Below, one piece after another: positions 1 through 64,000 of a stretch of 64,000 nucleotides of DNA; the stretch's first letter is position 1, and every line of letters starts with the position of its first letter. The notes beneath the pieces are model-generated. The model saw only the letters and a list, made by a program, of their open reading frames with translations. It made no database searches and was not told the origin of the DNA. Source of the DNA: Rhodospirillales bacterium (lineage in GTDB: Bacteria; Pseudomonadota; Alphaproteobacteria; Acetobacterales; Acetobacteraceae). The translations under genes were made by a program, and so were the position numbers. Location of the stretch: assembly GCA_025352565.1 (NCBI GenBank), contig JANXTF010000128.1, positions 60,819-124,818 on the forward strand, read 5' to 3'.

Positions 1-317
1 GCGCCCATCTCCAGATTCTCGTAGATGGTCATGCGCGGGAACAGCCGCCGCGCCTCCAGCACCGGCGCGATGCCGCGCCGCACGCGCTCGCTGGTGGACA
101 GGCGCTGGATCTCCTGGCCGTCGAAGGCGACGCTGCCGGTGGTCGGGCGCACGATACCCATGATGGTTTTCATGGTGGTGGATTTGCCGGACGCATTGCC
201 GCCGAGCAGCGAGACGATCTCGCCGCGGCCGATGGTGTAGTTCACGCCCTTCAGCACATGCAGGTCGCCATAATGCGTGTTCACGTCGCGGAACGACAGG
301 AGCGTGTCAGGCTGCAT
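1..317 (-). CDS. livF: Branched-chain amino acid ABC transporter ATP-binding protein LivF, cut by the window edge
   Basis: N-terminal 105 codons of an ABC ATPase of the LivF type, one of the two cytoplasmic ATPases of the high-affinity branched-chain amino acid (HAAT) importers. The visible part has the conserved N-terminal strand, the Walker A loop GGNASGKST at residues 39-47, and the Q-loop region with the LivF-like VLEARRLFPRMTIYENLEMG. Walker A reads N-A-S where N-G-A or N-G-S is usual. The ATG lies 11 bases inside the end of the upstream LivM-LivG gene, so the two are translationally coupled. The remainder lies beyond base 1. Substrate cannot be read from the ATPase. Confidence 0.92.
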   Translation of the reverse strand, partial: MQPDTLLSFRDVNTHYGDLHVLKGVNYTIGRGEIVSLLGGNASGKSTTMKTIMGIVRPTTGSVAFDGQEIQRLSTSERVRRGIAPVLEARRLFPRMTIYENLEMG

Positions 318-2316
318 TCGCCGCCTCCCCTGCCGCCCGGCCGAGATAGGCGCGGAGCACTTCCTCGTTGCGTCGCACCTCCTCCGGCCGGCCTTCGGTG
401 ATCTTGTCGCCATGGTCGAGCACGATGACCGTATCCGCGAGCCGTGTGACCACATCGAGCTTGTGCTCGATCAGCAGGATGGTGAGCCCAAGGTTGTTCA
501 GGCTTTTGATCTGTTCGGCGAGTTCCAGGGTTTCCGCCGGATTCATGCCGGCGGTGGGTTCGTCGAGAAGGAGTATCTTGGGCTGGGAGGCGAGTGCCCT
601 GGCAATCTCGACCCTGCGGCGGTTGGCGTAGGAAAGCGCGCTGACCATCTGGTTCGCGCGCGGTGTCAGGCGGTTGCCGAACAAAGCGATGATGTTCAGC
701 GCCCAGTCGCGCGCACGTGCCTCCTCCGCGCGCACCCAGGCCAGGCGAAGCACCGCGCCGAACGGGCCTGTGCGGAGGCGCGCATGCTGGCCAACCAGCA
801 CGTTCTCCAGCACTGTGAGGTTGGGGAACAGCCGGATGTTCTGGAAGGTACGCGCGACGCCAACCTTCAGGATGTCATGCGGTGCCAGGCCGATCAGTTC
901 GCGGCCATGGAATTTGATGCTGCCGCCATCGGCCGGCGTGAGGCCGGTGATGACGTTGAACAAGGTGGACTTGCCCGAACCGTTCGGCCCGATCACTGCC
1001 ACAACGCCACCCGCGGGCACGGTGATGTCCACCTTGTTGAGCGCGGTGAGCCCGCCGAAGCGGACGATGACGCCGCGCACGTCAAGCGCGTTGCCCGTTT
1101 CGCGATCCTGGGTGCCAAGAGCTTCCAATCCGGTGAAACCACCGCGCCGCACCACGGCATGTTGCGCGTCGAGGCTGAGCGCGGCGGTCTTGCGGGTGGC
1201 GGGAATGAGACCCTCGCGGCGGAACAACATCATCACCACAAGGATGATGCCGAAGATCAACTCGATGCTCTCCACCAGATCGACGCGGCCGAGCGCCCCG
1301 ATTCCGGTCAGTTCGCCGAGCGCGTGGATCCATTGCGTGAGATCCTGGAGGAACCATGATTGCAGCAGTTGCAGGATCGCGGCACCCAGCACCACGCCCC
1401 ACACGCTGCCCATGCCGCCGAGCACGACCATGACCAGGATCATGGTGGAGACCGGGAAGCCGAACATCTCGGGTGTCGCGGTCTGCAGCTTGGCCACGAA
1501 GAACACGCCCGTCATGCCGGCGAAGGCCGCACCGATGGCAAACGCAAGCAGCTTGAAGCGCATGACGTTGACGCCCATCGCGCTTGCCGCGACCTCGTCC
1601 TCGCGGATCGACATCCAGGCACGCCCGATGCGGCTGTCGCGCAGGCGGATGGAGACGAAGATCAGCAGCGCCACCATCGCCATGCCGACATAGTAGTACG
1701 GCGTCGCGCTGACGCCGAAGCTGGTGCCGAACAGGCGCGGCGCCTGCACGCCGTTGAGCCCGGCCGCGCCGTTGGTCACCTTGTCCATGTTGCGGGCCAC
1801 GATCGGCACGATCTCGCCGAAGCCCAATGTCACGATGGCGAGGTAGTCGCCGCGCAGCCGCAATGTCGGTGCGCCGAACAGCACGCCGAAGAAGGCCGCG
1901 ACGACGGCAGCCGTCGGCAGCGCGATCCAGAAGGACAGCGTGAAATGCACGAGGTCCGGGCCGCCTTGGTTGATCTTCTCGACGAGCCCCACGAACGCCA
2001 GAGGGTCCCAGAACGAGGTCCATGGCGGCATCACCTGGAACGCGGTGAAGATGCCGTAATAATAGGCGCCGATGGCGAAGAACGCGGCGTAGCCGAGGTC
2101 GAGCAGTCCAGCGAACCCGACTACGATGTTCAGGCCGAGCGCCAGCGTCGCGTAGGCGCTGGCATTGGCCATGCTGTCAATGTCGGCGTCGTTGTCGTGC
2201 AGCACCGGAAACAGCAAAATGAACAGCGTCAGCAGCCCGACCCCGATCTGCTTGCGGCGAGCGAACGGCAGCGCCATGAACGGGCGGGCGAGGCGCGCGG
2301 CGGCAAGTGAGACCAT
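307..2316 (-). CDS. livMG: LivM-LivG fusion: ABC permease joined to ATP-binding protein
   Basis: A 669-aa single ORF that joins two normally separate HAAT subunits. Residues 1-368 are a LivM-type permease with multiple hydrophobic segments. Residues 411-660 are a LivG-type ATPase with Walker A GPNGSGKST (443-451), signature LSYANRRRVEIARALA (561 on) and Walker B ILLLDEP (581-587). A linker of about 40 residues separates them. The ATG has AGGAG six bases upstream and lies just after the livH stop. The frame is continuous through the joint, so this is a true fusion and not two overlapping genes. It would form the inner-membrane translocator with LivH and LivF. Such fusions occur in some alphaproteobacteria. 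Confidence 0.93.
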   Translation of the reverse strand: MVSLAAARLARPFMALPFARRKQIGVGLLTLFILLFPVLHDNDADIDSMANASAYATLALGLNIVVGFAGLLDLGYAAFFAIGAYYYGIFTAFQVMPPWTSFWDPLAFVGLVEKINQGGPDLVHFTLSFWIALPTAAVVAAFFGVLFGAPTLRLRGDYLAIVTLGFGEIVPIVARNMDKVTNGAAGLNGVQAPRLFGTSFGVSATPYYYVGMAMVALLIFVSIRLRDSRIGRAWMSIREDEVAASAMGVNVMRFKLLAFAIGAAFAGMTGVFFVAKLQTATPEMFGFPVSTMILVMVVLGGMGSVWGVVLGAAILQLLQSWFLQDLTQWIHALGELTGIGALGRVDLVESIELIFGIILVVMMLFRREGLIPATRKTAALSLDAQHAVVRRGGFTGLEALGTQDRETGNALDVRGVIVRFGGLTALNKVDITVPAGGVVAVIGPNGSGKSTLFNVITGLTPADGGSIKFHGRELIGLAPHDILKVGVARTFQNIRLFPNLTVLENVLVGQHARLRTGPFGAVLRLAWVRAEEARARDWALNIIALFGNRLTPRANQMVSALSYANRRRVEIARALASQPKILLLDEPTAGMNPAETLELAEQIKSLNNLGLTILLIEHKLDVVTRLADTVIVLDHGDKITEGRPEEVRRNEEVLRAYLGRAAGEAANAA

Positions 2317-2324
2317 GTGCGCTC

Positions 2325-3254
2325 CTAGCTTTTGTTGGGGGCCACGCGGCCGAGCAGGCCCGACGGTCGGAACACCAGCACGAGCACGAGGATCGAGAAG
2401 ATGATGACGTCGGTCCAGCCGGTCGCGATCATCTGCCCGCTGACCGCCTCGATCAGGCCGATGATGACGCCGCCGAGCATCGCCCCTGGCACGTTGCCGA
2501 TGCCGCCGAGCACGGCGGCGGTGAAGGCGCGGAGCCCCGCGTTGAAGCCGACGATGAAGCTCGTGAAATTATAGTACAGCCCGAAAATCATGCCTCCTGC
2601 GCCGGCGAGGGCCGAGCCCAGGAAAAACGCCGTCATGATGACGCGATCGACCTCGACGCCCATCATCCGCGCGGCCTCGGGGTCTTGCGCCGTCGCGCGC
2701 ATCGCTTTGCCGAGGCGGGTGTACTGAACGAAATAGGTGAGGCCACCCATGAGCAGAAGCGCGATCACCCAGATCAGCACCTCGCGCAGCCGCAACACCG
2801 CGCCGCCGATGGCCCACTGGATCGGGGGCAGCGGATTGGGGAAATTCTTGGCGTCCGCGCCGATGGTGAGCAGCACGATGTTGAACAGGATGTAGGACAC
2901 GCCGATCGTGGTGATCATCGCCGCCGGACCCTTCACCCCCCGCAAGGGCCGCAGCAGAAAGCGGTAAATCAGCACGCCCAGCGTGCCGGTGAACATCGTC
3001 GTGGCCAAAAACGCCACGAAGAGAACGCCGACCAACGGAAAGCCGCTCATCACCGTCTGCTGCCCGACCACGCCCATCGCCTCGAGCGCCATCAGCGCCA
3101 CGAAGCTGCCCACCATGAAGATGTTGAAGTGGGAGAAGTTGATGAGTTCGAGAATACCGTAGACCAGCGTGAAGCCGAGGGCGAGCAGCGCGTACATGGC
3201 GCCGAGACTCAACCCGTTGATGGCCTGCTGCACGAGCAGGTCGGTGGCTGTCAT
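2325..3254 (-). CDS. livH: Branched-chain amino acid ABC transporter permease LivH
   Basis: A 309-aa polytopic membrane protein of the LivH family, the second permease of the HAAT importer. It has the characteristic N-terminal QQAINGLSLGAMYALLALG segment (from about residue 9) and about eight hydrophobic helices, ending in a short basic tail. Length fits the family (about 290-310 aa). AGGA lies eight bases before the ATG. It is followed at once by the LivM-LivG fusion with an 8-base gap, so it is cotranscribed with it. It is separated from the upstream binding protein by about 145 bases holding a palindromic repeat. Confidence 0.94.
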   Translation of the reverse strand: MTATDLLVQQAINGLSLGAMYALLALGFTLVYGILELINFSHFNIFMVGSFVALMALEAMGVVGQQTVMSGFPLVGVLFVAFLATTMFTGTLGVLIYRFLLRPLRGVKGPAAMITTIGVSYILFNIVLLTIGADAKNFPNPLPPIQWAIGGAVLRLREVLIWVIALLLMGGLTYFVQYTRLGKAMRATAQDPEAARMMGVEVDRVIMTAFFLGSALAGAGGMIFGLYYNFTSFIVGFNAGLRAFTAAVLGGIGNVPGAMLGGVIIGLIEAVSGQMIATGWTDVIIFSILVLVLVFRPSGLLGRVAPNKS

Positions 3255-3275
3255 TCAGTTGTCCTGAAAAGATGC

Positions 3276-3371
3276 CATTGCGAGCCGCCTCTTGGCGGCG
3301 CGGCAATCCAGAGATGCACCGTCGATCATGCCGGTATCCTGGATCGCCGCGCCGCTTCATTCCTCGCAATG
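3276..3371. repeat. Palindromic intergenic repeat (REP/MITE-like)
   Basis: A 96-bp imperfect palindrome between livK and livH. The outer arms CATTGCGAG and CTCGCAATG are exact reverse complements. The inner arms GCGGCGCGGCAATCCAG (3295-3311) and CTGGATCGCCGCGCCGC (3339-3355) pair with one mismatch. Repeats of this outline are scattered between genes in many alphaproteobacteria. As RNA it would form a long hairpin between livK and livH, which could reduce expression of the membrane subunits relative to the binding protein. Only one copy was seen in the window. Confidence 0.75.
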
Positions 3372-3400
3372 ACGGCGGAGCGTCAGATGACGGCGGAGTG

Positions 3401-4639
3401 TCAGGCCTGAGGCGCGACGCCCACGTATTTATATTGGCCGTCGATATCGTCGAGCGGCTTCGCGTCGTTCTTGTGGATCTGAAAGACGCTCACGACCTTG
3501 CTTTGCAGATCGCCGTTCGCGTCGAACGAGACCTCACCCTGCAACGTCGAGACCTTGTCGGACTGGATCGCGTCGCGCACCGCGTCGCGGTTCACCGGCT
3601 TGCCGGACGCCGCGATTTTCTTCGCCGCCGCGATAATGACGAGGGCTGCGTCATAGGAGGTGATCGAGTAGTCCTCGGGCGGCACGCCGAACTTCTTCTT
3701 ATAGTCCGCGACCCATTTGGTGAGCTTGTCGTCCTCGGTCAGATGCGGGGACGCGATGGTGGCATACCAGCCCTCGACGGCGGGGAAGCCCACGGCGGTC
3801 AGCATCTCGGGGCTGTACACGCCATCGCCACCCGCCTTGATGACCTTGGGAATGATCTCGTACGCCTGCTTGGCAAGCTTCGTGCCGGCCTGGCCGACGC
3901 CACCGTAAAACAGCGAGTCCGGATTGAGCGACTTGATCTTGGTCAGGATCGCCGCGTAGTCGGCGGCCTTGGGGTCCAAGCGGTCGCGACCGAGGATCTT
4001 GATGCCCTTCTTTTCCGCCTGGCCCTGGAACGCGTCGGCGAGGCCCACGCCATAGGCGCCTGAATCGTCGAGCACATAGACCGACTTCACCTTCAGCGTC
4101 TCGGCGAAGTAGTTGGCCATGTTCGGACCCTGGAATGCGTCCGTGGTGACGGTGCGGAAATAGATCGCCTTGCCGGCCGGGCGGTATTGCTGGGCGAATT
4201 TCGGGTCGGTGATGTCGGGGTTGGTCGAACTGGGCGTGATGATCGCGAGGTTGCCGGCGCTCAGGATCGGCGCCATCGCCTTGCCAGCGCCCGACATTTG
4301 CGGGCCGACGGCGGCGATGGTGTCCTTGTCGGACACCATTTTACGGGCATTGGTCGCGGCCTGCGCCGGATCGTACTGGCCGGCGGTGGCAGTGCCGTCA
4401 TCGTATTTCACCGCCTCGAACTTGTAGCCCTTGACCTCATGCTTCGCGTTGGCCTCGTCGATCGCCATGATCGCGCCATTCGCGATGCGGGTGGCCGAAG
4501 TCGCGTCAGCGCCGGTGAACGACAGGTTGATGCCGATCTTGATGACCTTGTCGGCCACCTGGGCCGAGGCGACGCCGCCGAGGCCGCTGGCGGCGGCCAC
4601 GGCGGCGGCGGTCTTGATCGCGTAACGACGGGTCAGCAT
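3401..4639 (-). CDS. livK: Periplasmic branched-chain amino acid binding protein (LivK-type)
   Basis: A 412-aa type I periplasmic solute-binding protein of the Leu/Ile/Val family. Residues 1-26 form a signal peptide with a twin-Arg start (MLTRRYAIKTAAAVAAASG) and an AQ cleavage region. The mature part begins with KIGINLSFTGADA, the usual first strand of the fold, and has the conserved GPQMSGAGKAMAP and ITPSSTNPDI segments. GGGAGA precedes the ATG. It is the first gene of the liv operon here (livK, livH, livMG, livF). The true ligand may be another amino acid or amide. Confidence 0.92.
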   Translation of the reverse strand: MLTRRYAIKTAAAVAAASGLGGVASAQVADKVIKIGINLSFTGADATSATRIANGAIMAIDEANAKHEVKGYKFEAVKYDDGTATAGQYDPAQAATNARKMVSDKDTIAAVGPQMSGAGKAMAPILSAGNLAIITPSSTNPDITDPKFAQQYRPAGKAIYFRTVTTDAFQGPNMANYFAETLKVKSVYVLDDSGAYGVGLADAFQGQAEKKGIKILGRDRLDPKAADYAAILTKIKSLNPDSLFYGGVGQAGTKLAKQAYEIIPKVIKAGGDGVYSPEMLTAVGFPAVEGWYATIASPHLTEDDKLTKWVADYKKKFGVPPEDYSITSYDAALVIIAAAKKIAASGKPVNRDAVRDAIQSDKVSTLQGEVSFDANGDLQSKVVSVFQIHKNDAKPLDDIDGQYKYVGVAPQA

Positions 4640-4784
4640 GGCGGTTCTCCCAAGGACAAAACTTCGATGACGATGACGCAGCCATGTCTGGCTTGCAAGT
4701 CAGTCATTCGCGCGAGGCAGCCTGTGTGCGAACGGTATAGCAAGCGCCATGCTCAGCGACGGGAACGCTGCTAGAAACCGCGCC

Positions 4785-6587
4785 ATGGCCCCTCCCCTGC
4801 TTCATCTTCAGTCGATCGCCCTCACTCTGGGCACCGCTCGGCTTCTGTCGGACGCCGAACTCGCCGTCGGTGCCGGGGACCGCGTGTGCCTGGTCGGACG
4901 CAACGGTTCCGGCAAATCCACTCTGCTCAAGATCGCGGCAGGATTGCTCGCGTCGGATGGGGGAACCCGCTTCGTGCAGCCGGGCGCCACGGTGCGCTAT
5001 CTGCCGCAGGAGCCGGACCTCAGCGGGTTCGCCGATGTGCGGGCCTTCGTGGATGCCGGGCTCGGGCCGAGCGACGACCCCTATCGCGCGACCTACCTGC
5101 TGGAGCAATTGGGCCTGACAGGCGCCGAGAAGCCGGAGCGGCTTTCGGGCGGCGAGGCGCGGCGGGCGGCCCTGGCGCGCACCCTCGCCCCCTCGCCCGA
5201 CATTCTGCTGCTGGACGAGCCGACCAACCATCTGGACCTGCCGGCAATCGCCTGGCTGGAGGCTGAGCTTGCCTCGCTGCGCTCGGCCCTTGTCGTCATC
5301 AGCCATGACCGGCGGCTGCTGGAGCGGTTGTCCAAAAGCATCGTGTGGCTGGATCGCGGCATCACCCGGCGGATCGACCGTGGGTTCGCGGCGTTCGACG
5401 GCTGGCGCGACGAGACGCTGGAGCAGGAGGCGCGCGACCAGCACAAGCTCGACCGCAAGCTGGTGATGGAGGAGGACTGGCTGCGCTACGGCGTGACCGC
5501 GCGGCGCAAGCGCAACGTGAAGCGCCTGGCCGATCTGCACACGCTGCGGGAGCGCACCCGCCAGGCGCAGGGTCCGGCGGGTGGCCCGAAGCTGGCGGCG
5601 GCGGGTGCCGACATCTCGGGCCGGCAGGTGTCGGTGGCAACCAATATCTCGAAATCGTTCGGCGGCCGGACGGTGGTGCGCGATTTCCGCACCCGCATCA
5701 TGCGCGGCGACCGGGTGGGCATCATCGGGCCGAACGGCGCGGGCAAGACCACGCTGCTGAACATGCTGATCGGGCTGGCGCAGCCGGACGAGGGCACGGT
5801 GCAGATGGGTGCGAGCCTGCGGATCGCCGCGCTGGATCAGCGCCGGGAAAGCCTCGACCCCAAGCGCACGCTGGCCGACACGCTGACCGGCGGCAAGGGC
5901 GACACGGTCGAGGTGAACGGGCAGACGCGCCATGTGATCGGCTACATGAAGGACTTCCTGTTCGCGCCGGAGCAGGCGCGCACGCCGGTGGGCGTGCTTT
6001 CGGGCGGCGAGCGCGGGCGGCTGACGCTCGCGGTGGCGTTGGCCAAGCCGTCCAATCTGCTGGTGCTGGACGAGCCCACCAACGACCTCGATCTGGAGAC
6101 GCTGGAGTTGTTGCAGGAGATGCTGGCCGATTATGCTGGCACGGTGATGCTGGTGAGCCATGACCGCGATTTTCTCGACCGCGTGGCGACCTCGGTCATC
6201 AACGCCGAGGGCGACGGCAAATGGCAGGAATACGCGGGCGGCTACAGCGACATGCTGATCCAGCGTGGCGAGCGGGTGCCGTCGGCGGCGAGCAAGTCCG
6301 CGCGGAGCGGGGGCACGGTGAGCATCGCGCCGGCATCGGCCACGCGGATGCGGAAGATGTCGTTCAAGGACAAGCATGCGCTGGACAATCTGCCCAAGCA
6401 GATCGCCGGCTTGCAGGCCGACATCGCCAAGGCGCAGCGCATATTGTCGGACCCGAAGCTGTACGCGCGTGATCCGAAGGGCTTCCAGCGGGCTTCGGAC
6501 GCGCTGAACGCGGCCGAGACGGAGTTGGCGGGGGCGGAGGAGCGTTGGTTGGAGTTGGAGTTGATGCGGGAATTGGTGGAGGCCTGA
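4785..6587 (+). CDS. uup: ABC-F family ATPase Uup
   Basis: A 600-aa protein with two ABC ATPase domains and no membrane segment. The first Walker A is GRNGSGKST (residues 38-46), followed by RLSGGEARRAALARTLA and ILLLDEPTNHLDL. A second set is GPNGAGKTT, LSGGERGRLTLAVALA and LLVLDEPTNDLDL. An ABC-F linker lies between. The last 80 residues are a charged coiled coil typical of the Uup subgroup. ABC-F proteins act on ribosomes and Uup also on branched DNA. I chose the ATG at 4785 (MAPPLLHLQ) because similarity begins there; 4749 is in frame but adds a tail unlike the family. Neither start has a strong ribosome site. It is divergent from livK. Confidence 0.9.
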   Translation: MAPPLLHLQSIALTLGTARLLSDAELAVGAGDRVCLVGRNGSGKSTLLKIAAGLLASDGGTRFVQPGATVRYLPQEPDLSGFADVRAFVDAGLGPSDDPYRATYLLEQLGLTGAEKPERLSGGEARRAALARTLAPSPDILLLDEPTNHLDLPAIAWLEAELASLRSALVVISHDRRLLERLSKSIVWLDRGITRRIDRGFAAFDGWRDETLEQEARDQHKLDRKLVMEEDWLRYGVTARRKRNVKRLADLHTLRERTRQAQGPAGGPKLAAAGADISGRQVSVATNISKSFGGRTVVRDFRTRIMRGDRVGIIGPNGAGKTTLLNMLIGLAQPDEGTVQMGASLRIAALDQRRESLDPKRTLADTLTGGKGDTVEVNGQTRHVIGYMKDFLFAPEQARTPVGVLSGGERGRLTLAVALAKPSNLLVLDEPTNDLDLETLELLQEMLADYAGTVMLVSHDRDFLDRVATSVINAEGDGKWQEYAGGYSDMLIQRGERVPSAASKSARSGGTVSIAPASATRMRKMSFKDKHALDNLPKQIAGLQADIAKAQRILSDPKLYARDPKGFQRASDALNAAETELAGAEERWLELELMRELVEA

Positions 6588-6680
6588 CCAGGCCACGCGG
6601 CAGTTCCCGCGCGGAGGGGCAACTTAGCCTGGCGGTTCGGCGTTGCGAAGTCAGACAGACCTTTGGGAGACGTTGCCGCC

Positions 6681-6956
6681 ATGCCCGATCTTCCCTCCGG
6701 CGCCGCGGCGCCGTCCAGCACTCCCGCGCCGCGCCGCATGACCGGGCGGCTGTTGTTGGTGCAAGAGTCGCGCTTCGTGCTGGTGGGCGACAACAGCGTG
6801 GCCAAGCAGTTCCAGCTTGCCCACACCGCCGATATCGAGCCGCATGATTTGCCGCCTCTGCTCCATGCGCGGCAACGGGTGACGGTGGAATACCGCCAGA
6901 CCAGCGATCTGTGGGCCGACACCGCGACGCGCATCGTGGCCGCAAGCCCCGGGTGA
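6681..6956 (+). CDS. Small hypothetical protein
   Basis: A 91-aa protein that I do not recognise. The first 22 residues are rich in Pro, Ser and Ala and look disordered. Residues 23-90 look like a small folded beta domain: RLLLVQESRFVLVGDNSV and RVTVEYRQTSD alternate hydrophobic and polar residues. No signal peptide or metal motif is visible. I chose the ATG at 6681 because GGGAGA lies about ten bases before it; an upstream in-frame start at 6663 lacks this. It stands alone between uup and moeA on the same strand. Confidence 0.6.
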   Translation: MPDLPSGAAAPSSTPAPRRMTGRLLLVQESRFVLVGDNSVAKQFQLAHTADIEPHDLPPLLHARQRVTVEYRQTSDLWADTATRIVAASPG

Positions 6957-6991
6957 GCGCGGCTTGCATCGCCGCCGCCCGTGCCTTCCGC

Positions 6992-7020
6992 TTGACTATT
7001 TCGCGGTGACGCAGCCCATA
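6992..7020 (+). promoter_or_regulatory. Possible sigma-70 promoter for moeA
   Basis: TTGACT (6992-6997) is followed after 17 bases by CCCATA (7015-7020), about 50 bases before the moeA start. The -35 is good and the -10 is poor. It lies in the only non-coding gap before moeA. No molybdenum-responsive RNA fold or ModE-like palindrome was seen. Confidence 0.25.
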
Positions 7021-7071
7021 CCGGGGGATGCAGAACCCGCTTCCTGACCCGCCTCCCGACGAGGCTTAGCC

Positions 7072-8310
7072 ATGGCGCAACTCAGCGACGATTGCTTCGC
7101 TTTCGGCGGCGCGCTGCTGCCTCTCGCCGAGGCGCAGGCGCGGATGGCGGCCTTATTCTCGTGTGTGGCGGGAACCGAGACGGTGCCGCCGGAAGCGGGA
7201 CGCATCCTCGCCGCGCCGGTCGTGGCCGCGATCGATCTTCCGCCAGAGACCAATTCCGCCGTGGATGGCTACGCGATCCGCCATGCCGATCTGCTTGGCG
7301 GAACCGACAGCCTTCTGCCTCTGGAGGGTCGGGTGGCCGCCGGCGACGGAGCGCCCGGCGTTCTGCTCCCTGGTGCGGCCATGCGCGTGTTCACCGGCGC
7401 CGTGCTGCCGGCGGGAGCCGACACGGTGATGATGCAGGAGGATTGCGAGGAACGCGCCGGCGGGGTGCTGATCCGCCCCGGCATCCGTCTCGGCGCCAAC
7501 CGGCGGCCGGCGGGCGAGGATGTTGCGACAGGCGAGGCGGCGCTGGAAGCGGGCCGCAGGCTGACGCCGCCCGATCTGGCGTTGCTGGCGGCGTTGGGCG
7601 TGACGCGCGTGGCGGTGAGGCAGCGCCTGCGGGTGGCGGTGTTCTCGACCGGTAACGAACTGATCGATCCGCCCTCCCCGCTTTCGCCGGGCCGCATCTA
7701 TGACGCCAATCGATCGATGCTGTTGGCGATGCTCGGTTTGCTCGGCGTCCGGCCGGTCGATGGCGGCATCCTGCCTGACGACGCCGATGCGACCGCGGAC
7801 GCATTACGGCGTGCTGCCGGGAGGGTGGACCTCGTTGTCACCTCGGGCGGCGTCTCGACCGGCGAGGAGGACCATGTGCGGGCGGCGCTGACGCGCATCG
7901 GCAGCCTCGCGTTCTGGCGGGTGGCGATCAAACCGGGGCGGCCGGTGGCGGTGGGCGAGATCGCAGGCACTCCGATGATCGGGTTGCCGGGCAACCCGGT
8001 GGCGGCCCTGGTGACATTCGCGGCGCTGGGACGCCCGCTGCTGGACCGGCTGGCGGGGGCTGCCTATGTGCCGCCGCCGCGCTTTCAAGTGGCGAGCGGC
8101 TTCGCCTACCGCAAGAAGCTGGGACGGCGGGAATATGTGCGGGTGACGCTTGGCGCGGACGGGGTCGCGCGGCGGTTTCCCAAGGAGGGGGCCGGGATCA
8201 TCACCTCAATCACGCGAAGCGACGCGCTGATGGAGTTGCCGGAAGACATGACCACGATGGCACCGGGCGACATGGCGCCCTGCATCCCTTTGGCTTTGCT
8301 GCATGGTTGA
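7072..8310 (+). CDS. moeA: Molybdopterin molybdenumtransferase MoeA
   Basis: A 412-aa cytoplasmic enzyme that inserts molybdate into adenylylated molybdopterin, the last step of Moco formation. The family landmarks are present in order: ETNSAVDGYAIR, FTGAVLPAGADTVMMQED, FSTGNEL, VTSGGVSTGEEDHV (the MPT-binding GGxSxGxxD motif) and GLPGNPVAALVTF. Length matches MoeA (about 410). GAGG precedes the ATG. It overlaps fdhD by eight bases and mobA lies just beyond, making a Moco maturation block. Confidence 0.95.
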   Translation: MAQLSDDCFAFGGALLPLAEAQARMAALFSCVAGTETVPPEAGRILAAPVVAAIDLPPETNSAVDGYAIRHADLLGGTDSLLPLEGRVAAGDGAPGVLLPGAAMRVFTGAVLPAGADTVMMQEDCEERAGGVLIRPGIRLGANRRPAGEDVATGEAALEAGRRLTPPDLALLAALGVTRVAVRQRLRVAVFSTGNELIDPPSPLSPGRIYDANRSMLLAMLGLLGVRPVDGGILPDDADATADALRRAAGRVDLVVTSGGVSTGEEDHVRAALTRIGSLAFWRVAIKPGRPVAVGEIAGTPMIGLPGNPVAALVTFAALGRPLLDRLAGAAYVPPPRFQVASGFAYRKKLGRREYVRVTLGADGVARRFPKEGAGIITSITRSDALMELPEDMTTMAPGDMAPCIPLALLHG

Positions 8311-9139
8311 GTGGCTGGTGGTGCCCACGCCGGACGATCCGCGTCTGACGCGCGAGGTCGCGGCGATCGACCACACGGGTGCCGTGGTGACCACGCGCGT
8401 GCCGGTGGAGCGGCCGTTGACGCTGTTCCTGAACGGGCAGGAGATCGTGACGATGATGACGATTGGGGACCGCCCGGATTGCCTCGCGGTGGGTTATTTA
8501 TTGAACCAGAACATGTTGCGCGCCGACGATGTGGTGGAAGGCATCGAGTTCGACGAGGAGCTTGACGTGGTCGTGGTTCGTACCGCGCGGGCGACCAACT
8601 ACGAGGCCAAGCTGAAGCGGCGGACGCTGACGTCGGGCTGCGCGCAGGGGACGGCGTTCGGGGATCTGCTGGAGCGGTTCGCGGAAGTCCGGCTCGATCC
8701 CGCATCGCGGCTGCGGACTTCGTGGCTGGTGACATTGTCGCGCAAGATCAACACCATGCCAAGCCTGTACCTGACAGCGGGTGCGATCCATGGCTGCGTA
8801 CTATGCGAGGAGGACCGGCCGCTGGTGTACATGGAGGATGTCGGGCGGCACAATGCGATCGACAAGATCGCCGGGTGGATGCACCTGAACGGCGTGGGGC
8901 CGGCGGGGAAGCTGTTCTACACCACCGGGCGGTTGACCTCCGAAATGGTGATCAAATGCGTGCGGATGGAAATTTCCATCCTGGTCAGCCGCAGCGGGTT
9001 CACCGCCTGGGGAGTGGAGTTGGCGCGGCAGGCGGGGCTGACGCTGGTGGGCCGCGCGAAGGGCAGCCGATTTCTTGTCGTGTCCGGCGGCGAGCGGGTC
9101 ATCTTCGACGATCGGGCGCCAGGTCTTCGGGACGGTTGA
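8303..9139 (+). CDS. fdhD: Formate dehydrogenase accessory sulfurtransferase FdhD, variant cysteines
   Basis: A 278-aa FdhD-family protein. FdhD moves sulfur from IscS to the molybdenum cofactor of formate dehydrogenases and is needed for their activity. The family block EDVGRHNAIDKIAGW (178 on) and the central SGCAQGTAFGD region are clear. In E. coli the catalytic loop reads C-G-V-C; here only one Cys (Cys113) is present in that loop, but a CxxC (Cys165, Cys168) occurs in the HGCVLCEED segment before the GRHNA block. The start overlaps the end of moeA, implying coupling. No formate dehydrogenase gene is in the window. Confidence 0.9.
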   Translation: MVEWLVVPTPDDPRLTREVAAIDHTGAVVTTRVPVERPLTLFLNGQEIVTMMTIGDRPDCLAVGYLLNQNMLRADDVVEGIEFDEELDVVVVRTARATNYEAKLKRRTLTSGCAQGTAFGDLLERFAEVRLDPASRLRTSWLVTLSRKINTMPSLYLTAGAIHGCVLCEEDRPLVYMEDVGRHNAIDKIAGWMHLNGVGPAGKLFYTTGRLTSEMVIKCVRMEISILVSRSGFTAWGVELARQAGLTLVGRAKGSRFLVVSGGERVIFDDRAPGLRDG

Positions 9140-9698
9140 CGTTGAAGAACGGGTCGATGCCGGTGAACGGGAAATCGACGGGGGCGACGCCGTGCCCGGC
9201 GGTCCAGGCGTCTATGCGGCGGGCGCCGCCGCGCAGGCCGGCTTCGAGCGCATCGGCCAGCGCGACCGGCCAGAGGGCGACGACGGGGTGATGCTGGCCG
9301 GCTGAAGTGGCGACCGCGATGGCCTTGCCGCCCCGGCCCTGTTGCAGGCGGGATGCGAGGTTTTCGGGCAGATAGGGCGTGTCGGTCGGGACCGAGAGCA
9401 GGTGGTCCGCGTCCGGGTAATGCTGCTGTGCCCAGCGCATCCCGGCGAGCACGCCGGCGAGCGGGCCGGGGTGGTCGGACACCGTGTCTGGCAGGACGGG
9501 CAGGCCCCACGCGGCGAAACGGGACGGGTCGCCATTGGCGTTGAGCGCCACGGCGTGAACCTGGGGGGCAATGCGGTCCAGCACGTGGCGGAGCAAGGGG
9601 GTGCCATCGAGTGCGACCAGCGCCTTGTCGCCGCCACCCATGCGGCGCGCGAGGCCGCCGGCGAGGACGACACAGACCATCGGCGCTTGGGAAGCCAT
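9099..9698 (-). CDS. mobA: Molybdenum cofactor guanylyltransferase MobA
   Basis: A 199-aa nucleotidyltransferase that joins GMP to Mo-molybdopterin to give the MGD cofactor of DMSO-reductase-family enzymes such as formate dehydrogenase. The N-terminal LAGGLARRMGGGDKAL (residues 12-27) is the GTP-binding signature, and the VPTDTPYLPENL segment carries the metal-binding Asp. Length is usual for MobA. It converges on fdhD and the two coding regions overlap by 41 bases at their 3' ends. With moeA and fdhD it covers Mo insertion, sulfuration and nucleotide attachment. Confidence 0.93.
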   Translation of the reverse strand: MASQAPMVCVVLAGGLARRMGGGDKALVALDGTPLLRHVLDRIAPQVHAVALNANGDPSRFAAWGLPVLPDTVSDHPGPLAGVLAGMRWAQQHYPDADHLLSVPTDTPYLPENLASRLQQGRGGKAIAVATSAGQHHPVVALWPVALADALEAGLRGGARRIDAWTAGHGVAPVDFPFTGIDPFFNVNRPEDLAPDRRR

Positions 9699-9812
9699 AC
9701 TATTTCGGATTCGTCTGCTTCATCGAAAGCACATTGCATCGACGACCCGGATGGCCGCAAATCCCGCGCACAAGACGGGCGAGTGACGCCCGCATGCGAG
9801 GAGACGCATCCG

Positions 9813-10829
9813 ATGGTCCAATCCATGATTTCCCGCCGCGCCCTGGTGGCCGGCAGCGCCGCGTTGCCGCTGGTGGCGATCCGCACCCGGCCCGCCTCGG
9901 CTGCCGAATTCACCTACAAATTCGCCCACAACACGGCCACGACCCACCCGCTGAACGTCCGCGCGCTGGAGGCGGCGGCAAAGATCAAGGAGGGCACGTC
10001 GGGGCGAGTGGAAATCCAGGTCTTCCCGAACAGCCAGCTCGGTTCGGACACCGACACGCTGGGCCAAGTGCGCTCGGGGGGCGTGGAGTTCTTCACGCTT
10101 TCGGGGCTGATCCTCTCCACGCTGGTGCCGAACGCCGCCATCAACGGCGTGGGGTTCGCGTTCAAGGATTACGGCCAGGTGTGGCCCGCGATGGACGGCG
10201 CGTTGGGCGCCCATGTGCGCGCCGAGACCGCCAAGCGCGGGCTGTACGCGATGAGCAAGTGCTGGGACAACGGCTACCGGCAGATCACCACCTCGACCAA
10301 GCCGATCAAGACACCGGAGGACCTGAACGGATTCAAAATCCGCGTCCCCCCTGCCCCGCTCTGGACCAGCATGTTCAAGGCGTTCGGCGCCTCGCCCACC
10401 TCGATCAACTTCAACGAGGTCTATTCGGCGCTCCAGACCCGCATTTGCGACGGGCAGGAGAACCCGCTGGCGATCATCGATTCGGGCAAGCTGTACGAGG
10501 TGCAGAAATACCTCTCGGTGACCAACCACATGTGGGACGGGTTCTGGCTGCTGGCCAACAAGCGCGCGTGGGAGGCGTTGCCGGCCGATTTGCGGGGGGT
10601 GGTGGAGCGGGAGTTCGACGCGGCCGGCCTGCTGGAACGGCAGGACATCGCCAAGCTGAACGCCAGCTTGCAGGATTCGCTGAAATCCAAGGGGCTGCAG
10701 TTCACCGACGTGGATGCGTCCGCGTTCCGCGCGGCACTGAAGAAGGCGGGGTTCTATTCGGAGTGGCGCGAGAAGTTCGGCCCCGAGGCGTGGGGCGCTC
10801 TGGAGGGCGCGGTCGGCAGCCTCGCCTGA
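9813..10829 (+). CDS. TRAP transporter solute-binding protein (DctP family), orphan
   Basis: A 338-aa periplasmic binding protein of the DctP family. The leader MVQSMISRRALVAGSAALPL carries a twin-Arg and a hydrophobic stretch. The mature part starts with FTYKFAHNTATTHP, has the family block FKIRVPPAPLWTSMFKAFGA and a conserved Arg in that region for a carboxylate ligand. GAGGAGA lies upstream of the ATG at 9813. No DctQ or DctM gene adjoins it; the nearest membrane subunits are at 14.6-16.5 kb and already have their own binding protein. It could share them or be an orphan. Confidence 0.88.
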   Translation: MVQSMISRRALVAGSAALPLVAIRTRPASAAEFTYKFAHNTATTHPLNVRALEAAAKIKEGTSGRVEIQVFPNSQLGSDTDTLGQVRSGGVEFFTLSGLILSTLVPNAAINGVGFAFKDYGQVWPAMDGALGAHVRAETAKRGLYAMSKCWDNGYRQITTSTKPIKTPEDLNGFKIRVPPAPLWTSMFKAFGASPTSINFNEVYSALQTRICDGQENPLAIIDSGKLYEVQKYLSVTNHMWDGFWLLANKRAWEALPADLRGVVEREFDAAGLLERQDIAKLNASLQDSLKSKGLQFTDVDASAFRAALKKAGFYSEWREKFGPEAWGALEGAVGSLA

Positions 10830-10901
10830 TACGGCTCGCGGGCAACGCCGGGATCGTCACCGGCGGCGCCTCTTGTGGCAGGCGGCGCGCGGCGGGGGTG
10901 A

Positions 10902-10925
10902 AAATCGGCGCCGCAGGCGCCATTT
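10902..10925 (+). terminator. Possible intrinsic terminator after the TRAP binding protein
   Basis: A GC-rich hairpin GGCGCC-gca-GGCGCC flanked by AAAT and ATTT, which extend the stem past one unpaired C. It sits 72 bases after the preceding stop and just before the msrA ribosome site. The U-tract is short, so termination would be weak. Its symmetry could serve both strands. Confidence 0.4.
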
Positions 10926-10950
10926 CGTCACGATCAAAAGGAGAAGCGAC

Positions 10951-11496
10951 ATGGCCGAGGAATTGGCGACGTTGGGCGGCGGGTGTTTCTGGTGCCTCGA
11001 GGCGGTTTATTTGGACCTGAAAGGCGTCACGCGGGTGATGAGCGGCTATGCCGGCGGGCATGTGGCGAACCCGTCCTATGAGGCCGTGTGCGGCAAGAAG
11101 ACCGGGCACGCCGAGGTGGTGCAGATCGCGTTCGACCCGGCGGAACTCTCCTACGCCGATCTGCTGCGGGTGTTCTTCACCATCCACGACCCGACCACGC
11201 AGGACCGCCAGGGCAACGATGCGGGGCCGCAATACCGCTCCATCATCCTCACCCATGACGACGCGCAGCGTGCGACCGCCGAGAGCGTGGTCGCCGAGAT
11301 CGCCGCGGCGAAGTTATGGCCGGGCAAGATCGTGACGCAGTTGGTTCCGCTGGAAAAATTCTGGCCGGCGGAGGCCGAGCACCACAACTACTTCGCCCGC
11401 AACCCGTGGAGCGGCTACTGCCAGGCGGTGGTGGCACCCAAGGTCCAGAAATTCAAGAAGAGCTTCGCCGACCGGGTCAAGCGGGTGGCGGTATGA
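10951..11496 (+). CDS. msrA: Peptide methionine-S-sulfoxide reductase MsrA
   Basis: A 181-aa enzyme that reduces Met-S-sulfoxide in proteins. The active-site motif GCFWC is at residues 11-15, with Cys12 as the nucleophile; SGYAGG and the [11 protein letters not shown] strand follow as in the family. No signal peptide is present, so it is cytoplasmic. AAAGGAGAAG lies about eight bases before the ATG. The stop overlaps the start of the next gene as ATGA. The complementary MsrB is at 27.1 kb, not adjacent. Confidence 0.95.
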
Positions 11497-12290
11497 GCCT
11501 GACCGTTTATCAGACGCTGAAGCTGGACTCGCCCTCCGCGCATATCCTGCGCGTGACGCTGCACCGGCCCGAGGTGTCCAACGCGCTCAACACGCAGATG
11601 GGCCTCGACCTGATCGCGGTGTTCGACGGCCTGAATGCCGACCCGTCCGCCTATCGCTGCATCGTGGTGACGGGGGCCGGGGAGCGGGCATTCTGCGGCG
11701 GCGGCGACCTCAAGCAGCGGCTCGGCATGACGGATGCGGCCTGGATGGCGCAGCATGTCGTGTTCGAGCGAATGGTGCGGGCGATGCACCTGTGCCCGAT
11801 CCCGATGATCGCGGCGCTGAACGGCGCGGCCTATGGCGGCGGCTGCGAGATCGCGATGTGCTGCGATTTCGCCTATGCGGCGACCCACGTGAAGTTCGCC
11901 ATGTCGGAGGTAACGCTCGGCATCATGCCGGGTGCGGGCGGCACGCAGAACCTGCCGCGCGCGATCGGCGTGCGCCGCGCCAAGGAGGTGCTGCTGACCG
12001 GCAGCCCGATCACCGCCCAGCAGGCGGCGGAGTGGGGGCTGGTGAACCGGGTGTGCGCGCCCGAGAGCCTGATGGCCGAGGCGATGGCGACGGCGGAGCG
12101 GATCGCTGCCAACGCGCCGCTTTCCACGCGGCAGATCAAGCAATCCGTGGCGGTTGGCGGGCAGATGGATCTCGCGAGCGCCTGCATGTTCGAGATCGAG
12201 GCATACAACCGCCTGGTGCCGACCGAGGACCGCCGCGAGGGCGTGGCGGCGTTCAACGAGAAGCGCAAGCCGGTGTTCACGGGAAGGTGA
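11493..12290 (+). CDS. Enoyl-CoA hydratase/isomerase family protein
   Basis: A 265-aa crotonase-fold protein. The oxyanion-hole segment RAFCGGGDLKQR and the two catalytic glutamates are visible: SEVTLG (first Glu) before MPGAGGTQ, and AKEVLLTG (second Glu). This predicts hydration of a 2-enoyl-CoA. The natural substrate cannot be read; genes of this type act in fatty acid, amino acid or xenobiotic breakdown. It is coupled to msrA by an ATGA overlap, which is probably a matter of operon packing and not of function. Confidence 0.87.
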   Translation: MSLTVYQTLKLDSPSAHILRVTLHRPEVSNALNTQMGLDLIAVFDGLNADPSAYRCIVVTGAGERAFCGGGDLKQRLGMTDAAWMAQHVVFERMVRAMHLCPIPMIAALNGAAYGGGCEIAMCCDFAYAATHVKFAMSEVTLGIMPGAGGTQNLPRAIGVRRAKEVLLTGSPITAQQAAEWGLVNRVCAPESLMAEAMATAERIAANAPLSTRQIKQSVAVGGQMDLASACMFEIEAYNRLVPTEDRREGVAAFNEKRKPVFTGR

Positions 12291-12330
12291 AAACCGGCTA
12301 ACCCACGGCCATCGCCTTGGGAGAGACCAC

Positions 12331-13296
12331 ATGAAGCCACGCCTCATCGTCAGCCGCCAGATCCCCGCCGAAGTCACCGCGCGGATCGTGGCCGAGTTCG
12401 ACTGCCCGATCCCCGAAGGACGGGACATGGATCAGGACACCGTGATCCGGATGCTGGCCGAGACGCGCGCCGATGCGCTGCTACTGACCTCGCATCTGAA
12501 GCTGGACGCGGCGACGATCGCGCGCATCCCCGATCATGTGAAGATCGCGGCCACCTTCAGCGTGGGGTTCGACCACATCGACGTGGCGGCGGCCCGCGCG
12601 CGGGGCTTGCCGGTGACCAACACGCCGGACGTGCTGACCGAATGCACCGCGGACCTCGCCTTCATGCTTATTCTGAACGCCGCCCGCCGCGGCCATGAGT
12701 ATGAAGCAATCATGCGGAAGGGGTGGCGGCGCGGCTACGGCATGGGCGAGATGATGGGGGTCCGTGTCTGGGGCAAGACGCTGGGCATTCTGGGTATGGG
12801 GCGGATCGGTCAGGCCGTGGCGCGGCGGGCGCGCGGGTTCGGGATGCGGGTGATCTACTGCAACTCCCGCCGCCTGCCGCCCGAACTGGAGGCTGGGGCG
12901 GAGTATTTCGCCGATTTCCGCGCCATGCTGCCGCATTGCGAGGTGCTGTCGCTGCACGCGGCCAGCAACGCGGCCACGGCCGACATCATGAACGCCGAGA
13001 CGTTCGCGCTGCTGCCAAAGGGGGCGGTGTTCGTGAACGTCGCGCGCGGCGGGCTGGTGGATGAGAGCGCGCTGATCGACGCGCTGAAATCGGGCCATTT
13101 GTTCGGCGCGGGGCTCGACGTGTTCCGCCGCGAGCCGGATTACGATCTGCGGCTGGGCGAGCTGGAGAATGTGTTCCTGACGCCGCACATGGGCAGCGCC
13201 ACGGTGGAGACGCGCCAGGCGATGGGATTCCGGGCACTCGATAACATCCAGGCCGTGCTGGCCGGCAAGCCGCCGATCGACCCGCTGTGGACCTGA
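12331..13296 (+). CDS. D-2-hydroxyacid dehydrogenase (glyoxylate/hydroxypyruvate reductase-like)
   Basis: A 321-aa NAD(P)-dependent dehydrogenase of the D-isomer family. The Rossmann motif GMGRIG is at 155-160, and the catalytic triad is Arg239 in NVARGGLVDESAL, Glu268 and His286 in TPHMGSA. After the second strand it has NSRR (178-181), basic residues that favour NADPH. This fits reduction of glyoxylate or hydroxypyruvate. GGGAGAG lies upstream of the ATG at 12331. It is 40 bases from the preceding enoyl-CoA hydratase and 7 bases before mazG, so these may be cotranscribed. Confidence 0.9.
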   Translation: MKPRLIVSRQIPAEVTARIVAEFDCPIPEGRDMDQDTVIRMLAETRADALLLTSHLKLDAATIARIPDHVKIAATFSVGFDHIDVAAARARGLPVTNTPDVLTECTADLAFMLILNAARRGHEYEAIMRKGWRRGYGMGEMMGVRVWGKTLGILGMGRIGQAVARRARGFGMRVIYCNSRRLPPELEAGAEYFADFRAMLPHCEVLSLHAASNAATADIMNAETFALLPKGAVFVNVARGGLVDESALIDALKSGHLFGAGLDVFRREPDYDLRLGELENVFLTPHMGSATVETRQAMGFRALDNIQAVLAGKPPIDPLWT

Positions 13297-13303
13297 CCGC
13301 CTT

Positions 13304-14104
13304 ATGCTAGCGGCGGAGGCGGAGCTGCGCCGCCTGCTGGATATCATGGCGGCGCTGCGGACGCCCGGCACCGGCTGCCCGTGGGACATCGCGCAGAGCT
13401 TCGAGACGATCGCGCCCTACACGATCGAGGAGGCCTACGAGGTCGCCGACGCCATCGCGCGGCGGGATTTCGCGGCATTGCCGGACGAACTGGGCGATCT
13501 GCTGTTCCAGGTGGTCTATCACGCCCGCATGGCCGAGGAGGCGGGCCGCTTTGGCTTCGCCGACGTGGCCCGCGCCATCGCCGACAAGATGGTGCGGCGG
13601 CATCCGCACGTGTTCGGGGACGCGGCCGCGCGCGATGCGGGGGCGCAGAGCGCGGCGTGGGAGGAGCAGAAGCGGGCCGAGCGGGCGGCGCGGTCGGAGA
13701 CGGGCGTGCTGGCGGGGGTGGCAGTCGGGCTGCCCGCCCTCACCCGCGCGGCCAAACTCTCGGCGCGGGCGGCGCGGGTGGGGTTCGATTGGCCGGATGC
13801 CGCGACGGTGCTCGACAAGCTGGCCGAGGAGACGGCGGAGCTGCGGGCTGAGCTGGCGGGGGCCGATGCGGCGCGGCTGGCCGACGAGATGGGGGACATG
13901 CTGTTCGTGCTGGCGAATCTCGCGCGCAAGCTGGGGCTGGACGCGGAGGGATGCCTGCGCGCGGCGAACGAGAAATTCGCGCGGCGGTTCACCGGCGTGG
14001 AGACGCTGTTGGCTGCGCGGGGAATGGCGCTGGCCGATGCCGGCTTGGAGGCGATGGAGGCGGCTTGGGGGGAGGTGAAGAGGGAGGAGCGAACGCGTCG
14101 TTAA
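13304..14104 (+). CDS. mazG: Nucleoside triphosphate pyrophosphohydrolase MazG
   Basis: A 266-aa all-alpha NTP pyrophosphohydrolase with the tandem MazG domains of the E. coli type. Domain 1 starts GTGCPWDIAQSFETIAPY and has the metal-binding EEAYEVADAI and DELGDLLFQVVYHARMA helices. Domain 2 has EETAELRAEL and DEMGDMLFVLANLAR. It hydrolyses NTPs to NMP and PPi and is linked to nucleotide pool cleaning and the stringent response. The 3' end overlaps the convergent membrane protein gene by four bases. Confidence 0.94.
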   Translation: MLAAEAELRRLLDIMAALRTPGTGCPWDIAQSFETIAPYTIEEAYEVADAIARRDFAALPDELGDLLFQVVYHARMAEEAGRFGFADVARAIADKMVRRHPHVFGDAAARDAGAQSAAWEEQKRAERAARSETGVLAGVAVGLPALTRAAKLSARAARVGFDWPDAATVLDKLAEETAELRAELAGADAARLADEMGDMLFVLANLARKLGLDAEGCLRAANEKFARRFTGVETLLAARGMALADAGLEAMEAAWGEVKREERTRR

Positions 14105-14553
14105 GGCTGCTGCCGCGGCATCCACCCGGTCCCCGGCGTTACCAGCGCCGCCGGGCGGGAAAGCCGCCTTGTCATCACCAGCGCGCCCACGCCCGCCAGC
14201 ACGAACGCGCCCAGCCAATGGCGGGAGATCGAGACGTCGTCGCCGAACCCGAATGCCCCGATCAGCGCCAGGAACAGGAACCCCACCACCACCAGGGTGC
14301 GGATCGACCGAATGCCCCGTCGGTTGGCAACGGCGCACAACACCACGAACACGCCGAACAACCCGAGGGCCAGAGCGCGCATGAGGTCGAAGGCGCCGTA
14401 GATGAGTTGGCTGGCGAGCGCGTCCAGCGTGTCGCCAAGATGGCTCAGCGCATAGGAAAGCTGGGCGACGAAACGGTCCGGCCCGACCTCGTACACCGCA
14501 ACGGTGGCCAGGAAGCCGCACAGCCAGATTACCGCCAAAGAATTGCGCCGCAT
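14101..14553 (-). CDS. Small integral membrane protein, unknown function
   Basis: A 150-aa protein that I do not recognise. It starts MRRNSLAVIWLCGFLATVAV, an N-terminal helix that could be a signal anchor, followed by a polar stretch with many Leu/Ala (about 25-60) and further hydrophobic helices at about 60-80, 90-110 and 120-135. The C-terminus is basic. GGAGAACC lies directly before the ATG at 14553, which favours this start. It lies 59 bases downstream of dctM on the same strand and may be read through from the TRAP operon. Confidence 0.7.
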   Translation of the reverse strand: MRRNSLAVIWLCGFLATVAVYEVGPDRFVAQLSYALSHLGDTLDALASQLIYGAFDLMRALALGLFGVFVVLCAVANRRGIRSIRTLVVVGFLFLALIGAFGFGDDVSISRHWLGAFVLAGVGALVMTRRLSRPAALVTPGTGWMPRQQP

Positions 14554-14612
14554 CGAGGTTCTCCATTCCATGGGGCGCATGTGCGCATGCGCCACGCGGG
14601 GAACAAGTCCCC

Positions 14613-15956
14613 TCAGTGATACACCGCGTTCGGCAACCACATCGCGATGCCGGGCACGAACGACAGGATCACCACGCCCAGCGCCATCAGCGCCACGAAG
14701 GGGATGGTGCCGCGGATGATGGCGCCGAGGCCGATGTCGGGCGCGATGCGGTTGATGACGAATATGTTGAGGCCGACGGGCGGGTGGATCAGCCCCATCT
14801 CCATCACCACGGCCATCACCACGCCGAACCAGATGAGGTCGAACCCCGCGGCCCGCAGCGGCGGCAGGATGATCGGCGCGGTCATCAATATGATGCTCAC
14901 CGGGGGCAGGAAGAAGCCGAGCACCACCACCATCAGCAGAATGGCCGTCAGCAGCAGCCAGCGCGACAGCTGCAGGCCGACGATCCATTGCGCCGCCCCC
15001 TGGCTGATGTGCAGGTAGCTCATCACGTAGCTGTACAGCAGGCTCATGCCGATGATCATCAGCAGCATGCCGCTCTCGCCCAGCGTGCCCTCGAAAATCG
15101 GCCTGAGGTCGGCCAGCTTCCACGCGCCGTACACCGCCGCGATCAGCAGCAGCGCCAGGATGGCGCCGAGGCCGGCCGTTTCGCTGGGCGTCGCGATGCC
15201 GCCGTACAGCGCCACCATCACGCCGGTCAGCAGCACCAGAAACGGCAGCACGCGCGGCAGCGCGCTCATGCGGTCCTTCGCGGTGTAGCGGGTTTGCAGC
15301 AGGATGTCGGAACGCGGGCCGCCCGATGCGGCGACCGCGCTGGCGGCGGCGTATTCGCGCCGCCACTGGAACACCGCGTAGGCCGCGAACAGCACCACCA
15401 GCAGCACGCCCGGCCCCAGCCCCGCCAGGAACAGCCGCCCGAGGGATTGCTCGGCGGCGACCGCATACAGAATGAGCACGATCGAGGGCGGCAGCAGAAT
15501 TCCCAGCGTGCCCCCGGCGGCCACCAGGCCGGCCGCGAACCCCGGCGAGTAGCCCCGCCGGCGCATCTCCGGAATGCCGGAACTGCCGATCGCCGAGCAG
15601 GTCGCCGGGCTCGACCCCGCCATGGCCGCGAACAGCCCGCAGGCGATCACCACCGCCACGCCCAAGCCCCCCGGCACCCGGTTCAGCCAGGTGTGCAGCG
15701 CGTCATACAAATCCTTGCCGGCACGACTTTTGCCGATCGCGGCACCCTTTAGGATGAACAGCGGGATGGTCAGCAGCGTGATGCTGGCCAGCTCCTCGTA
15801 CACGTTCTGCGCGATGGTATCGAGCGAGGCGGCCGGCATGTAGATCAGCATGAAGATGGTCGCGACCCCGCCCAGCGCGAAGGCGATCGGGATGCCGGAG
15901 AACAGCGCGGCGACGGTCGCGATGCCGTAATAGATGCCGATTTGCAGCGTATCCAT
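14613..15956 (-). CDS. dctM: TRAP transporter large permease (DctM)
   Basis: A 447-aa polytopic protein of the DctM family, the channel-forming subunit of a TRAP importer driven by sodium or proton gradients. It has about 12 hydrophobic helices and the family segments CGLFAAMAGSSPATCSAIG and GGTLGILLPPSIVLILY (substrate-site hairpins). Length is a little above the usual 425 because of a longer cytoplasmic loop at about 200-235. It follows dctQ by nine bases and completes a three-gene TRAP operon. Confidence 0.95.
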   Translation of the reverse strand: MDTLQIGIYYGIATVAALFSGIPIAFALGGVATIFMLIYMPAASLDTIAQNVYEELASITLLTIPLFILKGAAIGKSRAGKDLYDALHTWLNRVPGGLGVAVVIACGLFAAMAGSSPATCSAIGSSGIPEMRRRGYSPGFAAGLVAAGGTLGILLPPSIVLILYAVAAEQSLGRLFLAGLGPGVLLVVLFAAYAVFQWRREYAAASAVAASGGPRSDILLQTRYTAKDRMSALPRVLPFLVLLTGVMVALYGGIATPSETAGLGAILALLLIAAVYGAWKLADLRPIFEGTLGESGMLLMIIGMSLLYSYVMSYLHISQGAAQWIVGLQLSRWLLLTAILLMVVVLGFFLPPVSIILMTAPIILPPLRAAGFDLIWFGVVMAVVMEMGLIHPPVGLNIFVINRIAPDIGLGAIIRGTIPFVALMALGVVILSFVPGIAMWLPNAVYH

Positions 15957-15965
15957 GGCGCCGGC

Positions 15966-16514
15966 TCAGCGCTGAATGCGATGCGGGCGGGCCAGCACCT
16001 GCAGCAATTGCTGGACGGCCAGAAGCGTCATGCCGGCGCTCATGCAGGCATACGGTATCCACAACGGCGGCCCCCACGAGGAGGGCGTGGTCTGCCCCTC
16101 GTCCCACGCCTCGTGCAGCAACTGCGCGGATTTCCAGGCGAAGAACGCACAGAACGCGAAGGCGCAGAAATCGGCGGCGACGCGGCGGACGCGGTCGGCC
16201 CGCGGCGGCAGGATGTGCGACAGGGCGTCGATGGCCACGTGGCCGCGCCGCGCCTGCGTCCACGACGCGGAGGCGAAGGTCGCGACGATCAGCAGGAAGG
16301 TGGAAAGCTCGTCCTGCCAGTCGCTCGATATGCCGAGAAAGTACCGCCCCACCACCTCCCAGGTCAGCACCAGCCCGGCGCCCAGGATGGCCAGCGCGGA
16401 CGCGACGCCCATCACCTGGTTAAGCACATCCAGCCCGCGCTGCGCGGCACCAAGCGGGCCGGAGCGCGGGACGTCGGGGTGTTCGAGGTCGAGGGCCGCG
16501 CCTGGAAGGGTCAA
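15966..16514 (-). CDS. dctQ: TRAP transporter small permease (DctQ)
   Basis: The four-helix DctQ-type subunit that partners DctM, 182 aa from the proposed start. The block TWEVVGRYFLGISSDWQDELS contains the family's conserved E and WxxE pattern. I place the start at the TTG at 16514, whose TTGA overlaps the dctP stop. Upstream in-frame codons lie inside dctP and read as low-complexity shadow. An internal start closer to the first helix is possible. In the inner membrane it joins DctM and docks DctP. Confidence 0.85.
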   Translation of the reverse strand: MTLPGAALDLEHPDVPRSGPLGAAQRGLDVLNQVMGVASALAILGAGLVLTWEVVGRYFLGISSDWQDELSTFLLIVATFASASWTQARRGHVAIDALSHILPPRADRVRRVAADFCAFAFCAFFAWKSAQLLHEAWDEGQTTPSSWGPPLWIPYACMSAGMTLLAVQQLLQVLARPHRIQR

Positions 16515-17545
16515 GCGGGGACGCTTTCCGCGAGCCTGAGCAGGCTGGCGCAGGCGGCATTGCGGGCGGCGTAGTCCTTCCACGCGGTGGCCTCGGCGAT
16601 CTGCTTCCACTTGGCCAGTGCGTCGGCGGTGAAATCGCCGACCTTCACATTGGCCTTGGCGTAGATCGCGGCCAGCGCGTCGTCGTCGGCCTTCGCGGCC
16701 TGCAACGCGAACGCCTCCTGCGCCAGCCCGGCCGCGTCGATCGCCCCGCGCTGGTCGGCGCTCAGGCCGTCATAGATCGCTTTCGACATCAGCAGCGGCT
16801 CGAACATGAACCAGAAGCTGCCCTGCCGCCCGGTGGTCACGTTCCTGGCGATCTCCTGCAGGCGGAAGCTGATGAGGCTGGTCGACGACGTGACGGCCGC
16901 ATCGAGCGTGCCGGTCTGCATCGCGGCGTAGATCTCGTCGGACGGCACCGACGAGATGATCCCGCCAGCGGCCTTCAGCATCAGGTCCATCTCGCGAGAG
17001 CCGCCGCGCACCTTGAGGCCCTTCACGTCGTCGGGCGTCACCACCGCCCCGGCCCGGCTGGCGCAGCCGCCCGCCTGCCAGATCCAGGTGACGATCTTGA
17101 CGCCACGCTTGTCGAGCACGGTCGTGATCTCACGGCCGATCTCGGAAGTCTTCCAGGCCATGCCCTGCTGGTAGGTCGTCACCAGCATCGGCATCAGGCC
17201 GATATTGACCTCGGGCACCTCGCCGCCGGCATAGGCCAGCGGGTAGAGGGTGAAGTCGAGTGCGCCGCGCCGCATGGCCGAAAACTGCGCCACCGTCTTC
17301 ATCAGCGACGAGCCGGGATACATCTCGAAGCCAAGTTCGCCCTTGGTGCGCGCCTGCACATCGGCGGCGAAGCGGCGGACCAGGCGGTCGCGGAAATCGC
17401 CCTGCTCGATCGTGCCGCCGGGGAACTGGTGGCTGATCTTGAGCATCTTCGCGTCCGCCCGCGCCGTGCCGGGACGCAGGATGGCCGGGGCCGCGAGAGC
17501 AGCGCCGAAGCCGGCACGCAGGGCGTTGCGACGGGTGATGCGCAT
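16511..17545 (-). CDS. dctP: TRAP transporter solute-binding protein (DctP)
   Basis: A 344-aa periplasmic binding protein. The leader MRITRRNALRAGFGAALAAP is a Tat-like signal ending at about residue 31. The mature part has ISHQFPGGTIEQGDFR, the ligand-site block DDVKGLKVRGGSREMD with its conserved Arg, and GTLDAAVTSSTS. It is first in the operon dctP-dctQ-dctM. The Gly-Gly in place of the usual hydrophobic after Arg suggests a ligand unlike C4-dicarboxylate, which is inference only. Confidence 0.93.
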   Translation of the reverse strand: MRITRRNALRAGFGAALAAPAILRPGTARADAKMLKISHQFPGGTIEQGDFRDRLVRRFAADVQARTKGELGFEMYPGSSLMKTVAQFSAMRRGALDFTLYPLAYAGGEVPEVNIGLMPMLVTTYQQGMAWKTSEIGREITTVLDKRGVKIVTWIWQAGGCASRAGAVVTPDDVKGLKVRGGSREMDLMLKAAGGIISSVPSDEIYAAMQTGTLDAAVTSSTSLISFRLQEIARNVTTGRQGSFWFMFEPLLMSKAIYDGLSADQRGAIDAAGLAQEAFALQAAKADDDALAAIYAKANVKVGDFTADALAKWKQIAEATAWKDYAARNAACASLLRLAESVPA

Positions 17546-17733
17546 GGCAGTCCTCCAATCGCCGCTGGCGCGGCGTTGGGACAGTTTTTAGACTCCGGCA
17601 CGCGACGCGACAAGCACCGCCTTGCGGCCGGCCGGCGGACTGGAACGGCGAGACGGCAAGCGGCGAGACGCCGGCCGCGCGGCTGCGCCTCGCACCCCGA
17701 GGCGGGGTCTGCCGCTTCTCCGGCGCCAGCTTG

Positions 17734-18591
17734 TCAAGGGCAGCGCGCTTGCCTTGCCTCGTTGCCCCACTCCCGCATCCCCGCGCCGCCGCGCAAAGCG
17801 CCCGACAGCAATTTCGACCCCGGCATCGCGGCCCCGAAGCGGAAGCCCTGCCCCACCTCGCACCCGCCATCGCGCAGCTTGCGCGCCACCCGGTCGGTCT
17901 CGATCCCCTCGGCGACCACATCGAGCCGCAATTCGCGGGCGAGGCGCAGGGTCGCCTGGACGATCTTCCAGGCCTCGAGATCCGCGTCGCACGACATGAC
18001 GAAGGCGCGATCGATCTTGAGTTCGCTGAACGGCATCCGCAACAGCGCCAGCAGCGAGGCATGGCCGGTGCCGAAATCGTCGATCGAGCATCCGACGCCG
18101 AGATCGCGCAGGCGCCGCAGCGTTTGGCTCACCACGGCATCGCGGGTCAGCACGGCGGTCTCGGTGATTTCGGCGACCAGCGTCTCGGGTCCCATGCCGG
18201 TCTCGACCAGCAGGCGGCCGACCTCGTCGGCGAAGGACGGGTCATGCAGCAGGACCGGCGAGACATTCACTGCGACGGTCGCGCTCGGGTTGATGAGACG
18301 CAAGCTGGAGACGACCCGCAGCGCGCGGCCGAGCACGAACAGGGTAAGTTCGAGGATGCAGCCGCAAGCCTCGGCGACCGGGATAAAGATTTCGGGCGGC
18401 ACCACGCCCAGTTCCCGGTCGGTCCATCGCGCCAGCGCCTCGACCCCGATCATGTCGCCGCTGGCAAGCGACACCTTCGGTTGAAACGCGACACGGATCT
18501 CATTCAGCGCGAGGGCGGCGCGCAACCGCGTGGCGATGGCGCGGGAGCTACGGCGCGGCCGATGGCAGGGTCCGATGGCGGGCGATGACAT
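17734..18591 (-). CDS. EAL-domain cyclic-di-GMP phosphodiesterase
   Basis: A stand-alone EAL domain of 285 aa. The catalytic signature is intact: EALARW, the Asn in NVSPVLL, EITET, DDFGTGHASL, the LKIDRAFV Lys-Asp pair and VAEGIET. QGFRFGAAMP ends the domain. It should hydrolyse c-di-GMP to pGpG. No GGDEF, PAS or membrane segment accompanies it, so the input signal is not apparent. The start is uncertain: ATG at 18591 gives MSSPAIG; ATGs at 18621 and 18696 are in frame, but the latter would overlap the divergent exporter's leader region. Confidence 0.88.
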   Translation of the reverse strand: MSSPAIGPCHRPRRSSRAIATRLRAALALNEIRVAFQPKVSLASGDMIGVEALARWTDRELGVVPPEIFIPVAEACGCILELTLFVLGRALRVVSSLRLINPSATVAVNVSPVLLHDPSFADEVGRLLVETGMGPETLVAEITETAVLTRDAVVSQTLRRLRDLGVGCSIDDFGTGHASLLALLRMPFSELKIDRAFVMSCDADLEAWKIVQATLRLARELRLDVVAEGIETDRVARKLRDGGCEVGQGFRFGAAMPGSKLLSGALRGGAGMREWGNEARQARCP

Positions 18592-18716
18592 GATGCGGTG
18601 TCCGATGCGAGCGCCGATCATACGGACGCATGGGTGAAGCAATGGTAAACGCAGGTGATGAACTCCCGCCACCGGGAGGGGTAGCTGGCAGATCAAAGGA
18701 CGGGTATCAGCGACCT

Positions 18717-20285
18717 ATGGACGCCAGCACCAAAGCCGCGCCAGGCGATGCGGAATCTCTCGCGCACCCGCTTCCCACGTTCACCCACAAGCAAATCCTG
18801 CGGGTGGTGACCGGCGTCATGCTCTGCATCCTGCTGGCCGCGATCGACCAGACGGTCGTGGTGCCGGCGGTGCCCGCGATCGCGGCCGACCTCAACGGCT
18901 TCAGCCATCTTTCCTGGATCGTGTCGGCGTATCTGCTGACCTCCACCATCTCCACGCCGATTTACGGCAAGCTGTCCGACATCTATGGGCGGCGGACGCT
19001 GCTGCTCCCCGCCATCGTCATCTTCATCGTCGCATCTGCCCTGTGCGCGCTGTCGCAGTCGCTGCTGCAGCTGATCCTGTTCCGGGCCTTGCAAGGCCTC
19101 GGCGGCGGCGGCCTCATGGCGATTACCCAGGCGGCCATCGCCGACGTGGTCGCCCCGCGGGAACGTGGCCGCTACCAGGGCTACATGGCCGGCACCTGGG
19201 GGGTGGCAAGCGTTGCCGGACCCATCCTGGGCGGCTACCTCACCGACCATGTGTCGTGGCACTGGATTTTCTGGATCAACCTGCCGATCGGAGCGGTGGC
19301 GTTCGCTCTCAGCAGCCGCGCGCTCAGGATGCTCACGGTGCAGCCGCGCGGCGCGACCCCGATCGACTATGTCGGCGCGGCCCTGCTGAGCAGCATCACC
19401 ACGCTCTGCCTGCTGGCAATGAGCTGGGGCGGCGTGTCCTATGCCTGGGTCTCACCGGAAATCCTCGGCACGGTCGCCGCGACCGCGCTGCTGATCTGGC
19501 TGCTGGTGGTGTGGGAGCATCGGGCGGCGGACCCCTTGCTGCCGCCGCGCCTGTTCGCCAACTCGGTGTTCTCGCGCGGCGTGATCGTGGCCTTCATGGC
19601 GGCGGGCGCGATGTTCGGGGCCACGTTCCTGCTGCCGCTTTTCTTCCAGTTGGTGAAGGGTGTCGACGCCGGATCGTCGGGAGCGCTGATCGTGCCGTTC
19701 CTGGCCTCGAACACCGTCGGGGCGTTCTTTTCGGGACAGCTCGCGCGCCGCCTGGGACGCGCGAAGATCATCCTCGTCGGCGGACTCATCGCGGCTCTGG
19801 TGGGCTTCGGCCTGCTGGCCAGCCTGAACGCCAGCAGTTCCACCCTGTTCGCAATCGTCGCCATGTTGATCGTGGGCTTCGGCATCGGCGTGTGTATGCC
19901 CGCGAGCCTCGTGGTCGTGCAGAACGCGGCCGAACGGCGCGATGTGGGGTCGGCCACGGGCGGGCTGCTGTTCCTGCGCTCCATGGGTGCCGCGTTCGGG
20001 AGCACGATGGCGGGCGGATTGCTCGCCAGCCGCTTCACCCAGAGCCTCGCCTCGGCGGGCGTGCGGACAACCATCGACCTCGGCGAGATGCGCGGCCACG
20101 GCGACGCGATGAACGGGCTTGACGCGGCTACCCGCCTGCTCGCCGAGCAGTCCCTCGCCAGCGGCTTCCACCTTGCCTTTGCCGCCTGCGCCGGGTTCGC
20201 GGCGGCGGCGCTCGTCGTGTGCCTCGGCATGCGCGACCTGCCGCTGCAGTCCAGCGGGGTGGCGTCAGGCGGGGTGGGCCACTGA
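18717..20285 (+). CDS. MFS multidrug exporter, DHA2 (EmrB/QacA-like) family
   Basis: A 522-aa major facilitator with about 14 hydrophobic helices, the number typical of the DHA2 drug-proton antiporters. Helix 1 has the conserved LLAAIDQTVVVPAVPAIA, loop 2-3 has motif A (GKLSDIYGRRTLL), and helix 5 has motif C (ASVAGPILGGYLTD). The inferred role is efflux of hydrophobic or cationic toxicants. The ATG at 18717 (MDASTKAAPG) is preferred; AAAGGA upstream is rather distant (about 16 bases). It is transcribed divergently from the EAL gene. No membrane-fusion partner adjoins. Confidence 0.88.
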   Translation: MDASTKAAPGDAESLAHPLPTFTHKQILRVVTGVMLCILLAAIDQTVVVPAVPAIAADLNGFSHLSWIVSAYLLTSTISTPIYGKLSDIYGRRTLLLPAIVIFIVASALCALSQSLLQLILFRALQGLGGGGLMAITQAAIADVVAPRERGRYQGYMAGTWGVASVAGPILGGYLTDHVSWHWIFWINLPIGAVAFALSSRALRMLTVQPRGATPIDYVGAALLSSITTLCLLAMSWGGVSYAWVSPEILGTVAATALLIWLLVVWEHRAADPLLPPRLFANSVFSRGVIVAFMAAGAMFGATFLLPLFFQLVKGVDAGSSGALIVPFLASNTVGAFFSGQLARRLGRAKIILVGGLIAALVGFGLLASLNASSSTLFAIVAMLIVGFGIGVCMPASLVVVQNAAERRDVGSATGGLLFLRSMGAAFGSTMAGGLLASRFTQSLASAGVRTTIDLGEMRGHGDAMNGLDAATRLLAEQSLASGFHLAFAACAGFAAAALVVCLGMRDLPLQSSGVASGGVGH

Positions 20286-20288
20286 CCC

Positions 20289-20474
20289 TCAGGTCGGCGC
20301 GATCGGCGCGCAGTTGCGGCGGCCGGCCATCACGCAGTCCTGGATCTTGCTCACGCCAGACAGCACATGGGCCACATAGAGGCTCCCGAGCACGATCGCG
20401 ACGACCACCGCCATCGCAATCAGCGGTCCTCGGCGCGAAGGCGGTTCCTGCTCGTCCTGATCGTCCGGTCTCAT
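20289..20474 (-). CDS. Small single-pass membrane protein with Cys tail
   Basis: A 61-aa protein: 18 polar N-terminal residues (MRPDDQDEQEPPSRRG), one transmembrane helix (about 17-40) and a tail SKIQDCVMAGRRNCAPI with a C-x7-C spacing. GGCGGA precedes the ATG. Small proteins with a closely similar C-terminal tail are, from memory, common in alphaproteobacteria but lack a function. The positive-inside rule suggests that the Cys tail is periplasmic, where it could form a disulfide. It converges on the MFS gene with a 3-base gap and is divergent from the hydrolase. Confidence 0.65.
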   Translation of the reverse strand: MRPDDQDEQEPPSRRGPLIAMAVVVAIVLGSLYVAHVLSGVSKIQDCVMAGRRNCAPIAPT

Positions 20475-20528
20475 TCCGCCATCGCGACTTTGGTTGACAG
20501 GCGACGCCCCGCCCCGCCACTTCACTCC

Positions 20529-21398
20529 ATGCACATCATCTTGGCAATCCCGGCGGCGATCCTCGGCCTGTGGCTTTCGCTGGCACCCGCCAGCGCGGCG
20601 CAGGACCGCTATTTCATGACCAGCGACGGCGTGCGGCTGCACTACGCCGAGGCCGGCCGGGGGCAGACATTGGTGCTGGTGCCGGGCTGGACCATGCCGG
20701 CCTGGATCTTCGACGCCCAGATGGCCGACCTGTCACGCGCCTACCATGTCGTGGCGTTCGATCCCCGCTCCCAGGGAAGCAGCGAGATCGCCGCCAACGG
20801 GCATGAGCCGGGACGGCGCGGCCAGGATATCGCCGAGTTGCTGGCCCAGCTCGGCACCGCGCCGGTGGTGCTGCTCGGGTGGTCGCTCGGTGTGCTCGAT
20901 TCGCTGGCCTACGTCCACGCCCATGGCGACGCGCGGATCGCCGGCCTCGTTCTGGTGGACAACTCGGTGGGCGAGAACCCGCCGCCGGCACCCGACAGCC
21001 CCCCGGTGGACCGCCGGCGGGGCCACCGGGGGGCGGTGCCGCGCGACGTGTCGATGCGCAATTTCGTGCGCGGCATGTTCGCGCGACCGATGCCGTCCGA
21101 CTACATCGAGCGCCTGACCGAAGCGGCCCTGCGCACCCCGCCCGCCGCCGCCGCCGCCTTGCTGGCATACCCGGTCCCGCGCAGCTACTGGCGCGAGGCG
21201 GTGTATTCGACCCGCAAGCCGGTGCTCTACATCGTGCGCCGGGGCCTGGCCGGACAGGCGGACAGCCTCGCGGCCAATGCCCCATCGGCCGAATCGGTGG
21301 TGCTGAGCGGCGTGGGCCACGCGATGTTCGTCGATGACCCGCAAGGCTTCGATCGGCGTGTCACCACCTTCATGCAGACCCGCGTATGGCCGCGCTGA
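20529..21398 (+). CDS. Exported alpha/beta hydrolase
   Basis: A 289-aa alpha/beta-hydrolase with an N-terminal signal peptide (residues 1-24, ending APASA-A). The nucleophile elbow is GWSLG with Ser119, preceded by the oxyanion segment LVPGWTMPAW. The catalytic His is in SGVGHAMFVDDP near the C-terminus, and an acid lies between them. It is expected in the periplasm. Substrate unknown; esters or lactones are typical. Its last 13 bases overlap the next gene, so it is the first gene of the three-gene envelope operon. Confidence 0.88.
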   Translation: MHIILAIPAAILGLWLSLAPASAAQDRYFMTSDGVRLHYAEAGRGQTLVLVPGWTMPAWIFDAQMADLSRAYHVVAFDPRSQGSSEIAANGHEPGRRGQDIAELLAQLGTAPVVLLGWSLGVLDSLAYVHAHGDARIAGLVLVDNSVGENPPPAPDSPPVDRRRGHRGAVPRDVSMRNFVRGMFARPMPSDYIERLTEAALRTPPAAAAALLAYPVPRSYWREAVYSTRKPVLYIVRRGLAGQADSLAANAPSAESVVLSGVGHAMFVDDPQGFDRRVTTFMQTRVWPR

Positions 21399-23842
21399 AC
21401 GTGCGTGCCGGCTGGCAAACCATGGCGCCGCTGTTCCTGGTGTCGGCGGCGGTCGTAGGCTTCGAGATCGCGCTGACACGGTATTTCGCCGTCGCGAAAT
21501 GGTCCGAGTACGGCTACTGGGTGATCTCCATCGTGCTGGCCGGCTTCGCGCTGAGCGGGGTGGCAATGGCACTCGCGCGCGACGCGGTGGCCCGGCACGG
21601 GCCGGCGCTCGCGGCGATGCTGCCGGTGGCGCTGATCGCCACGGCGGCGATCGGCTATCATTTCGTCTGCACCAACCCGTTCAACCCCCTGCAATTGCAA
21701 AATCAGGCGACGCTTTCGAGCGAATTGTGGAACATCGCCGGGTACTACGTGGCGCTGCTGCCGTTCTTCTTCCTGGCCGGCACCTATATCAGCCTGTGCT
21801 TCGTGATGAACGACGCCCAGATCGGCCGCGTCTATGGCTTCGACCTCACGGGCGCCGGCATCGGGGCGCTCGCGGTGCTGCTGTTGATGGAGGCGGTGCA
21901 TCCGTTCGCGCTGATGCCGTTTCTGCTGGTGCCGCTCGGCGCCGCCTGCCTGTTCGCCACTTGGCGGCGCGGTCCGGTGCTTCTCGCGGCCTTGCTGGTG
22001 CTGGCGGGAGCGGAGGCGCTGCTCATGTTGGACGACGAGGCGAGTTTCAACGATTTCAAGGCGATCTACGCGCCGCTTCATGTGCCGAACGCGCGCGTTC
22101 TGGCGGAACGCCCGTCTCCACGCGGCATCTACATGCTGCTCGACGACTTCACCGAGCGGGTGGACACCGACGTCTCCAACGATGCCGGCATGATGGGCCT
22201 TGCCGGGCCGCCCGAGACGTTCGGCCTGTATCGCGACGGCAACCGCATCGCCGCCCTGCCCAAGCCGGGACCGATGGATTCGCGCTACGCCGGTGCCACC
22301 CTGGCCGCCCTGCCTTACACGCTCCGCCCAAACCCGCGCGTGCTCCTCGCCGGCACCTCGGGAGGCTTCCGCATTTCGGAGGCGCGGGCGCTGGGGGCGG
22401 CCGAAATCGACGCGCTGGAACCGGACCCGGTCCTGCGCGCGGCGGTGCGCGACGGCCTCGGTGCGTCGCCCGCGCAACCCCTGGCAGGCGTTCGCCTGCT
22501 CGGCGACAGCCCGTTGGCCATGGCGCGTCGCGGCGGCGGCTACGATCTGATCGACTATGCGGGCGACTTCCTCGACAGCGCCGAAGCCAATTCCAGCGCG
22601 TTCTCCGCCGAGGCCGTCGCCGCGGATCTCCGCGCTCTGGCGCCGGGCGGCATCCTCTCGCTGCCGGTGTCGATCCGCGAGTTCCCCGCCTATGCCGGGC
22701 GGATGCTGGCTACCGTGCGCGCGGGCCTCGGCCTGGCCGGGATCGGTCAGGCCCCCGCGCATGTCCTGGTTTATCGGTCGGCCTGGAACGTCCGCATCCT
22801 GGTGTCGGCCAGCGCTTTCGATGCCGAGCGGATCGCCGCCGCCAAGGCGTTCTGCGGCGAGCGGTCCTTCGACCTGTCCTATTATCCCGGCATCGACGTG
22901 GAAGCCGCGCGCGCCGACATCTATAACGACCTGCCGGCCGTCTCGTTCGAGGAAGGCCAGGTGACCTCCGGCGCTGGCGCCCATGACGCGATCGCCGACG
23001 AGGCGGGGCATGTGCTGGCGGGCGAGCCCACGCCGTCCGCCGCCGCGTTCGATCTGCGCCCGATCACGCTCGACCGGCCGAGTTTCTACTCGGTGCTGCG
23101 TCTGTCGCAGCTTGGCATCATCCTCAAACGGCTGGAGATCCTGCCACAGGCCGAAGTCGGCGCGCTGGTGAACCTCGCCGTGCTCGCGCAGGCGGCCGTG
23201 ATCGCGCTCATCGTTCTGGTGGTGCCGCTGCTGGGCGGGGTGCGGGCGCGGGCGGCCAGCTTCGGGACGGGGCGCGCGATCCTGTATTTCGCGGCCCTCG
23301 GCCTCGGTTTCCTGTTCATCGAGATGTTCCTGATCGACCGCGCCAGCTTCTATCTGAACGACCGGACCAGCGGCTTCGCGCTCGTGCTCACCGGCATGCT
23401 CATTTTCTCCGGCCTCGGCAGCATGGCCACCGGGCGGTTCGCCGCCGACCCGGCCCGCGGCGCCAAGCTCGCCATCGCCGTCGCCCTGATGTGGTGCCTG
23501 GCCGCCCGGTTCGGGCTGGAGCCGGCGATGCTGGCGACGCTCGACCTGCCATGGCTGGCCCGCGCGGCATTGGTGCTGCTGGCCATTGCGCCCGTATCGT
23601 TCGCACTCGGCCTGCCGTTTCCGCTCGGGTTGCAACGGACCGGCTCAGGCGCCTTCCTGCCCTGGGCCTGGGGCATCAATGGCGCGTTTTCCGTGGTTTC
23701 CACGCCACTGGCGAACCTTATCGCGTTACAGGAAGGGTACAATGGGGTTCTAAGCGGCGCCGCACTGCTGTATCTGGCGGCGCATATCGCTTACCCCAGC
23801 CTGAGAAAGAGAAAACAGTGGCAGGATCTACCGGCCTCCTGA
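21386..23842 (+). CDS. Polytopic membrane protein with spermidine-synthase-like methyltransferase-fold domain
   Basis: An 818-aa protein in three parts. Residues 1-215 hold about seven hydrophobic helices, 220-590 are soluble, and 590-800 hold about seven more helices. The soluble part has a Rossmann-like core recalling spermidine synthases: LLAGTSGGFRISEA in place of the glycine-rich loop, an acidic strand end EIDALEPDP, and YDLIDYAGDF where the catalytic Asp region would be. The SAM-site motifs are loosened, so transferase activity is uncertain. Large fused membrane proteins of this kind are known by annotation only. It overlaps both neighbours (13 and 25 bases). Confidence 0.8.
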   Translation: MAALNVRAGWQTMAPLFLVSAAVVGFEIALTRYFAVAKWSEYGYWVISIVLAGFALSGVAMALARDAVARHGPALAAMLPVALIATAAIGYHFVCTNPFNPLQLQNQATLSSELWNIAGYYVALLPFFFLAGTYISLCFVMNDAQIGRVYGFDLTGAGIGALAVLLLMEAVHPFALMPFLLVPLGAACLFATWRRGPVLLAALLVLAGAEALLMLDDEASFNDFKAIYAPLHVPNARVLAERPSPRGIYMLLDDFTERVDTDVSNDAGMMGLAGPPETFGLYRDGNRIAALPKPGPMDSRYAGATLAALPYTLRPNPRVLLAGTSGGFRISEARALGAAEIDALEPDPVLRAAVRDGLGASPAQPLAGVRLLGDSPLAMARRGGGYDLIDYAGDFLDSAEANSSAFSAEAVAADLRALAPGGILSLPVSIREFPAYAGRMLATVRAGLGLAGIGQAPAHVLVYRSAWNVRILVSASAFDAERIAAAKAFCGERSFDLSYYPGIDVEAARADIYNDLPAVSFEEGQVTSGAGAHDAIADEAGHVLAGEPTPSAAAFDLRPITLDRPSFYSVLRLSQLGIILKRLEILPQAEVGALVNLAVLAQAAVIALIVLVVPLLGGVRARAASFGTGRAILYFAALGLGFLFIEMFLIDRASFYLNDRTSGFALVLTGMLIFSGLGSMATGRFAADPARGAKLAIAVALMWCLAARFGLEPAMLATLDLPWLARAALVLLAIAPVSFALGLPFPLGLQRTGSGAFLPWAWGINGAFSVVSTPLANLIALQEGYNGVLSGAALLYLAAHIAYPSLRKRKQWQDLPAS

Positions 23843-24801
23843 GCCGTCGCGGCTTCATCGCTTCCGGCTCGCTTGCACTCCCCGCCCTGGGCCTCGCGTC
23901 ACGGGCCCACGCCGCCACGGCGCCGTGGACCCGGCAGGCGTTCGAGGAGGCGATGGGCAAGTCCGGCCGTCCGGTGAGCCTCACCGACCCGCAGTTCCAG
24001 GCGATCCAGTCGCGCAAGCCGGCGGCGATCCACCGCATCGAGAGCTACCTGAAAGAACACCTCGGCAGCGCCGATCCCGCGGTGATGGCGGCGTTCCAGG
24101 CAGTGCCACGCGAATACTACCACTACATGTACGCCGACCACCGCGCCGCCCCCGGCGAAGCGTATGAGGAAAACCCCAAGCCGTGGGCGCTTGGCTACGG
24201 CTCGGCGCTCTCGGATTATCTCGGCCAGGCCTACATGACTCAGGTCGCCAAGCCGCAGCCCGGCGACGTGACCCTCGAGATCGGCACCGGCAGCGGCTAC
24301 CAGAGCTCCATCCTGTCGCGCATCGTCAAGCGCGCCTATTCGATCGAGATCATCGAGCCGCTCGGCCGTGCGGTGGGCAAGATATTCGCGCCGCTCGGCT
24401 ACGACAACATCGAGAGCCGGGTCGGCGACGGCTACTATGGCTGGCCTGAGGTGCAAGGAGGCTTCGACGTCATCATCATCACCTGTGCGGCGCAGTACGC
24501 GCCGCCGGAGCTTTTCAAGCAGTTGAAGCCGGGTGGCCGGATGCTCATTCCCATCGGCCAGCCGTTCAAGCGTGGGCAGTTCCTCTACGTCTACAACAAG
24601 GATGCCGAGGGCAAGATCCACTCTCGCAAGGATGTGGGCGTGTTCTTCATCCCGATGACCGGGGCCATGATGAAGACGCCCGCACCCAAGGAGAGTCCGG
24701 TAGCCAAGGAGAGTTCGGCGCCCAAGGAGGGTTCGGCGGCGGTCTCGGCGGCGGCTTCTCCCGCTGCCGACGCCGCAATCAGCCCGCCGATGCCGAAATA
24801 A
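23818..24801 (+). CDS. pcm: Tat-exported protein-L-isoaspartate O-methyltransferase (PCMT) homologue
   Basis: A 327-aa PCMT-family protein. The SAM-binding motif I is VTLEIGTGSGYQ (151-162), preceded by the family's substrate-side block ALSDYLGQAYMTQV. PCMT normally repairs isoaspartyl residues in the cytoplasm using SAM. Here residues 8-32 form a Tat signal (SRRGFIASGSLALP), predicting export after folding. The start is GTG at 23818 with GAGAAAGAG upstream. The C-terminal 45 residues are low-complexity, with three 6-residue KE(S/G)-type repeats. Export raises the question of how SAM would be supplied; the protein may act on another substrate. Confidence 0.85.
   Translation: MAGSTGLLSRRGFIASGSLALPALGLASRAHAATAPWTRQAFEEAMGKSGRPVSLTDPQFQAIQSRKPAAIHRIESYLKEHLGSADPAVMAAFQAVPREYYHYMYADHRAAPGEAYEENPKPWALGYGSALSDYLGQAYMTQVAKPQPGDVTLEIGTGSGYQSSILSRIVKRAYSIEIIEPLGRAVGKIFAPLGYDNIESRVGDGYYGWPEVQGGFDVIIITCAAQYAPPELFKQLKPGGRMLIPIGQPFKRGQFLYVYNKDAEGKIHSRKDVGVFFIPMTGAMMKTPAPKESPVAKESSAPKEGSAAVSAAASPAADAAISPPMPK
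24688..24741 (+). repeat. Three 18-bp tandem repeats in the 3' end of pcm
   Basis: Units starting AAGGAGAGTCC, AAGGAGAGTTC and AAGGAGGGTTC follow each other in frame and encode KESPVA, KESSAP and KEGSAA. They form a flexible charged tail, and copy number may vary between strains. Confidence 0.8.
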
Positions 24802-24805
24802 GGCG

Positions 24806-25678
24806 TCAGGCGGCTTTCGCAGTCGCCAACGCAGCCAGCCGCGCCGCGATCCGGGTGCCGATGCCCGGATCGACGCCGCGCAGCGGCGCCCGCATCGTGC
24901 GCCAGGAAGCTTCGCCAGTTTGGGCCGCGAGCACCGATTTCAGGCTGGCCTGAAATGGCCCCTCCATCAACGCGATCGCCGCGCGCATGGCCGGCTCGCC
25001 CGCCGGTCCGTCGAACATGGCACGGACGAGGGAAGGTGCGATGTTGACCATGGCACAGATCGATCCGGCGCCCCCTTCGGCCAAAGCGCGCGCGATATCG
25101 CCCTCCGCCCCGACCAGAGTGTCGGCCTCGGGTGCCGCGGCGCGGAACGCCCGGAAGTTGGCGAACTCGCCGGTGCTGTCCTTCACGCCAGCGAGCATGG
25201 CGCCGTAGCGCGCGCGAAGCTGGCCATAAATCGCCGCGGGCACCCCCACGCCCGAAACCTGCGGGATATGATACAGCGTGGCGCGCAGCCGATCCGAGCC
25301 GATGCCGTCGATGATGGCCGCGAAGGCATCGGCCACCCCCTCGTCCGTGGCGTCGCGAAAGAAATACGGCGGCAGGATCAGCGCGTCCGTCATGCCGAGC
25401 GAGAGCGCATCGCGCGTCATTGCCACCGTGTCCGGAATAGCCGGGCAGCCAGTGCCAAGGGCGACGCAGCCCGCTGGAACCCCAGCCTTCAACAGCGCCT
25501 CGGCGGCGGCCAGCCGTTCGGGCGCGCTGAACGACGGGCCTTCGCCGGTGGTGCCGAACGGCACCAACCCGTCGCATCCCTGCTTCAACAGCCAGAGCCC
25601 ATGGTTCGCGAGAAGCCCATGATCGACATGGCCCTCCGCATCCAACGGTGTCGCCATTGCAGCCCAAAGGCCCTTCAT
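24806..25678 (-). CDS. DapA/NAL-family class I aldolase (dihydrodipicolinate synthase-like)
   Basis: A 290-aa TIM-barrel protein of the DHDPS/N-acetylneuraminate lyase superfamily. The pyruvate Schiff-base Lys166 is in AGVKDSTG, Tyr136 in TLYHIP and the GTTGEGPSF loop (42-50) is intact. It condenses or cleaves pyruvate with an aldehyde. It is probably not the housekeeping DapA, since its surroundings have no lysine genes; a sugar-acid or keto-acid aldolase is as likely. The ATG at 25678 has GGGGAG upstream. It is 58 bases downstream of the radical SAM gene. Confidence 0.85.
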   Translation of the reverse strand: MKGLWAAMATPLDAEGHVDHGLLANHGLWLLKQGCDGLVPFGTTGEGPSFSAPERLAAAEALLKAGVPAGCVALGTGCPAIPDTVAMTRDALSLGMTDALILPPYFFRDATDEGVADAFAAIIDGIGSDRLRATLYHIPQVSGVGVPAAIYGQLRARYGAMLAGVKDSTGEFANFRAFRAAAPEADTLVGAEGDIARALAEGGAGSICAMVNIAPSLVRAMFDGPAGEPAMRAAIALMEGPFQASLKSVLAAQTGEASWRTMRAPLRGVDPGIGTRIAARLAALATAKAA

Positions 25679-25736
25679 CACGCTGCTCCCCGATATTGCG
25701 CCTGGCGAAACCCAGCCTAACAGGGCGTGGCCGGGC

Positions 25737-27098
25737 TTACACCCCACCTACGATGGTGAATTCCGAGGCCGCGACCCAGTGCGCCCCATCCTTGACGAGC
25801 TGGAACAACTCCTGCCGCTCCCGCGGTCCAGCAGAGAGGGGCAGGACGAACATCCCGACCTCCCCCGGTGCGACGCGCGCCTCGTTCCTCGCGATGCGGT
25901 TGACCGAGAGCCAGTCTCCGGTGTGGAACGCGCTCGCGCGGTCCCGTGGGCGGATCGTGCCAACGGAAATCTCGCCCTTCTGCCAGGCGAGCGGCCCGGC
26001 GTTGCGCGCCTGGAGTTGAACTGTTCCATGCACCGCATGAGTCACCGACACACGGCGGGTGACGATCTCGGCCCGATATTCGTGCAACGGGTGCGTGCCG
26101 ATCGCCTGGATGCTGCATTGGCGGCAGGAGGGCGGGAGCGGCGCCGAGGACAGGAACCGTCTGCGGATGTCCTGCATCCTCTCGCCGTGCCAGATCTCCA
26201 TGAAATCCTGCACAAGGATGGAGCCAACCACCTCGTCCTCGCGTCCGGTCGCGTTGCTGCACAGGAACACCCGCCCGTCCTTATCGATGAACGGGAATTC
26301 CCACGGCAGCAGACAGCGGCGGGTCTGGTTCGCTTGCGGGCCGTCGCGGTAAGCCGAGTCATATCCACCTGCATCCGCCAGGTTCATGTCGAGGCGCGCG
26401 GGAACATCGACCACCAGTTCCACGGCGCGGCGACGTGCTTCGATCCGGATTCGCTCCATGGCGGGGCTCGAAGCGGCGTCGAGCTCGCCTCCGAAATGCC
26501 TGCCTTTCTGCTCGTGCAGCACATTGAGCTGGTATTTCGCGATGCCGAAGCGGGCAAGCATCTCCGGCAGGTCTGCCAGCGACTCCACGTTCTCGGCCAT
26601 CACGACGGAGGTGACGGTGATCCGCCGGCGGTCCACATGGCGTGCAAGCGTGGCCAAGCCCTCCAGAACGGCATCGATCGGGGTCTTGCGGATGGCGCGG
26701 TAGATATCCGGGTCCGGCGAATCGATCGATACGTTGACATGAACCAGGTGATCCAGCGCCGCCAGTGCCGCGCATGTCGCCTCATTCAGCCTTGTGCCGT
26801 TGGTGGACAGGCTGCTGCGCACCCCATGTCCATCGGCCGCGCGCATGAATTCAAGCGCCTGCGGATGCAGCAAAGTCTCGCCATACCCGATCCACTGGAC
26901 CTGGCCGATCACACGAAGGGCCGTCAACACCCGCTCCCAGGTCGGCAGCGCCATGTGGCCGCGCTGGCGGCTGGACAAGGTGTTGCCGGCGGTGAGCGGG
27001 CACATGACGCATTTCTGGTTGCAGAGGCTGGTCAGCTCCACATTGGCGCAGAACGGGGCCGGCGGCCGCAGCAGCGTGGCGGGAACGGCCGGCGGCAC
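25737..27098 (-). CDS. Radical SAM/SPASM protein with C-terminal Ig-like domain
   Basis: A 453-aa protein. The radical SAM cluster motif is CNQKCVMC (Cys26, Cys30, Cys33), followed by GYGETLLHP and LSTNGTRL of the partial barrel. A SPASM-type extension carries Cys262, Cys280, Cys325 and Cys328 for a second cluster. Residues 345-452 form a beta domain with Trp372, Trp396 and Trp441 and the pattern NEARVAPGEVGMFVLPL, which resembles the Ig-like domain of NBR1 and bacterial surface proteins. No precursor peptide gene was found nearby. It starts six bases after the msrB stop, so the two are cotranscribed. Confidence 0.87.
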   Translation of the reverse strand: MPPAVPATLLRPPAPFCANVELTSLCNQKCVMCPLTAGNTLSSRQRGHMALPTWERVLTALRVIGQVQWIGYGETLLHPQALEFMRAADGHGVRSSLSTNGTRLNEATCAALAALDHLVHVNVSIDSPDPDIYRAIRKTPIDAVLEGLATLARHVDRRRITVTSVVMAENVESLADLPEMLARFGIAKYQLNVLHEQKGRHFGGELDAASSPAMERIRIEARRRAVELVVDVPARLDMNLADAGGYDSAYRDGPQANQTRRCLLPWEFPFIDKDGRVFLCSNATGREDEVVGSILVQDFMEIWHGERMQDIRRRFLSSAPLPPSCRQCSIQAIGTHPLHEYRAEIVTRRVSVTHAVHGTVQLQARNAGPLAWQKGEISVGTIRPRDRASAFHTGDWLSVNRIARNEARVAPGEVGMFVLPLSAGPRERQELFQLVKDGAHWVAASEFTIVGGV

Positions 27099-27104
27099 CC
27101 TGCC

Positions 27105-27503
27105 TCAGGCTTCCCGCGCGAAAAGCATGGCCACGCCGTTCATACAGTAGCGCAAGCCCGTCGGGCGCGGTCCGTCGTCGAAAACATGGCCGAGATGGCC
27201 GTGGCAATTTCCGCAATGCACCTCGGTCCGCACCGAAAAGAAACTGCGGTCGGTGCTGGTTTCGATGGCGCCCGGCAGCGGCTCCCAGAAGCTCGGCCAG
27301 CCGGTGCCGCTTTCGAACTTGGCGTCCGAGGCGAACAACTCCTGCCCGCAGCCGGCGCAGACATACTTGCCGTCGCGCTTTTCCCCGTTGAGCGGGCTGG
27401 TGCCGGCGCGCTCGGTGCCGTGCTTGCGGAGCACGCGGAACTGTTCGGGCGAAAGCTCGCGCTTCCATTGCTCGTCGGTCTTGGTCGTCACTTCGGCGTC
27501 CAT
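27105..27503 (-). CDS. msrB: Peptide methionine-R-sulfoxide reductase MsrB
   Basis: A 132-aa enzyme that reduces Met-R-sulfoxide. Structural zinc ligands are Cys49, Cys52, Cys97 and Cys100, and the catalytic Cys120 is in GLRYCMNGVAM, where most MsrB have RYCINS. The ELSPEQFRVLRKHGTERAGTSP block is typical. No signal peptide. I chose ATG 27503 since GGGAGG lies eight bases before it. It heads a short operon with the radical SAM gene. The msrA partner is 16 kb away. Confidence 0.95.
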   Translation of the reverse strand: MDAEVTTKTDEQWKRELSPEQFRVLRKHGTERAGTSPLNGEKRDGKYVCAGCGQELFASDAKFESGTGWPSFWEPLPGAIETSTDRSFFSVRTEVHCGNCHGHLGHVFDDGPRPTGLRYCMNGVAMLFAREA

Positions 27504-27552
27504 GTCGGCCTCCCGTGGTAAGGCCAGAGATGTGGCGCGCGCGGGTCCACGT

Positions 27553-28539
27553 TCAATTGCCGGGCAGCTCGGCCGCCTCGGCAAAGAAGAAATCGCGCCA
27601 GCCGGCCGGGCGGGTGCGCAGCACCTTGGTGTCCGCCATGTGGCTGGCCACCAGACCCATGCCGAACGGTGCCGTGGAGAAGCTGGTCTTGGGGTCGCCG
27701 ATCTGTTGCAGCAGCACGTCCACCGGCGTTTTCTCCCCGGTCGCCCTGAGATACAGCTCGCACGCCTCGCGCGGGTTTGCGGCGATGAACTCCGACGCGG
27801 CCTTGGCCGCCGCCATGAAGGCTTTGATGACGGTCGGGTTCGCGTCGTGGAATTTCTGTGCGGCGAAATACACCGCGTTGCTGAACGGCTGGCCCAGGAT
27901 GTCGGTCGAGGTGGTCACCACATGCACGCCCGGCGTCGCCGCCTCCGCCGCCTGATAGGGTGCGCCCGAGAAATGCCCGGTGAGGCTGCCGCTGGCGTTG
28001 GTCAGCGCCGCCTGCGCGTCGGGATGGCCGAGCGTCACGGTCATGGCGTCGAAATGGGCGAAATCGGCGTCGCCGTACAGCTTGCGGGCGGCGATCTGCA
28101 AAATGATCGCCTGACTGGAAATCTTCACCGTCGGCACCGCGATGCGGTCCTTCTCGGTGAAATCGCGCACCGTCTTGACCGCCGGATTGTTGCTGACCAG
28201 CCACATCGGCGTGGCGGACGATCCCGCGAGCCCCTTCACCTGCCCCTTGGTACGGTCCCACAGCAGCAGCATGTTACTGGCGCCCGTGGTGACCACGTCC
28301 ACGTTGCCCGAGAGCAGCGCGTCGGTGGCGGCCCCGCCGCCGCCGAAAGTGATGAACCTGGTTTCCAGTTTGAGGCCCAGCTTGGCTGCTTCCTTCTCGA
28401 CCAGCTTCTGCTGCTCCATCACGATCGGCGCCAGATAGATGATGCCGGGCTGCTTGGTGATGCGGAGCTCCGTGACCTCCGCGCGGGCGGCGGTCGCGAA
28501 AAGCAGCACGGCGCAGGCGGCGGCGCGAAACATCGTCAT
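27553..28539 (-). CDS. ABC transporter substrate-binding protein, NitT/TauT (NMT1-like) type
   Basis: A 328-aa periplasmic binding protein with a signal peptide (1-20, ending AARA). The mature part begins LRITKQPGIIYLAPIVM and has FITFGGGGAATDALLSGNVDV, the segment that lines the ligand site in SsuA/TauA-type proteins. Ligands of the class include sulfonates, nitrate, pyrimidines and phthalates. GAGGAAG precedes the ATG. It is divergent from the cognate ATPase and permease genes, with 95 bases between starts that must hold both promoters. Confidence 0.9.
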   Translation of the reverse strand: MTMFRAAACAVLLFATAARAEVTELRITKQPGIIYLAPIVMEQQKLVEKEAAKLGLKLETRFITFGGGGAATDALLSGNVDVVTTGASNMLLLWDRTKGQVKGLAGSSATPMWLVSNNPAVKTVRDFTEKDRIAVPTVKISSQAIILQIAARKLYGDADFAHFDAMTVTLGHPDAQAALTNASGSLTGHFSGAPYQAAEAATPGVHVVTTSTDILGQPFSNAVYFAAQKFHDANPTVIKAFMAAAKAASEFIAANPREACELYLRATGEKTPVDVLLQQIGDPKTSFSTAPFGMGLVASHMADTKVLRTRPAGWRDFFFAEAAELPGN

Positions 28540-28634
28540 GGGACTTCCTCGGATGGTCTTCCTGGGCACGAGCCTAGCGGCTTGCCGCCCCGCTGCACAG
28601 ATGCGCATGATCGTGGCGGGAGACCAGGAATCCG

Positions 28635-29399
28635 ATGGCGGAAAACACGACCGACGCGCCTCTGCTCGATGTGCGCGGCGTGACGCTGCAGTACCGCACG
28701 AGCGAACGCATCGTGACAGCCACCCATCGGGTGAGTTTCCAGGTGTTCCCGTCCGACCGCTTCGTGCTGCTCGGACCGTCGGGCTGCGGCAAATCATCGC
28801 TGCTGAAAGCCGTGGCCGGCTACATGGAGCCGGTGGAAGGGGAGTTCCACCTGCGCGGCCGGCGCATCCATGAGCCGGGACCGGACCGAATGATGGTTTT
28901 CCAGGAGTTCGACCAGTTGCTGCCGTGGAAGACCGTGACCGAGAACGTGCTGTTCCCGCTGCTCGCCACGCGCCGCCTCGCCCGCAAGCCGGCCCGCGAG
29001 CGGGCGCTGCACTACATCCACAAGGTCGGCCTCGCGCAGTTCGCGGACGCCTATCCGCATACCCTGTCGGGCGGCATGAAGCAGCGCGTGGCGATCGCGC
29101 GCGGCATGGCGATGGAGCCCGAGATATTGCTGATGGATGAGCCGTTCGCGGCGCTGGACGCGCTCACCCGCCGAACCATGCAGGACGAATTGCTGCGGCT
29201 ATGGGACGACACGAAGTTCACCGTGCTGTTCGTGACGCACTCGATCAACGAGGCGATCCGCGTGGGCAACCGCATCCTGCTGCTGTCGCCGCATCCCGGG
29301 CAGGTGCGCGCGGAGATGGACTCGCTGCCGCGCGACGGGGCGGACGCAGAGGCGCAGTCGCGGCTCGAAAGCCGCATTCACGACCTGCTGTTCGCATGA
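28635..29399 (+). CDS. ABC transporter ATP-binding protein, NitT/TauT type
   Basis: A 254-aa ATPase of the SsuB/TauB class. Walker A GPSGCGKSS, signature LSGGMKQRVAIARGMAM and Walker B LLMDEPFAALDALTRR are complete, and VFQEFDQLLPWKTVTENV is the Q-loop. A conserved switch His occurs in FVTHSINEAI. The stop overlaps the permease start (ATGA). It pairs with the divergent binding protein at 27.6-28.5 kb. Confidence 0.93.
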   Translation: MAENTTDAPLLDVRGVTLQYRTSERIVTATHRVSFQVFPSDRFVLLGPSGCGKSSLLKAVAGYMEPVEGEFHLRGRRIHEPGPDRMMVFQEFDQLLPWKTVTENVLFPLLATRRLARKPARERALHYIHKVGLAQFADAYPHTLSGGMKQRVAIARGMAMEPEILLMDEPFAALDALTRRTMQDELLRLWDDTKFTVLFVTHSINEAIRVGNRILLLSPHPGQVRAEMDSLPRDGADAEAQSRLESRIHDLLFA

Positions 29400-30256
29400 C
29401 CAGGCCACGCATCACCATCCTCCACGATGTCGTCGCCTTCACCGATGCGCACGCGGTCGAGCGGCCGATCCCCGCGTTGGAGCGCCTGTGGAATCGCGGC
29501 TGGCTGCGGAAAATCGTGATCATCACGACGATGGCGCTGATCTGGCAGGGCTACACCTCGTATCTCGACAACGACCTGTTGTTCCCGACCTTCGCCGCCA
29601 CCATCCAGGCGCTGATCGACAACATCCGCAGCGGCGTGCTGCCGATGCGCGCCTGGGCGTCGATCAAGGTGCTGCTGGGCGGCTACGCGCTGGGCGTTGC
29701 GCTCGCCACGATCCTGTCGGTCGCCGCAATCACCACGCGGCTCGGCAACGACATTCTCGAGACGCTGACGTCGATGCTCAATCCGCTGCCCGCGATCGCG
29801 CTGCTCCCGCTGGCGCTGCTGTGGTTCGGCCTGGGCAGTGGCAGCCTGATCTTCGTACTGGTGCATTCGGTGCTGTGGGTGGTGGCGCTGAACATGCACG
29901 CGGGGTTCCTCGGGGTGTCGCCGACGCAGCGAATGGTGGGTCGCAACTACGGGTTGCGTGGGTTTCGCTATGTGGCAGCGATCCTCATCCCTGCGGCGTT
30001 TCCGTCGATATTGACGGGGTTGAAGGTCGGCTGGGCGTTCGCTTGGCGCACACTGATCGCGGCCGAACTCGTGTTCGGCGTGGCGTCAGGCGCCGGGGGT
30101 TTGGGATGGTTCATCGTCGAGAACAAGAACCAGCTGGAAATCCCCAACGTGTTCGCCGGATTGTTGACGGTCATTCTCATCGGACTGGCGGTAGAGAACC
30201 TGGTTTTCCGCCAGATCGAGCGGCGCACCGTGCGGCGCTGGGGGATGCAGGCTTGA
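29396..30256 (+). CDS. ABC transporter permease, NitT/TauT type
   Basis: A 286-aa inner-membrane permease of the SsuC/TauC class with about six helices after a 40-residue cytoplasmic N-terminus. The coupling-helix region has QRMVGRNYGLRGFRYVAAIL and IPAAFPSILTGLKVGWAFAW, the family's EAA-like block. The start ATG 29396 overlaps the ATPase stop. With the neighbouring ATPase and binding protein it forms a complete importer for an anion such as a sulfonate or aromatic acid; the ligand is not known. Confidence 0.92.
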   Translation: MTRPRITILHDVVAFTDAHAVERPIPALERLWNRGWLRKIVIITTMALIWQGYTSYLDNDLLFPTFAATIQALIDNIRSGVLPMRAWASIKVLLGGYALGVALATILSVAAITTRLGNDILETLTSMLNPLPAIALLPLALLWFGLGSGSLIFVLVHSVLWVVALNMHAGFLGVSPTQRMVGRNYGLRGFRYVAAILIPAAFPSILTGLKVGWAFAWRTLIAAELVFGVASGAGGLGWFIVENKNQLEIPNVFAGLLTVILIGLAVENLVFRQIERRTVRRWGMQA

Positions 30257-30324
30257 TACCAGGGTCCTCATTGCGTCGGTAAATGCTATCGCTCCGGTCG
30301 GTCTTGATCTTGGAAACGCGCGGG

Positions 30325-31026
30325 TCAGTCCTTGCGTTTGTGCGGACGCGCCACGGGCGTCATCGGCGCGCCGACCATGCGAAGGATGAGCTGGGTCAAC
30401 TCCTCGGAGGTCTCCGCCAGCGTCAGCCGGCCATGTGGGCGATACCATACATAGGCCCAGCTTATCATGCCGCCGATCGCGAGTGCGGCCATCCGCGTGT
30501 CAGGCACGTTGAACTCGCCTCTCTCGACGCCTTCATCCAGCAGCGCCACCAGTTTGCGGTCGAACTCGCGTCGCATCTCGCTGATGCGGGTGAAATCGGC
30601 TGCGGTCAGGTTTTTTTCCTCACGCGAGAAAATGGCGATGTGACGCTGGCTGTGGAGCACGGCGGTCACGAAACGCTGCCCCACCTCGCGCAACCTGTCA
30701 CTGGGCGAACCTGGCAGCACCAGCACGCTCTCCAAGGCATCGAGCGCCGAGCCGATGCCGCGCGCGCATATCTCGGCCAGCAATTCCGCCTTCGACGTGA
30801 AATGCGCGTAGATGAACGGCTTGGTGACGCCCATCTGTTCCGCAACCGCGTCGAGCGACGTGTTCTCGTAGCCGCGCTCGTAGAATAACTCGACCGCGAC
30901 CGCTATCGTGCGCTCGCGCTTGAGGGCAGTGACTTCGTTTCGGATGCCCATGAAGCGGGAGGCACCTGCGGACACCATGGGCGTACTGCTTTCGGATTGT
31001 GAATTGGGTGTCTGGTCCAAAACCAT
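30325..31026 (-). CDS. TetR-family transcriptional regulator
   Basis: A 233-aa TetR regulator. The N-terminal HTH (about 36-82) includes AVELFYERGYENTSLDAVAEQMGVTKPFIYAHFTSKAEL spread over three helices; the rest is an all-alpha ligand-binding domain with FSREEKNL and IGGMISWAYVWYRP, like regulators of acyl-CoA and aromatic catabolism. It is the last gene of the ligase-cyclase-racemase-DUF35 operon (34 bases after DUF35). I infer that it binds the four TACT-N4-AGTA palindromes listed here and responds to a CoA thioester. The first ATG is used; later in-frame ATGs (residues 17 and 26) are possible. Confidence 0.88.
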   Translation of the reverse strand: MVLDQTPNSQSESSTPMVSAGASRFMGIRNEVTALKRERTIAVAVELFYERGYENTSLDAVAEQMGVTKPFIYAHFTSKAELLAEICARGIGSALDALESVLVLPGSPSDRLREVGQRFVTAVLHSQRHIAIFSREEKNLTAADFTRISEMRREFDRKLVALLDEGVERGEFNVPDTRMAALAIGGMISWAYVWYRPHGRLTLAETSEELTQLILRMVGAPMTPVARPHKRKD

Positions 31027-31060
31027 ACTTGTCGCCCGTCCGCAAGTGGTCGGAAGAAAT

Positions 31061-31522
31061 CTACCCGGCCGCTGTCGGTTCGAACCAGAAGTCGAGTACG
31101 TCGCCGATTCGCTTCTCCGCGAACTTCGTCATCACCCGCGTGCCGATACTCAGCTTTTTGGCCGCTTCCTTCGGGTCCGCGAGATCCACACCGCGGAAGA
31201 AGCCGCCGATCGCCGTATCGGCCCCGTCGAGCCGCACGTAACCGAACGCATAGGGGGGCGGCGGCAGGCCGTTAAATGCCTCGGACACGATGCTGAACGT
31301 CTCGATACGGCCACTTGGCCCGACCTCAACCCAATCGGTCGTGGGCTCCAGCGTCTGATCGGAGAAGGCGCGCGGCGGCACCAGCACGCGGCCGGATTTG
31401 GCATCCCGCTTGCCGTACAGCTTGGCGTGGTCACGGAGTTGGACAAAGAACCAGCTCGCGGTCTCCCCCAGGGCGTGCGTGTAGGTGATCTTCCACTCTT
31501 CCCGGCGCTTCAGCAATTCCAC
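31061..31522 (-). CDS. DUF35/OB-fold protein lacking the zinc-ribbon cysteines
   Basis: A 153-aa member of the DUF35 family, which pair with thiolase-like proteins as acyl-CoA binding subunits. The usual ribbon is C-x2-C-x10-C-x2-C followed by a GRVxxPPR motif; here SGRVLVPPRAFS is recognisable but the whole protein has no cysteine, so no zinc can be held that way. The OB fold (TFSIVSEAFNGLPPPPYAFGYVRLDG) is well conserved. The start is GTG at 31522 with GGGGAG eight bases upstream, inside the end of the 44-codon ORF. Confidence 0.8.
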   Translation of the reverse strand: MELLKRREEWKITYTHALGETASWFFVQLRDHAKLYGKRDAKSGRVLVPPRAFSDQTLEPTTDWVEVGPSGRIETFSIVSEAFNGLPPPPYAFGYVRLDGADTAIGGFFRGVDLADPKEAAKKLSIGTRVMTKFAEKRIGDVLDFWFEPTAAG

Positions 31523-31644
31523 GATCGTTCTCCCCGTTCCAAAGCTTCGACAATCATCGTTCCGAAGAACTGAGCGAACCGGTCCATGATCGGGACACAG
31601 GTGATCCAGGCTTTGGCTTTACCGGTTGTGACATTGGCGGTCAT
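31510..31644 (-). CDS. 44-codon ORF coupled to both neighbours
   Basis: A possible small protein of 44 aa ending in a Cys (RGERSWNC). Its ATG overlaps the stop of the preceding CaiB-type gene (ATGA) and its last 13 bases overlap the DUF35 start, the packing expected of a translated gene. The middle (ITCVPIMDRFAQFFGTMIVE) is hydrophobic and could be a short amphipathic helix. I do not recognise it. It might be a subunit, a leftover of a longer gene, or only a spacer that couples translation. Confidence 0.45.
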   Translation of the reverse strand: MTANVTTGKAKAWITCVPIMDRFAQFFGTMIVEALERGERSWNC

Positions 31645-32756
31645 GTCCGTCCCGCTGCCGTGGATTGCGGGAGAGCCGCGCGCAACGCCGCACGGGATTG
31701 GGGCGCCATGCCGTCGATGCGCGCGGGGAACAGCGCCTGCAATGCGCCATCTGGTGCCGCGCGCACCAGCATTCGGTGGCGGTGATGCGGCGAGGCGATT
31801 GCCTCCCCCAAATCGAGCACAGCACTCGTGCAACAATCGCCGCCGGCGAAGCGCGTCATGCAATCATCCAGCGTCATGGCGGCAATGGATGCCGCCACAT
31901 CGGCGATCAGCGCGGTCTGCGGCAGCGTCTCCGGCTGGCGCGCGATCCATTGCGGATGACCGGCGGCGGCGCAGAACGCGGCCCAGAATTTCGGCTCGAT
32001 GGCGCCGACCGCGATATGGCGGCCGTCGCTGGTGGCATAGACCTGGTAGTAGGCGGCACCACCATTCAGGTAGGTTTCGCGCGGGCGGGGAACGGTCCCG
32101 TTGGCGCCATGCTCGGCGATCTGAAACAACTGCAAGGGCATCGGCGCGTCGGCCAGCCCGATATCGATATCGCAGCCTTTGCCATCGGTCTCGCGCGCGC
32201 GCAGCGCACCGAGAATGGCGATCACCCCGAACAGCGAGCCGGACAGGTCGGCGATGGGCGGGTCATAGAACATTGGAGATTCCCGCCCGTTGCGATGCAG
32301 GACGCCGGAATTGGCGAGGTAGTTCGCGTCATGCCCCGCTGCCTGCGCCATCGGTCCCGACGCGCCGTAGCCGCTGAGCGAACACACGATGAGGCCTGGG
32401 TTGCGCTCACGCAAAACCGAAGGACCAAGCCCGAGGCGCTGCATGACGCCCGGGCGAAATCCCTCGATCAGCACATCGTAATCCGCGACGAGGTCGAGAA
32501 ACTCGGCGCGGATCGCGGGTATCTTGAGATCCATGCGGCGCACGGATTTGCCGGCGTTCACCGCTTCGTAGAAAACCGGGCGGTTTCGCGCGTCGCGGGG
32601 ACCCAACTGCGTCATGGTGTCGCCGGAAGGCGGCTCGATCTTGAGCACCTCGGCGCCCATGTCGGCAAGCAGCAGGCTCGCGAGCGGGCCGGGCAGGAAC
32701 GCCGATAGGTCCAGCACCCGCACGCCGCGCGCGAACTCGCGCAAACGCGAGATCAC
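31641..32756 (-). CDS. CaiB/BaiF-family protein, alpha-methylacyl-CoA racemase-like
   Basis: A 371-aa family III CoA-transferase fold protein. VLDLSAFLPGPLASLLLADMGAEVLKIE is the usual N-terminus. The segment AAGHDANYLANSGVL with His142 and the later Asp170 (PIADLSGSLFG) match the racemase subgroup, where a His/Asp pair abstracts the alpha proton of 2-methylacyl-CoA. A racemase would let both epimers of a branched acyl-CoA enter beta-oxidation. The GTG start at 32756 overlaps the cyclase stop (GTGA). Simple CoA transfer is the alternative. Confidence 0.82.
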   Translation of the reverse strand: MISRLREFARGVRVLDLSAFLPGPLASLLLADMGAEVLKIEPPSGDTMTQLGPRDARNRPVFYEAVNAGKSVRRMDLKIPAIRAEFLDLVADYDVLIEGFRPGVMQRLGLGPSVLRERNPGLIVCSLSGYGASGPMAQAAGHDANYLANSGVLHRNGRESPMFYDPPIADLSGSLFGVIAILGALRARETDGKGCDIDIGLADAPMPLQLFQIAEHGANGTVPRPRETYLNGGAAYYQVYATSDGRHIAVGAIEPKFWAAFCAAAGHPQWIARQPETLPQTALIADVAASIAAMTLDDCMTRFAGGDCCTSAVLDLGEAIASPHHRHRMLVRAAPDGALQALFPARIDGMAPQSRAALRAALPQSTAAGRT

Positions 32757-33628
32757 AGCACAGCCACCGGAGCGACCGGGCTGCCCGTGCCGCCGACAAT
32801 GGGCAGCGGCGCGGCGACGAACAGAAACGTCGTGGCGCCCGCCTCGCCCAATGCGCGAAGCACCATGCCTTCGAGCAAGGGGATGCCATAGTCGCGGATC
32901 AAGCGTTGATGAACCGGAAATACCGTGCCGGCCGGAAACGGCAGCACCTCAATTGCAAAATTATCGGCGCCCACGATCGCTACGCCGCTCTCCGCGAGCC
33001 ACAACGCCGCCTCGACGTCGATCCCCGGTTCGGCGTTGAAATCCACGCCGCGCGAAACATCCTGGCTTTCAAGCCAACCGGTCCGGATCAACACCGCATC
33101 GCCATCCCGCAACGTCACCCCCGCCGAGGCCGCGGCCTGTTGCAATTCCTCGCGGCCGATCGTGTCGCCCGGCTTGGCGGGTTCGCCGCGCAACCCCACC
33201 ACGTCGAGCAGCACGCCGCGCGTGACCAGCGGCGGCATCTTCTCGATTCCGCAGCGCAGGGCACGGGTGGTGCTGCGGACGGTGTTGCCTGGAAAGCCAT
33301 TATACAGATGGTCGTCGCACCAGGCGTGGCACAGCGCATCGACATGCGTGGCGAGATGCAGCGGCAGCACAACCGTGTCCTCGGCGAACTGAAATCCGCC
33401 CGGCCGCTTGGCGCCGGCCGCGTAGTCGCCGCCGTCCCGTCCCATGAAATGCAGCACGCCCGCCCGATGCCCTGGCACCGGCAAGCGATCGGAAATCGGC
33501 TGTGCCAGGCTGATGACCCGCCCGGTTTTTACCAACGCGGCAGCAAGCCTTACCTGTTCGGCCCCGATCAGGTTCGGCGCACCGACCTCGTCGTCCGCAC
33601 CCCAGCGGCCCCATGATTCCCGCGCCAT
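32753..33628 (-). CDS. Cyclase-family metal-dependent hydrolase
   Basis: A 291-aa protein of the cyclase/kynurenine-formamidase-like family (PF04199 type). The metal signature H-x3-H-x-D-x3-H is at 91-101 (HLATHVDALCH), and DGDAVLIRTGW and VGADNFAIEVLP are family blocks. It likely hydrolyses an amide, lactone or cyclic bond of the pathway substrate with a Zn or Mn ion. It lies three bases after the ligase gene and overlaps the racemase-like gene. The specific substrate is unknown. Confidence 0.85.
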   Translation of the reverse strand: MARESWGRWGADDEVGAPNLIGAEQVRLAAALVKTGRVISLAQPISDRLPVPGHRAGVLHFMGRDGGDYAAGAKRPGGFQFAEDTVVLPLHLATHVDALCHAWCDDHLYNGFPGNTVRSTTRALRCGIEKMPPLVTRGVLLDVVGLRGEPAKPGDTIGREELQQAAASAGVTLRDGDAVLIRTGWLESQDVSRGVDFNAEPGIDVEAALWLAESGVAIVGADNFAIEVLPFPAGTVFPVHQRLIRDYGIPLLEGMVLRALGEAGATTFLFVAAPLPIVGGTGSPVAPVAVL

Positions 33629-33631
33629 GCG

Positions 33632-35191
33632 TCAGGCCTCGGACATCAACCGTGCGGCCATCGTCTGCAACTCCCGCCGCATCAGCTTGCCCGTCGCGGT
33701 CGCCGGCAGCGCCTCCATGATCTCGAAGCGATCCGGCACCTTGTAGCCCGAGGCGATACTGCGGCAGTGCCGCGCCAACTCGTCCGGCGTGGGCGACGCA
33801 TCGCCGCGCAGCATCACGAACGCGACGATCGACTCGCCCTTGGCAGACGGCACGCCGACCACGCCGGCCTGCGCCACGGCCGGGTGCTGCATCAGGATAT
33901 CCTCGACCTCCGCCGGCGAGATGTTGATGCCCGCCCGCTTGATCATCTCCGTCGCGCGACCGAGGAACACGAAATCCCCGCCCGCCGCGATCGCCCCGAT
34001 ATCGCCCGTGCGATACCAGCCATCGGACGTGAAAGTGGCCGCGTTGTGATGCGCGCTGGCACCGACATAGCCCCGCATCACGTAGGGTCCGCGCACCTCG
34101 AGCAATCCCGGTTCGCCCGCGCCACGCACGTCGCCCGTCTCCTCATGCACGATCCGCAGTTCGACCCCGGGCAGCTTCTGTCCCTGACAGTTGGCGCGGC
34201 GTTCCAAAGGCCAGTCGTGCTGCGTGACGCAACAATTCCCTCCGGTTTCGCTCGATCCGTATATGTTGCAGATGTCCACGGCACCCAATATTTCGGCCGC
34301 CTTGATGACGTCCTGCGGGCTCCCGATCGTCATGCCGCGGCGCAGCGTCGCGGTGCGCTCGCGGCGGAACTCCGGATGGCGCACCATCGAGTCGGTCATG
34401 CCGGGCAGCGTGTAGATGGATGTGCACCCATGCTGTTCGATCAGGCGCAATGCCTCGCCTGCCTCGAAGCGCGCCTGCAACACCAGCGTCGCGCCATGAG
34501 TGAAGGTCGCCGGCATCGCGTTCACGCCGCCATAGGTCCAGAATAGCGGCGGCGACAAAAGCACCTTGTCGTCGGGACCAAGTCCCTGACGTTCGCCGAT
34601 GTTGAAGCTGTTCTCGATGATGAGGTAATGCGCCAGCGCGATGGCCTTGGGCTTGCTGCTGGAACCCGAGGTGTAAATGATGATCGCATCATCGGTGGCG
34701 CTGGCCCCCTCTCCTGGCGACAGCGTTCCGACGCCCGCGGCGTTGGAGAGCGCCGCCGCATACTGCGAAAGACCTTCGCCATCGTCGAGCAACAGCACGG
34801 TGCAGGCCGGCGCGATGTCGCGCAAAATCGCCGCGTAATCGACGCGGACAAAGGTGGAAAGAGCCACCAGCACCCGAATATCGGAATCCGCCAGCAGGTA
34901 TTCCAGTTCCTGGCGGGTGGACCATGTGCTCAGCGGCACCAGGACAGCGCCGAGCAACCACGCGCCAAACGCGACTTCCAGCCATTCGGCACGATTATTG
35001 ACCAGCAGACCAACCCGGTCGCCTCGCCCGATCCCGCGCTCCCGCAACAGCCCGGCGGCCTTGCGGGCGCTCGCGACAAGCTCGGCATAGGTGATGCTGC
35101 GCGTCCCGCAGATCACCGCGATGGCATCCCGATGGCCCTCCGCCTGCTCGGCAAGCAAATCGAACAGCGTGCGGCTGCAGGGCGCTTTCAT
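33632..35191 (-). CDS. AMP-forming acyl-CoA synthetase/ligase
   Basis: A 519-aa ANL-superfamily enzyme. The P-loop is IIIYTSGSSSKPKAIAL, the A5 motif IYGSSETGGN, A7 GWYRTGDIGAI, A8 GRATEMIKRAGINISPAEVE and the catalytic Lys is in TATGKLMRREL near the C-terminus. It should activate a carboxylic acid to an acyl-AMP and then to the CoA thioester, the entry step of the cluster. It is the first gene of the operon that ends with tetR, and its promoter region holds a TACT-N4-AGTA palindrome. Confidence 0.92.
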   Translation of the reverse strand: MKAPCSRTLFDLLAEQAEGHRDAIAVICGTRSITYAELVASARKAAGLLRERGIGRGDRVGLLVNNRAEWLEVAFGAWLLGAVLVPLSTWSTRQELEYLLADSDIRVLVALSTFVRVDYAAILRDIAPACTVLLLDDGEGLSQYAAALSNAAGVGTLSPGEGASATDDAIIIYTSGSSSKPKAIALAHYLIIENSFNIGERQGLGPDDKVLLSPPLFWTYGGVNAMPATFTHGATLVLQARFEAGEALRLIEQHGCTSIYTLPGMTDSMVRHPEFRRERTATLRRGMTIGSPQDVIKAAEILGAVDICNIYGSSETGGNCCVTQHDWPLERRANCQGQKLPGVELRIVHEETGDVRGAGEPGLLEVRGPYVMRGYVGASAHHNAATFTSDGWYRTGDIGAIAAGGDFVFLGRATEMIKRAGINISPAEVEDILMQHPAVAQAGVVGVPSAKGESIVAFVMLRGDASPTPDELARHCRSIASGYKVPDRFEIMEALPATATGKLMRRELQTMAARLMSEA

Positions 35192-35257
35192 TGCGAGGTA
35201 GCCCAGAGCTGCATATGTCCCCCCTCACGGCCAAAGCCCTGGCTGGCTTGCGCCAGC

Positions 35258-35269
35258 TACTAACCAGTA
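35258..35269. promoter_or_regulatory. Putative TetR operator 1 (TACTAACCAGTA)
   Basis: A palindrome TACT-N4-AGTA between the divergent ligase and thiolase-like genes. A perfect 6-bp hairpin (GCTGGC-TTGC-GCCAGC, 35242-35257) abuts it. On the minus strand a weak promoter, TTGCAC then 17 bases then GATACT, places the operator at the -10. The shared motif at three other cluster promoters makes this a likely binding site for the local TetR protein. Confidence 0.6.
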
Positions 35270-35343
35270 TCTTCCCATTCCGCCGGTTGTGCAAGCGCCG
35301 CGTGGCGCTTAGGGTGGCTCGCACCACAAAGAAGGCCGCGAAA

Positions 35344-36495
35344 ATGTCGCTGAAGGGAAACGGCGCGATCACTGGGATCGGGGAGACCGCCTATAGGCGC
35401 GCCTCGCCTTACACCGCGTTCGAAATGCAGATCGAGGCCTCGCTTGCGGCGATCCGCGATGCGGGGCTCGACCCGAAAGAGATCGACGGCATCATCCCGA
35501 TCGGCATCACCGGCGCGCCGGCCGAGGCGTTCGTGATGAACTTCGGCATCCCCGATCTGCGCTTTTCCGCATTGACGCCGATGGGAGGCGCCAGCGGCAT
35601 CGCCGCCGTGCAGTGCGCCATTGCCGCGATCGACGCCGGCATCTGCAATCACGTTCTGATCCCGGCTGGCCGTAACGTCTCGAGCGGTGCGCGCGCGGGT
35701 GTGCGCATCCACCAGATGCCCCAGTTTCATCTTGTAACGGAATACGAGTTGCCGCAGGGCGCCATTGCCCCGGCGCAGCTTTACGCTCCCATGGCGCGGC
35801 GGCACATGGAGCTCTATGGCACCACCAGCCGCCAGTTCGCGGAAATCGCGGTTGGCATCCGTGAACATGCTTTGCTGAACGACAACGCCGTGATGAAGAA
35901 GCCGATCACCATCGAGGACCATCAGGCCTCGCGCATGATCGCCGATCCGTTCCGCCTGCTCGATTGCAGCCTGGAGAGCGATGGCGGGGCGGCCCTCGTG
36001 GTCAGTTCGTCCAAGGCCGCGCGCGACATGCGCCAGCCGCGTGTGCGCGTGCTGGGCATCGGCGAGGGGCATCCAGATTCGCCGAGTTCGATCACGCAGC
36101 GCGCCGACATGACGAAGCTCGGCATCGCGAAATGCGCGCCCCGCGTGTTCGAGATGGCGGGCGTCAGTCACGCCGATATCGATGTGGCCGAGATCTATGA
36201 TTGCTTCACCTACATCGTGCTTTGCCAGCTGGAGGACATGGGGTTCTGCAAGAAGGGCGAGGGTGGCCCGTTCGTGGCCGACGGCAAGCTGCGACGCGGC
36301 GGTGCGCTGCCCACCAACACCCATGGCGGATTGCTGTCCCAGGCTCATATGTTGGGCATGAACCACATCGTGGAACTGGTGCGGCAACTTCGCCATCAAG
36401 GCGGGCGGGCGCAGGTGAGCGGCGCCGAGATCGGCCTCGTCACCGGATATGGCGACATGGGCGATGGCGCGATGGCCATCATGGGCCGGGGGTAA
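35344..36495 (+). CDS. Thiolase-like protein (lipid-transfer/Ltp2 type), nucleophilic Cys absent
   Basis: A 383-aa thiolase-superfamily protein. The region that in thiolases carries the acyl-accepting Cys reads TPMGGASGIAAVQCA, with no Cys in the GGAS position, as in the Ltp2 subgroup. VAEIYDCFTYIVLCQLEDMGFC and NTHGGLLSQAHMLGMNH are typical of that subgroup. Ltp2 proteins act as retro-aldolases on steroid side-chain CoA esters, together with a DUF35 partner. A DUF35 gene follows directly. I infer retro-aldol cleavage of a 3-hydroxyacyl-CoA, not thiolysis. AAGAAGG lies before the ATG at 35344. Confidence 0.83.
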   Translation: MSLKGNGAITGIGETAYRRASPYTAFEMQIEASLAAIRDAGLDPKEIDGIIPIGITGAPAEAFVMNFGIPDLRFSALTPMGGASGIAAVQCAIAAIDAGICNHVLIPAGRNVSSGARAGVRIHQMPQFHLVTEYELPQGAIAPAQLYAPMARRHMELYGTTSRQFAEIAVGIREHALLNDNAVMKKPITIEDHQASRMIADPFRLLDCSLESDGGAALVVSSSKAARDMRQPRVRVLGIGEGHPDSPSSITQRADMTKLGIAKCAPRVFEMAGVSHADIDVAEIYDCFTYIVLCQLEDMGFCKKGEGGPFVADGKLRRGGALPTNTHGGLLSQAHMLGMNHIVELVRQLRHQGGRAQVSGAEIGLVTGYGDMGDGAMAIMGRG

Positions 36496-36500
36496 CGACG

Positions 36501-36911
36501 ATGAGCAACGACGAAAAGCCGGTTCCACACGCAACACCGGAGTCGCAACCGTATTGGGACGGCGCCGCGGAAGGCAAATTACGTCTGCAACGCTGCGCCG
36601 CATGCGGGTTGGTGCGGCACTATCCGCAGCTGACATGCCCGAGTTGCTATTCGAGCGGCGTGGAATGGATCGATGCGAGCGGCAGGGGCGTGGTCCACAG
36701 TTGGACCGTCGCGCATCACGCGTTTCATCCGGCGTTCAAACAGGATTTGCCCTACACGCTGGTGACGGTCGATCTTGCCGAGGGACCACGCGCGCTGGGG
36801 CGGCTGGATAGCTTATCGCAGGACCGACTTCGGATCGGGCTGCCGGTTCAGATCTCATTTCCTCGAAACGGCCAGGGTGTGCCGTTGCCCGAGTTCACCG
36901 CCACAGCGTAG
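36501..36911 (+). CDS. DUF35 zinc-ribbon/OB-fold protein
   Basis: A 136-aa DUF35 protein with a complete zinc ribbon: Cys32, Cys35, Cys46 and Cys49 (CAACGLVRHYPQLTCPSC), then an OB fold (RGVVHSWTVAHHAFHPAFK). These proteins bind the acyl-CoA for a thiolase-like partner. It lies five bases after the thiolase-like gene and so is its likely subunit. It contrasts with the cysteine-free paralogue at 31.1-31.5 kb. It converges on the LLM gene with a 2-base gap. Confidence 0.88.
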   Translation: MSNDEKPVPHATPESQPYWDGAAEGKLRLQRCAACGLVRHYPQLTCPSCYSSGVEWIDASGRGVVHSWTVAHHAFHPAFKQDLPYTLVTVDLAEGPRALGRLDSLSQDRLRIGLPVQISFPRNGQGVPLPEFTATA

Positions 36912-36913
36912 GG

Positions 36914-38221
36914 CTATGCCATGTGCTCGCGCAACGTCGTGCCCGTGTATTCCCGGCGGAACACGCCACGCGCCTGCAACAACGGCACCACCTGATCCAC
37001 GAAATCGTGCACGCTGTTCGGGTTTGTGGTCGGGCTGAGGTTGAACCCGGCACAGCCCACTTCGCGCCAGATCGACTCGATCCGGTCGGCCACCTGCTCC
37101 GGCGTACCGATGATCTGCGGGATGGCGACCGACAGCGCCCAGCGTGACGCCGCCTCGCGCAACGTCACGGCTTTGCCGTCCGCGCTGCTTGCGGTCGCGG
37201 CCATCAGACCGCGCGAGGCTTGCGTGTCCATGTCGGCCAGCGCGTCATCGGGGTCGAACTGGCTGAGATCGTGGCCCAGCACGCCGGACAAACGGGCCAG
37301 GATGGCGTCAAGCGGAATGCGCGCGATCAGTTCGTCCGCGCGGCGCTGCGCCTGCTCCTCCGTGCCGCCGATAATCGGCTGCAAGCCGTAGAGGACGACC
37401 GGATCGTGCTTCAGCCCGGCATCGAGCGCCGCCTGCCGCAAGCCGGCGGTGGCTTTCTTCATGCCGGCGACATGCGCCTGAATGCCGAAGATGATTTCCG
37501 CGTGCTGCATCGCGAATTTCATGCCGCGGCCGGATGAGCCCGCCTGCATCAGCACCGGCCTTCCGTGCGGACCCGGCAGCACCGGCGCCACGGATTTGCA
37601 CTTCAAGTATTTACCCTGGAAATCGACCGGCTTCACGCGATCCGAATCGGCGAAGCGCGGCTTCCCGGCATCCATCTCCACCGCATCGGGCGGGATGCTG
37701 TCCCACAGCCGGTAGCAGATTTCCATGAACTCGTCGGCGTAGTCGTACCGCTCATCATGCGAGAAATCGAACGTCGAACCATTGGCAGCCCGCTCGGCTT
37801 CGCTGAACCCAGTTACGATGTTCCAACCGATGCGGCCGCGCGTGAGGTAGTCCAGCGTCGAGATGCGGCGGGTGGCGAGGTACGGCGTGGTGCCGGTCGT
37901 GGAAAGCGTCACGCCGAAGCCGAGCCGCTCCGTCGCCGCCGCCATGATCGCGACCAGCGGCATCGGGTCGTGGTTCGGCCAGGATGCGCCGTAGCGCACG
38001 GAGGCGTCGGTGCTGCCCTGGTACACGCCATGTGTCGCCGGGCTGTCGGCGAAGAACACCGCGTCGAAACAACCCCGTTCCAGCGTTTTTGCGAGGTCCT
38101 GCCAGTAGGCGAAATCACGCAGGCCAGCGAGTTGCCGGTCAGCCGGGTCCGCCCAACTCAGCAGCGTGTGTGTGCTGGCGCTGTGGATAAGCATCTGCAT
38201 GAGATGCATCTGGTCAGCCAT
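36914..38221 (-). CDS. Luciferase-like (LLM) flavin-dependent monooxygenase, NtaA/SnaA/DszA type
   Basis: A 435-aa bacterial-luciferase-like TIM barrel of the NtaA/SnaA/DszA group of two-component FMN monooxygenases. Family landmarks are ERGCFDAVFFADSPATHGVYQGS, RISTLDYLTRGRIGWNIVTG and SPTTNPNSVHDFVDQVVP. Such enzymes use reduced FMN and O2 to attack C-N, C-S or C-C bonds. No flavin reductase is adjacent. GGAG precedes the ATG. It is downstream of an orphan binding protein on the same strand. Confidence 0.9.
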   Translation of the reverse strand: MADQMHLMQMLIHSASTHTLLSWADPADRQLAGLRDFAYWQDLAKTLERGCFDAVFFADSPATHGVYQGSTDASVRYGASWPNHDPMPLVAIMAAATERLGFGVTLSTTGTTPYLATRRISTLDYLTRGRIGWNIVTGFSEAERAANGSTFDFSHDERYDYADEFMEICYRLWDSIPPDAVEMDAGKPRFADSDRVKPVDFQGKYLKCKSVAPVLPGPHGRPVLMQAGSSGRGMKFAMQHAEIIFGIQAHVAGMKKATAGLRQAALDAGLKHDPVVLYGLQPIIGGTEEQAQRRADELIARIPLDAILARLSGVLGHDLSQFDPDDALADMDTQASRGLMAATASSADGKAVTLREAASRWALSVAIPQIIGTPEQVADRIESIWREVGCAGFNLSPTTNPNSVHDFVDQVVPLLQARGVFRREYTGTTLREHMA

Positions 38222-38243
38222 GTCGGGTCACTCCGTCAGCGGA

Positions 38244-38309
38244 TCAACGATCGGACCCAGTCCTGGCGCGCGCAGGCGGGGCGGCGAGAAGCGTGCGACG
38301 CGTCGGCAT
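38244..38309 (-). pseudogene. 21-codon ORF resembling a Tat leader remnant
   Basis: ATG at 38309 with AGGAGAG upstream starts MPTRRTLLAAPPARARTGSDR and stops after 21 codons, 22 bases before the LLM gene. The start looks like the first part of a Tat signal peptide and no mature protein follows. It may be the leftover of a deleted binding-protein gene, or a short leader that aids LLM translation. The upstream ribosome site lies in a GCTCTC/GAGAGC hairpin (38316-38331). Confidence 0.3.
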
Positions 38310-38338
38310 GTCAGGCTCTCCTGAGAGAGCGGACTTCG

Positions 38339-39547
38339 TCAGGCGTGGACAAGCGGGCATCCGCCTTCGCTCGTCGGCCGCCAGGCCCGATCGGGGCCCA
38401 GCGTCGCGCGAAGGTTGTAGAGGTCCCACTCGCCATGGCTTTCGGCGGGGGTCTTGACCTCGAACAGATGCACGTCGCTCACCACGCGGCCATCGGCGCG
38501 GATGCTCGCATGCGTCAGCACATCGTCTTCGACCGGCAGCCGCTTCATCTCGGCGACGGTCGCGCGCCCCGAGCGTTTGGCGGCGACGGCGCCGAGCGAG
38601 GCGACGGCCTTCAGATAGTGACGCACGGAGGAGTAGGCACCGGCGGCGCCCATGTGCGGCGGCATCCCGGAGGTGCGCGGCGTCACGCGCGCGGTGAAGG
38701 CGCGGGTGCGGTCGTTCAAATTCCAGTAGAACGATTCCGTCAGGAACGTGCCTTGCACGGCGGCGAGCCCGAGCGCCCGGACGTTCTGCGGATAGATGAT
38801 GAGGGCGGCCACCTTCTGCTTCTGCATCAGGCCGAATTCGCCCGCCTGCTTCACGCAATTCAACAGGTCGCTGCCAGCGAGCGCCAACGCCACCACCTTG
38901 GCTCCGGACGCCTGTGCCTCGAGCAGGGCGCCCGCGTAATCGGTGGTGCCGACCGGCAGCGCCACCTCACCGACGATCTTGCCGCCCCGCGCGCGCACCA
39001 CCGCGGCCGTGTCGTCACGCAGGTCGCGCCCGAACACGTAGTCGGCGCGGATGAAAAACCAGCTGTCGCCACCCTGGTCCATCAGGGCATTGCCCAGCAC
39101 GCGCGCCAGCATCGAGGTGTCGAATGTCCAATGCGTCATGTTCGGCGTGCAGAACTGGCCGCTCAACGCCGCGGAGCCCACGTTGTTGGCGAGCATGACC
39201 CGATCGGTGTCGCGGATCAGATTATTGGCCGCGAGCGCGATGGCCGAGTTGTTGAACTCCATGATGGCGTCGACGCCATCGGCCATCCATTGCCGCGCGA
39301 TCGACATGCCGGTGTCGGGGCTGTTGTGATGATCTGCGGCGATGAGATCAACCTTGAAGCCGGCGCTCGGCGGCAACTCCAGCACGGCCTGCCGCGCGCA
39401 TTCGAGCGAAAGCCGGCCGCCGAGATGGCTGTATGGACCGGACGCGTCCTGCAGCATGCCGATGCGGATGGTGGGGGTTTGCGCGAAGGCGCGCGCCGGG
39501 ACGGCCAATGCGGCCGTGCCTGCCAGGATATGGCGTCGCGTGAGCAT
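38339..39547 (-). CDS. Orphan LivK-type ABC solute-binding protein
   Basis: A 402-aa type I solute-binding protein with a Tat-like leader (MLTRRHILAGTAALAVPARAFA). The mature part has IRIGMLQDASGPYSHLGGRLS and QGGDSWFFIRADYVFGRDL, close to the paralogue at 45.1-46.3 kb. No permease or ATPase gene lies within the catabolic block, so it either works with the liv system elsewhere or serves in sensing. A TACT-N4-AGTA palindrome lies 108 bases upstream of its start. Confidence 0.88.
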   Translation of the reverse strand: MLTRRHILAGTAALAVPARAFAQTPTIRIGMLQDASGPYSHLGGRLSLECARQAVLELPPSAGFKVDLIAADHHNSPDTGMSIARQWMADGVDAIMEFNNSAIALAANNLIRDTDRVMLANNVGSAALSGQFCTPNMTHWTFDTSMLARVLGNALMDQGGDSWFFIRADYVFGRDLRDDTAAVVRARGGKIVGEVALPVGTTDYAGALLEAQASGAKVVALALAGSDLLNCVKQAGEFGLMQKQKVAALIIYPQNVRALGLAAVQGTFLTESFYWNLNDRTRAFTARVTPRTSGMPPHMGAAGAYSSVRHYLKAVASLGAVAAKRSGRATVAEMKRLPVEDDVLTHASIRADGRVVSDVHLFEVKTPAESHGEWDLYNLRATLGPDRAWRPTSEGGCPLVHA

Positions 39548-39654
39548 TGTTCCGTTCCCTTCCCGCCTCTGGTCGATCGCTCACTGAGCTTCGACTGGGT
39601 CTTTATCGCTGGAACCCCATAAGGCACGTTCCGAAAGCGTCAGTCAAGTAAAGC

Positions 39655-39666
39655 TACTGGAGAGTA
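39655..39666. promoter_or_regulatory. Putative TetR operator 2 (TACTGGAGAGTA)
   Basis: A TACT-N4-AGTA palindrome in the 151-base gap between the CoA-transferase stop and the binding-protein start. An overlapping AGTA-AAGC-TACT pair begins at 39647. On the minus strand TTGACT (39647-39642) could be a -35 box for the binding-protein gene, immediately downstream of the operator. Confidence 0.55.
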
Positions 39667-39698
39667 TGTTCGTTGGGAAATGTATCGCGCAGCGACGG

Positions 39699-40874
39699 CT
39701 ATATCCCGTTTTCCGCCAGAACCTCGGCCGTGTGCTCACCCAATCGCGGCGGCAAACGGCGGATGCTCGGAGGCGACGCGGGCATGCGGATGGGGTTGGC
39801 CGGAAGTCGCAACAGGCCCTCCCCGGGATCGTCAGCCATCTGCCAGAAACCCGTCGCAGCGAGATGCGGGTCATCCAGCAAATCCTCGAGGTCGTTCAGC
39901 ACCGCGTTGGGGATATCGGTGCCGCCGAGCATCGCGCGCCATTCCGCGTTGCTGCGTTTGGCCACCTCCCGCCCCATTTCGGCATAAACCCGGCCGATAT
40001 CGGCCTGGCGGCCCCGCATGGTCGCGAAGCCGGGGTCCGCGGCGAGGTCGGGGCGGGCGACCAGCTCGAAGAATTTGCGCCAATGCGCGTCGGTGTAGGG
40101 CAGCACGCAGACAAAGCCGTCCAGCGTGGGGAATGGCCGGCGCATCCCCTGGCGGATCGGCTCGTACCCCATGCGGCCGATCGTCGGCTCGAACACCGCG
40201 CCGCCGAGATGTTCGTGCATGTTGAATGCCACGATCGTCTCCAACATCGGCACCACCACCTCCTGCCCCCCGCCCCCCTGCCCAACCCGCATGCGCTCGC
40301 GGCGGAACAGGGCGAGGGCGATGGCGTAGGCGGCGTGAACCGCCGTTACCTTGTCCGCTATGATCGACGGCACGTAGCGCGGCTCGCCGGCCGCAATCTT
40401 TTGCAGCGTGGCGAGGCCGGACAGCGCCTGGATGATGTCGTCATAGGCCGGTCGGCCGCCGTACGGGCCATCATCCGCGAAGCCGCTGACCTGACAGTAG
40501 ATCAAGCGAGGATTCACCGCGGCGAGCGCGGCGTAGGACAAGCCGATGCGTGCGGCCGCCTCGGTGCGGATCGAGTGCAGCAGCACGTCCGCCCGCGATG
40601 CGAGCTTCCGCAGCGTCGCCTGTCCGTCGGCGGTCTTGAGGTCGAGTACCACGCTGCGCTTGTTGCGGTTGTTGGCCATGAACAGCGCGCCCATGCCCTC
40701 GGAACGCCGCGGCCCGATGGAGCGGGTGATGTCGCCTTCCGGGCCCTCGATCTTGATGACGTCCGCACCCATGTCGCCGAGATACTGCCCGGCCATGGGG
40801 CCGAGGATCACCGACGACAGATCGAGCACGGTGATCCCGTGCAGAGGGCCTTCAGCTGGCACGGCGTTTGGCAT
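39699..40874 (-). CDS. CaiB/BaiF-family CoA-transferase
   Basis: A 391-aa family III CoA-transferase. VLDLSSVILGPMAGQYLGDMGADVIKIE and NNRNKRSVVLDLK are the standard CoA-site segments, and Asp174 in PSIIADKVTAVH aligns with the aspartate that forms the acyl anhydride in formyl-CoA transferase. It probably moves CoA between carboxylic acids such as succinate and the pathway acid. Its 5' end overlaps the acyl-CoA dehydrogenase gene by 23 bases, so the two are coupled. It differs from the racemase-like protein at 31.6-32.8 kb. Confidence 0.9.
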   Translation of the reverse strand: MPNAVPAEGPLHGITVLDLSSVILGPMAGQYLGDMGADVIKIEGPEGDITRSIGPRRSEGMGALFMANNRNKRSVVLDLKTADGQATLRKLASRADVLLHSIRTEAAARIGLSYAALAAVNPRLIYCQVSGFADDGPYGGRPAYDDIIQALSGLATLQKIAAGEPRYVPSIIADKVTAVHAAYAIALALFRRERMRVGQGGGGQEVVVPMLETIVAFNMHEHLGGAVFEPTIGRMGYEPIRQGMRRPFPTLDGFVCVLPYTDAHWRKFFELVARPDLAADPGFATMRGRQADIGRVYAEMGREVAKRSNAEWRAMLGGTDIPNAVLNDLEDLLDDPHLAATGFWQMADDPGEGLLRLPANPIRMPASPPSIRRLPPRLGEHTAEVLAENGI

Positions 40875-42018
40875 TGTCGGGCATCATGCTGCGAGCGATG
40901 ATCTGCTTCATCACCTCCACGCTGCCGCCACCGATGCGGCCCAGGCGCGCATCCACGAAGGCGCGCGCGATCGGGTATTCCCACATGTAGCCCCAGCCGC
41001 CGAAGAATTGGAGGCACTGGTCCATGACGCGGCCCTGCAATTCAGTGCTGACGAGTTTCACCATCGCGGCGTCCACCGCGTCCAGCTCGCCCTTCAGATG
41101 CAGTTCGATGCAGCGATCGACGAACACGCGCTGCATGGTCAGTTCGGCCTTCATCTCGGCAAGCTTGAACTGCGTGTTCTGGAAGTCAGCCAACGTCTGG
41201 CCGAACATCTTGCGCTGGATCGTATAGTCCAACGTCCATTCCAGCGCGGCCTCCGACGAGGCGATGGCGCGGATCGCCTGCACCAGCCGCTCCTGGGGCA
41301 GCTCCTTCATCAGCTGGTAGAAGCCTTTGCCCTCCTGCCCGAGCAGATTGGCGACCGGCACGCGCATGTCGGCAAAGAACAGTTCGGAGGTGTCCTGCCC
41401 CTTGCAGCCGATCTTCTCCAGCTTGCGGCCGCGCTGGAACCCAGGCCGGTCGGTTTCGACCAGGATGAGGCTGACGCCGCGCGCGCCGGCCTTCGGGTCT
41501 GTCTTGCAGGCGAGCACGATAAGGTCGGCGCTGTGCCCGGCGGTGATGAACACTTTCTGGCCGTTGATGACGTAATCGTCGCCGTCACGGATCGCGTTGG
41601 TCCGCATCGCCGCCACATCGCTGCCGCCGGACGGCTCCGTCATGCCGAGGGCAACTACCACCTCGCCGGTCGCCATGCGCGGGAGCCATTTCTGCTTCTG
41701 CGCGTCGGTGCCGAAGTGGACGAGATAGGGCGAGACGATCTCTGAGTGCAGATAGAAGGTGGGGCCGGTGGCCCCGGCGCGGGCCATCTCCTCGACCATG
41801 ATGACCCCGAACAGGAAGTCCCCGCCGCCGCCGCCATACTCCTCCGGGACTTCGGTGCAGAGCAGGCCGGCTGCTCCCGCCTTGTGCCAGGCGGAGCGGG
41901 GAACCTGCCCTTCATGCTCCCAATCACCGTGGTGCGGCATGATCTCGGTTGCGATGAAGCGTTTCGCCTGGTCACGAAACAATTCGTGCTCCGCGGAGAA
42001 CAGCGTGCGTGGGATCAC
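40852..42018 (-). CDS. Acyl-CoA dehydrogenase (long-chain type)
   Basis: A 388-aa FAD-dependent acyl-CoA dehydrogenase. Landmarks are ALGMTEPSGGSDVAAMRT at the FAD/substrate loop, FQNTQFKLAEMKAEL and GGWGYMWEYPIARAF. The C-terminal base position reads GGGS where short- and medium-chain enzymes have YEGT, while a Glu is present in ELPQERL, the position used by long-chain and isovaleryl enzymes. The start is GTG at 42018 with AGGAG nine bases upstream. It makes the 2-enoyl-CoA for the cluster's hydratase. Confidence 0.92.
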   Translation of the reverse strand: MIPRTLFSAEHELFRDQAKRFIATEIMPHHGDWEHEGQVPRSAWHKAGAAGLLCTEVPEEYGGGGGDFLFGVIMVEEMARAGATGPTFYLHSEIVSPYLVHFGTDAQKQKWLPRMATGEVVVALGMTEPSGGSDVAAMRTNAIRDGDDYVINGQKVFITAGHSADLIVLACKTDPKAGARGVSLILVETDRPGFQRGRKLEKIGCKGQDTSELFFADMRVPVANLLGQEGKGFYQLMKELPQERLVQAIRAIASSEAALEWTLDYTIQRKMFGQTLADFQNTQFKLAEMKAELTMQRVFVDRCIELHLKGELDAVDAAMVKLVSTELQGRVMDQCLQFFGGWGYMWEYPIARAFVDARLGRIGGGSVEVMKQIIARSMMPDNAKRRAS

Positions 42019-42067
42019 CGAACGACACTCCTGAGATACGCGCGGATCGCTTCTGGCTCGCGCTTCC

Positions 42068-42079
42068 TACTTGCTAGTA
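42068..42079. promoter_or_regulatory. Putative TetR operator 3 (TACTTGCTAGTA)
   Basis: A TACT-N4-AGTA palindrome in the 119-base gap between the divergent acyl-CoA dehydrogenase and monooxygenase genes. TATGAT (42078-42083), which overlaps its right arm, could be the -10 box of the plus-strand monooxygenase promoter, so a bound repressor would block it directly. Confidence 0.62.
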
Positions 42080-42137
42080 TGATAGGGAACCGCCAAGAAT
42101 GCAACCGAGGGCGCGGCCCTCTACAAGGGGGAACACC

Positions 42138-43415
42138 ATGCAGAAGCGGTTCGCGGTGATCGGCGCCGGCGCCGGCGGGCTATGCGCCGCCAAGAACCTC
42201 GTGGCGCGGGGTTTCGAGGTGACCATCTTCGAGGTCGGTTCGTGCATCGGCGGTCTTTGGGTTTACGACAACGACAGCGGGCTCAGTCCGGCCTATCGGT
42301 CGCTGCACATCAACTCGGAGGCCCGGGTCAGTTCATTCGGCGATTTCCCGTTTCCCGACGGCATTTCGCTCTACCCGGACCACTGGGAGATGCGGCGGTA
42401 TTTCGAGGCCTATGCCGCGCATTTCGACCTCACGCGGCGCATTCGCTTCAACAGCCGCGTCGTGGCGATCGAGCCGGCCGGGGCTGGCATCACGGTCCGG
42501 CTGGACGACGGCACGGAAGAGCAATTCGATGGCCTAGTCGTCGCCACCGGCCATCAAAGCATTCCACGCCATCCGCCGGAGGTCGCGAGCTTCACCGGCG
42601 AATATCTGCACGCGCACAGCTACCGGGTGCCCGAGGTTTTCACCGGCAAACGGGTGATGGTGATCGGGCCGGGCAACAGCGGCGTGGATATCGCGGCCGA
42701 TATCTGTACGGTCACGGAGCGGACCGTACTGTGCGCGCGCTCTCCGGTGCTCATCATGCCGCGCATGATGTTCGGAGTGCCGAACTCGCGCACGCTCGGC
42801 AAGATCGAGAAGCCGTGGATGCCCTGGCCGCTCCGCATCTGGGCGCGGGCGTTCCTGACGCGCGTGTTCCATGGCCGCATGGAGCAATGGGGCTTCCGCA
42901 CGCCGAAAACCCGCACCCATCCGATCAGCCATCCGACGCTGATTTCGCACATCGCGTGGCAGCGCGTCGCGGTGAGGCCCGGCATTCGCGCCATCGCAGG
43001 CCAGGAGGTACATTTCGTCGATGGCAGCACGGAGACCTTCGACAGCATCATCGCGGCCACCGGCTACGTGACGCAGTTTCCGTATCTGCCGCCCGGCGCA
43101 TCGCCGCTGAACGGCACGCGGCTCGATCTGTACAACCGTATTGTCCATCCGTCGCTGCCCAACGTGTTTTTCATCGGCTTCTTCGACGTGAGCGGCGGCA
43201 GCAATATCCGCATGATGGACGATCAGGCGGAGTACATTGCGGCCATCGCCGGCGGCGCGATCAAGCTGCCGGCGCGCGATACCATGTTGGCCGCGATCGC
43301 GGCGGATCATGCGTGGGCCGAGAAGCAATTCCCGGACAGTCCACGCTATGGGCTGGAACTTGATCCGTTCCGCTATCGCAAGTTGCTGGCACGCGATCAG
43401 GCGCGGGCAGCGTGA
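42138..43415 (+). CDS. FAD-dependent monooxygenase of the FMO/Baeyer-Villiger class
   Basis: A 425-aa flavoprotein with two Rossmann motifs: GAGAGG (residues 9-14) for FAD and GPGNSG for NADPH. Between them lies FTGEYLHAHSYR, the F-x-G-x3-H-x3-Y/F fingerprint of class B flavin monooxygenases. Members oxygenate ketones (Baeyer-Villiger), amines or sulfides. The FMO branch is more likely than a classical BVMO given the short length. AAGGGGGAA precedes the ATG. Its location suggests a ring-opening or heteroatom oxidation step. Confidence 0.88.
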   Translation: MQKRFAVIGAGAGGLCAAKNLVARGFEVTIFEVGSCIGGLWVYDNDSGLSPAYRSLHINSEARVSSFGDFPFPDGISLYPDHWEMRRYFEAYAAHFDLTRRIRFNSRVVAIEPAGAGITVRLDDGTEEQFDGLVVATGHQSIPRHPPEVASFTGEYLHAHSYRVPEVFTGKRVMVIGPGNSGVDIAADICTVTERTVLCARSPVLIMPRMMFGVPNSRTLGKIEKPWMPWPLRIWARAFLTRVFHGRMEQWGFRTPKTRTHPISHPTLISHIAWQRVAVRPGIRAIAGQEVHFVDGSTETFDSIIAATGYVTQFPYLPPGASPLNGTRLDLYNRIVHPSLPNVFFIGFFDVSGGSNIRMMDDQAEYIAAIAGGAIKLPARDTMLAAIAADHAWAEKQFPDSPRYGLELDPFRYRKLLARDQARAA

Positions 43416-43431
43416 TTTAGAACGAAGGCCA

Positions 43432-45081
43432 CTACACCCGCGGCGCGGACAGATAGGCCGGCGCGGGACCGATCGCGTGCATATCCACTTCCACCAGGCT
43501 CGGGCCGGGCACGGCCAGCGCGCGGGCGACGGTGGTGCCGAATTGGTCGGCCTGATCGACGCGGAACCCCGGCAGGCCGGCGAGTTCGGCCAGCCGCATG
43601 AGGTCCGGCCCCCGCAGGTCGCCATAGAAGCGGCGGCCGCCCGCCAGCGCGTCCTGCAAATGGCCGATGGCGGAATAGCGGCCGTCGTTCATGACGATGA
43701 TGCAGACCGGGGCCTGCTCCTGCACCGCCGTCCAGAGCTCGGTCATGCCGAGGGCGAACCCGCCATCGCCCGCCAGCATCAACGTCTTGCGGCCGGAAGC
43801 GCCCACGGCCAGCGCCGCGCCGATGCCGAAAGCCAAACCGGGGCCGATCGCGGCACCCACGGGATGGATCGCGTTGCGCGGGCCATGGACCGGGATCAGG
43901 CGATGGCCCCAGGTGTGGGTGGCGACGGTCGCGTCCCGCACCCAGATCGCGTCCCGGGGCATCACCGCGCGGAGTTGGGCGGGAAAATCGGCGTAGGGGC
44001 CGAGGCTGCGGCCGTATGCGAGACGCGCGCGGCTTCGGGCGTCGGCGAGGTCGTCGCCGAACGCCGGATCGACGGCGATGCGGCCTTGAAGCCTTTGGCG
44101 AAGGCCTTCGAGCGCGAGCGTCGCGTCGCCGCAGACGAACACCTCGGACGGGTATGTGCGGCCATTCGCGCGCGGGTCGATGTCGATCTGGATGAGCGGC
44201 CGGGGGAGCGCCAAGCGGTGATCCATCGTTTCGTGGCCGCGCAGGCGGGAGCCCACGACAAGCATTGCGTCCGCCGTGGCGTAGAACGCCTCGATATCGG
44301 GCGCGCCGTTGCCGTGCAGCGAACCCAGGGTGCGCGCATGATCGTCGTGCACAATGCCGCGCCCGTTCCACGAGTTCACGGCGCAAAAGCCGATGTCCAG
44401 CAGCCGCGTCGCCGCCGCGCCCGCCTCGCGCGCGCCGTTGCCAAGCCAAAGCATCGGACGGCGCGCACGCAGCAGAATTTCGGCGGCGGCGTCGAGCGCC
44501 TTGTCGGCGGGTGGCATCGGCGGGCGCAGCGGCAGCACGAGGCGATCGAGTTCGGCCGGACGATCCATCGCGGCGCGCTGCAGGTCGATCGGGATTTCGA
44601 CCGTGACGGGGCCGGTCGGGGCCGACAATGCGCAGGCGGCGGCGGCGCAAAGCGTGCCGAACGCGTCCTGCGTTGAGCGGATGCGGAACACGGCCTTGCA
44701 GACCGAGGCCAGCATCGCCGCCTGACCGGGCACGTCATGGACCGCCCCCATGTCGCGGTCCAGATAGGGGGTCGCGGTCTGCGACGTGAGGTGCAGAAGC
44801 GGGGAGCCCGCGAATTGCGCTTCCACCAAAGCGGGCACCGCATTGGCCGCTCCTGGCCCGGTGCTGGTGATAAGGACGCCCAGACCGCCGGTCACGCGGG
44901 CAAAGGCGTCGGCCATGTGGCCACCGCCGGTTTCCCCGCGGACGGGGATGAACCGGATGGCATTGCGACGGCCGATCGCGTCCAGCATTGGGATGTTGTG
45001 GATCGAGACGATGCCGAAGGCGGTGGCGACGCCGCACGCGGTCAGAAACTCCGCCACAAGATCGCCGACGGTGTAGGCCAT
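43432..45081 (-). CDS. Thiamine diphosphate-dependent enzyme, acetolactate synthase-like
   Basis: A 549-aa ThDP enzyme of the POX/AHAS superfamily. The cofactor-activating Glu50 is in PVRGETGGGHMADAFARV, and the ThDP/Mg motif is GDGGFALGMTELWTAVQ with the closing Asn in VMNDGRYS. Three domains are in the usual order. It may decarboxylate a 2-oxo acid or act on an acyl-CoA, as oxalyl- and 2-hydroxyacyl-CoA lyases do. It is the last gene of the operon that starts at 50.36 kb and begins five bases after the binding-protein gene. It converges on the FMO gene. Confidence 0.88.
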   Translation of the reverse strand: MAYTVGDLVAEFLTACGVATAFGIVSIHNIPMLDAIGRRNAIRFIPVRGETGGGHMADAFARVTGGLGVLITSTGPGAANAVPALVEAQFAGSPLLHLTSQTATPYLDRDMGAVHDVPGQAAMLASVCKAVFRIRSTQDAFGTLCAAAACALSAPTGPVTVEIPIDLQRAAMDRPAELDRLVLPLRPPMPPADKALDAAAEILLRARRPMLWLGNGAREAGAAATRLLDIGFCAVNSWNGRGIVHDDHARTLGSLHGNGAPDIEAFYATADAMLVVGSRLRGHETMDHRLALPRPLIQIDIDPRANGRTYPSEVFVCGDATLALEGLRQRLQGRIAVDPAFGDDLADARSRARLAYGRSLGPYADFPAQLRAVMPRDAIWVRDATVATHTWGHRLIPVHGPRNAIHPVGAAIGPGLAFGIGAALAVGASGRKTLMLAGDGGFALGMTELWTAVQEQAPVCIIVMNDGRYSAIGHLQDALAGGRRFYGDLRGPDLMRLAELAGLPGFRVDQADQFGTTVARALAVPGPSLVEVDMHAIGPAPAYLSAPRV

Positions 45082-45086
45082 GCGGG

Positions 45087-46325
45087 TCAGACCTTCACGA
45101 GCTTGCAGCCGCCTTCGGTGAGCGGCCTTGCCGCCTGCGCCGCCGGAAGCGTTCCCGCGATCGTGCAGAAATCCCAGTCGCCCCGGCTTTCGGATGGCTT
45201 CTTCACATGCAGCAACAGCATGTCGTGCAGCGCCATGCCGTCCTCGCGGATGGCACTCTGGCCAAACAGCGGGTCTTGCATCGGCGTTGCCTTCATCGCG
45301 CGCACCGTGGCGCGGCCATCGGCCTTCGCCGCTGGAACACCCAGCGCGGCGGCGACCTTGAGGTAGTGGAGCGCGCCGGCATAGGCGTTGGCGAAATTCT
45401 TGTTCGGGCGCTGATTCGGCACCAGCACGGCGAGGCGATCGGAGAAATTGCGCGTGGCGTCGTCGCGATCCCAATAGAAGGGGCTGGAAAAATAACTGCC
45501 TTGCGCGACTTCGAGCCCGATCGCGTGCAGCGTCGGCTCGCCCATGAAGGGGGCCGCCAGGATGCCGCCCGCCTTGGGCACGCCGAATTCATGGGCCTGC
45601 TTCATGCTCGTGGTCAGGTCATCGCCCGCGTTGGCGAGGCAGACGACTTTCGCGCCGCTGCTCTGGGCCTGGAGCAGCAGACTGGAGAAATCGGTGGTGC
45701 CGGGGAAGGCGTAGGTGACGGTTCCGAGCACCTTGCCGCCGGATTCGGTCACGGCCCGGCTCGCATCGCTCACCATGGATTTGCCGAGTTCGTAGTTGGG
45801 CATGATGAAGAACCAGCTATCGCCGCCCTGCCGCACGACCGCCTTCACCAGCGACGCCGCGAGGGCGTATGTGTCGGAGGCGAACTGCACATGGTTGGGC
45901 CCGCAGCTCCCGCGCGTCAGTTCGGACGTGGCCGCCGACGTGACCAACCCGACCTTGTTCTTCTCCTCGAGAACGGCACCCGCCGCGAGGGCCAGCGCCG
46001 ACATGGGAAAGTCGAGCACGGCATCCACGCCGTCGCGGTCGAGCCAGCCGCGCATGATGCTGAGGCCCACATCGGGCTTGAGCTGGAAGTCGGCGACCAC
46101 GAGGTCCACCCCGATGCCCGGGTGCAGCTTGTTGAAGTCCTCGATGGCCAGCTTGATCGAGCCAACGCTGCCTCTGCCCGTCAGTTCGGCGTAGGGGCCG
46201 TTCATGTCGGTAAGACAGCCGAGCTTGATGCGCTCGCCCGCGGCGTTCGCGCGCCCGATGAAGGGCATCGGCAACGCGGCCGCGGCAGTGGCTGCGAGAA
46301 GCGTGCGGCGTGAGACGAGAGGCAT
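45087..46325 (-). CDS. Orphan LivK-type ABC solute-binding protein (paralogue)
   Basis: A 412-aa type I binding protein with a Tat leader (MPLVSRRTLLAATAAAALPM). Mature segments IKLGCLTDMNGPYAELTGRG, QGGDSWFFIMPNYELGKSM and SGAKVVCLANAGDDL line up with the protein at 38.3-39.5 kb, so the two are paralogues. GAAGGGAAG lies before the ATG at 46325; an in-frame ATG at 46352 is less likely. No transporter subunits are nearby. It is within the operon between an enoyl-CoA hydratase and the ThDP enzyme. Confidence 0.88.
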   Translation of the reverse strand: MPLVSRRTLLAATAAAALPMPFIGRANAAGERIKLGCLTDMNGPYAELTGRGSVGSIKLAIEDFNKLHPGIGVDLVVADFQLKPDVGLSIMRGWLDRDGVDAVLDFPMSALALAAGAVLEEKNKVGLVTSAATSELTRGSCGPNHVQFASDTYALAASLVKAVVRQGGDSWFFIMPNYELGKSMVSDASRAVTESGGKVLGTVTYAFPGTTDFSSLLLQAQSSGAKVVCLANAGDDLTTSMKQAHEFGVPKAGGILAAPFMGEPTLHAIGLEVAQGSYFSSPFYWDRDDATRNFSDRLAVLVPNQRPNKNFANAYAGALHYLKVAAALGVPAAKADGRATVRAMKATPMQDPLFGQSAIREDGMALHDMLLLHVKKPSESRGDWDFCTIAGTLPAAQAARPLTEGGCKLVKV

Positions 46326-46363
46326 GGAATTCTTCCCTTCAGACGGTTTCATGGGCGCGATCC

Positions 46364-47128
46364 TCAGCGGCTTCGCCACACGGGCGGCCGGCGTTCGGCG
46401 AAGGCGGCAGCACCCTCGCGCGCATCCTCGGAGGCCAGCACAGGCCCGGTGATCTCCTGCTGGCGGGTGAACATGTCGGCGATGTCCCAGTCCCGCTGCT
46501 CGACGATCACGCGCTTGCTGGCGGCGATCGAAAGCGGCGCGTTGGCGAGGATGCGGCGGGCGAGGCGCCTGGCTTCCGCCAGGGCCTCGCCGGGCTCCGC
46601 CAGGGCGTTGATCAGGCCGTAACGCTCCAGGCGCTCGGCGCTCACCATGTCTCCGGTCAACGCCAGTTCCATCGCGATGCGCTGGGGAATGAGGCGCGGC
46701 AGACGCAGCAGGCCGCCGGCGGCGGCGGCGAGGCCGCGCCTGACTTCGGGCAAGCCAAATTGCGCGTTGCGCGCCGCCACCAGCAGGTCGCACGCGAGTG
46801 CCGCTTCGAAGCCGCCCGCCAGGGCGTAGCCCTCAACCGCGGCAATCAGCGGTTTTTTCGGCGGCGTCATCGCGATGCCGAGAATGCCCCTGCCCTCGAC
46901 GCGGGTGCTTTCGCCGCGCAGGAAGGCTTTGAGGTCCATGCCGGAACAGAAATTCCCGCCCGCGCCGGTGAGGATGCCGACGCGCAGGTCGTCGCGCGCA
47001 TCGAGTTCATCGACGGCCGCGCACACGCCGTACGACACCGCGCGGTTGACCGCGTTGCGCTGCGCGGGCCGGTTGATGGTGATGATGACGACACCGTCGT
47101 CATGTTCGACCAGAACCTCGTCGCTCAT
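46364..47128 (-). CDS. Enoyl-CoA hydratase/isomerase family protein
   Basis: A 254-aa crotonase-fold protein. The oxyanion segment NFCSGMDLKAF and both catalytic glutamates (LPEVRRGL and AMELALTGD) are present, so hydratase activity is expected. The start overlaps the preceding gene's stop as ATGA. Here the context, downstream of acyl-CoA ligase and dehydrogenase genes in the same regulon, supports a beta-oxidation-like role on the pathway acyl-CoA. Confidence 0.9.
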   Translation of the reverse strand: MSDEVLVEHDDGVVIITINRPAQRNAVNRAVSYGVCAAVDELDARDDLRVGILTGAGGNFCSGMDLKAFLRGESTRVEGRGILGIAMTPPKKPLIAAVEGYALAGGFEAALACDLLVAARNAQFGLPEVRRGLAAAAGGLLRLPRLIPQRIAMELALTGDMVSAERLERYGLINALAEPGEALAEARRLARRILANAPLSIAASKRVIVEQRDWDIADMFTRQQEITGPVLASEDAREGAAAFAERRPPVWRSR

Positions 47129-48246
47129 GCCCCTGCCCCCAAGTTGGCCATACGCTCCATGGCATCGAGATATTCGGTTTGCAGCCGCATCATCACCTCG
47201 CGCACCGAGGTTTCCTCGTTCACCGAGGTGACGGATTGTCCGACCGGGAACGAGTAGAGGTCGCGCCGTTCGGAACGGACGATGCGGGCGTGGATTTCGT
47301 TATAGAGAATGCCCTGCAGCGGGGTGGGCAGATAGCCGGGCGCGTCCGGCTTCTCCCAGGCCTCGGACATCCGGCTTCGCACCATTCGCACCGGCTTGCC
47401 GGTACGGACGCGGCTGCGCACGGTGTCCTCGGCGCGGGTGGCGAACAGCACGTTCTTCTCGAACGGCGTCAGTTCGCTCTCGCGCGTGCCGAGCCAGATG
47501 GTGCCGCACCAGACGCCTTGGGCACCCATCGCCAGCGCAGCCGCGATCTGGCTGCCGCGCGTTATGCCGCCGGCCGCCAGCACCGGCAGATCGGGGCACA
47601 CCTCCACCACCTGTGGCACCAGCACCAGGGTGGAGATATCGCCGGTGTGGCCGCCCGCCTCGGTGCCTTGCGCGATGATGAGTTGGACGCCCGCCGCGCG
47701 CTGGCGGACCGCGTGCGCGGCCTTGCCGCACAGGGCGCCGATCATCACGCCCGCCTGCCGCAACTCCGCCACCACATCGGGCGGCGGGGCGCCCAATGCG
47801 CTCACCACCAGCTTCACCTGGCTGTGGCGCAACGCGACCTTGAGCAGGCGGCGCGCGCCATCGGGCGTCATGTTGCCACGGCCTTCCACGATCTCGCGAT
47901 GCACGCGTCGGCGGTCATCGTCGGGTAGAGGCGGGACGCCGGCATCGGCCAGGATCGCTTCCATGAAGGCGAGATGGGCGCCAGGGATCAGCCGCTCCGG
48001 GTCGCCGACCTGTTCGGCCTCGCGGTCGTAGCTGCTCGGGATCAGCACATCGACGCCGTAGGGGCGGCCTGCGACATGCTCGTCGATCCAGCGCAATTCC
48101 TGCTCGAGCAATTCGGGAGCGAAGGTGGAGGCGCCCAGCACGCCGAAGCCGCCCGCCTTGGTGACTTCCACCACCACGTCGCGGCAATGCGAGAAGGCGA
48201 AGATCGGCACGTCGCAGCCGAGGGTATGGGCGATCGCCGTTCGCAT
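47125..48246 (-). CDS. Nitronate monooxygenase-like FMN protein
   Basis: A 373-aa TIM-barrel flavoprotein of the NMO/2-nitropropane dioxygenase family. The FMN-site blocks are QGTEAGGHTGDIST, VLAAGGITRGSQIAAALAMGAQGVW and the family's GTIWLGTRES. Many proteins of this family do not oxidise nitronates and some act as enoyl reductases, so the reaction is open. GAGGGAG precedes the ATG at 48246, one base after the ligase gene. It overlaps the downstream hydratase (ATGA). Confidence 0.87.
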   Translation of the reverse strand: MRTAIAHTLGCDVPIFAFSHCRDVVVEVTKAGGFGVLGASTFAPELLEQELRWIDEHVAGRPYGVDVLIPSSYDREAEQVGDPERLIPGAHLAFMEAILADAGVPPLPDDDRRRVHREIVEGRGNMTPDGARRLLKVALRHSQVKLVVSALGAPPPDVVAELRQAGVMIGALCGKAAHAVRQRAAGVQLIIAQGTEAGGHTGDISTLVLVPQVVEVCPDLPVLAAGGITRGSQIAAALAMGAQGVWCGTIWLGTRESELTPFEKNVLFATRAEDTVRSRVRTGKPVRMVRSRMSEAWEKPDAPGYLPTPLQGILYNEIHARIVRSERRDLYSFPVGQSVTSVNEETSVREVMMRLQTEYLDAMERMANLGAGA

Positions 48247-48247
48247 G

Positions 48248-50356
48248 TCAGGCTCCCTCGTTGATTTGTTCGTCGCGCCAGACACAAAGCGCGTCCAGCG
48301 CCTCGACCCGGTCGCCGCGCACCCAGAGCGGGTTCACATCCATCTCGACAAGGTCCGCGCCGAAGCCGAGCGCCGCATCGCCGATGCGCGCGACCGTTTC
48401 GCACACCGCATCGAGATTGCAAGGCGGCAGGCCGCGGCTGCCGGCCAGCAGCTTCGCGCCGCGCAGGCTCGCCAGCATCCGCCGCACCTCGGCGGGATGC
48501 ACCGGGAGCAGGCAGAGTGCGACATCGTGCAGGATCTCGACCCAGATGCCGCCCAGGCCCACCGCCAGTACCGGGCCCCATTGGGCGTCGCGCGAGACGC
48601 CCACGAACAACTCGACGCCCTGCTCGCGCATGGCGGCCACCAGCACGCCATCGATCGCCGCATTCGGCGCGTGACGCCGCACGGATTCGGTGATGCGGCG
48701 CCACCCGTCTCGCACGGCGGCCTCGCCATCCAGACCGAGGGCGACGCCGCCGATGTCGCTCTTGTGGGCAATATCGGCGGACGCGATCTTCAGCACCACC
48801 GCGCCGCCCAACGCCCGCGCGGCGGCGACCGCGTCGTCCACGGTGCGGGCAAGCGTCATCGTCACCACCGGAACGCCGTTCGCGGCGAGGCATTGCAGTG
48901 CGGCATGTTCCGTTCGTGGGCGTTCGGAGATCGCGGGCGGCGCGATCGGCGCCGCCGGCCGCGGGCGCCGCATCCCCTCGGACCACCGCATCACCCCCGA
49001 CAGCCCGGTCAGCGCGCGGTCCAGGCCGCAGGCGAGGTAGGGCAAGGCGGTTTCGCTTACGATGCGGCGGGACAGGTCGGTGAGGTGCGTCGCGGTGTAG
49101 CTGACGACGAAACCAGGCACGTCCGCATAGGTGAGGCTTTGGGCCAGCGCGGTGTGGAGGTCGGTGAGGCGCTCGCTGATGTCCGCCTCGGTCGTCGGCA
49201 CCTCGTAGTACGGGACAAGCATCGCGGCGATGCCCGGCTGCGCGGCCAGGATGCCGACGGCGGCACCGCATTGCGCGGGCGTGATGGCGCCGGTCAGGTC
49301 GAGCGGATTATGCGGGGTCGCGAAGCCGGGGATGGTGGCGCGAAGCGCGTCGGCGGCGGCTTCGGTCAGCGCCGGGAGCGTCATGCCGCGCGCCTCGGCC
49401 GTGTCGGCGGCGATCTCGCAGATGCCGCCGGAGTTGGAGACGATGCCCAGCCCCCCCGCCCGCAAAACGCCGGTGCTGGCGGCGATATCCGCGGTGGCCA
49501 GCAAATCCTCGATGTTGCGCGCGCGGATGGCGCCGAACTGGCGGCAGATGCCGTCGAACACGCGGTCGTCGCCGACCAGGGCGCCGGTATGCGCCAAAGC
49601 GGATTTCGCCGTCACCTCGGTGGCGCCGACCTTGAGCACCACGACCGGCTTGCCCGCCTCGCGTGCCGCATCGAGCGCGGCGAGGAACGCCGGCGGGTCG
49701 CGCACCGTCTCGATGAACAGCGCGAAGGCGCGGGTCGCCGGGTTCGCCACGAGCGCCTGCATGAAGGCGGCGCAATCGAGGTCGGCCTCGTTGCCGGTGG
49801 CGATGACGTGGCTGAGGCCGACATCCTGCTGGGCGCCCAGCGTGGCCAGAAAAAACGCGGTGGCACCGCTCTGGGATATGATCGCCACGCCGCTGGCCTG
49901 GCTGGGGCGCCGCACGGGCGTGGTCCAGACCGGCACGCCATCGGCGAAGTTGATGAAGCCGAGGCTGTTCGGCCCGAGCAGGCGGATACCGAACGCGCGG
50001 GCGACCTCGGCAAGCTGGCTTTGCAACGCAACGCCCTCGGCACCCGTCTCGGCGAAACCGGAGGTGAGCACCACGGCCGATCGCGCGCCGGCGGCGCCGA
50101 GGTCCCGCAGCGCCTCGATCACCGCCTCGCCAGGGACAAGGATGACGCCGAGATCGACCGGGGCTCCGATCGCGGCGCAACTGACCGACGCAAGTTGGCC
50201 ATGGACCATGAAGCCGCGCCGATTGACCAGATGAACCGCGCCCGTGAAGCCGGCGGTGGTGAGGTTGTCGAACGCGGTGCGAGACCAGCGCGAGCGGTCG
50301 GAAGCGCCGATAATGGCGATCGAGCGCGGGCGCAGCAGATCCTGGGCCTGATTCAA
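48248..50356 (-). CDS. ADP-forming acyl-CoA synthetase family protein
   Basis: A 702-aa protein of the NDP-forming acyl-CoA synthetase type. The CoA-binding domain begins SIAIIGASDRS, the ligase domain has LGPNSLGF and the phospho-His loop KSALAHTGALVGDD, and the C-terminal third is an ATP-grasp domain (LKIASADIAHKSDIGGVALGL). It interconverts acyl-CoA and acid with ADP/ATP. I chose TTG 50356 because upstream in-frame codons would pass through the putative promoter and operator. That TTG overlaps the stop of a 7-codon ORF that has a strong ribosome site. Confidence 0.84.
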   Translation of the reverse strand: MNQAQDLLRPRSIAIIGASDRSRWSRTAFDNLTTAGFTGAVHLVNRRGFMVHGQLASVSCAAIGAPVDLGVILVPGEAVIEALRDLGAAGARSAVVLTSGFAETGAEGVALQSQLAEVARAFGIRLLGPNSLGFINFADGVPVWTTPVRRPSQASGVAIISQSGATAFFLATLGAQQDVGLSHVIATGNEADLDCAAFMQALVANPATRAFALFIETVRDPPAFLAALDAAREAGKPVVVLKVGATEVTAKSALAHTGALVGDDRVFDGICRQFGAIRARNIEDLLATADIAASTGVLRAGGLGIVSNSGGICEIAADTAEARGMTLPALTEAAADALRATIPGFATPHNPLDLTGAITPAQCGAAVGILAAQPGIAAMLVPYYEVPTTEADISERLTDLHTALAQSLTYADVPGFVVSYTATHLTDLSRRIVSETALPYLACGLDRALTGLSGVMRWSEGMRRPRPAAPIAPPAISERPRTEHAALQCLAANGVPVVTMTLARTVDDAVAAARALGGAVVLKIASADIAHKSDIGGVALGLDGEAAVRDGWRRITESVRRHAPNAAIDGVLVAAMREQGVELFVGVSRDAQWGPVLAVGLGGIWVEILHDVALCLLPVHPAEVRRMLASLRGAKLLAGSRGLPPCNLDAVCETVARIGDAALGFGADLVEMDVNPLWVRGDRVEALDALCVWRDEQINEGA

Positions 50357-50376
50357 CCGACGATGCCGCGAAGCAT
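50353..50376 (-). CDS. 7-codon leader ORF before the ADP-forming ligase
   Basis: ATG CTT CGC GGC ATC GTC GGT TGA, encoding MLRGIVG. It has GGGAGGGAAGGGAG upstream and its stop overlaps the TTG start of the ligase (TTGA). It would bring ribosomes to a start that lacks its own ribosome site. A one-base sequencing or real frameshift that joins MLRGIVG to the ligase is the alternative. Confidence 0.35.
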   Translation of the reverse strand: MLRGIVG

Positions 50377-50417
50377 GACCGCGCTCCCTTCCCTCCCGGT
50401 CTGCGCCGGACGGATAG

Positions 50418-50446
50418 GTAGTATTAGTTACTGGTAAGAATGGCAA
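50418..50446 (-). promoter_or_regulatory. Possible promoter of the ligase-NMO-hydratase-SBP-ThDP operon
   Basis: On the minus strand TTGCCA (50446-50441), 17 bases, then TACTAC (50423-50418). The putative TetR site fills the spacer, the classic place for a repressor to block RNA polymerase. The -10 is a poor match. Confidence 0.35.
50429..50440. promoter_or_regulatory. Putative TetR operator 4 (TACTGGTAAGAA)
   Basis: Matches TACT-N4-AGTA with one mismatch in the right arm (AGAA). On the other strand it reads TTCTTACCAGTA and shares ACCAGTA with operator 1. It lies between the proposed -35 and -10 of the five-gene operon. Confidence 0.5.
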
Positions 50447-50510
50447 CCGTTGGTCGAGAGATCGGCTGAATCGTATGCTCTCGCAGTCAGCCGCGCTCGC
50501 TCACATCCAG

Positions 50511-51014
50511 CTAGAACGGAATCTCATCGTCCAGATCGCCGCCCTTGGGCGCATCCCACTGCGGTCCGCCGCCGCCAGCACCGGCCCGGGTCGGCTGCCG
50601 TGCCGGGGTCGCCGCGCGCTCGCGTGGCTGATACCCGCCGCCATCTTCTCCGCCGCCGCTGCCGCGCGTGTCGAGCATGGTCAGTTCGCCCTTGAACTTC
50701 CCGATCACCACTTCGGTGGTGTATTTCTCCTGGCCCGCCTGGTCGGTCCATTTCCGCGTCTGCAAAGCGCCCTCGACATACACCTTGGCGCCCTTCTTGA
50801 CGTATTTCTCGACCACATCGGCGATCCGGTCGTTGAACACCACGACGCGGTGCCACTCGGTGCGCTCCTTGCGCTCGCCGCTGGCGCGGTCGTTCCAGGT
50901 CTCGCTGGTGGCCATCGTGAAGTTCACGATCTTCTCGCCGCCCTGCGTGGTGCGGATCTCCGGATCCTTGCCGAGATTGCCCACGAGGATAACCTTGTTC
51001 ACGCTGCCAGCCAT
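50511..51014 (-). CDS. ssb: Single-stranded DNA-binding protein
   Basis: A 167-aa SSB. Residues 1-110 are the OB fold ([19 protein letters not shown], with the ssDNA-contact aromatics in ETWND and [11 protein letters not shown]). A Gly/Gln/Arg-rich linker leads to the acidic tip DLDDEIPF, which binds partners in replication and repair. The start is the ATG at 51014. It is transcribed divergently from uvrA across a LexA box, so it is likely SOS-induced. Confidence 0.97.
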
Positions 51015-51113
51015 CTTGACCCACTCCCTCGATACCAACCGACCATAGCCCGCGCGCACGCCAGCGTCACCCGCGTTGGGGTTCCATGCCGGCGATGAAG
51101 CGCCATATAAGCA

Positions 51114-51128
51114 GAACACTTTACGAAC
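51114..51128. promoter_or_regulatory. LexA (SOS) box between ssb and uvrA
   Basis: GAAC-ACTTTAC-GAAC, a perfect match to the alphaproteobacterial LexA consensus GAAC-N7-GAAC (equal to GTTC-N7-GTTC on the other strand). It lies 100 bases from the ssb start and 29 bases from the uvrA start, between the divergent genes, so one site can repress both until DNA damage. Confidence 0.9.
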
Positions 51129-51156
51129 AGAATTTCCACTCCGGGAAAACACCTAT

Positions 51157-54015
<2,859 letters not shown>

Positions 54016-54031
54016 CCGAGCGGCGCGCGTG

Positions 54032-55153
54032 ATGGCCGAACCCGCCGGAAAAGTCGTGTTCGCCGACCAGTTGCGCGGGATAGCCGCCCTCGTGGTCGTG
54101 TTCAGCCACATGTTCAACTCCTACCCGTTCGCCCAGTCCATGGTCTCCGGCCTCGTGGCGGCGCCGCAGGTGGAAGTGCCGAACCTCTGGATCACGATCC
54201 CGTTCACGCAGCCCTGGATCAATTTCGGGCCTTTCGGGGTGGGCCTGTTCTTCCTGGTCAGCGGATTCGTCATCCCGTTTTCGCTGCGGCGACACAATCG
54301 GGGCTCGTTCCTGCTGGCGCGCGCGCTGCGCATCTATCCCACCTACGCGGCGGCGCTGGCGATCGGCTGCCTGTTCGTCGTGGCATCCGCGCGCTTCTGG
54401 CATCGGCCGGTCCCATTCGGATGGGGCCAATTCTGGGCGAATGCGGAATTGCTCCATGTGTTCCGGGGCTACGCCTCGCTCGATCAGGTCAATTGGACGC
54501 TGGTGATCGAGCTGCATTTCTATCTGTTCGCGGCATTGGCGCGCCCATGGATCCTGCGTCACAGCCTGTGGCCGATGGTCGTGGCCGCGGCGGGCGGCGC
54601 GGGCTATTTCGCGCTGCAACACTTTGGTGCCGCGAAACAACCCTCGTTCCTGGAGTTCGAGGCGATGTCCCTGCCGTTCATGCTGATCGGCACCGCGTTC
54701 CACTACCATTTCGCAGGGGGGTTGCGGACGCCTGGGCTTTGCGTGGCAACATTGGCACTGGTTGGCCTGTTCGTGGTTCTGTTTCGCATCAGCCCCGCCA
54801 GCGGCGGCGCCTGGACGACGGCGGGAAGTTACGGCTTCGCGCTGTCCCTGTTCGGCATCGCCTACGCCGCACGCCGGCTCATTCCGGATTGGGGCATCCT
54901 GCGGTTGCTCGCGCGCATCAGCTTCCCGCTCTATGCCGTTCACTTGCTGGCATCGTTCAGCCTGATGACCTGGCTCATCGCGGGGCCGTTGCGTCTACCC
55001 TACGAGTGGGCATCGAGCGTCGCATTCGTCGTGGTGCTGCTGATCGCCTGGTTGCTGCACCAGGGTGTCGAACGCCGGACGATCGCCTGGGGCGCGGCAC
55101 TCGGCCGTCCACGCGGCAAAACGGTTCCGGCCGCCGAACTCGCCATCGGCTGA
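54032..55153 (+). CDS. Membrane acyltransferase 3 family protein (OafA/YrhL-like)
   Basis: A 373-aa polytopic protein with about ten helices. It starts FADQLRGIAALVVVFSHMF, with the conserved Arg and His of acyltransferase-3 proteins, and has FGVGLFFLVSGFVIPFSL, the second family block. Members O-acetylate or O-succinylate surface polysaccharides or lipids in the inner membrane. No polysaccharide genes adjoin it. It lies 16 bases after uvrA and may be read through. The GTG at 54029 is an alternative start. Confidence 0.88.
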   Translation: MAEPAGKVVFADQLRGIAALVVVFSHMFNSYPFAQSMVSGLVAAPQVEVPNLWITIPFTQPWINFGPFGVGLFFLVSGFVIPFSLRRHNRGSFLLARALRIYPTYAAALAIGCLFVVASARFWHRPVPFGWGQFWANAELLHVFRGYASLDQVNWTLVIELHFYLFAALARPWILRHSLWPMVVAAAGGAGYFALQHFGAAKQPSFLEFEAMSLPFMLIGTAFHYHFAGGLRTPGLCVATLALVGLFVVLFRISPASGGAWTTAGSYGFALSLFGIAYAARRLIPDWGILRLLARISFPLYAVHLLASFSLMTWLIAGPLRLPYEWASSVAFVVVLLIAWLLHQGVERRTIAWGAALGRPRGKTVPAAELAIG

Positions 55154-55156
55154 CGG

Positions 55157-56593
55157 TCAGTCGCGTCGCACGACCGACCGATAGAGTTCAGCGTATCGCG
55201 CGGCCGGCGCCTGCCACCCCACGCTGGCCGCCATCGCGTTGCGCTGCATCGCCGACCACGCCGACCGCTCGCGGAACAACTCGGCCGCGCGCGCGACGGC
55301 GTATCGAAGCGCCCCCGGATCGTTCGGCGCGAACTGGAGCCCCGTCGCCACATTCGCCGCCAGCGCCATCGGGTTGGCGTCGATCACCGTGTCGGCCAGC
55401 CCGCCGACGCGGGCGACCACGGGGATCGCGCCATAGCGCAGCGCGCAAAGCTGGGTGAGGCCGCACGGCTCGAACCGTGACGGCACCAGCAGCGCGTCGC
55501 ACCCACCTTGCATCAAGTGGGCCAGCGTCTCGTCATAGCCGAGATGCACGCCGATCTCACCGGGCCGCGCGGCGGCGGCGGCGGCGAAGGCCTGTTCCAG
55601 CGCCGGCTCCCCCGCACCGAGCAACGCCAACTGGCTCCCATCGGGGAGTGCATCGAGCATTTGGGCCAGGAGGTCCATGCCCTTCTGCCAAGTGAGCCGC
55701 GTGACGACGCCAAACAGCAGCGCGAAGCTGTTCTGGCGCAGGCCGAGGCGGCGCTGCACCTCCTGCTTGTTCAGGTGACGCAGGGGAAGGCGGGTGGCGT
55801 CATAGGTGGCCGCGAGGCGCCGATCGGTCGCCGGGTTCCAGACCTCGGTGTCGAGCCCGTTCAGGATTCCCGACAAATCGGCGCGTCGGCTCCGCAGCAA
55901 CCCGTCAAAGCCCATGCCGCCGCCCGGTGCCGCGATTTCGCGCGCGTAGGTGGGCGAGACGGTGGTGATGCGGTCGGCGAACCGCAGCCCGGCTTTGAGG
56001 AAGCCGAGCGAGCCGTAATATTCGAGGCCGTCCATCGCATAGGCGGCAGGCGGAAAGCCGAGCGGGCCGACCAGCGACGGCGGAAACTGGCCTTGGAAGG
56101 CAAGGTTGTGGATCGTCACCACGGTTCCTGGCCGCCTGCCGCCGCCATAGTGGAGATAGGCGGGTGCCAGCGCCGCCTGCCAGTCATGGGCATGAACCAC
56201 ATCGGGCACGAACCCGGCGATCTCCCCTGCCCCGATCCTCGCCGCGACTTGGCCGAGGGCCGCGAAGCGGAAGGCGTTGTCCGGCCAGTCCCACCCGTCC
56301 GGTCCGCTGTAGATGTTGCCTCCGCGGCCATACAGGTCCGGCGCGTCGATCACGAACAGCTCGAGGGCGCCGGCGCGGGCCGCGCGCAGCTGTCCGGGGC
56401 GGCCAAACAGGTCGAGCGCCAGGATCGCCTCGCTCGCGTCGAGTGCCGCCAGCACGGCCGGGTAGCCGGGGACCAGGGTGCGGGTCTCGACGCCTTCGGC
56501 CGCGAGTGCCGCGGGCAGCGCGCCGACCACGTCCGCGAGGCCGCCGGTTTTCACCAGCGGGTAGATTTCCGAGGCGACGGCGAGAACCTTCAA
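55157..56593 (-). CDS. glgA: Glycogen synthase GlgA
   Basis: A 478-aa GT5 glycosyltransferase that adds glucose from ADP-glucose to alpha-1,4-glucan. The N-terminus [21 protein letters not shown] holds the KTGGL ADP-glucose motif, and [16 protein letters not shown] is the C-terminal E-x7-E region. I set the start at TTG 56593 because it gives the exact family N-terminus and its TTGA overlaps the glgC stop. Length matches (about 477). It is the last gene of glgP-glgC-glgA. Confidence 0.96.
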
Positions 56594-57858
56594 GACGGCA
56601 GGCGGTCGAGCATGTCTTGCGTGATGAGGCACACGCCGGACGCGGTGCGGCGGAACCGGCGCGCATCCTCATCGGCGTCCTCGCCCACCACCAGACCTTC
56701 GGGGATCACCACGCCACGGTCGATCACCACTTTCGACAGGCGCGCCGAACGGTGGATTTCCGCGTAGGGCAGCACCACCGCCTCGTCGAGATGGCCAAAG
56801 GAATGGACATGGACGCCGGTGAACAGCAGCGAACGCCGCACCGTGCTGCCGGAGACGATGCAGCCGCCCGCCACCATCGAGTCAACCGCCGAACCCCGTC
56901 GTCCCGCATCGTCGAACACGAACTTGGCGGGTGGGGTGATCTCGGCATAGGTCCAGATCGGCCAGTCGCGATCGTACAGGTCGAGTGCCGGGGTCACGTC
57001 GGTGAGGTCGATATTGGCCTGCCAATAGGCGTCCAGCGTGCCAACGTCGCGCCAGTAGGCTTCCGCCTCGTAGGTGGAGCGGATGCACGAGCGGGAGAAG
57101 CGATGGGCGACGGCTTTGCCGTGCCTGACGATGTAGGGAATGATATCCTTGCCGAAATCGCGCTCGGAACTCGGGTCGGCGGCGTCGCGCCGCAGCTGGT
57201 CGAACAGGAATTTGGTCTCGAACACGTAGATGCCCATGCTGGCGAGCGCCATGTGCGGCTTGTCCGGCATGCCGGGTGGGTCGGCCGGCTTTTCCAGGAA
57301 GGAGAGCAGGCGGTCGTTCGCGTCGACATGCATCACGCCGAGCGAGGTCGCCTCCATGCGTGGCACCTCGATGCAGCCGATAGTGACGTCCGCCCCCTGC
57401 TCCACGTGCTGCTGAAGCATGGGCTCGTAGTCCATCTTGTAGATGTGGTCGCCCGCCAGCAGCACGATGAATTGAGGGGCGTAGTCGCGGATGATGTCGA
57501 GGTTCTGGAACACGGCGTCCGCCGTGCCGGCATACCATTGCGTTGCCGACACCCGTTGGCTCGCGGGCAGGATGTCGAAGCTCTCGTTGCGCTCCGGACG
57601 CATGAAGTTCCAGCCGCGCTGCAAATGGCGGATCAGGCTGTGGGCCTTGTACTGGGTCGCCACGCCGAACCGCCGGATGCCGGAATTCAGCGCGTTCGAC
57701 AGCGCGAAGTCGATGATGCGGCTTTTCGCGCCAAAGAACACCGCCGGCTTGGCGCGCCGGTCGGTCAGCTCCTGCAGGCGGCTTCCCCGCCCGCCAGCCA
57801 ACACATAGGCCATGGCCGAGCGCGCCAACGGGCCGCCATTCGTCTTGATCGCGGCCAT
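56590..57858 (-). CDS. glgC: Glucose-1-phosphate adenylyltransferase GlgC
   Basis: A 422-aa ADP-glucose pyrophosphorylase, the committed step of glycogen synthesis. [26 protein letters not shown] is the nucleotide-binding start, and [16 protein letters not shown] and [13 protein letters not shown] are family blocks. The C-terminal left-handed beta-helix region carries the allosteric interface. GGGAGG precedes the ATG. It overlaps glgA and is 30 bases after glgP. Confidence 0.97.
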
Positions 57859-57888
57859 AGGGCCTCCCTTGCTCTTGCCGCCCTTGTA

Positions 57889-60348
57889 TCAGGCGGTGAG
57901 CCGCTCAAGCACACGATTCGGCCAGCGCGGATTGCGCAGCTTCACGTTCCAGATGCCCTCGGCGTATTCGCGGATCGCGCGGTCCGATGAAAACCACGCG
58001 ACTCCGGCGGTGTTGCGGATGCTGGACGCCCACCATTTGGCAGGCTCGCGCCAACAGGCGTCCACCCGATCCTGCGCCGCGACGTAGGCATCGAAATCGG
58101 CGGTGACCAGGAAGTTGTCATGCGCCCGCAGCCCGTCCACCAGGCTCCGATAACGCCCCGGCTCGCTCGGCGAGAACGCGCCATACGCCACCATCTGCAA
58201 CACCTCCGCCAACGCCGGCGAGGCACGGATGAAACGATCCGCGTCGGGCCCGGCATGTCGCCGTGCCCAGGCCTCGTCGGCGGTCAGGCCGAAGATGAAC
58301 ATGTTCCCGTGGCCCACATGCTCGCGAATTTCGACGTTGGCGCCGTCGAGCGTGCCGATCGTGACGGCCCCGTTGAGCGCAAACTTCATGTTGCCGGTGC
58401 CCGACGCCTCCATACCGGCGGTGGATATCTGTTCCGACAGGTCGGCCGCCGGGATGATCGTCTCGGCGAGGCTCACATTGTAGTTGGGCAGGAACACGAG
58501 CTTGAGGCGGTCACGCGTGACCGGATCGTTGTTGATGACCGATGCCACGTCGTTCGCGAGCCGGATGATCTGCTTGGCGACATGGTAGCTCGCCGCCGCC
58601 TTGCCGGCGAATACCTTCACCCGAGGAACCCAGTCATGGCCGGGGTTGGCGCGAATGCGGTTGTACTGCGCGATGGTTTGCAGGATGTTCAGCAACTGGC
58701 GCTTGTATTCGTGCATGCGCTTGACCTGCACGTCGAACATCGCATCCGGCGATATCTCGATACCCAGCGCCTCCCGCGCGACCGCCGCCAGCGCACGCTT
58801 GCCGGCATGGCGCTGGGCGGCGAAGCGCGCCTGGAACTCCGCGTCGTCGGCGAAAGCCGCGAGCCCGCTGAGCAGATCGGGATTGCCGAGCACATCGGGG
58901 CCGAGCTTCTCCACCAAAAGCGCCGTGAGATCGGGATTCGCCGTATGCAGCCAGCGGCGGAAGGTGATGCCGTTGGTGCGGTTGACGATACGATCCCCGC
59001 AGGCCCGGTTCATCTCGCCGAACACGGTGCGCTTCAGCAGGTCGGTGTGCAGCGCCGACACGCCGTTGACCGTGTGCGAACCCAGAAACGCCAGATGCCC
59101 CATGCGGATGCGCCGGCCATGGCTCTCGTCGATCAGCGACACCGCCGACAGGAACGCCTCGCTCTGGTCGATGGCGCGGGCATGGTCGAGATGGCGCATG
59201 TTCAGGTGGTAGATGATCTGCAGATGGCGCGGCAGGAGCCGGCCGAGCAGCCCCACGGACCAGGTCTCCAGCGCCTCGGGCATCAGCGTGTGGTTGGTGT
59301 AGGAGAAGGTGCGCTGGGTGATCGCCCATGCCTCATCCCACTCCATGGCGTGAATATCCATCAGCAGACGCATCATCTCGGCGACGCCGAGCGCCGGATG
59401 GGTGTCGTTCAACTGGATCGCGACATGGTCCGACAGTTTGGCAAGCGGGTGCCCCTCGTCCAGATGCCGGCGCAGCAGGTCCTGCAGGGAGGCGGAGGTG
59501 AAGAAGAACTCCTGCCGCAGCCGCAATTCCTGTCCGGCCTCGCTGTCATCGGCCGGATACAGCACGCGCGAGATGGCCTCCGCGCGCACCCGCTCGCCGA
59601 GTGCCCCCACATGGTCGCCGCGGTTGAAGGCGTCGAGCGCCAGCGGGTCGGTGGCGACCGCCGACCACAGCCGCAGCGTGTTGGCGTGGCCGTTGCGCCA
59701 GCCGACCACCGGCGTGTCGTAGGCGACCGCGAACACGGTGTCCGAAGGTTGCCAGCTGAACGCGATGCCGCCGCCGGGCTTGGCCGCGACCGCCACCTGG
59801 CCGCCGAACGGGATGCGGAACGCGAGATCGGGCCGGGGAAACTCCCACGGGTTGCCGGCGGCAAGCCAGGTTTCCGGCACCTCGTGCTGTTCGCCCGCGA
59901 TGATAAGCTGGCGGAACAGCCCGTGCTCGTAGCGGATGCCGTAGCCGTAGGCCGGGATGCCCAGCGTCGCCATGCTCTCCATGTAGCAGGCGGCCAGGCG
60001 TCCGAGGCCGCCATTGCCCAGCGCCGGGTCCGGCTCCTGCGCGCGGATCTGGTTGAAATCGACACCCAGTTGGGACAGCGCCTCGCGCACCATTTCGACC
60101 TCGCCGAGATTGCCCAGCGTGTCGGCCAGCAGCCGCCCGATCAGGAACTCCATCGACAGGTAGTAGACCCGCTTCTCCCCGCTGCCCCGCACGCGCCTGC
60201 GGCCGGACTGCCAGTCATCGACCACGTTGTCGCGCACCGCCATGGCGGTGGCCACGAACCATTCGCGCGGGCTCGCCCGCTGAGGTTCCTTGCCGACCTG
60301 GTAGATCAGCTTGGAAAGGATGCGCTGCTTGAGAGCCGATGCGTCCAT
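57889..60348 (-). CDS. glgP: Glycogen phosphorylase GlgP
   Basis: An 819-aa PLP-dependent enzyme that releases glucose-1-phosphate from glycogen. The PLP lysine is in EASGTGNMKFALNGA near residue 650. ALGNGGLGRLAACYMESMATL and the N-terminal phosphate-site blocks are intact. Length matches (about 815). AAAAGG precedes the ATG. It is first in the operon with glgC and glgA, so synthesis and breakdown genes are cotranscribed. The branching gene glgB and the debranching gene are not in the window. Confidence 0.97.
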   Translation of the reverse strand: MDASALKQRILSKLIYQVGKEPQRASPREWFVATAMAVRDNVVDDWQSGRRRVRGSGEKRVYYLSMEFLIGRLLADTLGNLGEVEMVREALSQLGVDFNQIRAQEPDPALGNGGLGRLAACYMESMATLGIPAYGYGIRYEHGLFRQLIIAGEQHEVPETWLAAGNPWEFPRPDLAFRIPFGGQVAVAAKPGGGIAFSWQPSDTVFAVAYDTPVVGWRNGHANTLRLWSAVATDPLALDAFNRGDHVGALGERVRAEAISRVLYPADDSEAGQELRLRQEFFFTSASLQDLLRRHLDEGHPLAKLSDHVAIQLNDTHPALGVAEMMRLLMDIHAMEWDEAWAITQRTFSYTNHTLMPEALETWSVGLLGRLLPRHLQIIYHLNMRHLDHARAIDQSEAFLSAVSLIDESHGRRIRMGHLAFLGSHTVNGVSALHTDLLKRTVFGEMNRACGDRIVNRTNGITFRRWLHTANPDLTALLVEKLGPDVLGNPDLLSGLAAFADDAEFQARFAAQRHAGKRALAAVAREALGIEISPDAMFDVQVKRMHEYKRQLLNILQTIAQYNRIRANPGHDWVPRVKVFAGKAAASYHVAKQIIRLANDVASVINNDPVTRDRLKLVFLPNYNVSLAETIIPAADLSEQISTAGMEASGTGNMKFALNGAVTIGTLDGANVEIREHVGHGNMFIFGLTADEAWARRHAGPDADRFIRASPALAEVLQMVAYGAFSPSEPGRYRSLVDGLRAHDNFLVTADFDAYVAAQDRVDACWREPAKWWASSIRNTAGVAWFSSDRAIREYAEGIWNVKLRNPRWPNRVLERLTA

Positions 60349-60474
60349 GAATGGCCTTTTCCGGGTCGGTGAGGTGATCCCTTGTAGCTGGAAATCACAA
60401 ACGAGCGGTTAGCGATAGGCGCACCCGTGCCTGATCGCTGTTGTCGCCCCCGATGGCCTGGGTATGCTTGGGGC

Positions 60475-60540
60475 ATGATGGACCCGAAAAACCTCGACCC
60501 CGCCGCCTATGTCGCCGCCGTGGCGGATTTCGCGCGATGA
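60475..60540 (+). CDS. 21-codon ORF, possible AtzG-like remnant
   Basis: Reads [21 protein letters not shown] and ends in an ATGA overlap with the AtzH-like gene. The [10 protein letters not shown] stretch recalls the first helix of AtzG/HpxX-type small subunits, which elsewhere sit next to an AtzE amidase and AtzH. It may be a truncated AtzG whose amidase has been lost, or simply a leader that couples translation. The likeness is from memory over a very short stretch. Confidence 0.3.
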
Positions 60541-60962
60541 ACGCGATCAACCTCCCCGAAATAGTCGCCGAGGTGGACGCGGCCTTCCGCCGCTACGAGG
60601 CGGCGCTGATCGCCAACGACGTGACCGTTTTGTCGGAGCTGTTCTGGGACAGCCCGCATACCATCCGCTACGGCCTCGCGGAAAACCTGCACGGCGCCGA
60701 TGAAATCCGCGCCTTCCGCGCCGCCCGCGCCGGCATCGACCTGTCGCGCGACCTCGCTCGCACCACCATCACCACCTATGGCCACGATTTCGCGACCGCC
60801 AGCACGCTGTATCGCCGCCGCGCGAGCGGCCGCACCGGGCGGCAGATGCAGACCTGGCTCCGCACGCCCGAGGGTTGGCGCGTGGTGGCGGCGCATGTGT
60901 CGTTCCTCTACTACGATTTCCCCCCAGGCTACGATTTCCCTTCAGGCGAGGCGCGCGCGTGA
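60537..60962 (+). CDS. AtzH/HpxZ-like small protein (NTF2-like fold)
   Basis: A 141-aa protein of the AtzH/HpxZ group (DUF3225-like). [38 protein letters not shown] and [19 protein letters not shown] are the family blocks. Relatives occur with AtzE-type amidases in ureide or cyanurate breakdown, with an unknown role in complex assembly. The start ATG 60537 overlaps the small ORF before it, and the stop overlaps the kinase start (GTGA). No amidase gene is present here. Confidence 0.82.
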
Positions 60963-61828
60963 TCGCGGTCGATTGGGGCACCAGCAGCTTCCGCGCGTTC
61001 CGGGTCGACCGTTCGGGCGCCATCCTCGGGCGCACCAGTTCGCGCTTGGGAATCCTGAACGTCGCGCGCGGCGAATTTGCCGGGACCTTGCGATCCGCGA
61101 TCGCCGCATGGCTGGCGGAGGGCGAAACCGACATCCTGCTGAGCGGCATGGTCGGTAGCCGGCAGGGCTGGGTGGAGGCGCCCTATCTCCCCTGCCCCGC
61201 CGGCCCCGCCGAAATCGCGGCGGCACTGGTGCCGGTGCCGTTCGAGGGCGCGCGGGCCAGGCTGGTGCCGGGCCTGACCGACCGGGATGGCGATGGCGTG
61301 CCCGAGGCGATGCGCGGCGAGGAGACGCAGCTGCTGGGCGCGATGGACGCCATGCGCGGCGCCGGAGTCGCGTGCCTGCCCGGCAGCCATTCCAAATGGG
61401 CGCGTCTGGCGGGCGGCCGGATCGCTTCGTTCCGCACCTATCTGAGCGGCGAGGCCTACTCCGCCCTGCGCGGCGGCACCATCCTCGGCCGCATGATGAC
61501 GGACGGGCCGCCAGATGCGGCTGCCTTCGCCGATGGCGTGGCCCGCTCCGGGCAGGCCGGCCATCTGCTGCATCATCTGTTCGGCGTCCGCACGCGCGGC
61601 CTGTTCGGCACGCTGGCCGACGACGCCAGCGCCTCCTACCTCTCCGGCCTGCTGATCGGCCACGAGGTGCGCGCGGCGCTGCCGGCGGACGGGCATGTAA
61701 GCCTGATCGGGTCCGCCACGCTGACGGCTTTGTATGCGTCCGCGATCGCCCATTGCGGCGGCACGCCGCGGGTCATGGACGAGGACGCGGCCGCCCGGGG
61801 GTTGGCCCTGGTGGCGGATGCCGGCTGA
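60959..61828 (+). CDS. dgoK: 2-dehydro-3-deoxygalactonokinase (DgoK-like)
   Basis: A 289-aa sugar-acid kinase of the DgoK family, which phosphorylates 2-keto-3-deoxygalactonate. It opens with [16 protein letters not shown], the phosphate-1 ATP loop of this family. Later blocks are [29 protein letters not shown] and [11 protein letters not shown]. The start is GTG at 60959, overlapping the AtzH-like stop. With the enolase-superfamily gene at 62.4 kb it suggests galactonate or related sugar-acid use; the aldolase DgoA is not in the window. Confidence 0.85.
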
Positions 61829-61831
61829 CGG

Positions 61832-62314
61832 TCAGGCCGCCAGCAGCGCCTTCAGGTCGAGCCGCGCCGTGAACATCGCAAGCTTGCCCGCCGCGTCGCG
61901 CGGCCACTCCGCGCCGGGGCGGTCCCAGTAAAGTTCCACCCCGTTCTGATCCGGGTCGCGCAGATAGAGCGCCTCGCTGACGCCGTGGTCCGATGCGCCG
62001 TCGAGCGGAATACCGGCGGCGATCAGGCGGCGGAGAGCGTCTGCCAGGTCCGCCCGCTCGGGATACAGGATGGCGGTATGGAACAGCCCCGTGCTGCCGG
62101 GCGGCGGCGACGAGCCGCCGAGGCTCTCCCAGGTGTTGAGGCCGATATGGTGGTGGTAGCCGCCGGCGGAGAGGAAGGCCGCCTGCGTCCCGAAACGTTG
62201 CATCAGCTGGAAGCCGAGCACGCCGACATAGAACCCGATCGCACGATCGAGGTCGGCGACCTTGAGGTGGACATGGCCGATGCGGGTGCCGGGGGCGATG
62301 GGTATGTCGGACAT
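61832..62314 (-). CDS. VOC-family metalloprotein (glyoxalase/extradiol dioxygenase-like)
   Basis: A 160-aa vicinal-oxygen-chelate protein of two beta-alpha-beta-beta-beta modules. Candidate metal ligands are His in RIGHVHLKV, His in GLFHTAIL and Glu in GVELYWDRP. GGYHHHIGLNTW is typical of the CatE-like ring-cleaving dioxygenase branch, which is consistent with but does not prove dioxygenase activity. It converges on dgoK with a 3-base gap and is divergent from the dehydratase gene. Confidence 0.84.
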   Translation of the reverse strand: MSDIPIAPGTRIGHVHLKVADLDRAIGFYVGVLGFQLMQRFGTQAAFLSAGGYHHHIGLNTWESLGGSSPPPGSTGLFHTAILYPERADLADALRRLIAAGIPLDGASDHGVSEALYLRDPDQNGVELYWDRPGAEWPRDAAGKLAMFTARLDLKALLAA

Positions 62315-62420
62315 GGCGGGGGGCTCCGGAGTGCGGCCTGGCGCCTGGACAGGCGGGCGCTGGCCAGGGAAAGTCGGGCAAATGCCGCTGGCCGGCAAGT
62401 CGCGGGGGGAAGTTTCCGAG

Positions 62421-63617
62421 ATGAAGATCACCGACATCAAATGCGCCGTCATCGCCAGCAGCCCGGTGATCCGCGTCACCACCGACGCGGGCATCACCGG
62501 CTGGAGCCAGATCGAGACCCCCAAGCCCTATCTGCAGCCGATCGTTCTGCAACTGAAGGCGTGGCTGGTCGGGCAGGACCCGGTGAATGTCGAGCGCGTC
62601 ATGCGCCGCATCCGCGCGCGCGGCGGCTTCAAGCCCTGGGGGGCGGCGGTGAGCGCGGTCGAGATGGCGCTGTGGGATATTGCCGGCAAGGCGGCCGGCC
62701 TGCCGGTGTATCGTCTGCTCGGCGGCAAGGTGCGCGACCAGGTGCGCACCTACCGCACGATGTACCACGAGCCCGGCATCGAGCACAGTGTCGCCGACTA
62801 TGTGCGCTGGGCCGAGATCGCCAAGTCGCTGCCCGAGCGGTTCACCATGTTCAAGCTGCCGACCTCGTTCCATTCCTCGATGGTGCGCGAGGTGCCGGAT
62901 TTCTTCTACGGGGCGGTGGAGGGCGACGCGCCGCACCCCTACCCGAATCGCGGCCTGCTGACCGAAACGGGCTTCCGCCACCTCGTCGATTGCGTGACGG
63001 CCGCGAAGGAGACGCTGGGGACGGGATACGGCCTCGCGGTCGATGCCGGCCCCGGCTACCTCGCCCACGACGCGCTGCGCTTCGCACGCGCGCTGGAGCC
63101 GCTTCACCTGCTGTGGGTGGAGGACATGATCACCGGCGACTATTCGCCCTTCGTCAATCCCGACGTGTACCGCGAGGTGACCGCGCGCACCACCACGCCG
63201 GTCCATACCGGCGAGCAGATTTATCTGCGGCAGAATTTCAAGGCGCTGATCGAGGGCCACGCGGTGAACGTGGTCGGCCCCGACCCGTGCGACGTGGGCG
63301 GCATCGCGGAGCTGAAATGGATCGCGGAATACGCCGATCTGCACGGCATCGCGATGGCGCCGCACGGCACGGCGAACGGGATTTTTGGCCTGGCGGCGCT
63401 GATCCAGGTGTGCGCGACGCTGCCCGACAACTACATCGCGTTCGAGTATCCGGCGCGGTTCGAGCCGTTCTGGTACGACATCACCGAGGGGTTCGAGGGG
63501 GTGCCGGTGAAGGGGGGGATGATCGACGTGCCGGATCGGCCGGGGATGGGCGTGGAGCTGAACCTTGCCGCCGCTCGGCGGTATGTGGAGGAGGCGGATG
63601 CGGGGTTCTTCGATTAG
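62421..63617 (+). CDS. Mandelate racemase/muconate lactonizing enzyme family (enolase superfamily) dehydratase
   Basis: A 398-aa enolase-superfamily protein. The N-terminal capping domain starts MKITDIKCAVIASSPVIRV. Metal ligands are Asp in LAVDAGPGY, Glu in LLWVEDM and Glu in PVHTGEQIY; the catalytic His is in MAPHGTANG. The usual KxK Lys pair is reduced to a single Lys in FKLPTS. This matches acid-sugar dehydratases such as galactonate or gluconate dehydratase. The neighbouring kinase supports sugar-acid breakdown. GGGGGAAG lies 14 bases before the ATG. Confidence 0.87.
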   Translation: MKITDIKCAVIASSPVIRVTTDAGITGWSQIETPKPYLQPIVLQLKAWLVGQDPVNVERVMRRIRARGGFKPWGAAVSAVEMALWDIAGKAAGLPVYRLLGGKVRDQVRTYRTMYHEPGIEHSVADYVRWAEIAKSLPERFTMFKLPTSFHSSMVREVPDFFYGAVEGDAPHPYPNRGLLTETGFRHLVDCVTAAKETLGTGYGLAVDAGPGYLAHDALRFARALEPLHLLWVEDMITGDYSPFVNPDVYREVTARTTTPVHTGEQIYLRQNFKALIEGHAVNVVGPDPCDVGGIAELKWIAEYADLHGIAMAPHGTANGIFGLAALIQVCATLPDNYIAFEYPARFEPFWYDITEGFEGVPVKGGMIDVPDRPGMGVELNLAAARRYVEEADAGFFD

Positions 63618-63645
63618 CGAATGTCCGATGCTGCGGCGGCCCAAG

Positions 63646-63667
63646 CCTGTCGCGCGTTTGCGACGGG
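63646..63667 (+). terminator. Possible terminator after the dehydratase gene
   Basis: An 8-bp stem (CCTGTCGC with GCGACGGG, one U-G pair) with a 6-base loop, 28 bases after the stop. No U-tract follows, so this could be Rho-dependent or only a chance hairpin. The rest of the gap up to 63818 shows no coding signal that I trust. Confidence 0.3.
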
Positions 63668-63818
63668 AAACCCTCGCGCTCGAGCCATGTCCGGCATTGC
63701 CCAGTCCCGGCTGGCCGTGCACCACATCGTCAACGTCCCGATGGGTCGAACGCACGCTTAACAGATTGATACGCCCGCTGCCGGCTTGCTTTCACCTTGA
63801 CGGCGTAGTCGAAACTCA

Positions 63819-64000
63819 GAGTCCGTCCGAAAACTCATTCAGCGATTGCAGAGCTTTCACGTCATCAACCTGATTGACGCGAGTTGCAGGAATGCGAGTG
63901 CGTTACGGGTGCGGTTTTCGAAATCTTTGGCAAGGCGGCGGCAGCGGTTGAGCCAGGCGAACGTGCGCTCGACCACCCATCGGCGGGGCAGCACGACGAA
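63819..64000. mobile_element. Right-edge fragment of an IS5-type insertion sequence
   Basis: GAGTCCGTCCGAAAACTC at 63819 on looks like the terminal inverted repeat of an IS1031-group (IS5 family) element. It is preceded by TCA (63816-63818), a TNA trinucleotide of the kind these elements duplicate on insertion. The stop of a transposase lies 39 bases inside. The other end lies beyond the window. Confidence 0.7.
63857..64000 (-). CDS. IS5-family transposase, C-terminal part
   Basis: Last 47 codons of a DDE transposase. [20 protein letters not shown] is the strongly conserved segment around the third catalytic acid (the E of the E-R-T-F motif) in IS5/IS1031 transposases. It ends QLASIRLMT close to the terminal repeat, as expected. 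The rest lies beyond the window, so intactness is unknown. It is the only transposase seen. Confidence 0.85.

Follow-up and report, generated by a model that had tools for sequence, protein, structure and literature searches.

A TetR-family regulator encoded at 30325-31026 of the window (the whole 64-kb stretch of DNA analyzed) probably binds the palindrome TACT-N4-AGTA at promoters of a co-conserved set of uptake, flavin-monooxygenase and acyl-CoA genes and represses them; from sequence comparison, we assign this reading a probability of about 0.8. The comparisons support well both a conserved regulon wider than 20 kb and the pairing of its operator with this TetR. A TetR dimer on the operator would exclude RNA polymerase from the promoter, and the genes would be off until a predicted acyl-CoA breakdown product appears. 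The regulon groups many enzymes annotated without a substrate in Acetobacteraceae and in relatives in Hyphomicrobiales and Sphingomonadales, and its 12-bp motif is a handle for finding further members, testing the regulator and seeking the substrate via inducer screens. A shared operator on several contigs also lets separated pathway genes be reunited from sequence alone.

Operators, genes and promoters in the window

The exact pattern TACTN4AGTA (TACTNNNNAGTA) was found in the window at 35258, 39655 and 42068 only (Table 1), against an expectation of 0 from 100 dinucleotide shuffles. Allowing one mismatch yielded a single extra site, at 50429; because shuffled sequences average 1.03 such sites, this one is by itself within chance. 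The first-pass annotation had listed these four sites and placed them in intergenic promoter regions. All were recovered where claimed and all lie between genes, the one at 50429 on the condition that the synthetase starts inside its first-TTG open reading frame (ORF). As the synthetase domain begins at residue 41, the true start is likely within that ORF, after operator 4. The TetR gene was confirmed as the last gene of an operon with a site, namely the ligase operon, and from this position the regulator likely limits its own synthesis.

Counterparts of the window sites were found in relatives. SBP1 is also preceded by an operator site in the same-genus genome G010 and in G372. For operator 3, a site or variant precedes the dehydrogenase in G010, G372 and L099, and precedes the FMO in G108, G107, G035 and L100. 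For operator 4, synthetase promoters of two relatives were examined: in Mesorhizobium J18 (L157) a site carrying this very mismatch is present (P = 0.005), and in L078 there is no site.

Table 1. Operators, likely promoter elements and genes of the block (window coordinates).
Feature	Position	Strand	Evidence or remark
TetR-family regulator (TetR_N + TetR_C_24)	30325-31026	-	Pfam; last gene of ligase operon
OB-fold (ChsH2-type) thiolase partner	31061-31522	-	Pfam PF01796, E 3.4e-9
Family III CoA-transferase	31641-32756	-	Pfam
PF04199 cyclase/hydrolase	32753-33628	-	Pfam
Acyl-CoA ligase (AMP-forming)	33632-35191	-	Pfam; first gene of tetR operon
Operator 1	35258-35269		TACTAACCAGTA; exact match; between acyl-CoA ligase (start 35191, -) and thiolase (ATG 35344, +)
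Likely -10 (GATACT), ligase promoter	35266-35271	-	Ends in operator half-site
Likely -35 (TTGCAC), ligase promoter	35289-35294	-	17-nt spacer to likely -10
SCP2/lipid-transfer-type thiolase	35344-36495	+	
ORF with zf-ChsH2/OB-fold thiolase partner	36201-36911	+	Domains at residues 119-220; true start later
Luciferase-like FMN monooxygenase (LLM), NtaA/DmoA family	36914-38221	-	TIGR03860 over cut-off
SBP1, branched-chain-type substrate-binding protein	38339-39547	-	Pfam
Operator 2	39655-39666		TACTGGAGAGTA; exact match; upstream of SBP1-LLM operon (SBP1 start 39547, -)
Family III CoA-transferase b	39699-40874	-	Pfam
Acyl-CoA dehydrogenase	40852-42018	-	Pfam
Operator 3	42068-42079		TACTTGCTAGTA; exact match; between acyl-CoA dehydrogenase (start 42018, -) and FMO (+)
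Likely -35 (TTGCAT), dehydrogenase promoter	42099-42104	-	17-nt spacer to CATACT; operator alignment
Flavin-containing monooxygenase (FMO) ORF	42099-43415	+	Pfam; start more likely at the second in-frame ATG, near 42138
Downstream synthetase-operon genes: nitronate-monooxygenase-like, enoyl-CoA hydratase, substrate-binding protein, ThDP enzyme	43432-48285	-	Pfam
ADP-forming acyl-CoA synthetase ORF	48248-50446	-	Pfam; domain begins at residue 41
Operator 4, one mismatch	50429-50440		TACTGGTAAGAA; upstream of ADP-forming acyl-CoA synthetase operon (-)

In total the block holds two family III CoA-transferases and two branched-chain-type substrate-binding proteins. The best PDB match of the LLM was dimethyl-sulfide monooxygenase. 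Cyclohexanedione hydrolase was considered for the ThDP enzyme but found no support, being absent among the best 60 of 69 PDB matches. An adjoining block at 24806-30282 carries radical SAM/SPASM, DHDPS-family, NMT1-type binding protein and ABC transporter genes.

To describe promoter geometry, 41 unique sites were aligned; note that these promoters are partly related and hence do not represent independent events. In 18 of the 41, a TTG is found exactly 25 nt upstream of the initial T of TACT, versus 1 of 41 on the mirror side, and the other positions from -30 to -20 have TTG in 0 to 3 sites. Of those 18 sites, 17 have an A before TACT/TACC, and 17 have CTTG as the element. The natural reading of the alignment is that CTTGCA-N17-nATACT is a -35/-10 pair, with the operator covering the 3' part of the -10 and the start region. 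A plain sigma-70 consensus scan gave 0 promoter-like matches at all four window sites, so the -35/-10 assignment rests on comparison. The first-pass annotation had described one site as overlapping a possible -10 and another as filling the spacer between a possible -35 and -10. By alignment, a -10 overlap stands at 35258 (ligase) and at 42068 (dehydrogenase), but the plain scan lent the assignment no support. In ligase-type promoters the operator likely overlaps the -10 hexamer, which is more specific than what was first stated. Because the upstream half-site TACT is likely the end of the -10 box nATACT, repression would occur by occlusion.

The same overlap of TACT with a -10-like nATACT at a fixed distance from TTG, present in 18 of the 41 sites, would also fit an inverted-repeat core promoter element (an extended -10 region) kept for polymerase, with no operator involved. 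We consider this very improbable, since the downstream half AGTA is conserved too and polymerase does not require it. In addition, TTG at -25 is missing in 23 of the 41 sites (including this genome's own FMO, SBP1 and synthetase sites), two sites lie upstream of a CTTGAC element, and the palindrome occurs in 0 of 10 ligase promoters of genomes without a close TetR.

The two sites just mentioned belong to the SBP1 promoters of this genome and of G372, where the operator lies 5-6 nt upstream of CTTGAC. With a site upstream of the -35, the TetR could bind its sites and act as an activator or dual regulator at SBP1-type promoters. This is unlikely: the geometry is limited to one promoter type, SBP1 of G010 has the site with CTTGAC absent, and TetR-family members are mostly repressors, which is the typical role of the family.

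Sites beyond the block and cluster layout in relatives

Across the 4.5-Mb draft genome, the exact pattern occurs 6 times versus 10 times for a reversed control pattern, and with up to one mismatch 42 times versus 346. The bare exact count therefore shows no excess over the control, and the non-randomness lies in position, as three of the six exact sites are packed into 7 kb near this TetR. The genome scan thus bore out the concentration of sites in this block but not an excess in their number. Because the assembly is a draft in 164 contigs, contig order gives no distances from off-window sites to the block; the window reaches the end of its contig about 22 kb past operator 3.

The remaining exact sites lie on contigs C74, C78 and C162. 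The first is flanked by a substrate-binding protein and a flavin monooxygenase of the FMO/BVMO type, the second precedes a substrate-binding protein in line with a phenylacetone-monooxygenase-like BVMO, and the third is 286 nt upstream of a thiolase pair. Judging from sequence, the operons on all three contigs likely belong to the regulon. The first-pass annotation had proposed a regulon of about 20 kb; the sites of the block stood, but confinement to it did not, given these three likely members.

Outside the window there are 35 one-mismatch sites, and of the 20 examined a crude predictor placed 9 within ORFs and 11 not. Site C16:4714 (L203; TACTGATAGGTA), flagged as inside a predicted ORF, precedes by 33 bp a second ThDP enzyme that shares 75% identity with that of the window; the ThDP gene of G372 likewise has a variant site. 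Sites C11:47337 (L202) and C150:97189 (L218) adjoin further branched-chain-type substrate-binding proteins. C78:4976, also inspected, has no TTG at -25. Among the one-mismatch sites examined, C16:4714 and perhaps C11:47337 and C150:97189 look like members, and the C16 operon possibly belongs to the regulon.

Clusters of relatives were then compared. In G010, the ligase, PF04199, CoA-transferase, C162-type thiolase pair and TetR genes form one run, and the dehydrogenase and SBP1 are preceded by exact sites. A single contig of G108 carries the ligase, thiolase, LLM, substrate-binding protein, CoA-transferase, dehydrogenase and FMO together with homologues of both off-window monooxygenases, and it holds six of the seven exact sites of that genome. 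The predictor placed three of these six inside ORFs; two of the three calls probably stem from its starting ORFs at the first possible codon, and site C17:27716 lies within an FMO coding stretch. A 38-kb stretch of G372 contains six TACYN4RGTA sites, close to where the dehydrogenase-tetR, SBP1, ligase, TctC, ThDP and BVMO-side units begin; among the matches listed for that genome, 2 of 2 exact sites and 4 of 6 TACY/RGTA variants fall within these 38 kb around tetR. Because relatives have the thiolase pair and both monooxygenases within the TetR cluster, the regulon exceeds the 20-kb block.

Taking these observations together, we lean, if only somewhat given the draft state of the genome, toward a broader proposal: an undescribed alphaproteobacterial regulon with the composite promoter-operator CTTGCA-N17-nATACTNNNNAGTA, in which the operator would have traveled with thiolase and Baeyer-Villiger monooxygenase operons that left an ancestral cluster, so that one TetR would control a dispersed oxygenolytic acyl-CoA pathway. 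In the window, a 118-bp gap at 31522-31641 marks the place where G010 and others hold a thioA-thioB pair; here that pair is on C162 with its own operator, and the OB-fold partner remains in the window.

Co-occurrence of the operator with the regulator

Exact sites were counted in 18 genomes whose TetR is 56-100% identical: of 56 in total, 26 fall near tetR (within about 40 kb, the spans being set by hand), where 0.61 were expected. Ligase promoters were scored with a matrix derived from this genome's six sites only, after one locus without a ligase start was dropped. Of the tested relatives whose TetR is 65-79% identical, 6 of 6 had the site (P = 0.002 each), versus 0 of 10 genomes carrying a ligase without a close TetR (lowest P, 0.16). 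TetR content was checked in all ten of the latter and in G372; eight of the ten have only a 46-52% identical TetR and two have none. In one of the six relatives, G026 (L077, C366), the TetR frame (71% identical) is broken by a stop and the operator of the ligase promoter is kept.

For a second set, the scoring matrix combined this genome, G010 and G108, and gene starts came from tblastn. At ligases at least 51% identical, the site was present in 9 of 9 distinct genomes (P = 0.03 or better; 10 rows, L109 and L157 being one genome, and G035 and G107 being common to both sets); at ligases of about 30% identity (9 rows), a weaker site was present in 2. Genes internal to the operon gave no score of at least 8 (cyclase, 11 rows; thioA, 8; thioB, 8; OB gene, 9), with P = 0.03 for thioA row L100. 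The CoA-transferase is an exception, with a site 60 nt upstream in 3 of 13 rows, these being three near-identical Sphingomonadales loci. Of the 8 FMO promoter rows, only 3 had a strong site, and the 23 tetR rows gave one weak site. Where tetR has a separate promoter, weak or variant sites lie up to 52 nt upstream of the matched start in L099, L104, L107 and L108; a loose pattern matched 4 of 20 upstream stretches of tetR, of which only L104 and L108 resemble sites.

Some loci with a TetR were negative. L101-L103 (Roseomonas/Falsiroseomonas; TetR 63-65% identical) lack any site within 10 kb and contain no exact site genome-wide, and L097, L105 and L112 have no convincing site near tetR. A census of all 256 half-sites over whole loci gave 9 TACT palindromes versus 1.5 expected (19 loci), with GC-rich palindromes swamping the census. 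Note that the ORF predictor, which was trained on this window, failed at the low-GC loci L104, L110, L111 and L115, so noncoding calls are inflated there. A plasmid search returned only distant ligases (37-41%) and TetRs (39-56%). Orthologous promoters in several orders carry conserved sites. The pairing with the 30325 TetR, proposed when the sites were first listed, is supported by the 26 of 56 sites near tetR and by the 6 of 6 versus 0 of 10 ligase promoters, but three Roseomonas-type genomes, with a TetR and no site, do not fit it.

The operator could instead serve another regulator, either a TetR paralogue group of 44-53% identity or a TetR-like ORF, judged by eye and distinct from the 30325 TetR, close to the C78 site; the 30325 TetR would then be in the cluster by chance. 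Genomes with only a 44-53% identical TetR (n = 18) do show an excess, with 94 exact sites versus 26 in those without (n = 17) and ratios to control of 0.35 versus 0.11, so the motif may extend beyond this clade. Moreover, the segment of the recognition helix is nearly identical between the close-TetR and 44-53% groups, and the crude predictor called 17 of 20 examined sites noncoding (of 25 in four paralogue genomes). However, no TetR of the 44-53% group is present in this genome, where the only other match at E 1e-20 is 30% identical, and none of the 8 paralogue-only genomes has the site at the ligase promoter. No other regulator family was found in 20 otherwise unassigned ORFs (16 from the G372 cluster and 4 from the G108 cluster) among the best 25 of 29 families. 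Control by another regulator is therefore judged unlikely, though the least improbable of the alternatives, and binding by the 30325 TetR is retained. A sister regulon sharing the operator in the paralogue genomes is possible from these counts. Site neighbors in those genomes (L179-L198) include thiolases, luciferase-like and flavin monooxygenases, and amidohydrolases.

The TetR protein and known systems

The 30325 TetR matches PF00440 TetR_N (E 1.3e-16, 60.5 bits versus a cut-off of 24) and PF17932 TetR_C_24 (E 1.4e-32). Its AlphaFold2 model (pLDDT 86.7) has nine helices, and TetR folds were the best matches. None of the NCBIfam equivalogs among the 17 families matched was over its cut-off (SACE_7040, 56.8/250 bits; FadR, 45.5/200; KstR, 22.9/280). 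The TetR/AcrR trait of a palindrome at own and target promoters appears in the conserved sites, the regulator's own gene lying downstream of operator 1.

KstR2 of Mycobacterium, a TetR repressor of a CoA-dependent catabolic regulon, is among the close folds (about 22-23% identity), and "cholesterol catabolism regulator" is the label on 8 of the best 120 homologues. The targets of KstR2 are steroid ring-degradation genes, none of which was found among the genes scanned here. KstR2 responds to HIP-CoA (PMC8700777, available in part). AibR is also a close fold, with isovaleryl-CoA as its ligand according to the PDB title. Because these two close folds are acyl-CoA-responsive, an acyl-CoA inducer, likely one made by the pathway, is predicted for this TetR by analogy and with low confidence.

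The literature search yielded no paper describing the TACTN4AGTA motif with a TetR. Its sole match to the motif letters was a longer, unrelated LysX palindrome of Desulfovibrio, which was set aside (PMC545781, available in part), and the available part of a Proteobacteria regulon survey (PMC5343134) names no such TetR. EdcR of Caenibius tardaugens, an alphaproteobacterial TetR repressor, has a proposed operator over the -10 box that contains TAC...GTA, and its cluster includes acetyl-CoA acyltransferase and enoyl-CoA hydratase genes. However, it has a TetR_C_11 rather than a TetR_C_24 domain, the TAC and GTA halves of its palindrome TACnAnTnGTA are separated by one base fewer than here, and its inducers are free estrogens (all for EdcR from the available part of PMC8700777). 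BkaR of Mycobacterium is an autoregulated TetR with palindromes at its own and at separate acyl-CoA-type operons, but both its operator, GTTA(N)T(N4)A(N)TAAC, and its lineage differ (PMC3920632, available in part).

The nearest solved fold is PfmR/TTHB023 (PDB 3vpr; Foldseek E 1.4e-10, 30% identity). The available text of PMC7022988 gives its measured operator as (a/c)Y(g/t)A(A/C)YGryCR(g/t)T(c/a)R(g/t), with sites at promoters of fatty-acid genes. PfmR is from Thermus thermophilus, of another phylum, with a 16-bp operator having GACC-type halves and with other target genes. By that published formula, the central 12 letters of the PfmR operator are compatible with the perfect form TACTGATCAGTA, which occurs in G108 and in a Mesorhizobium; many actual sites deviate from it in N4.
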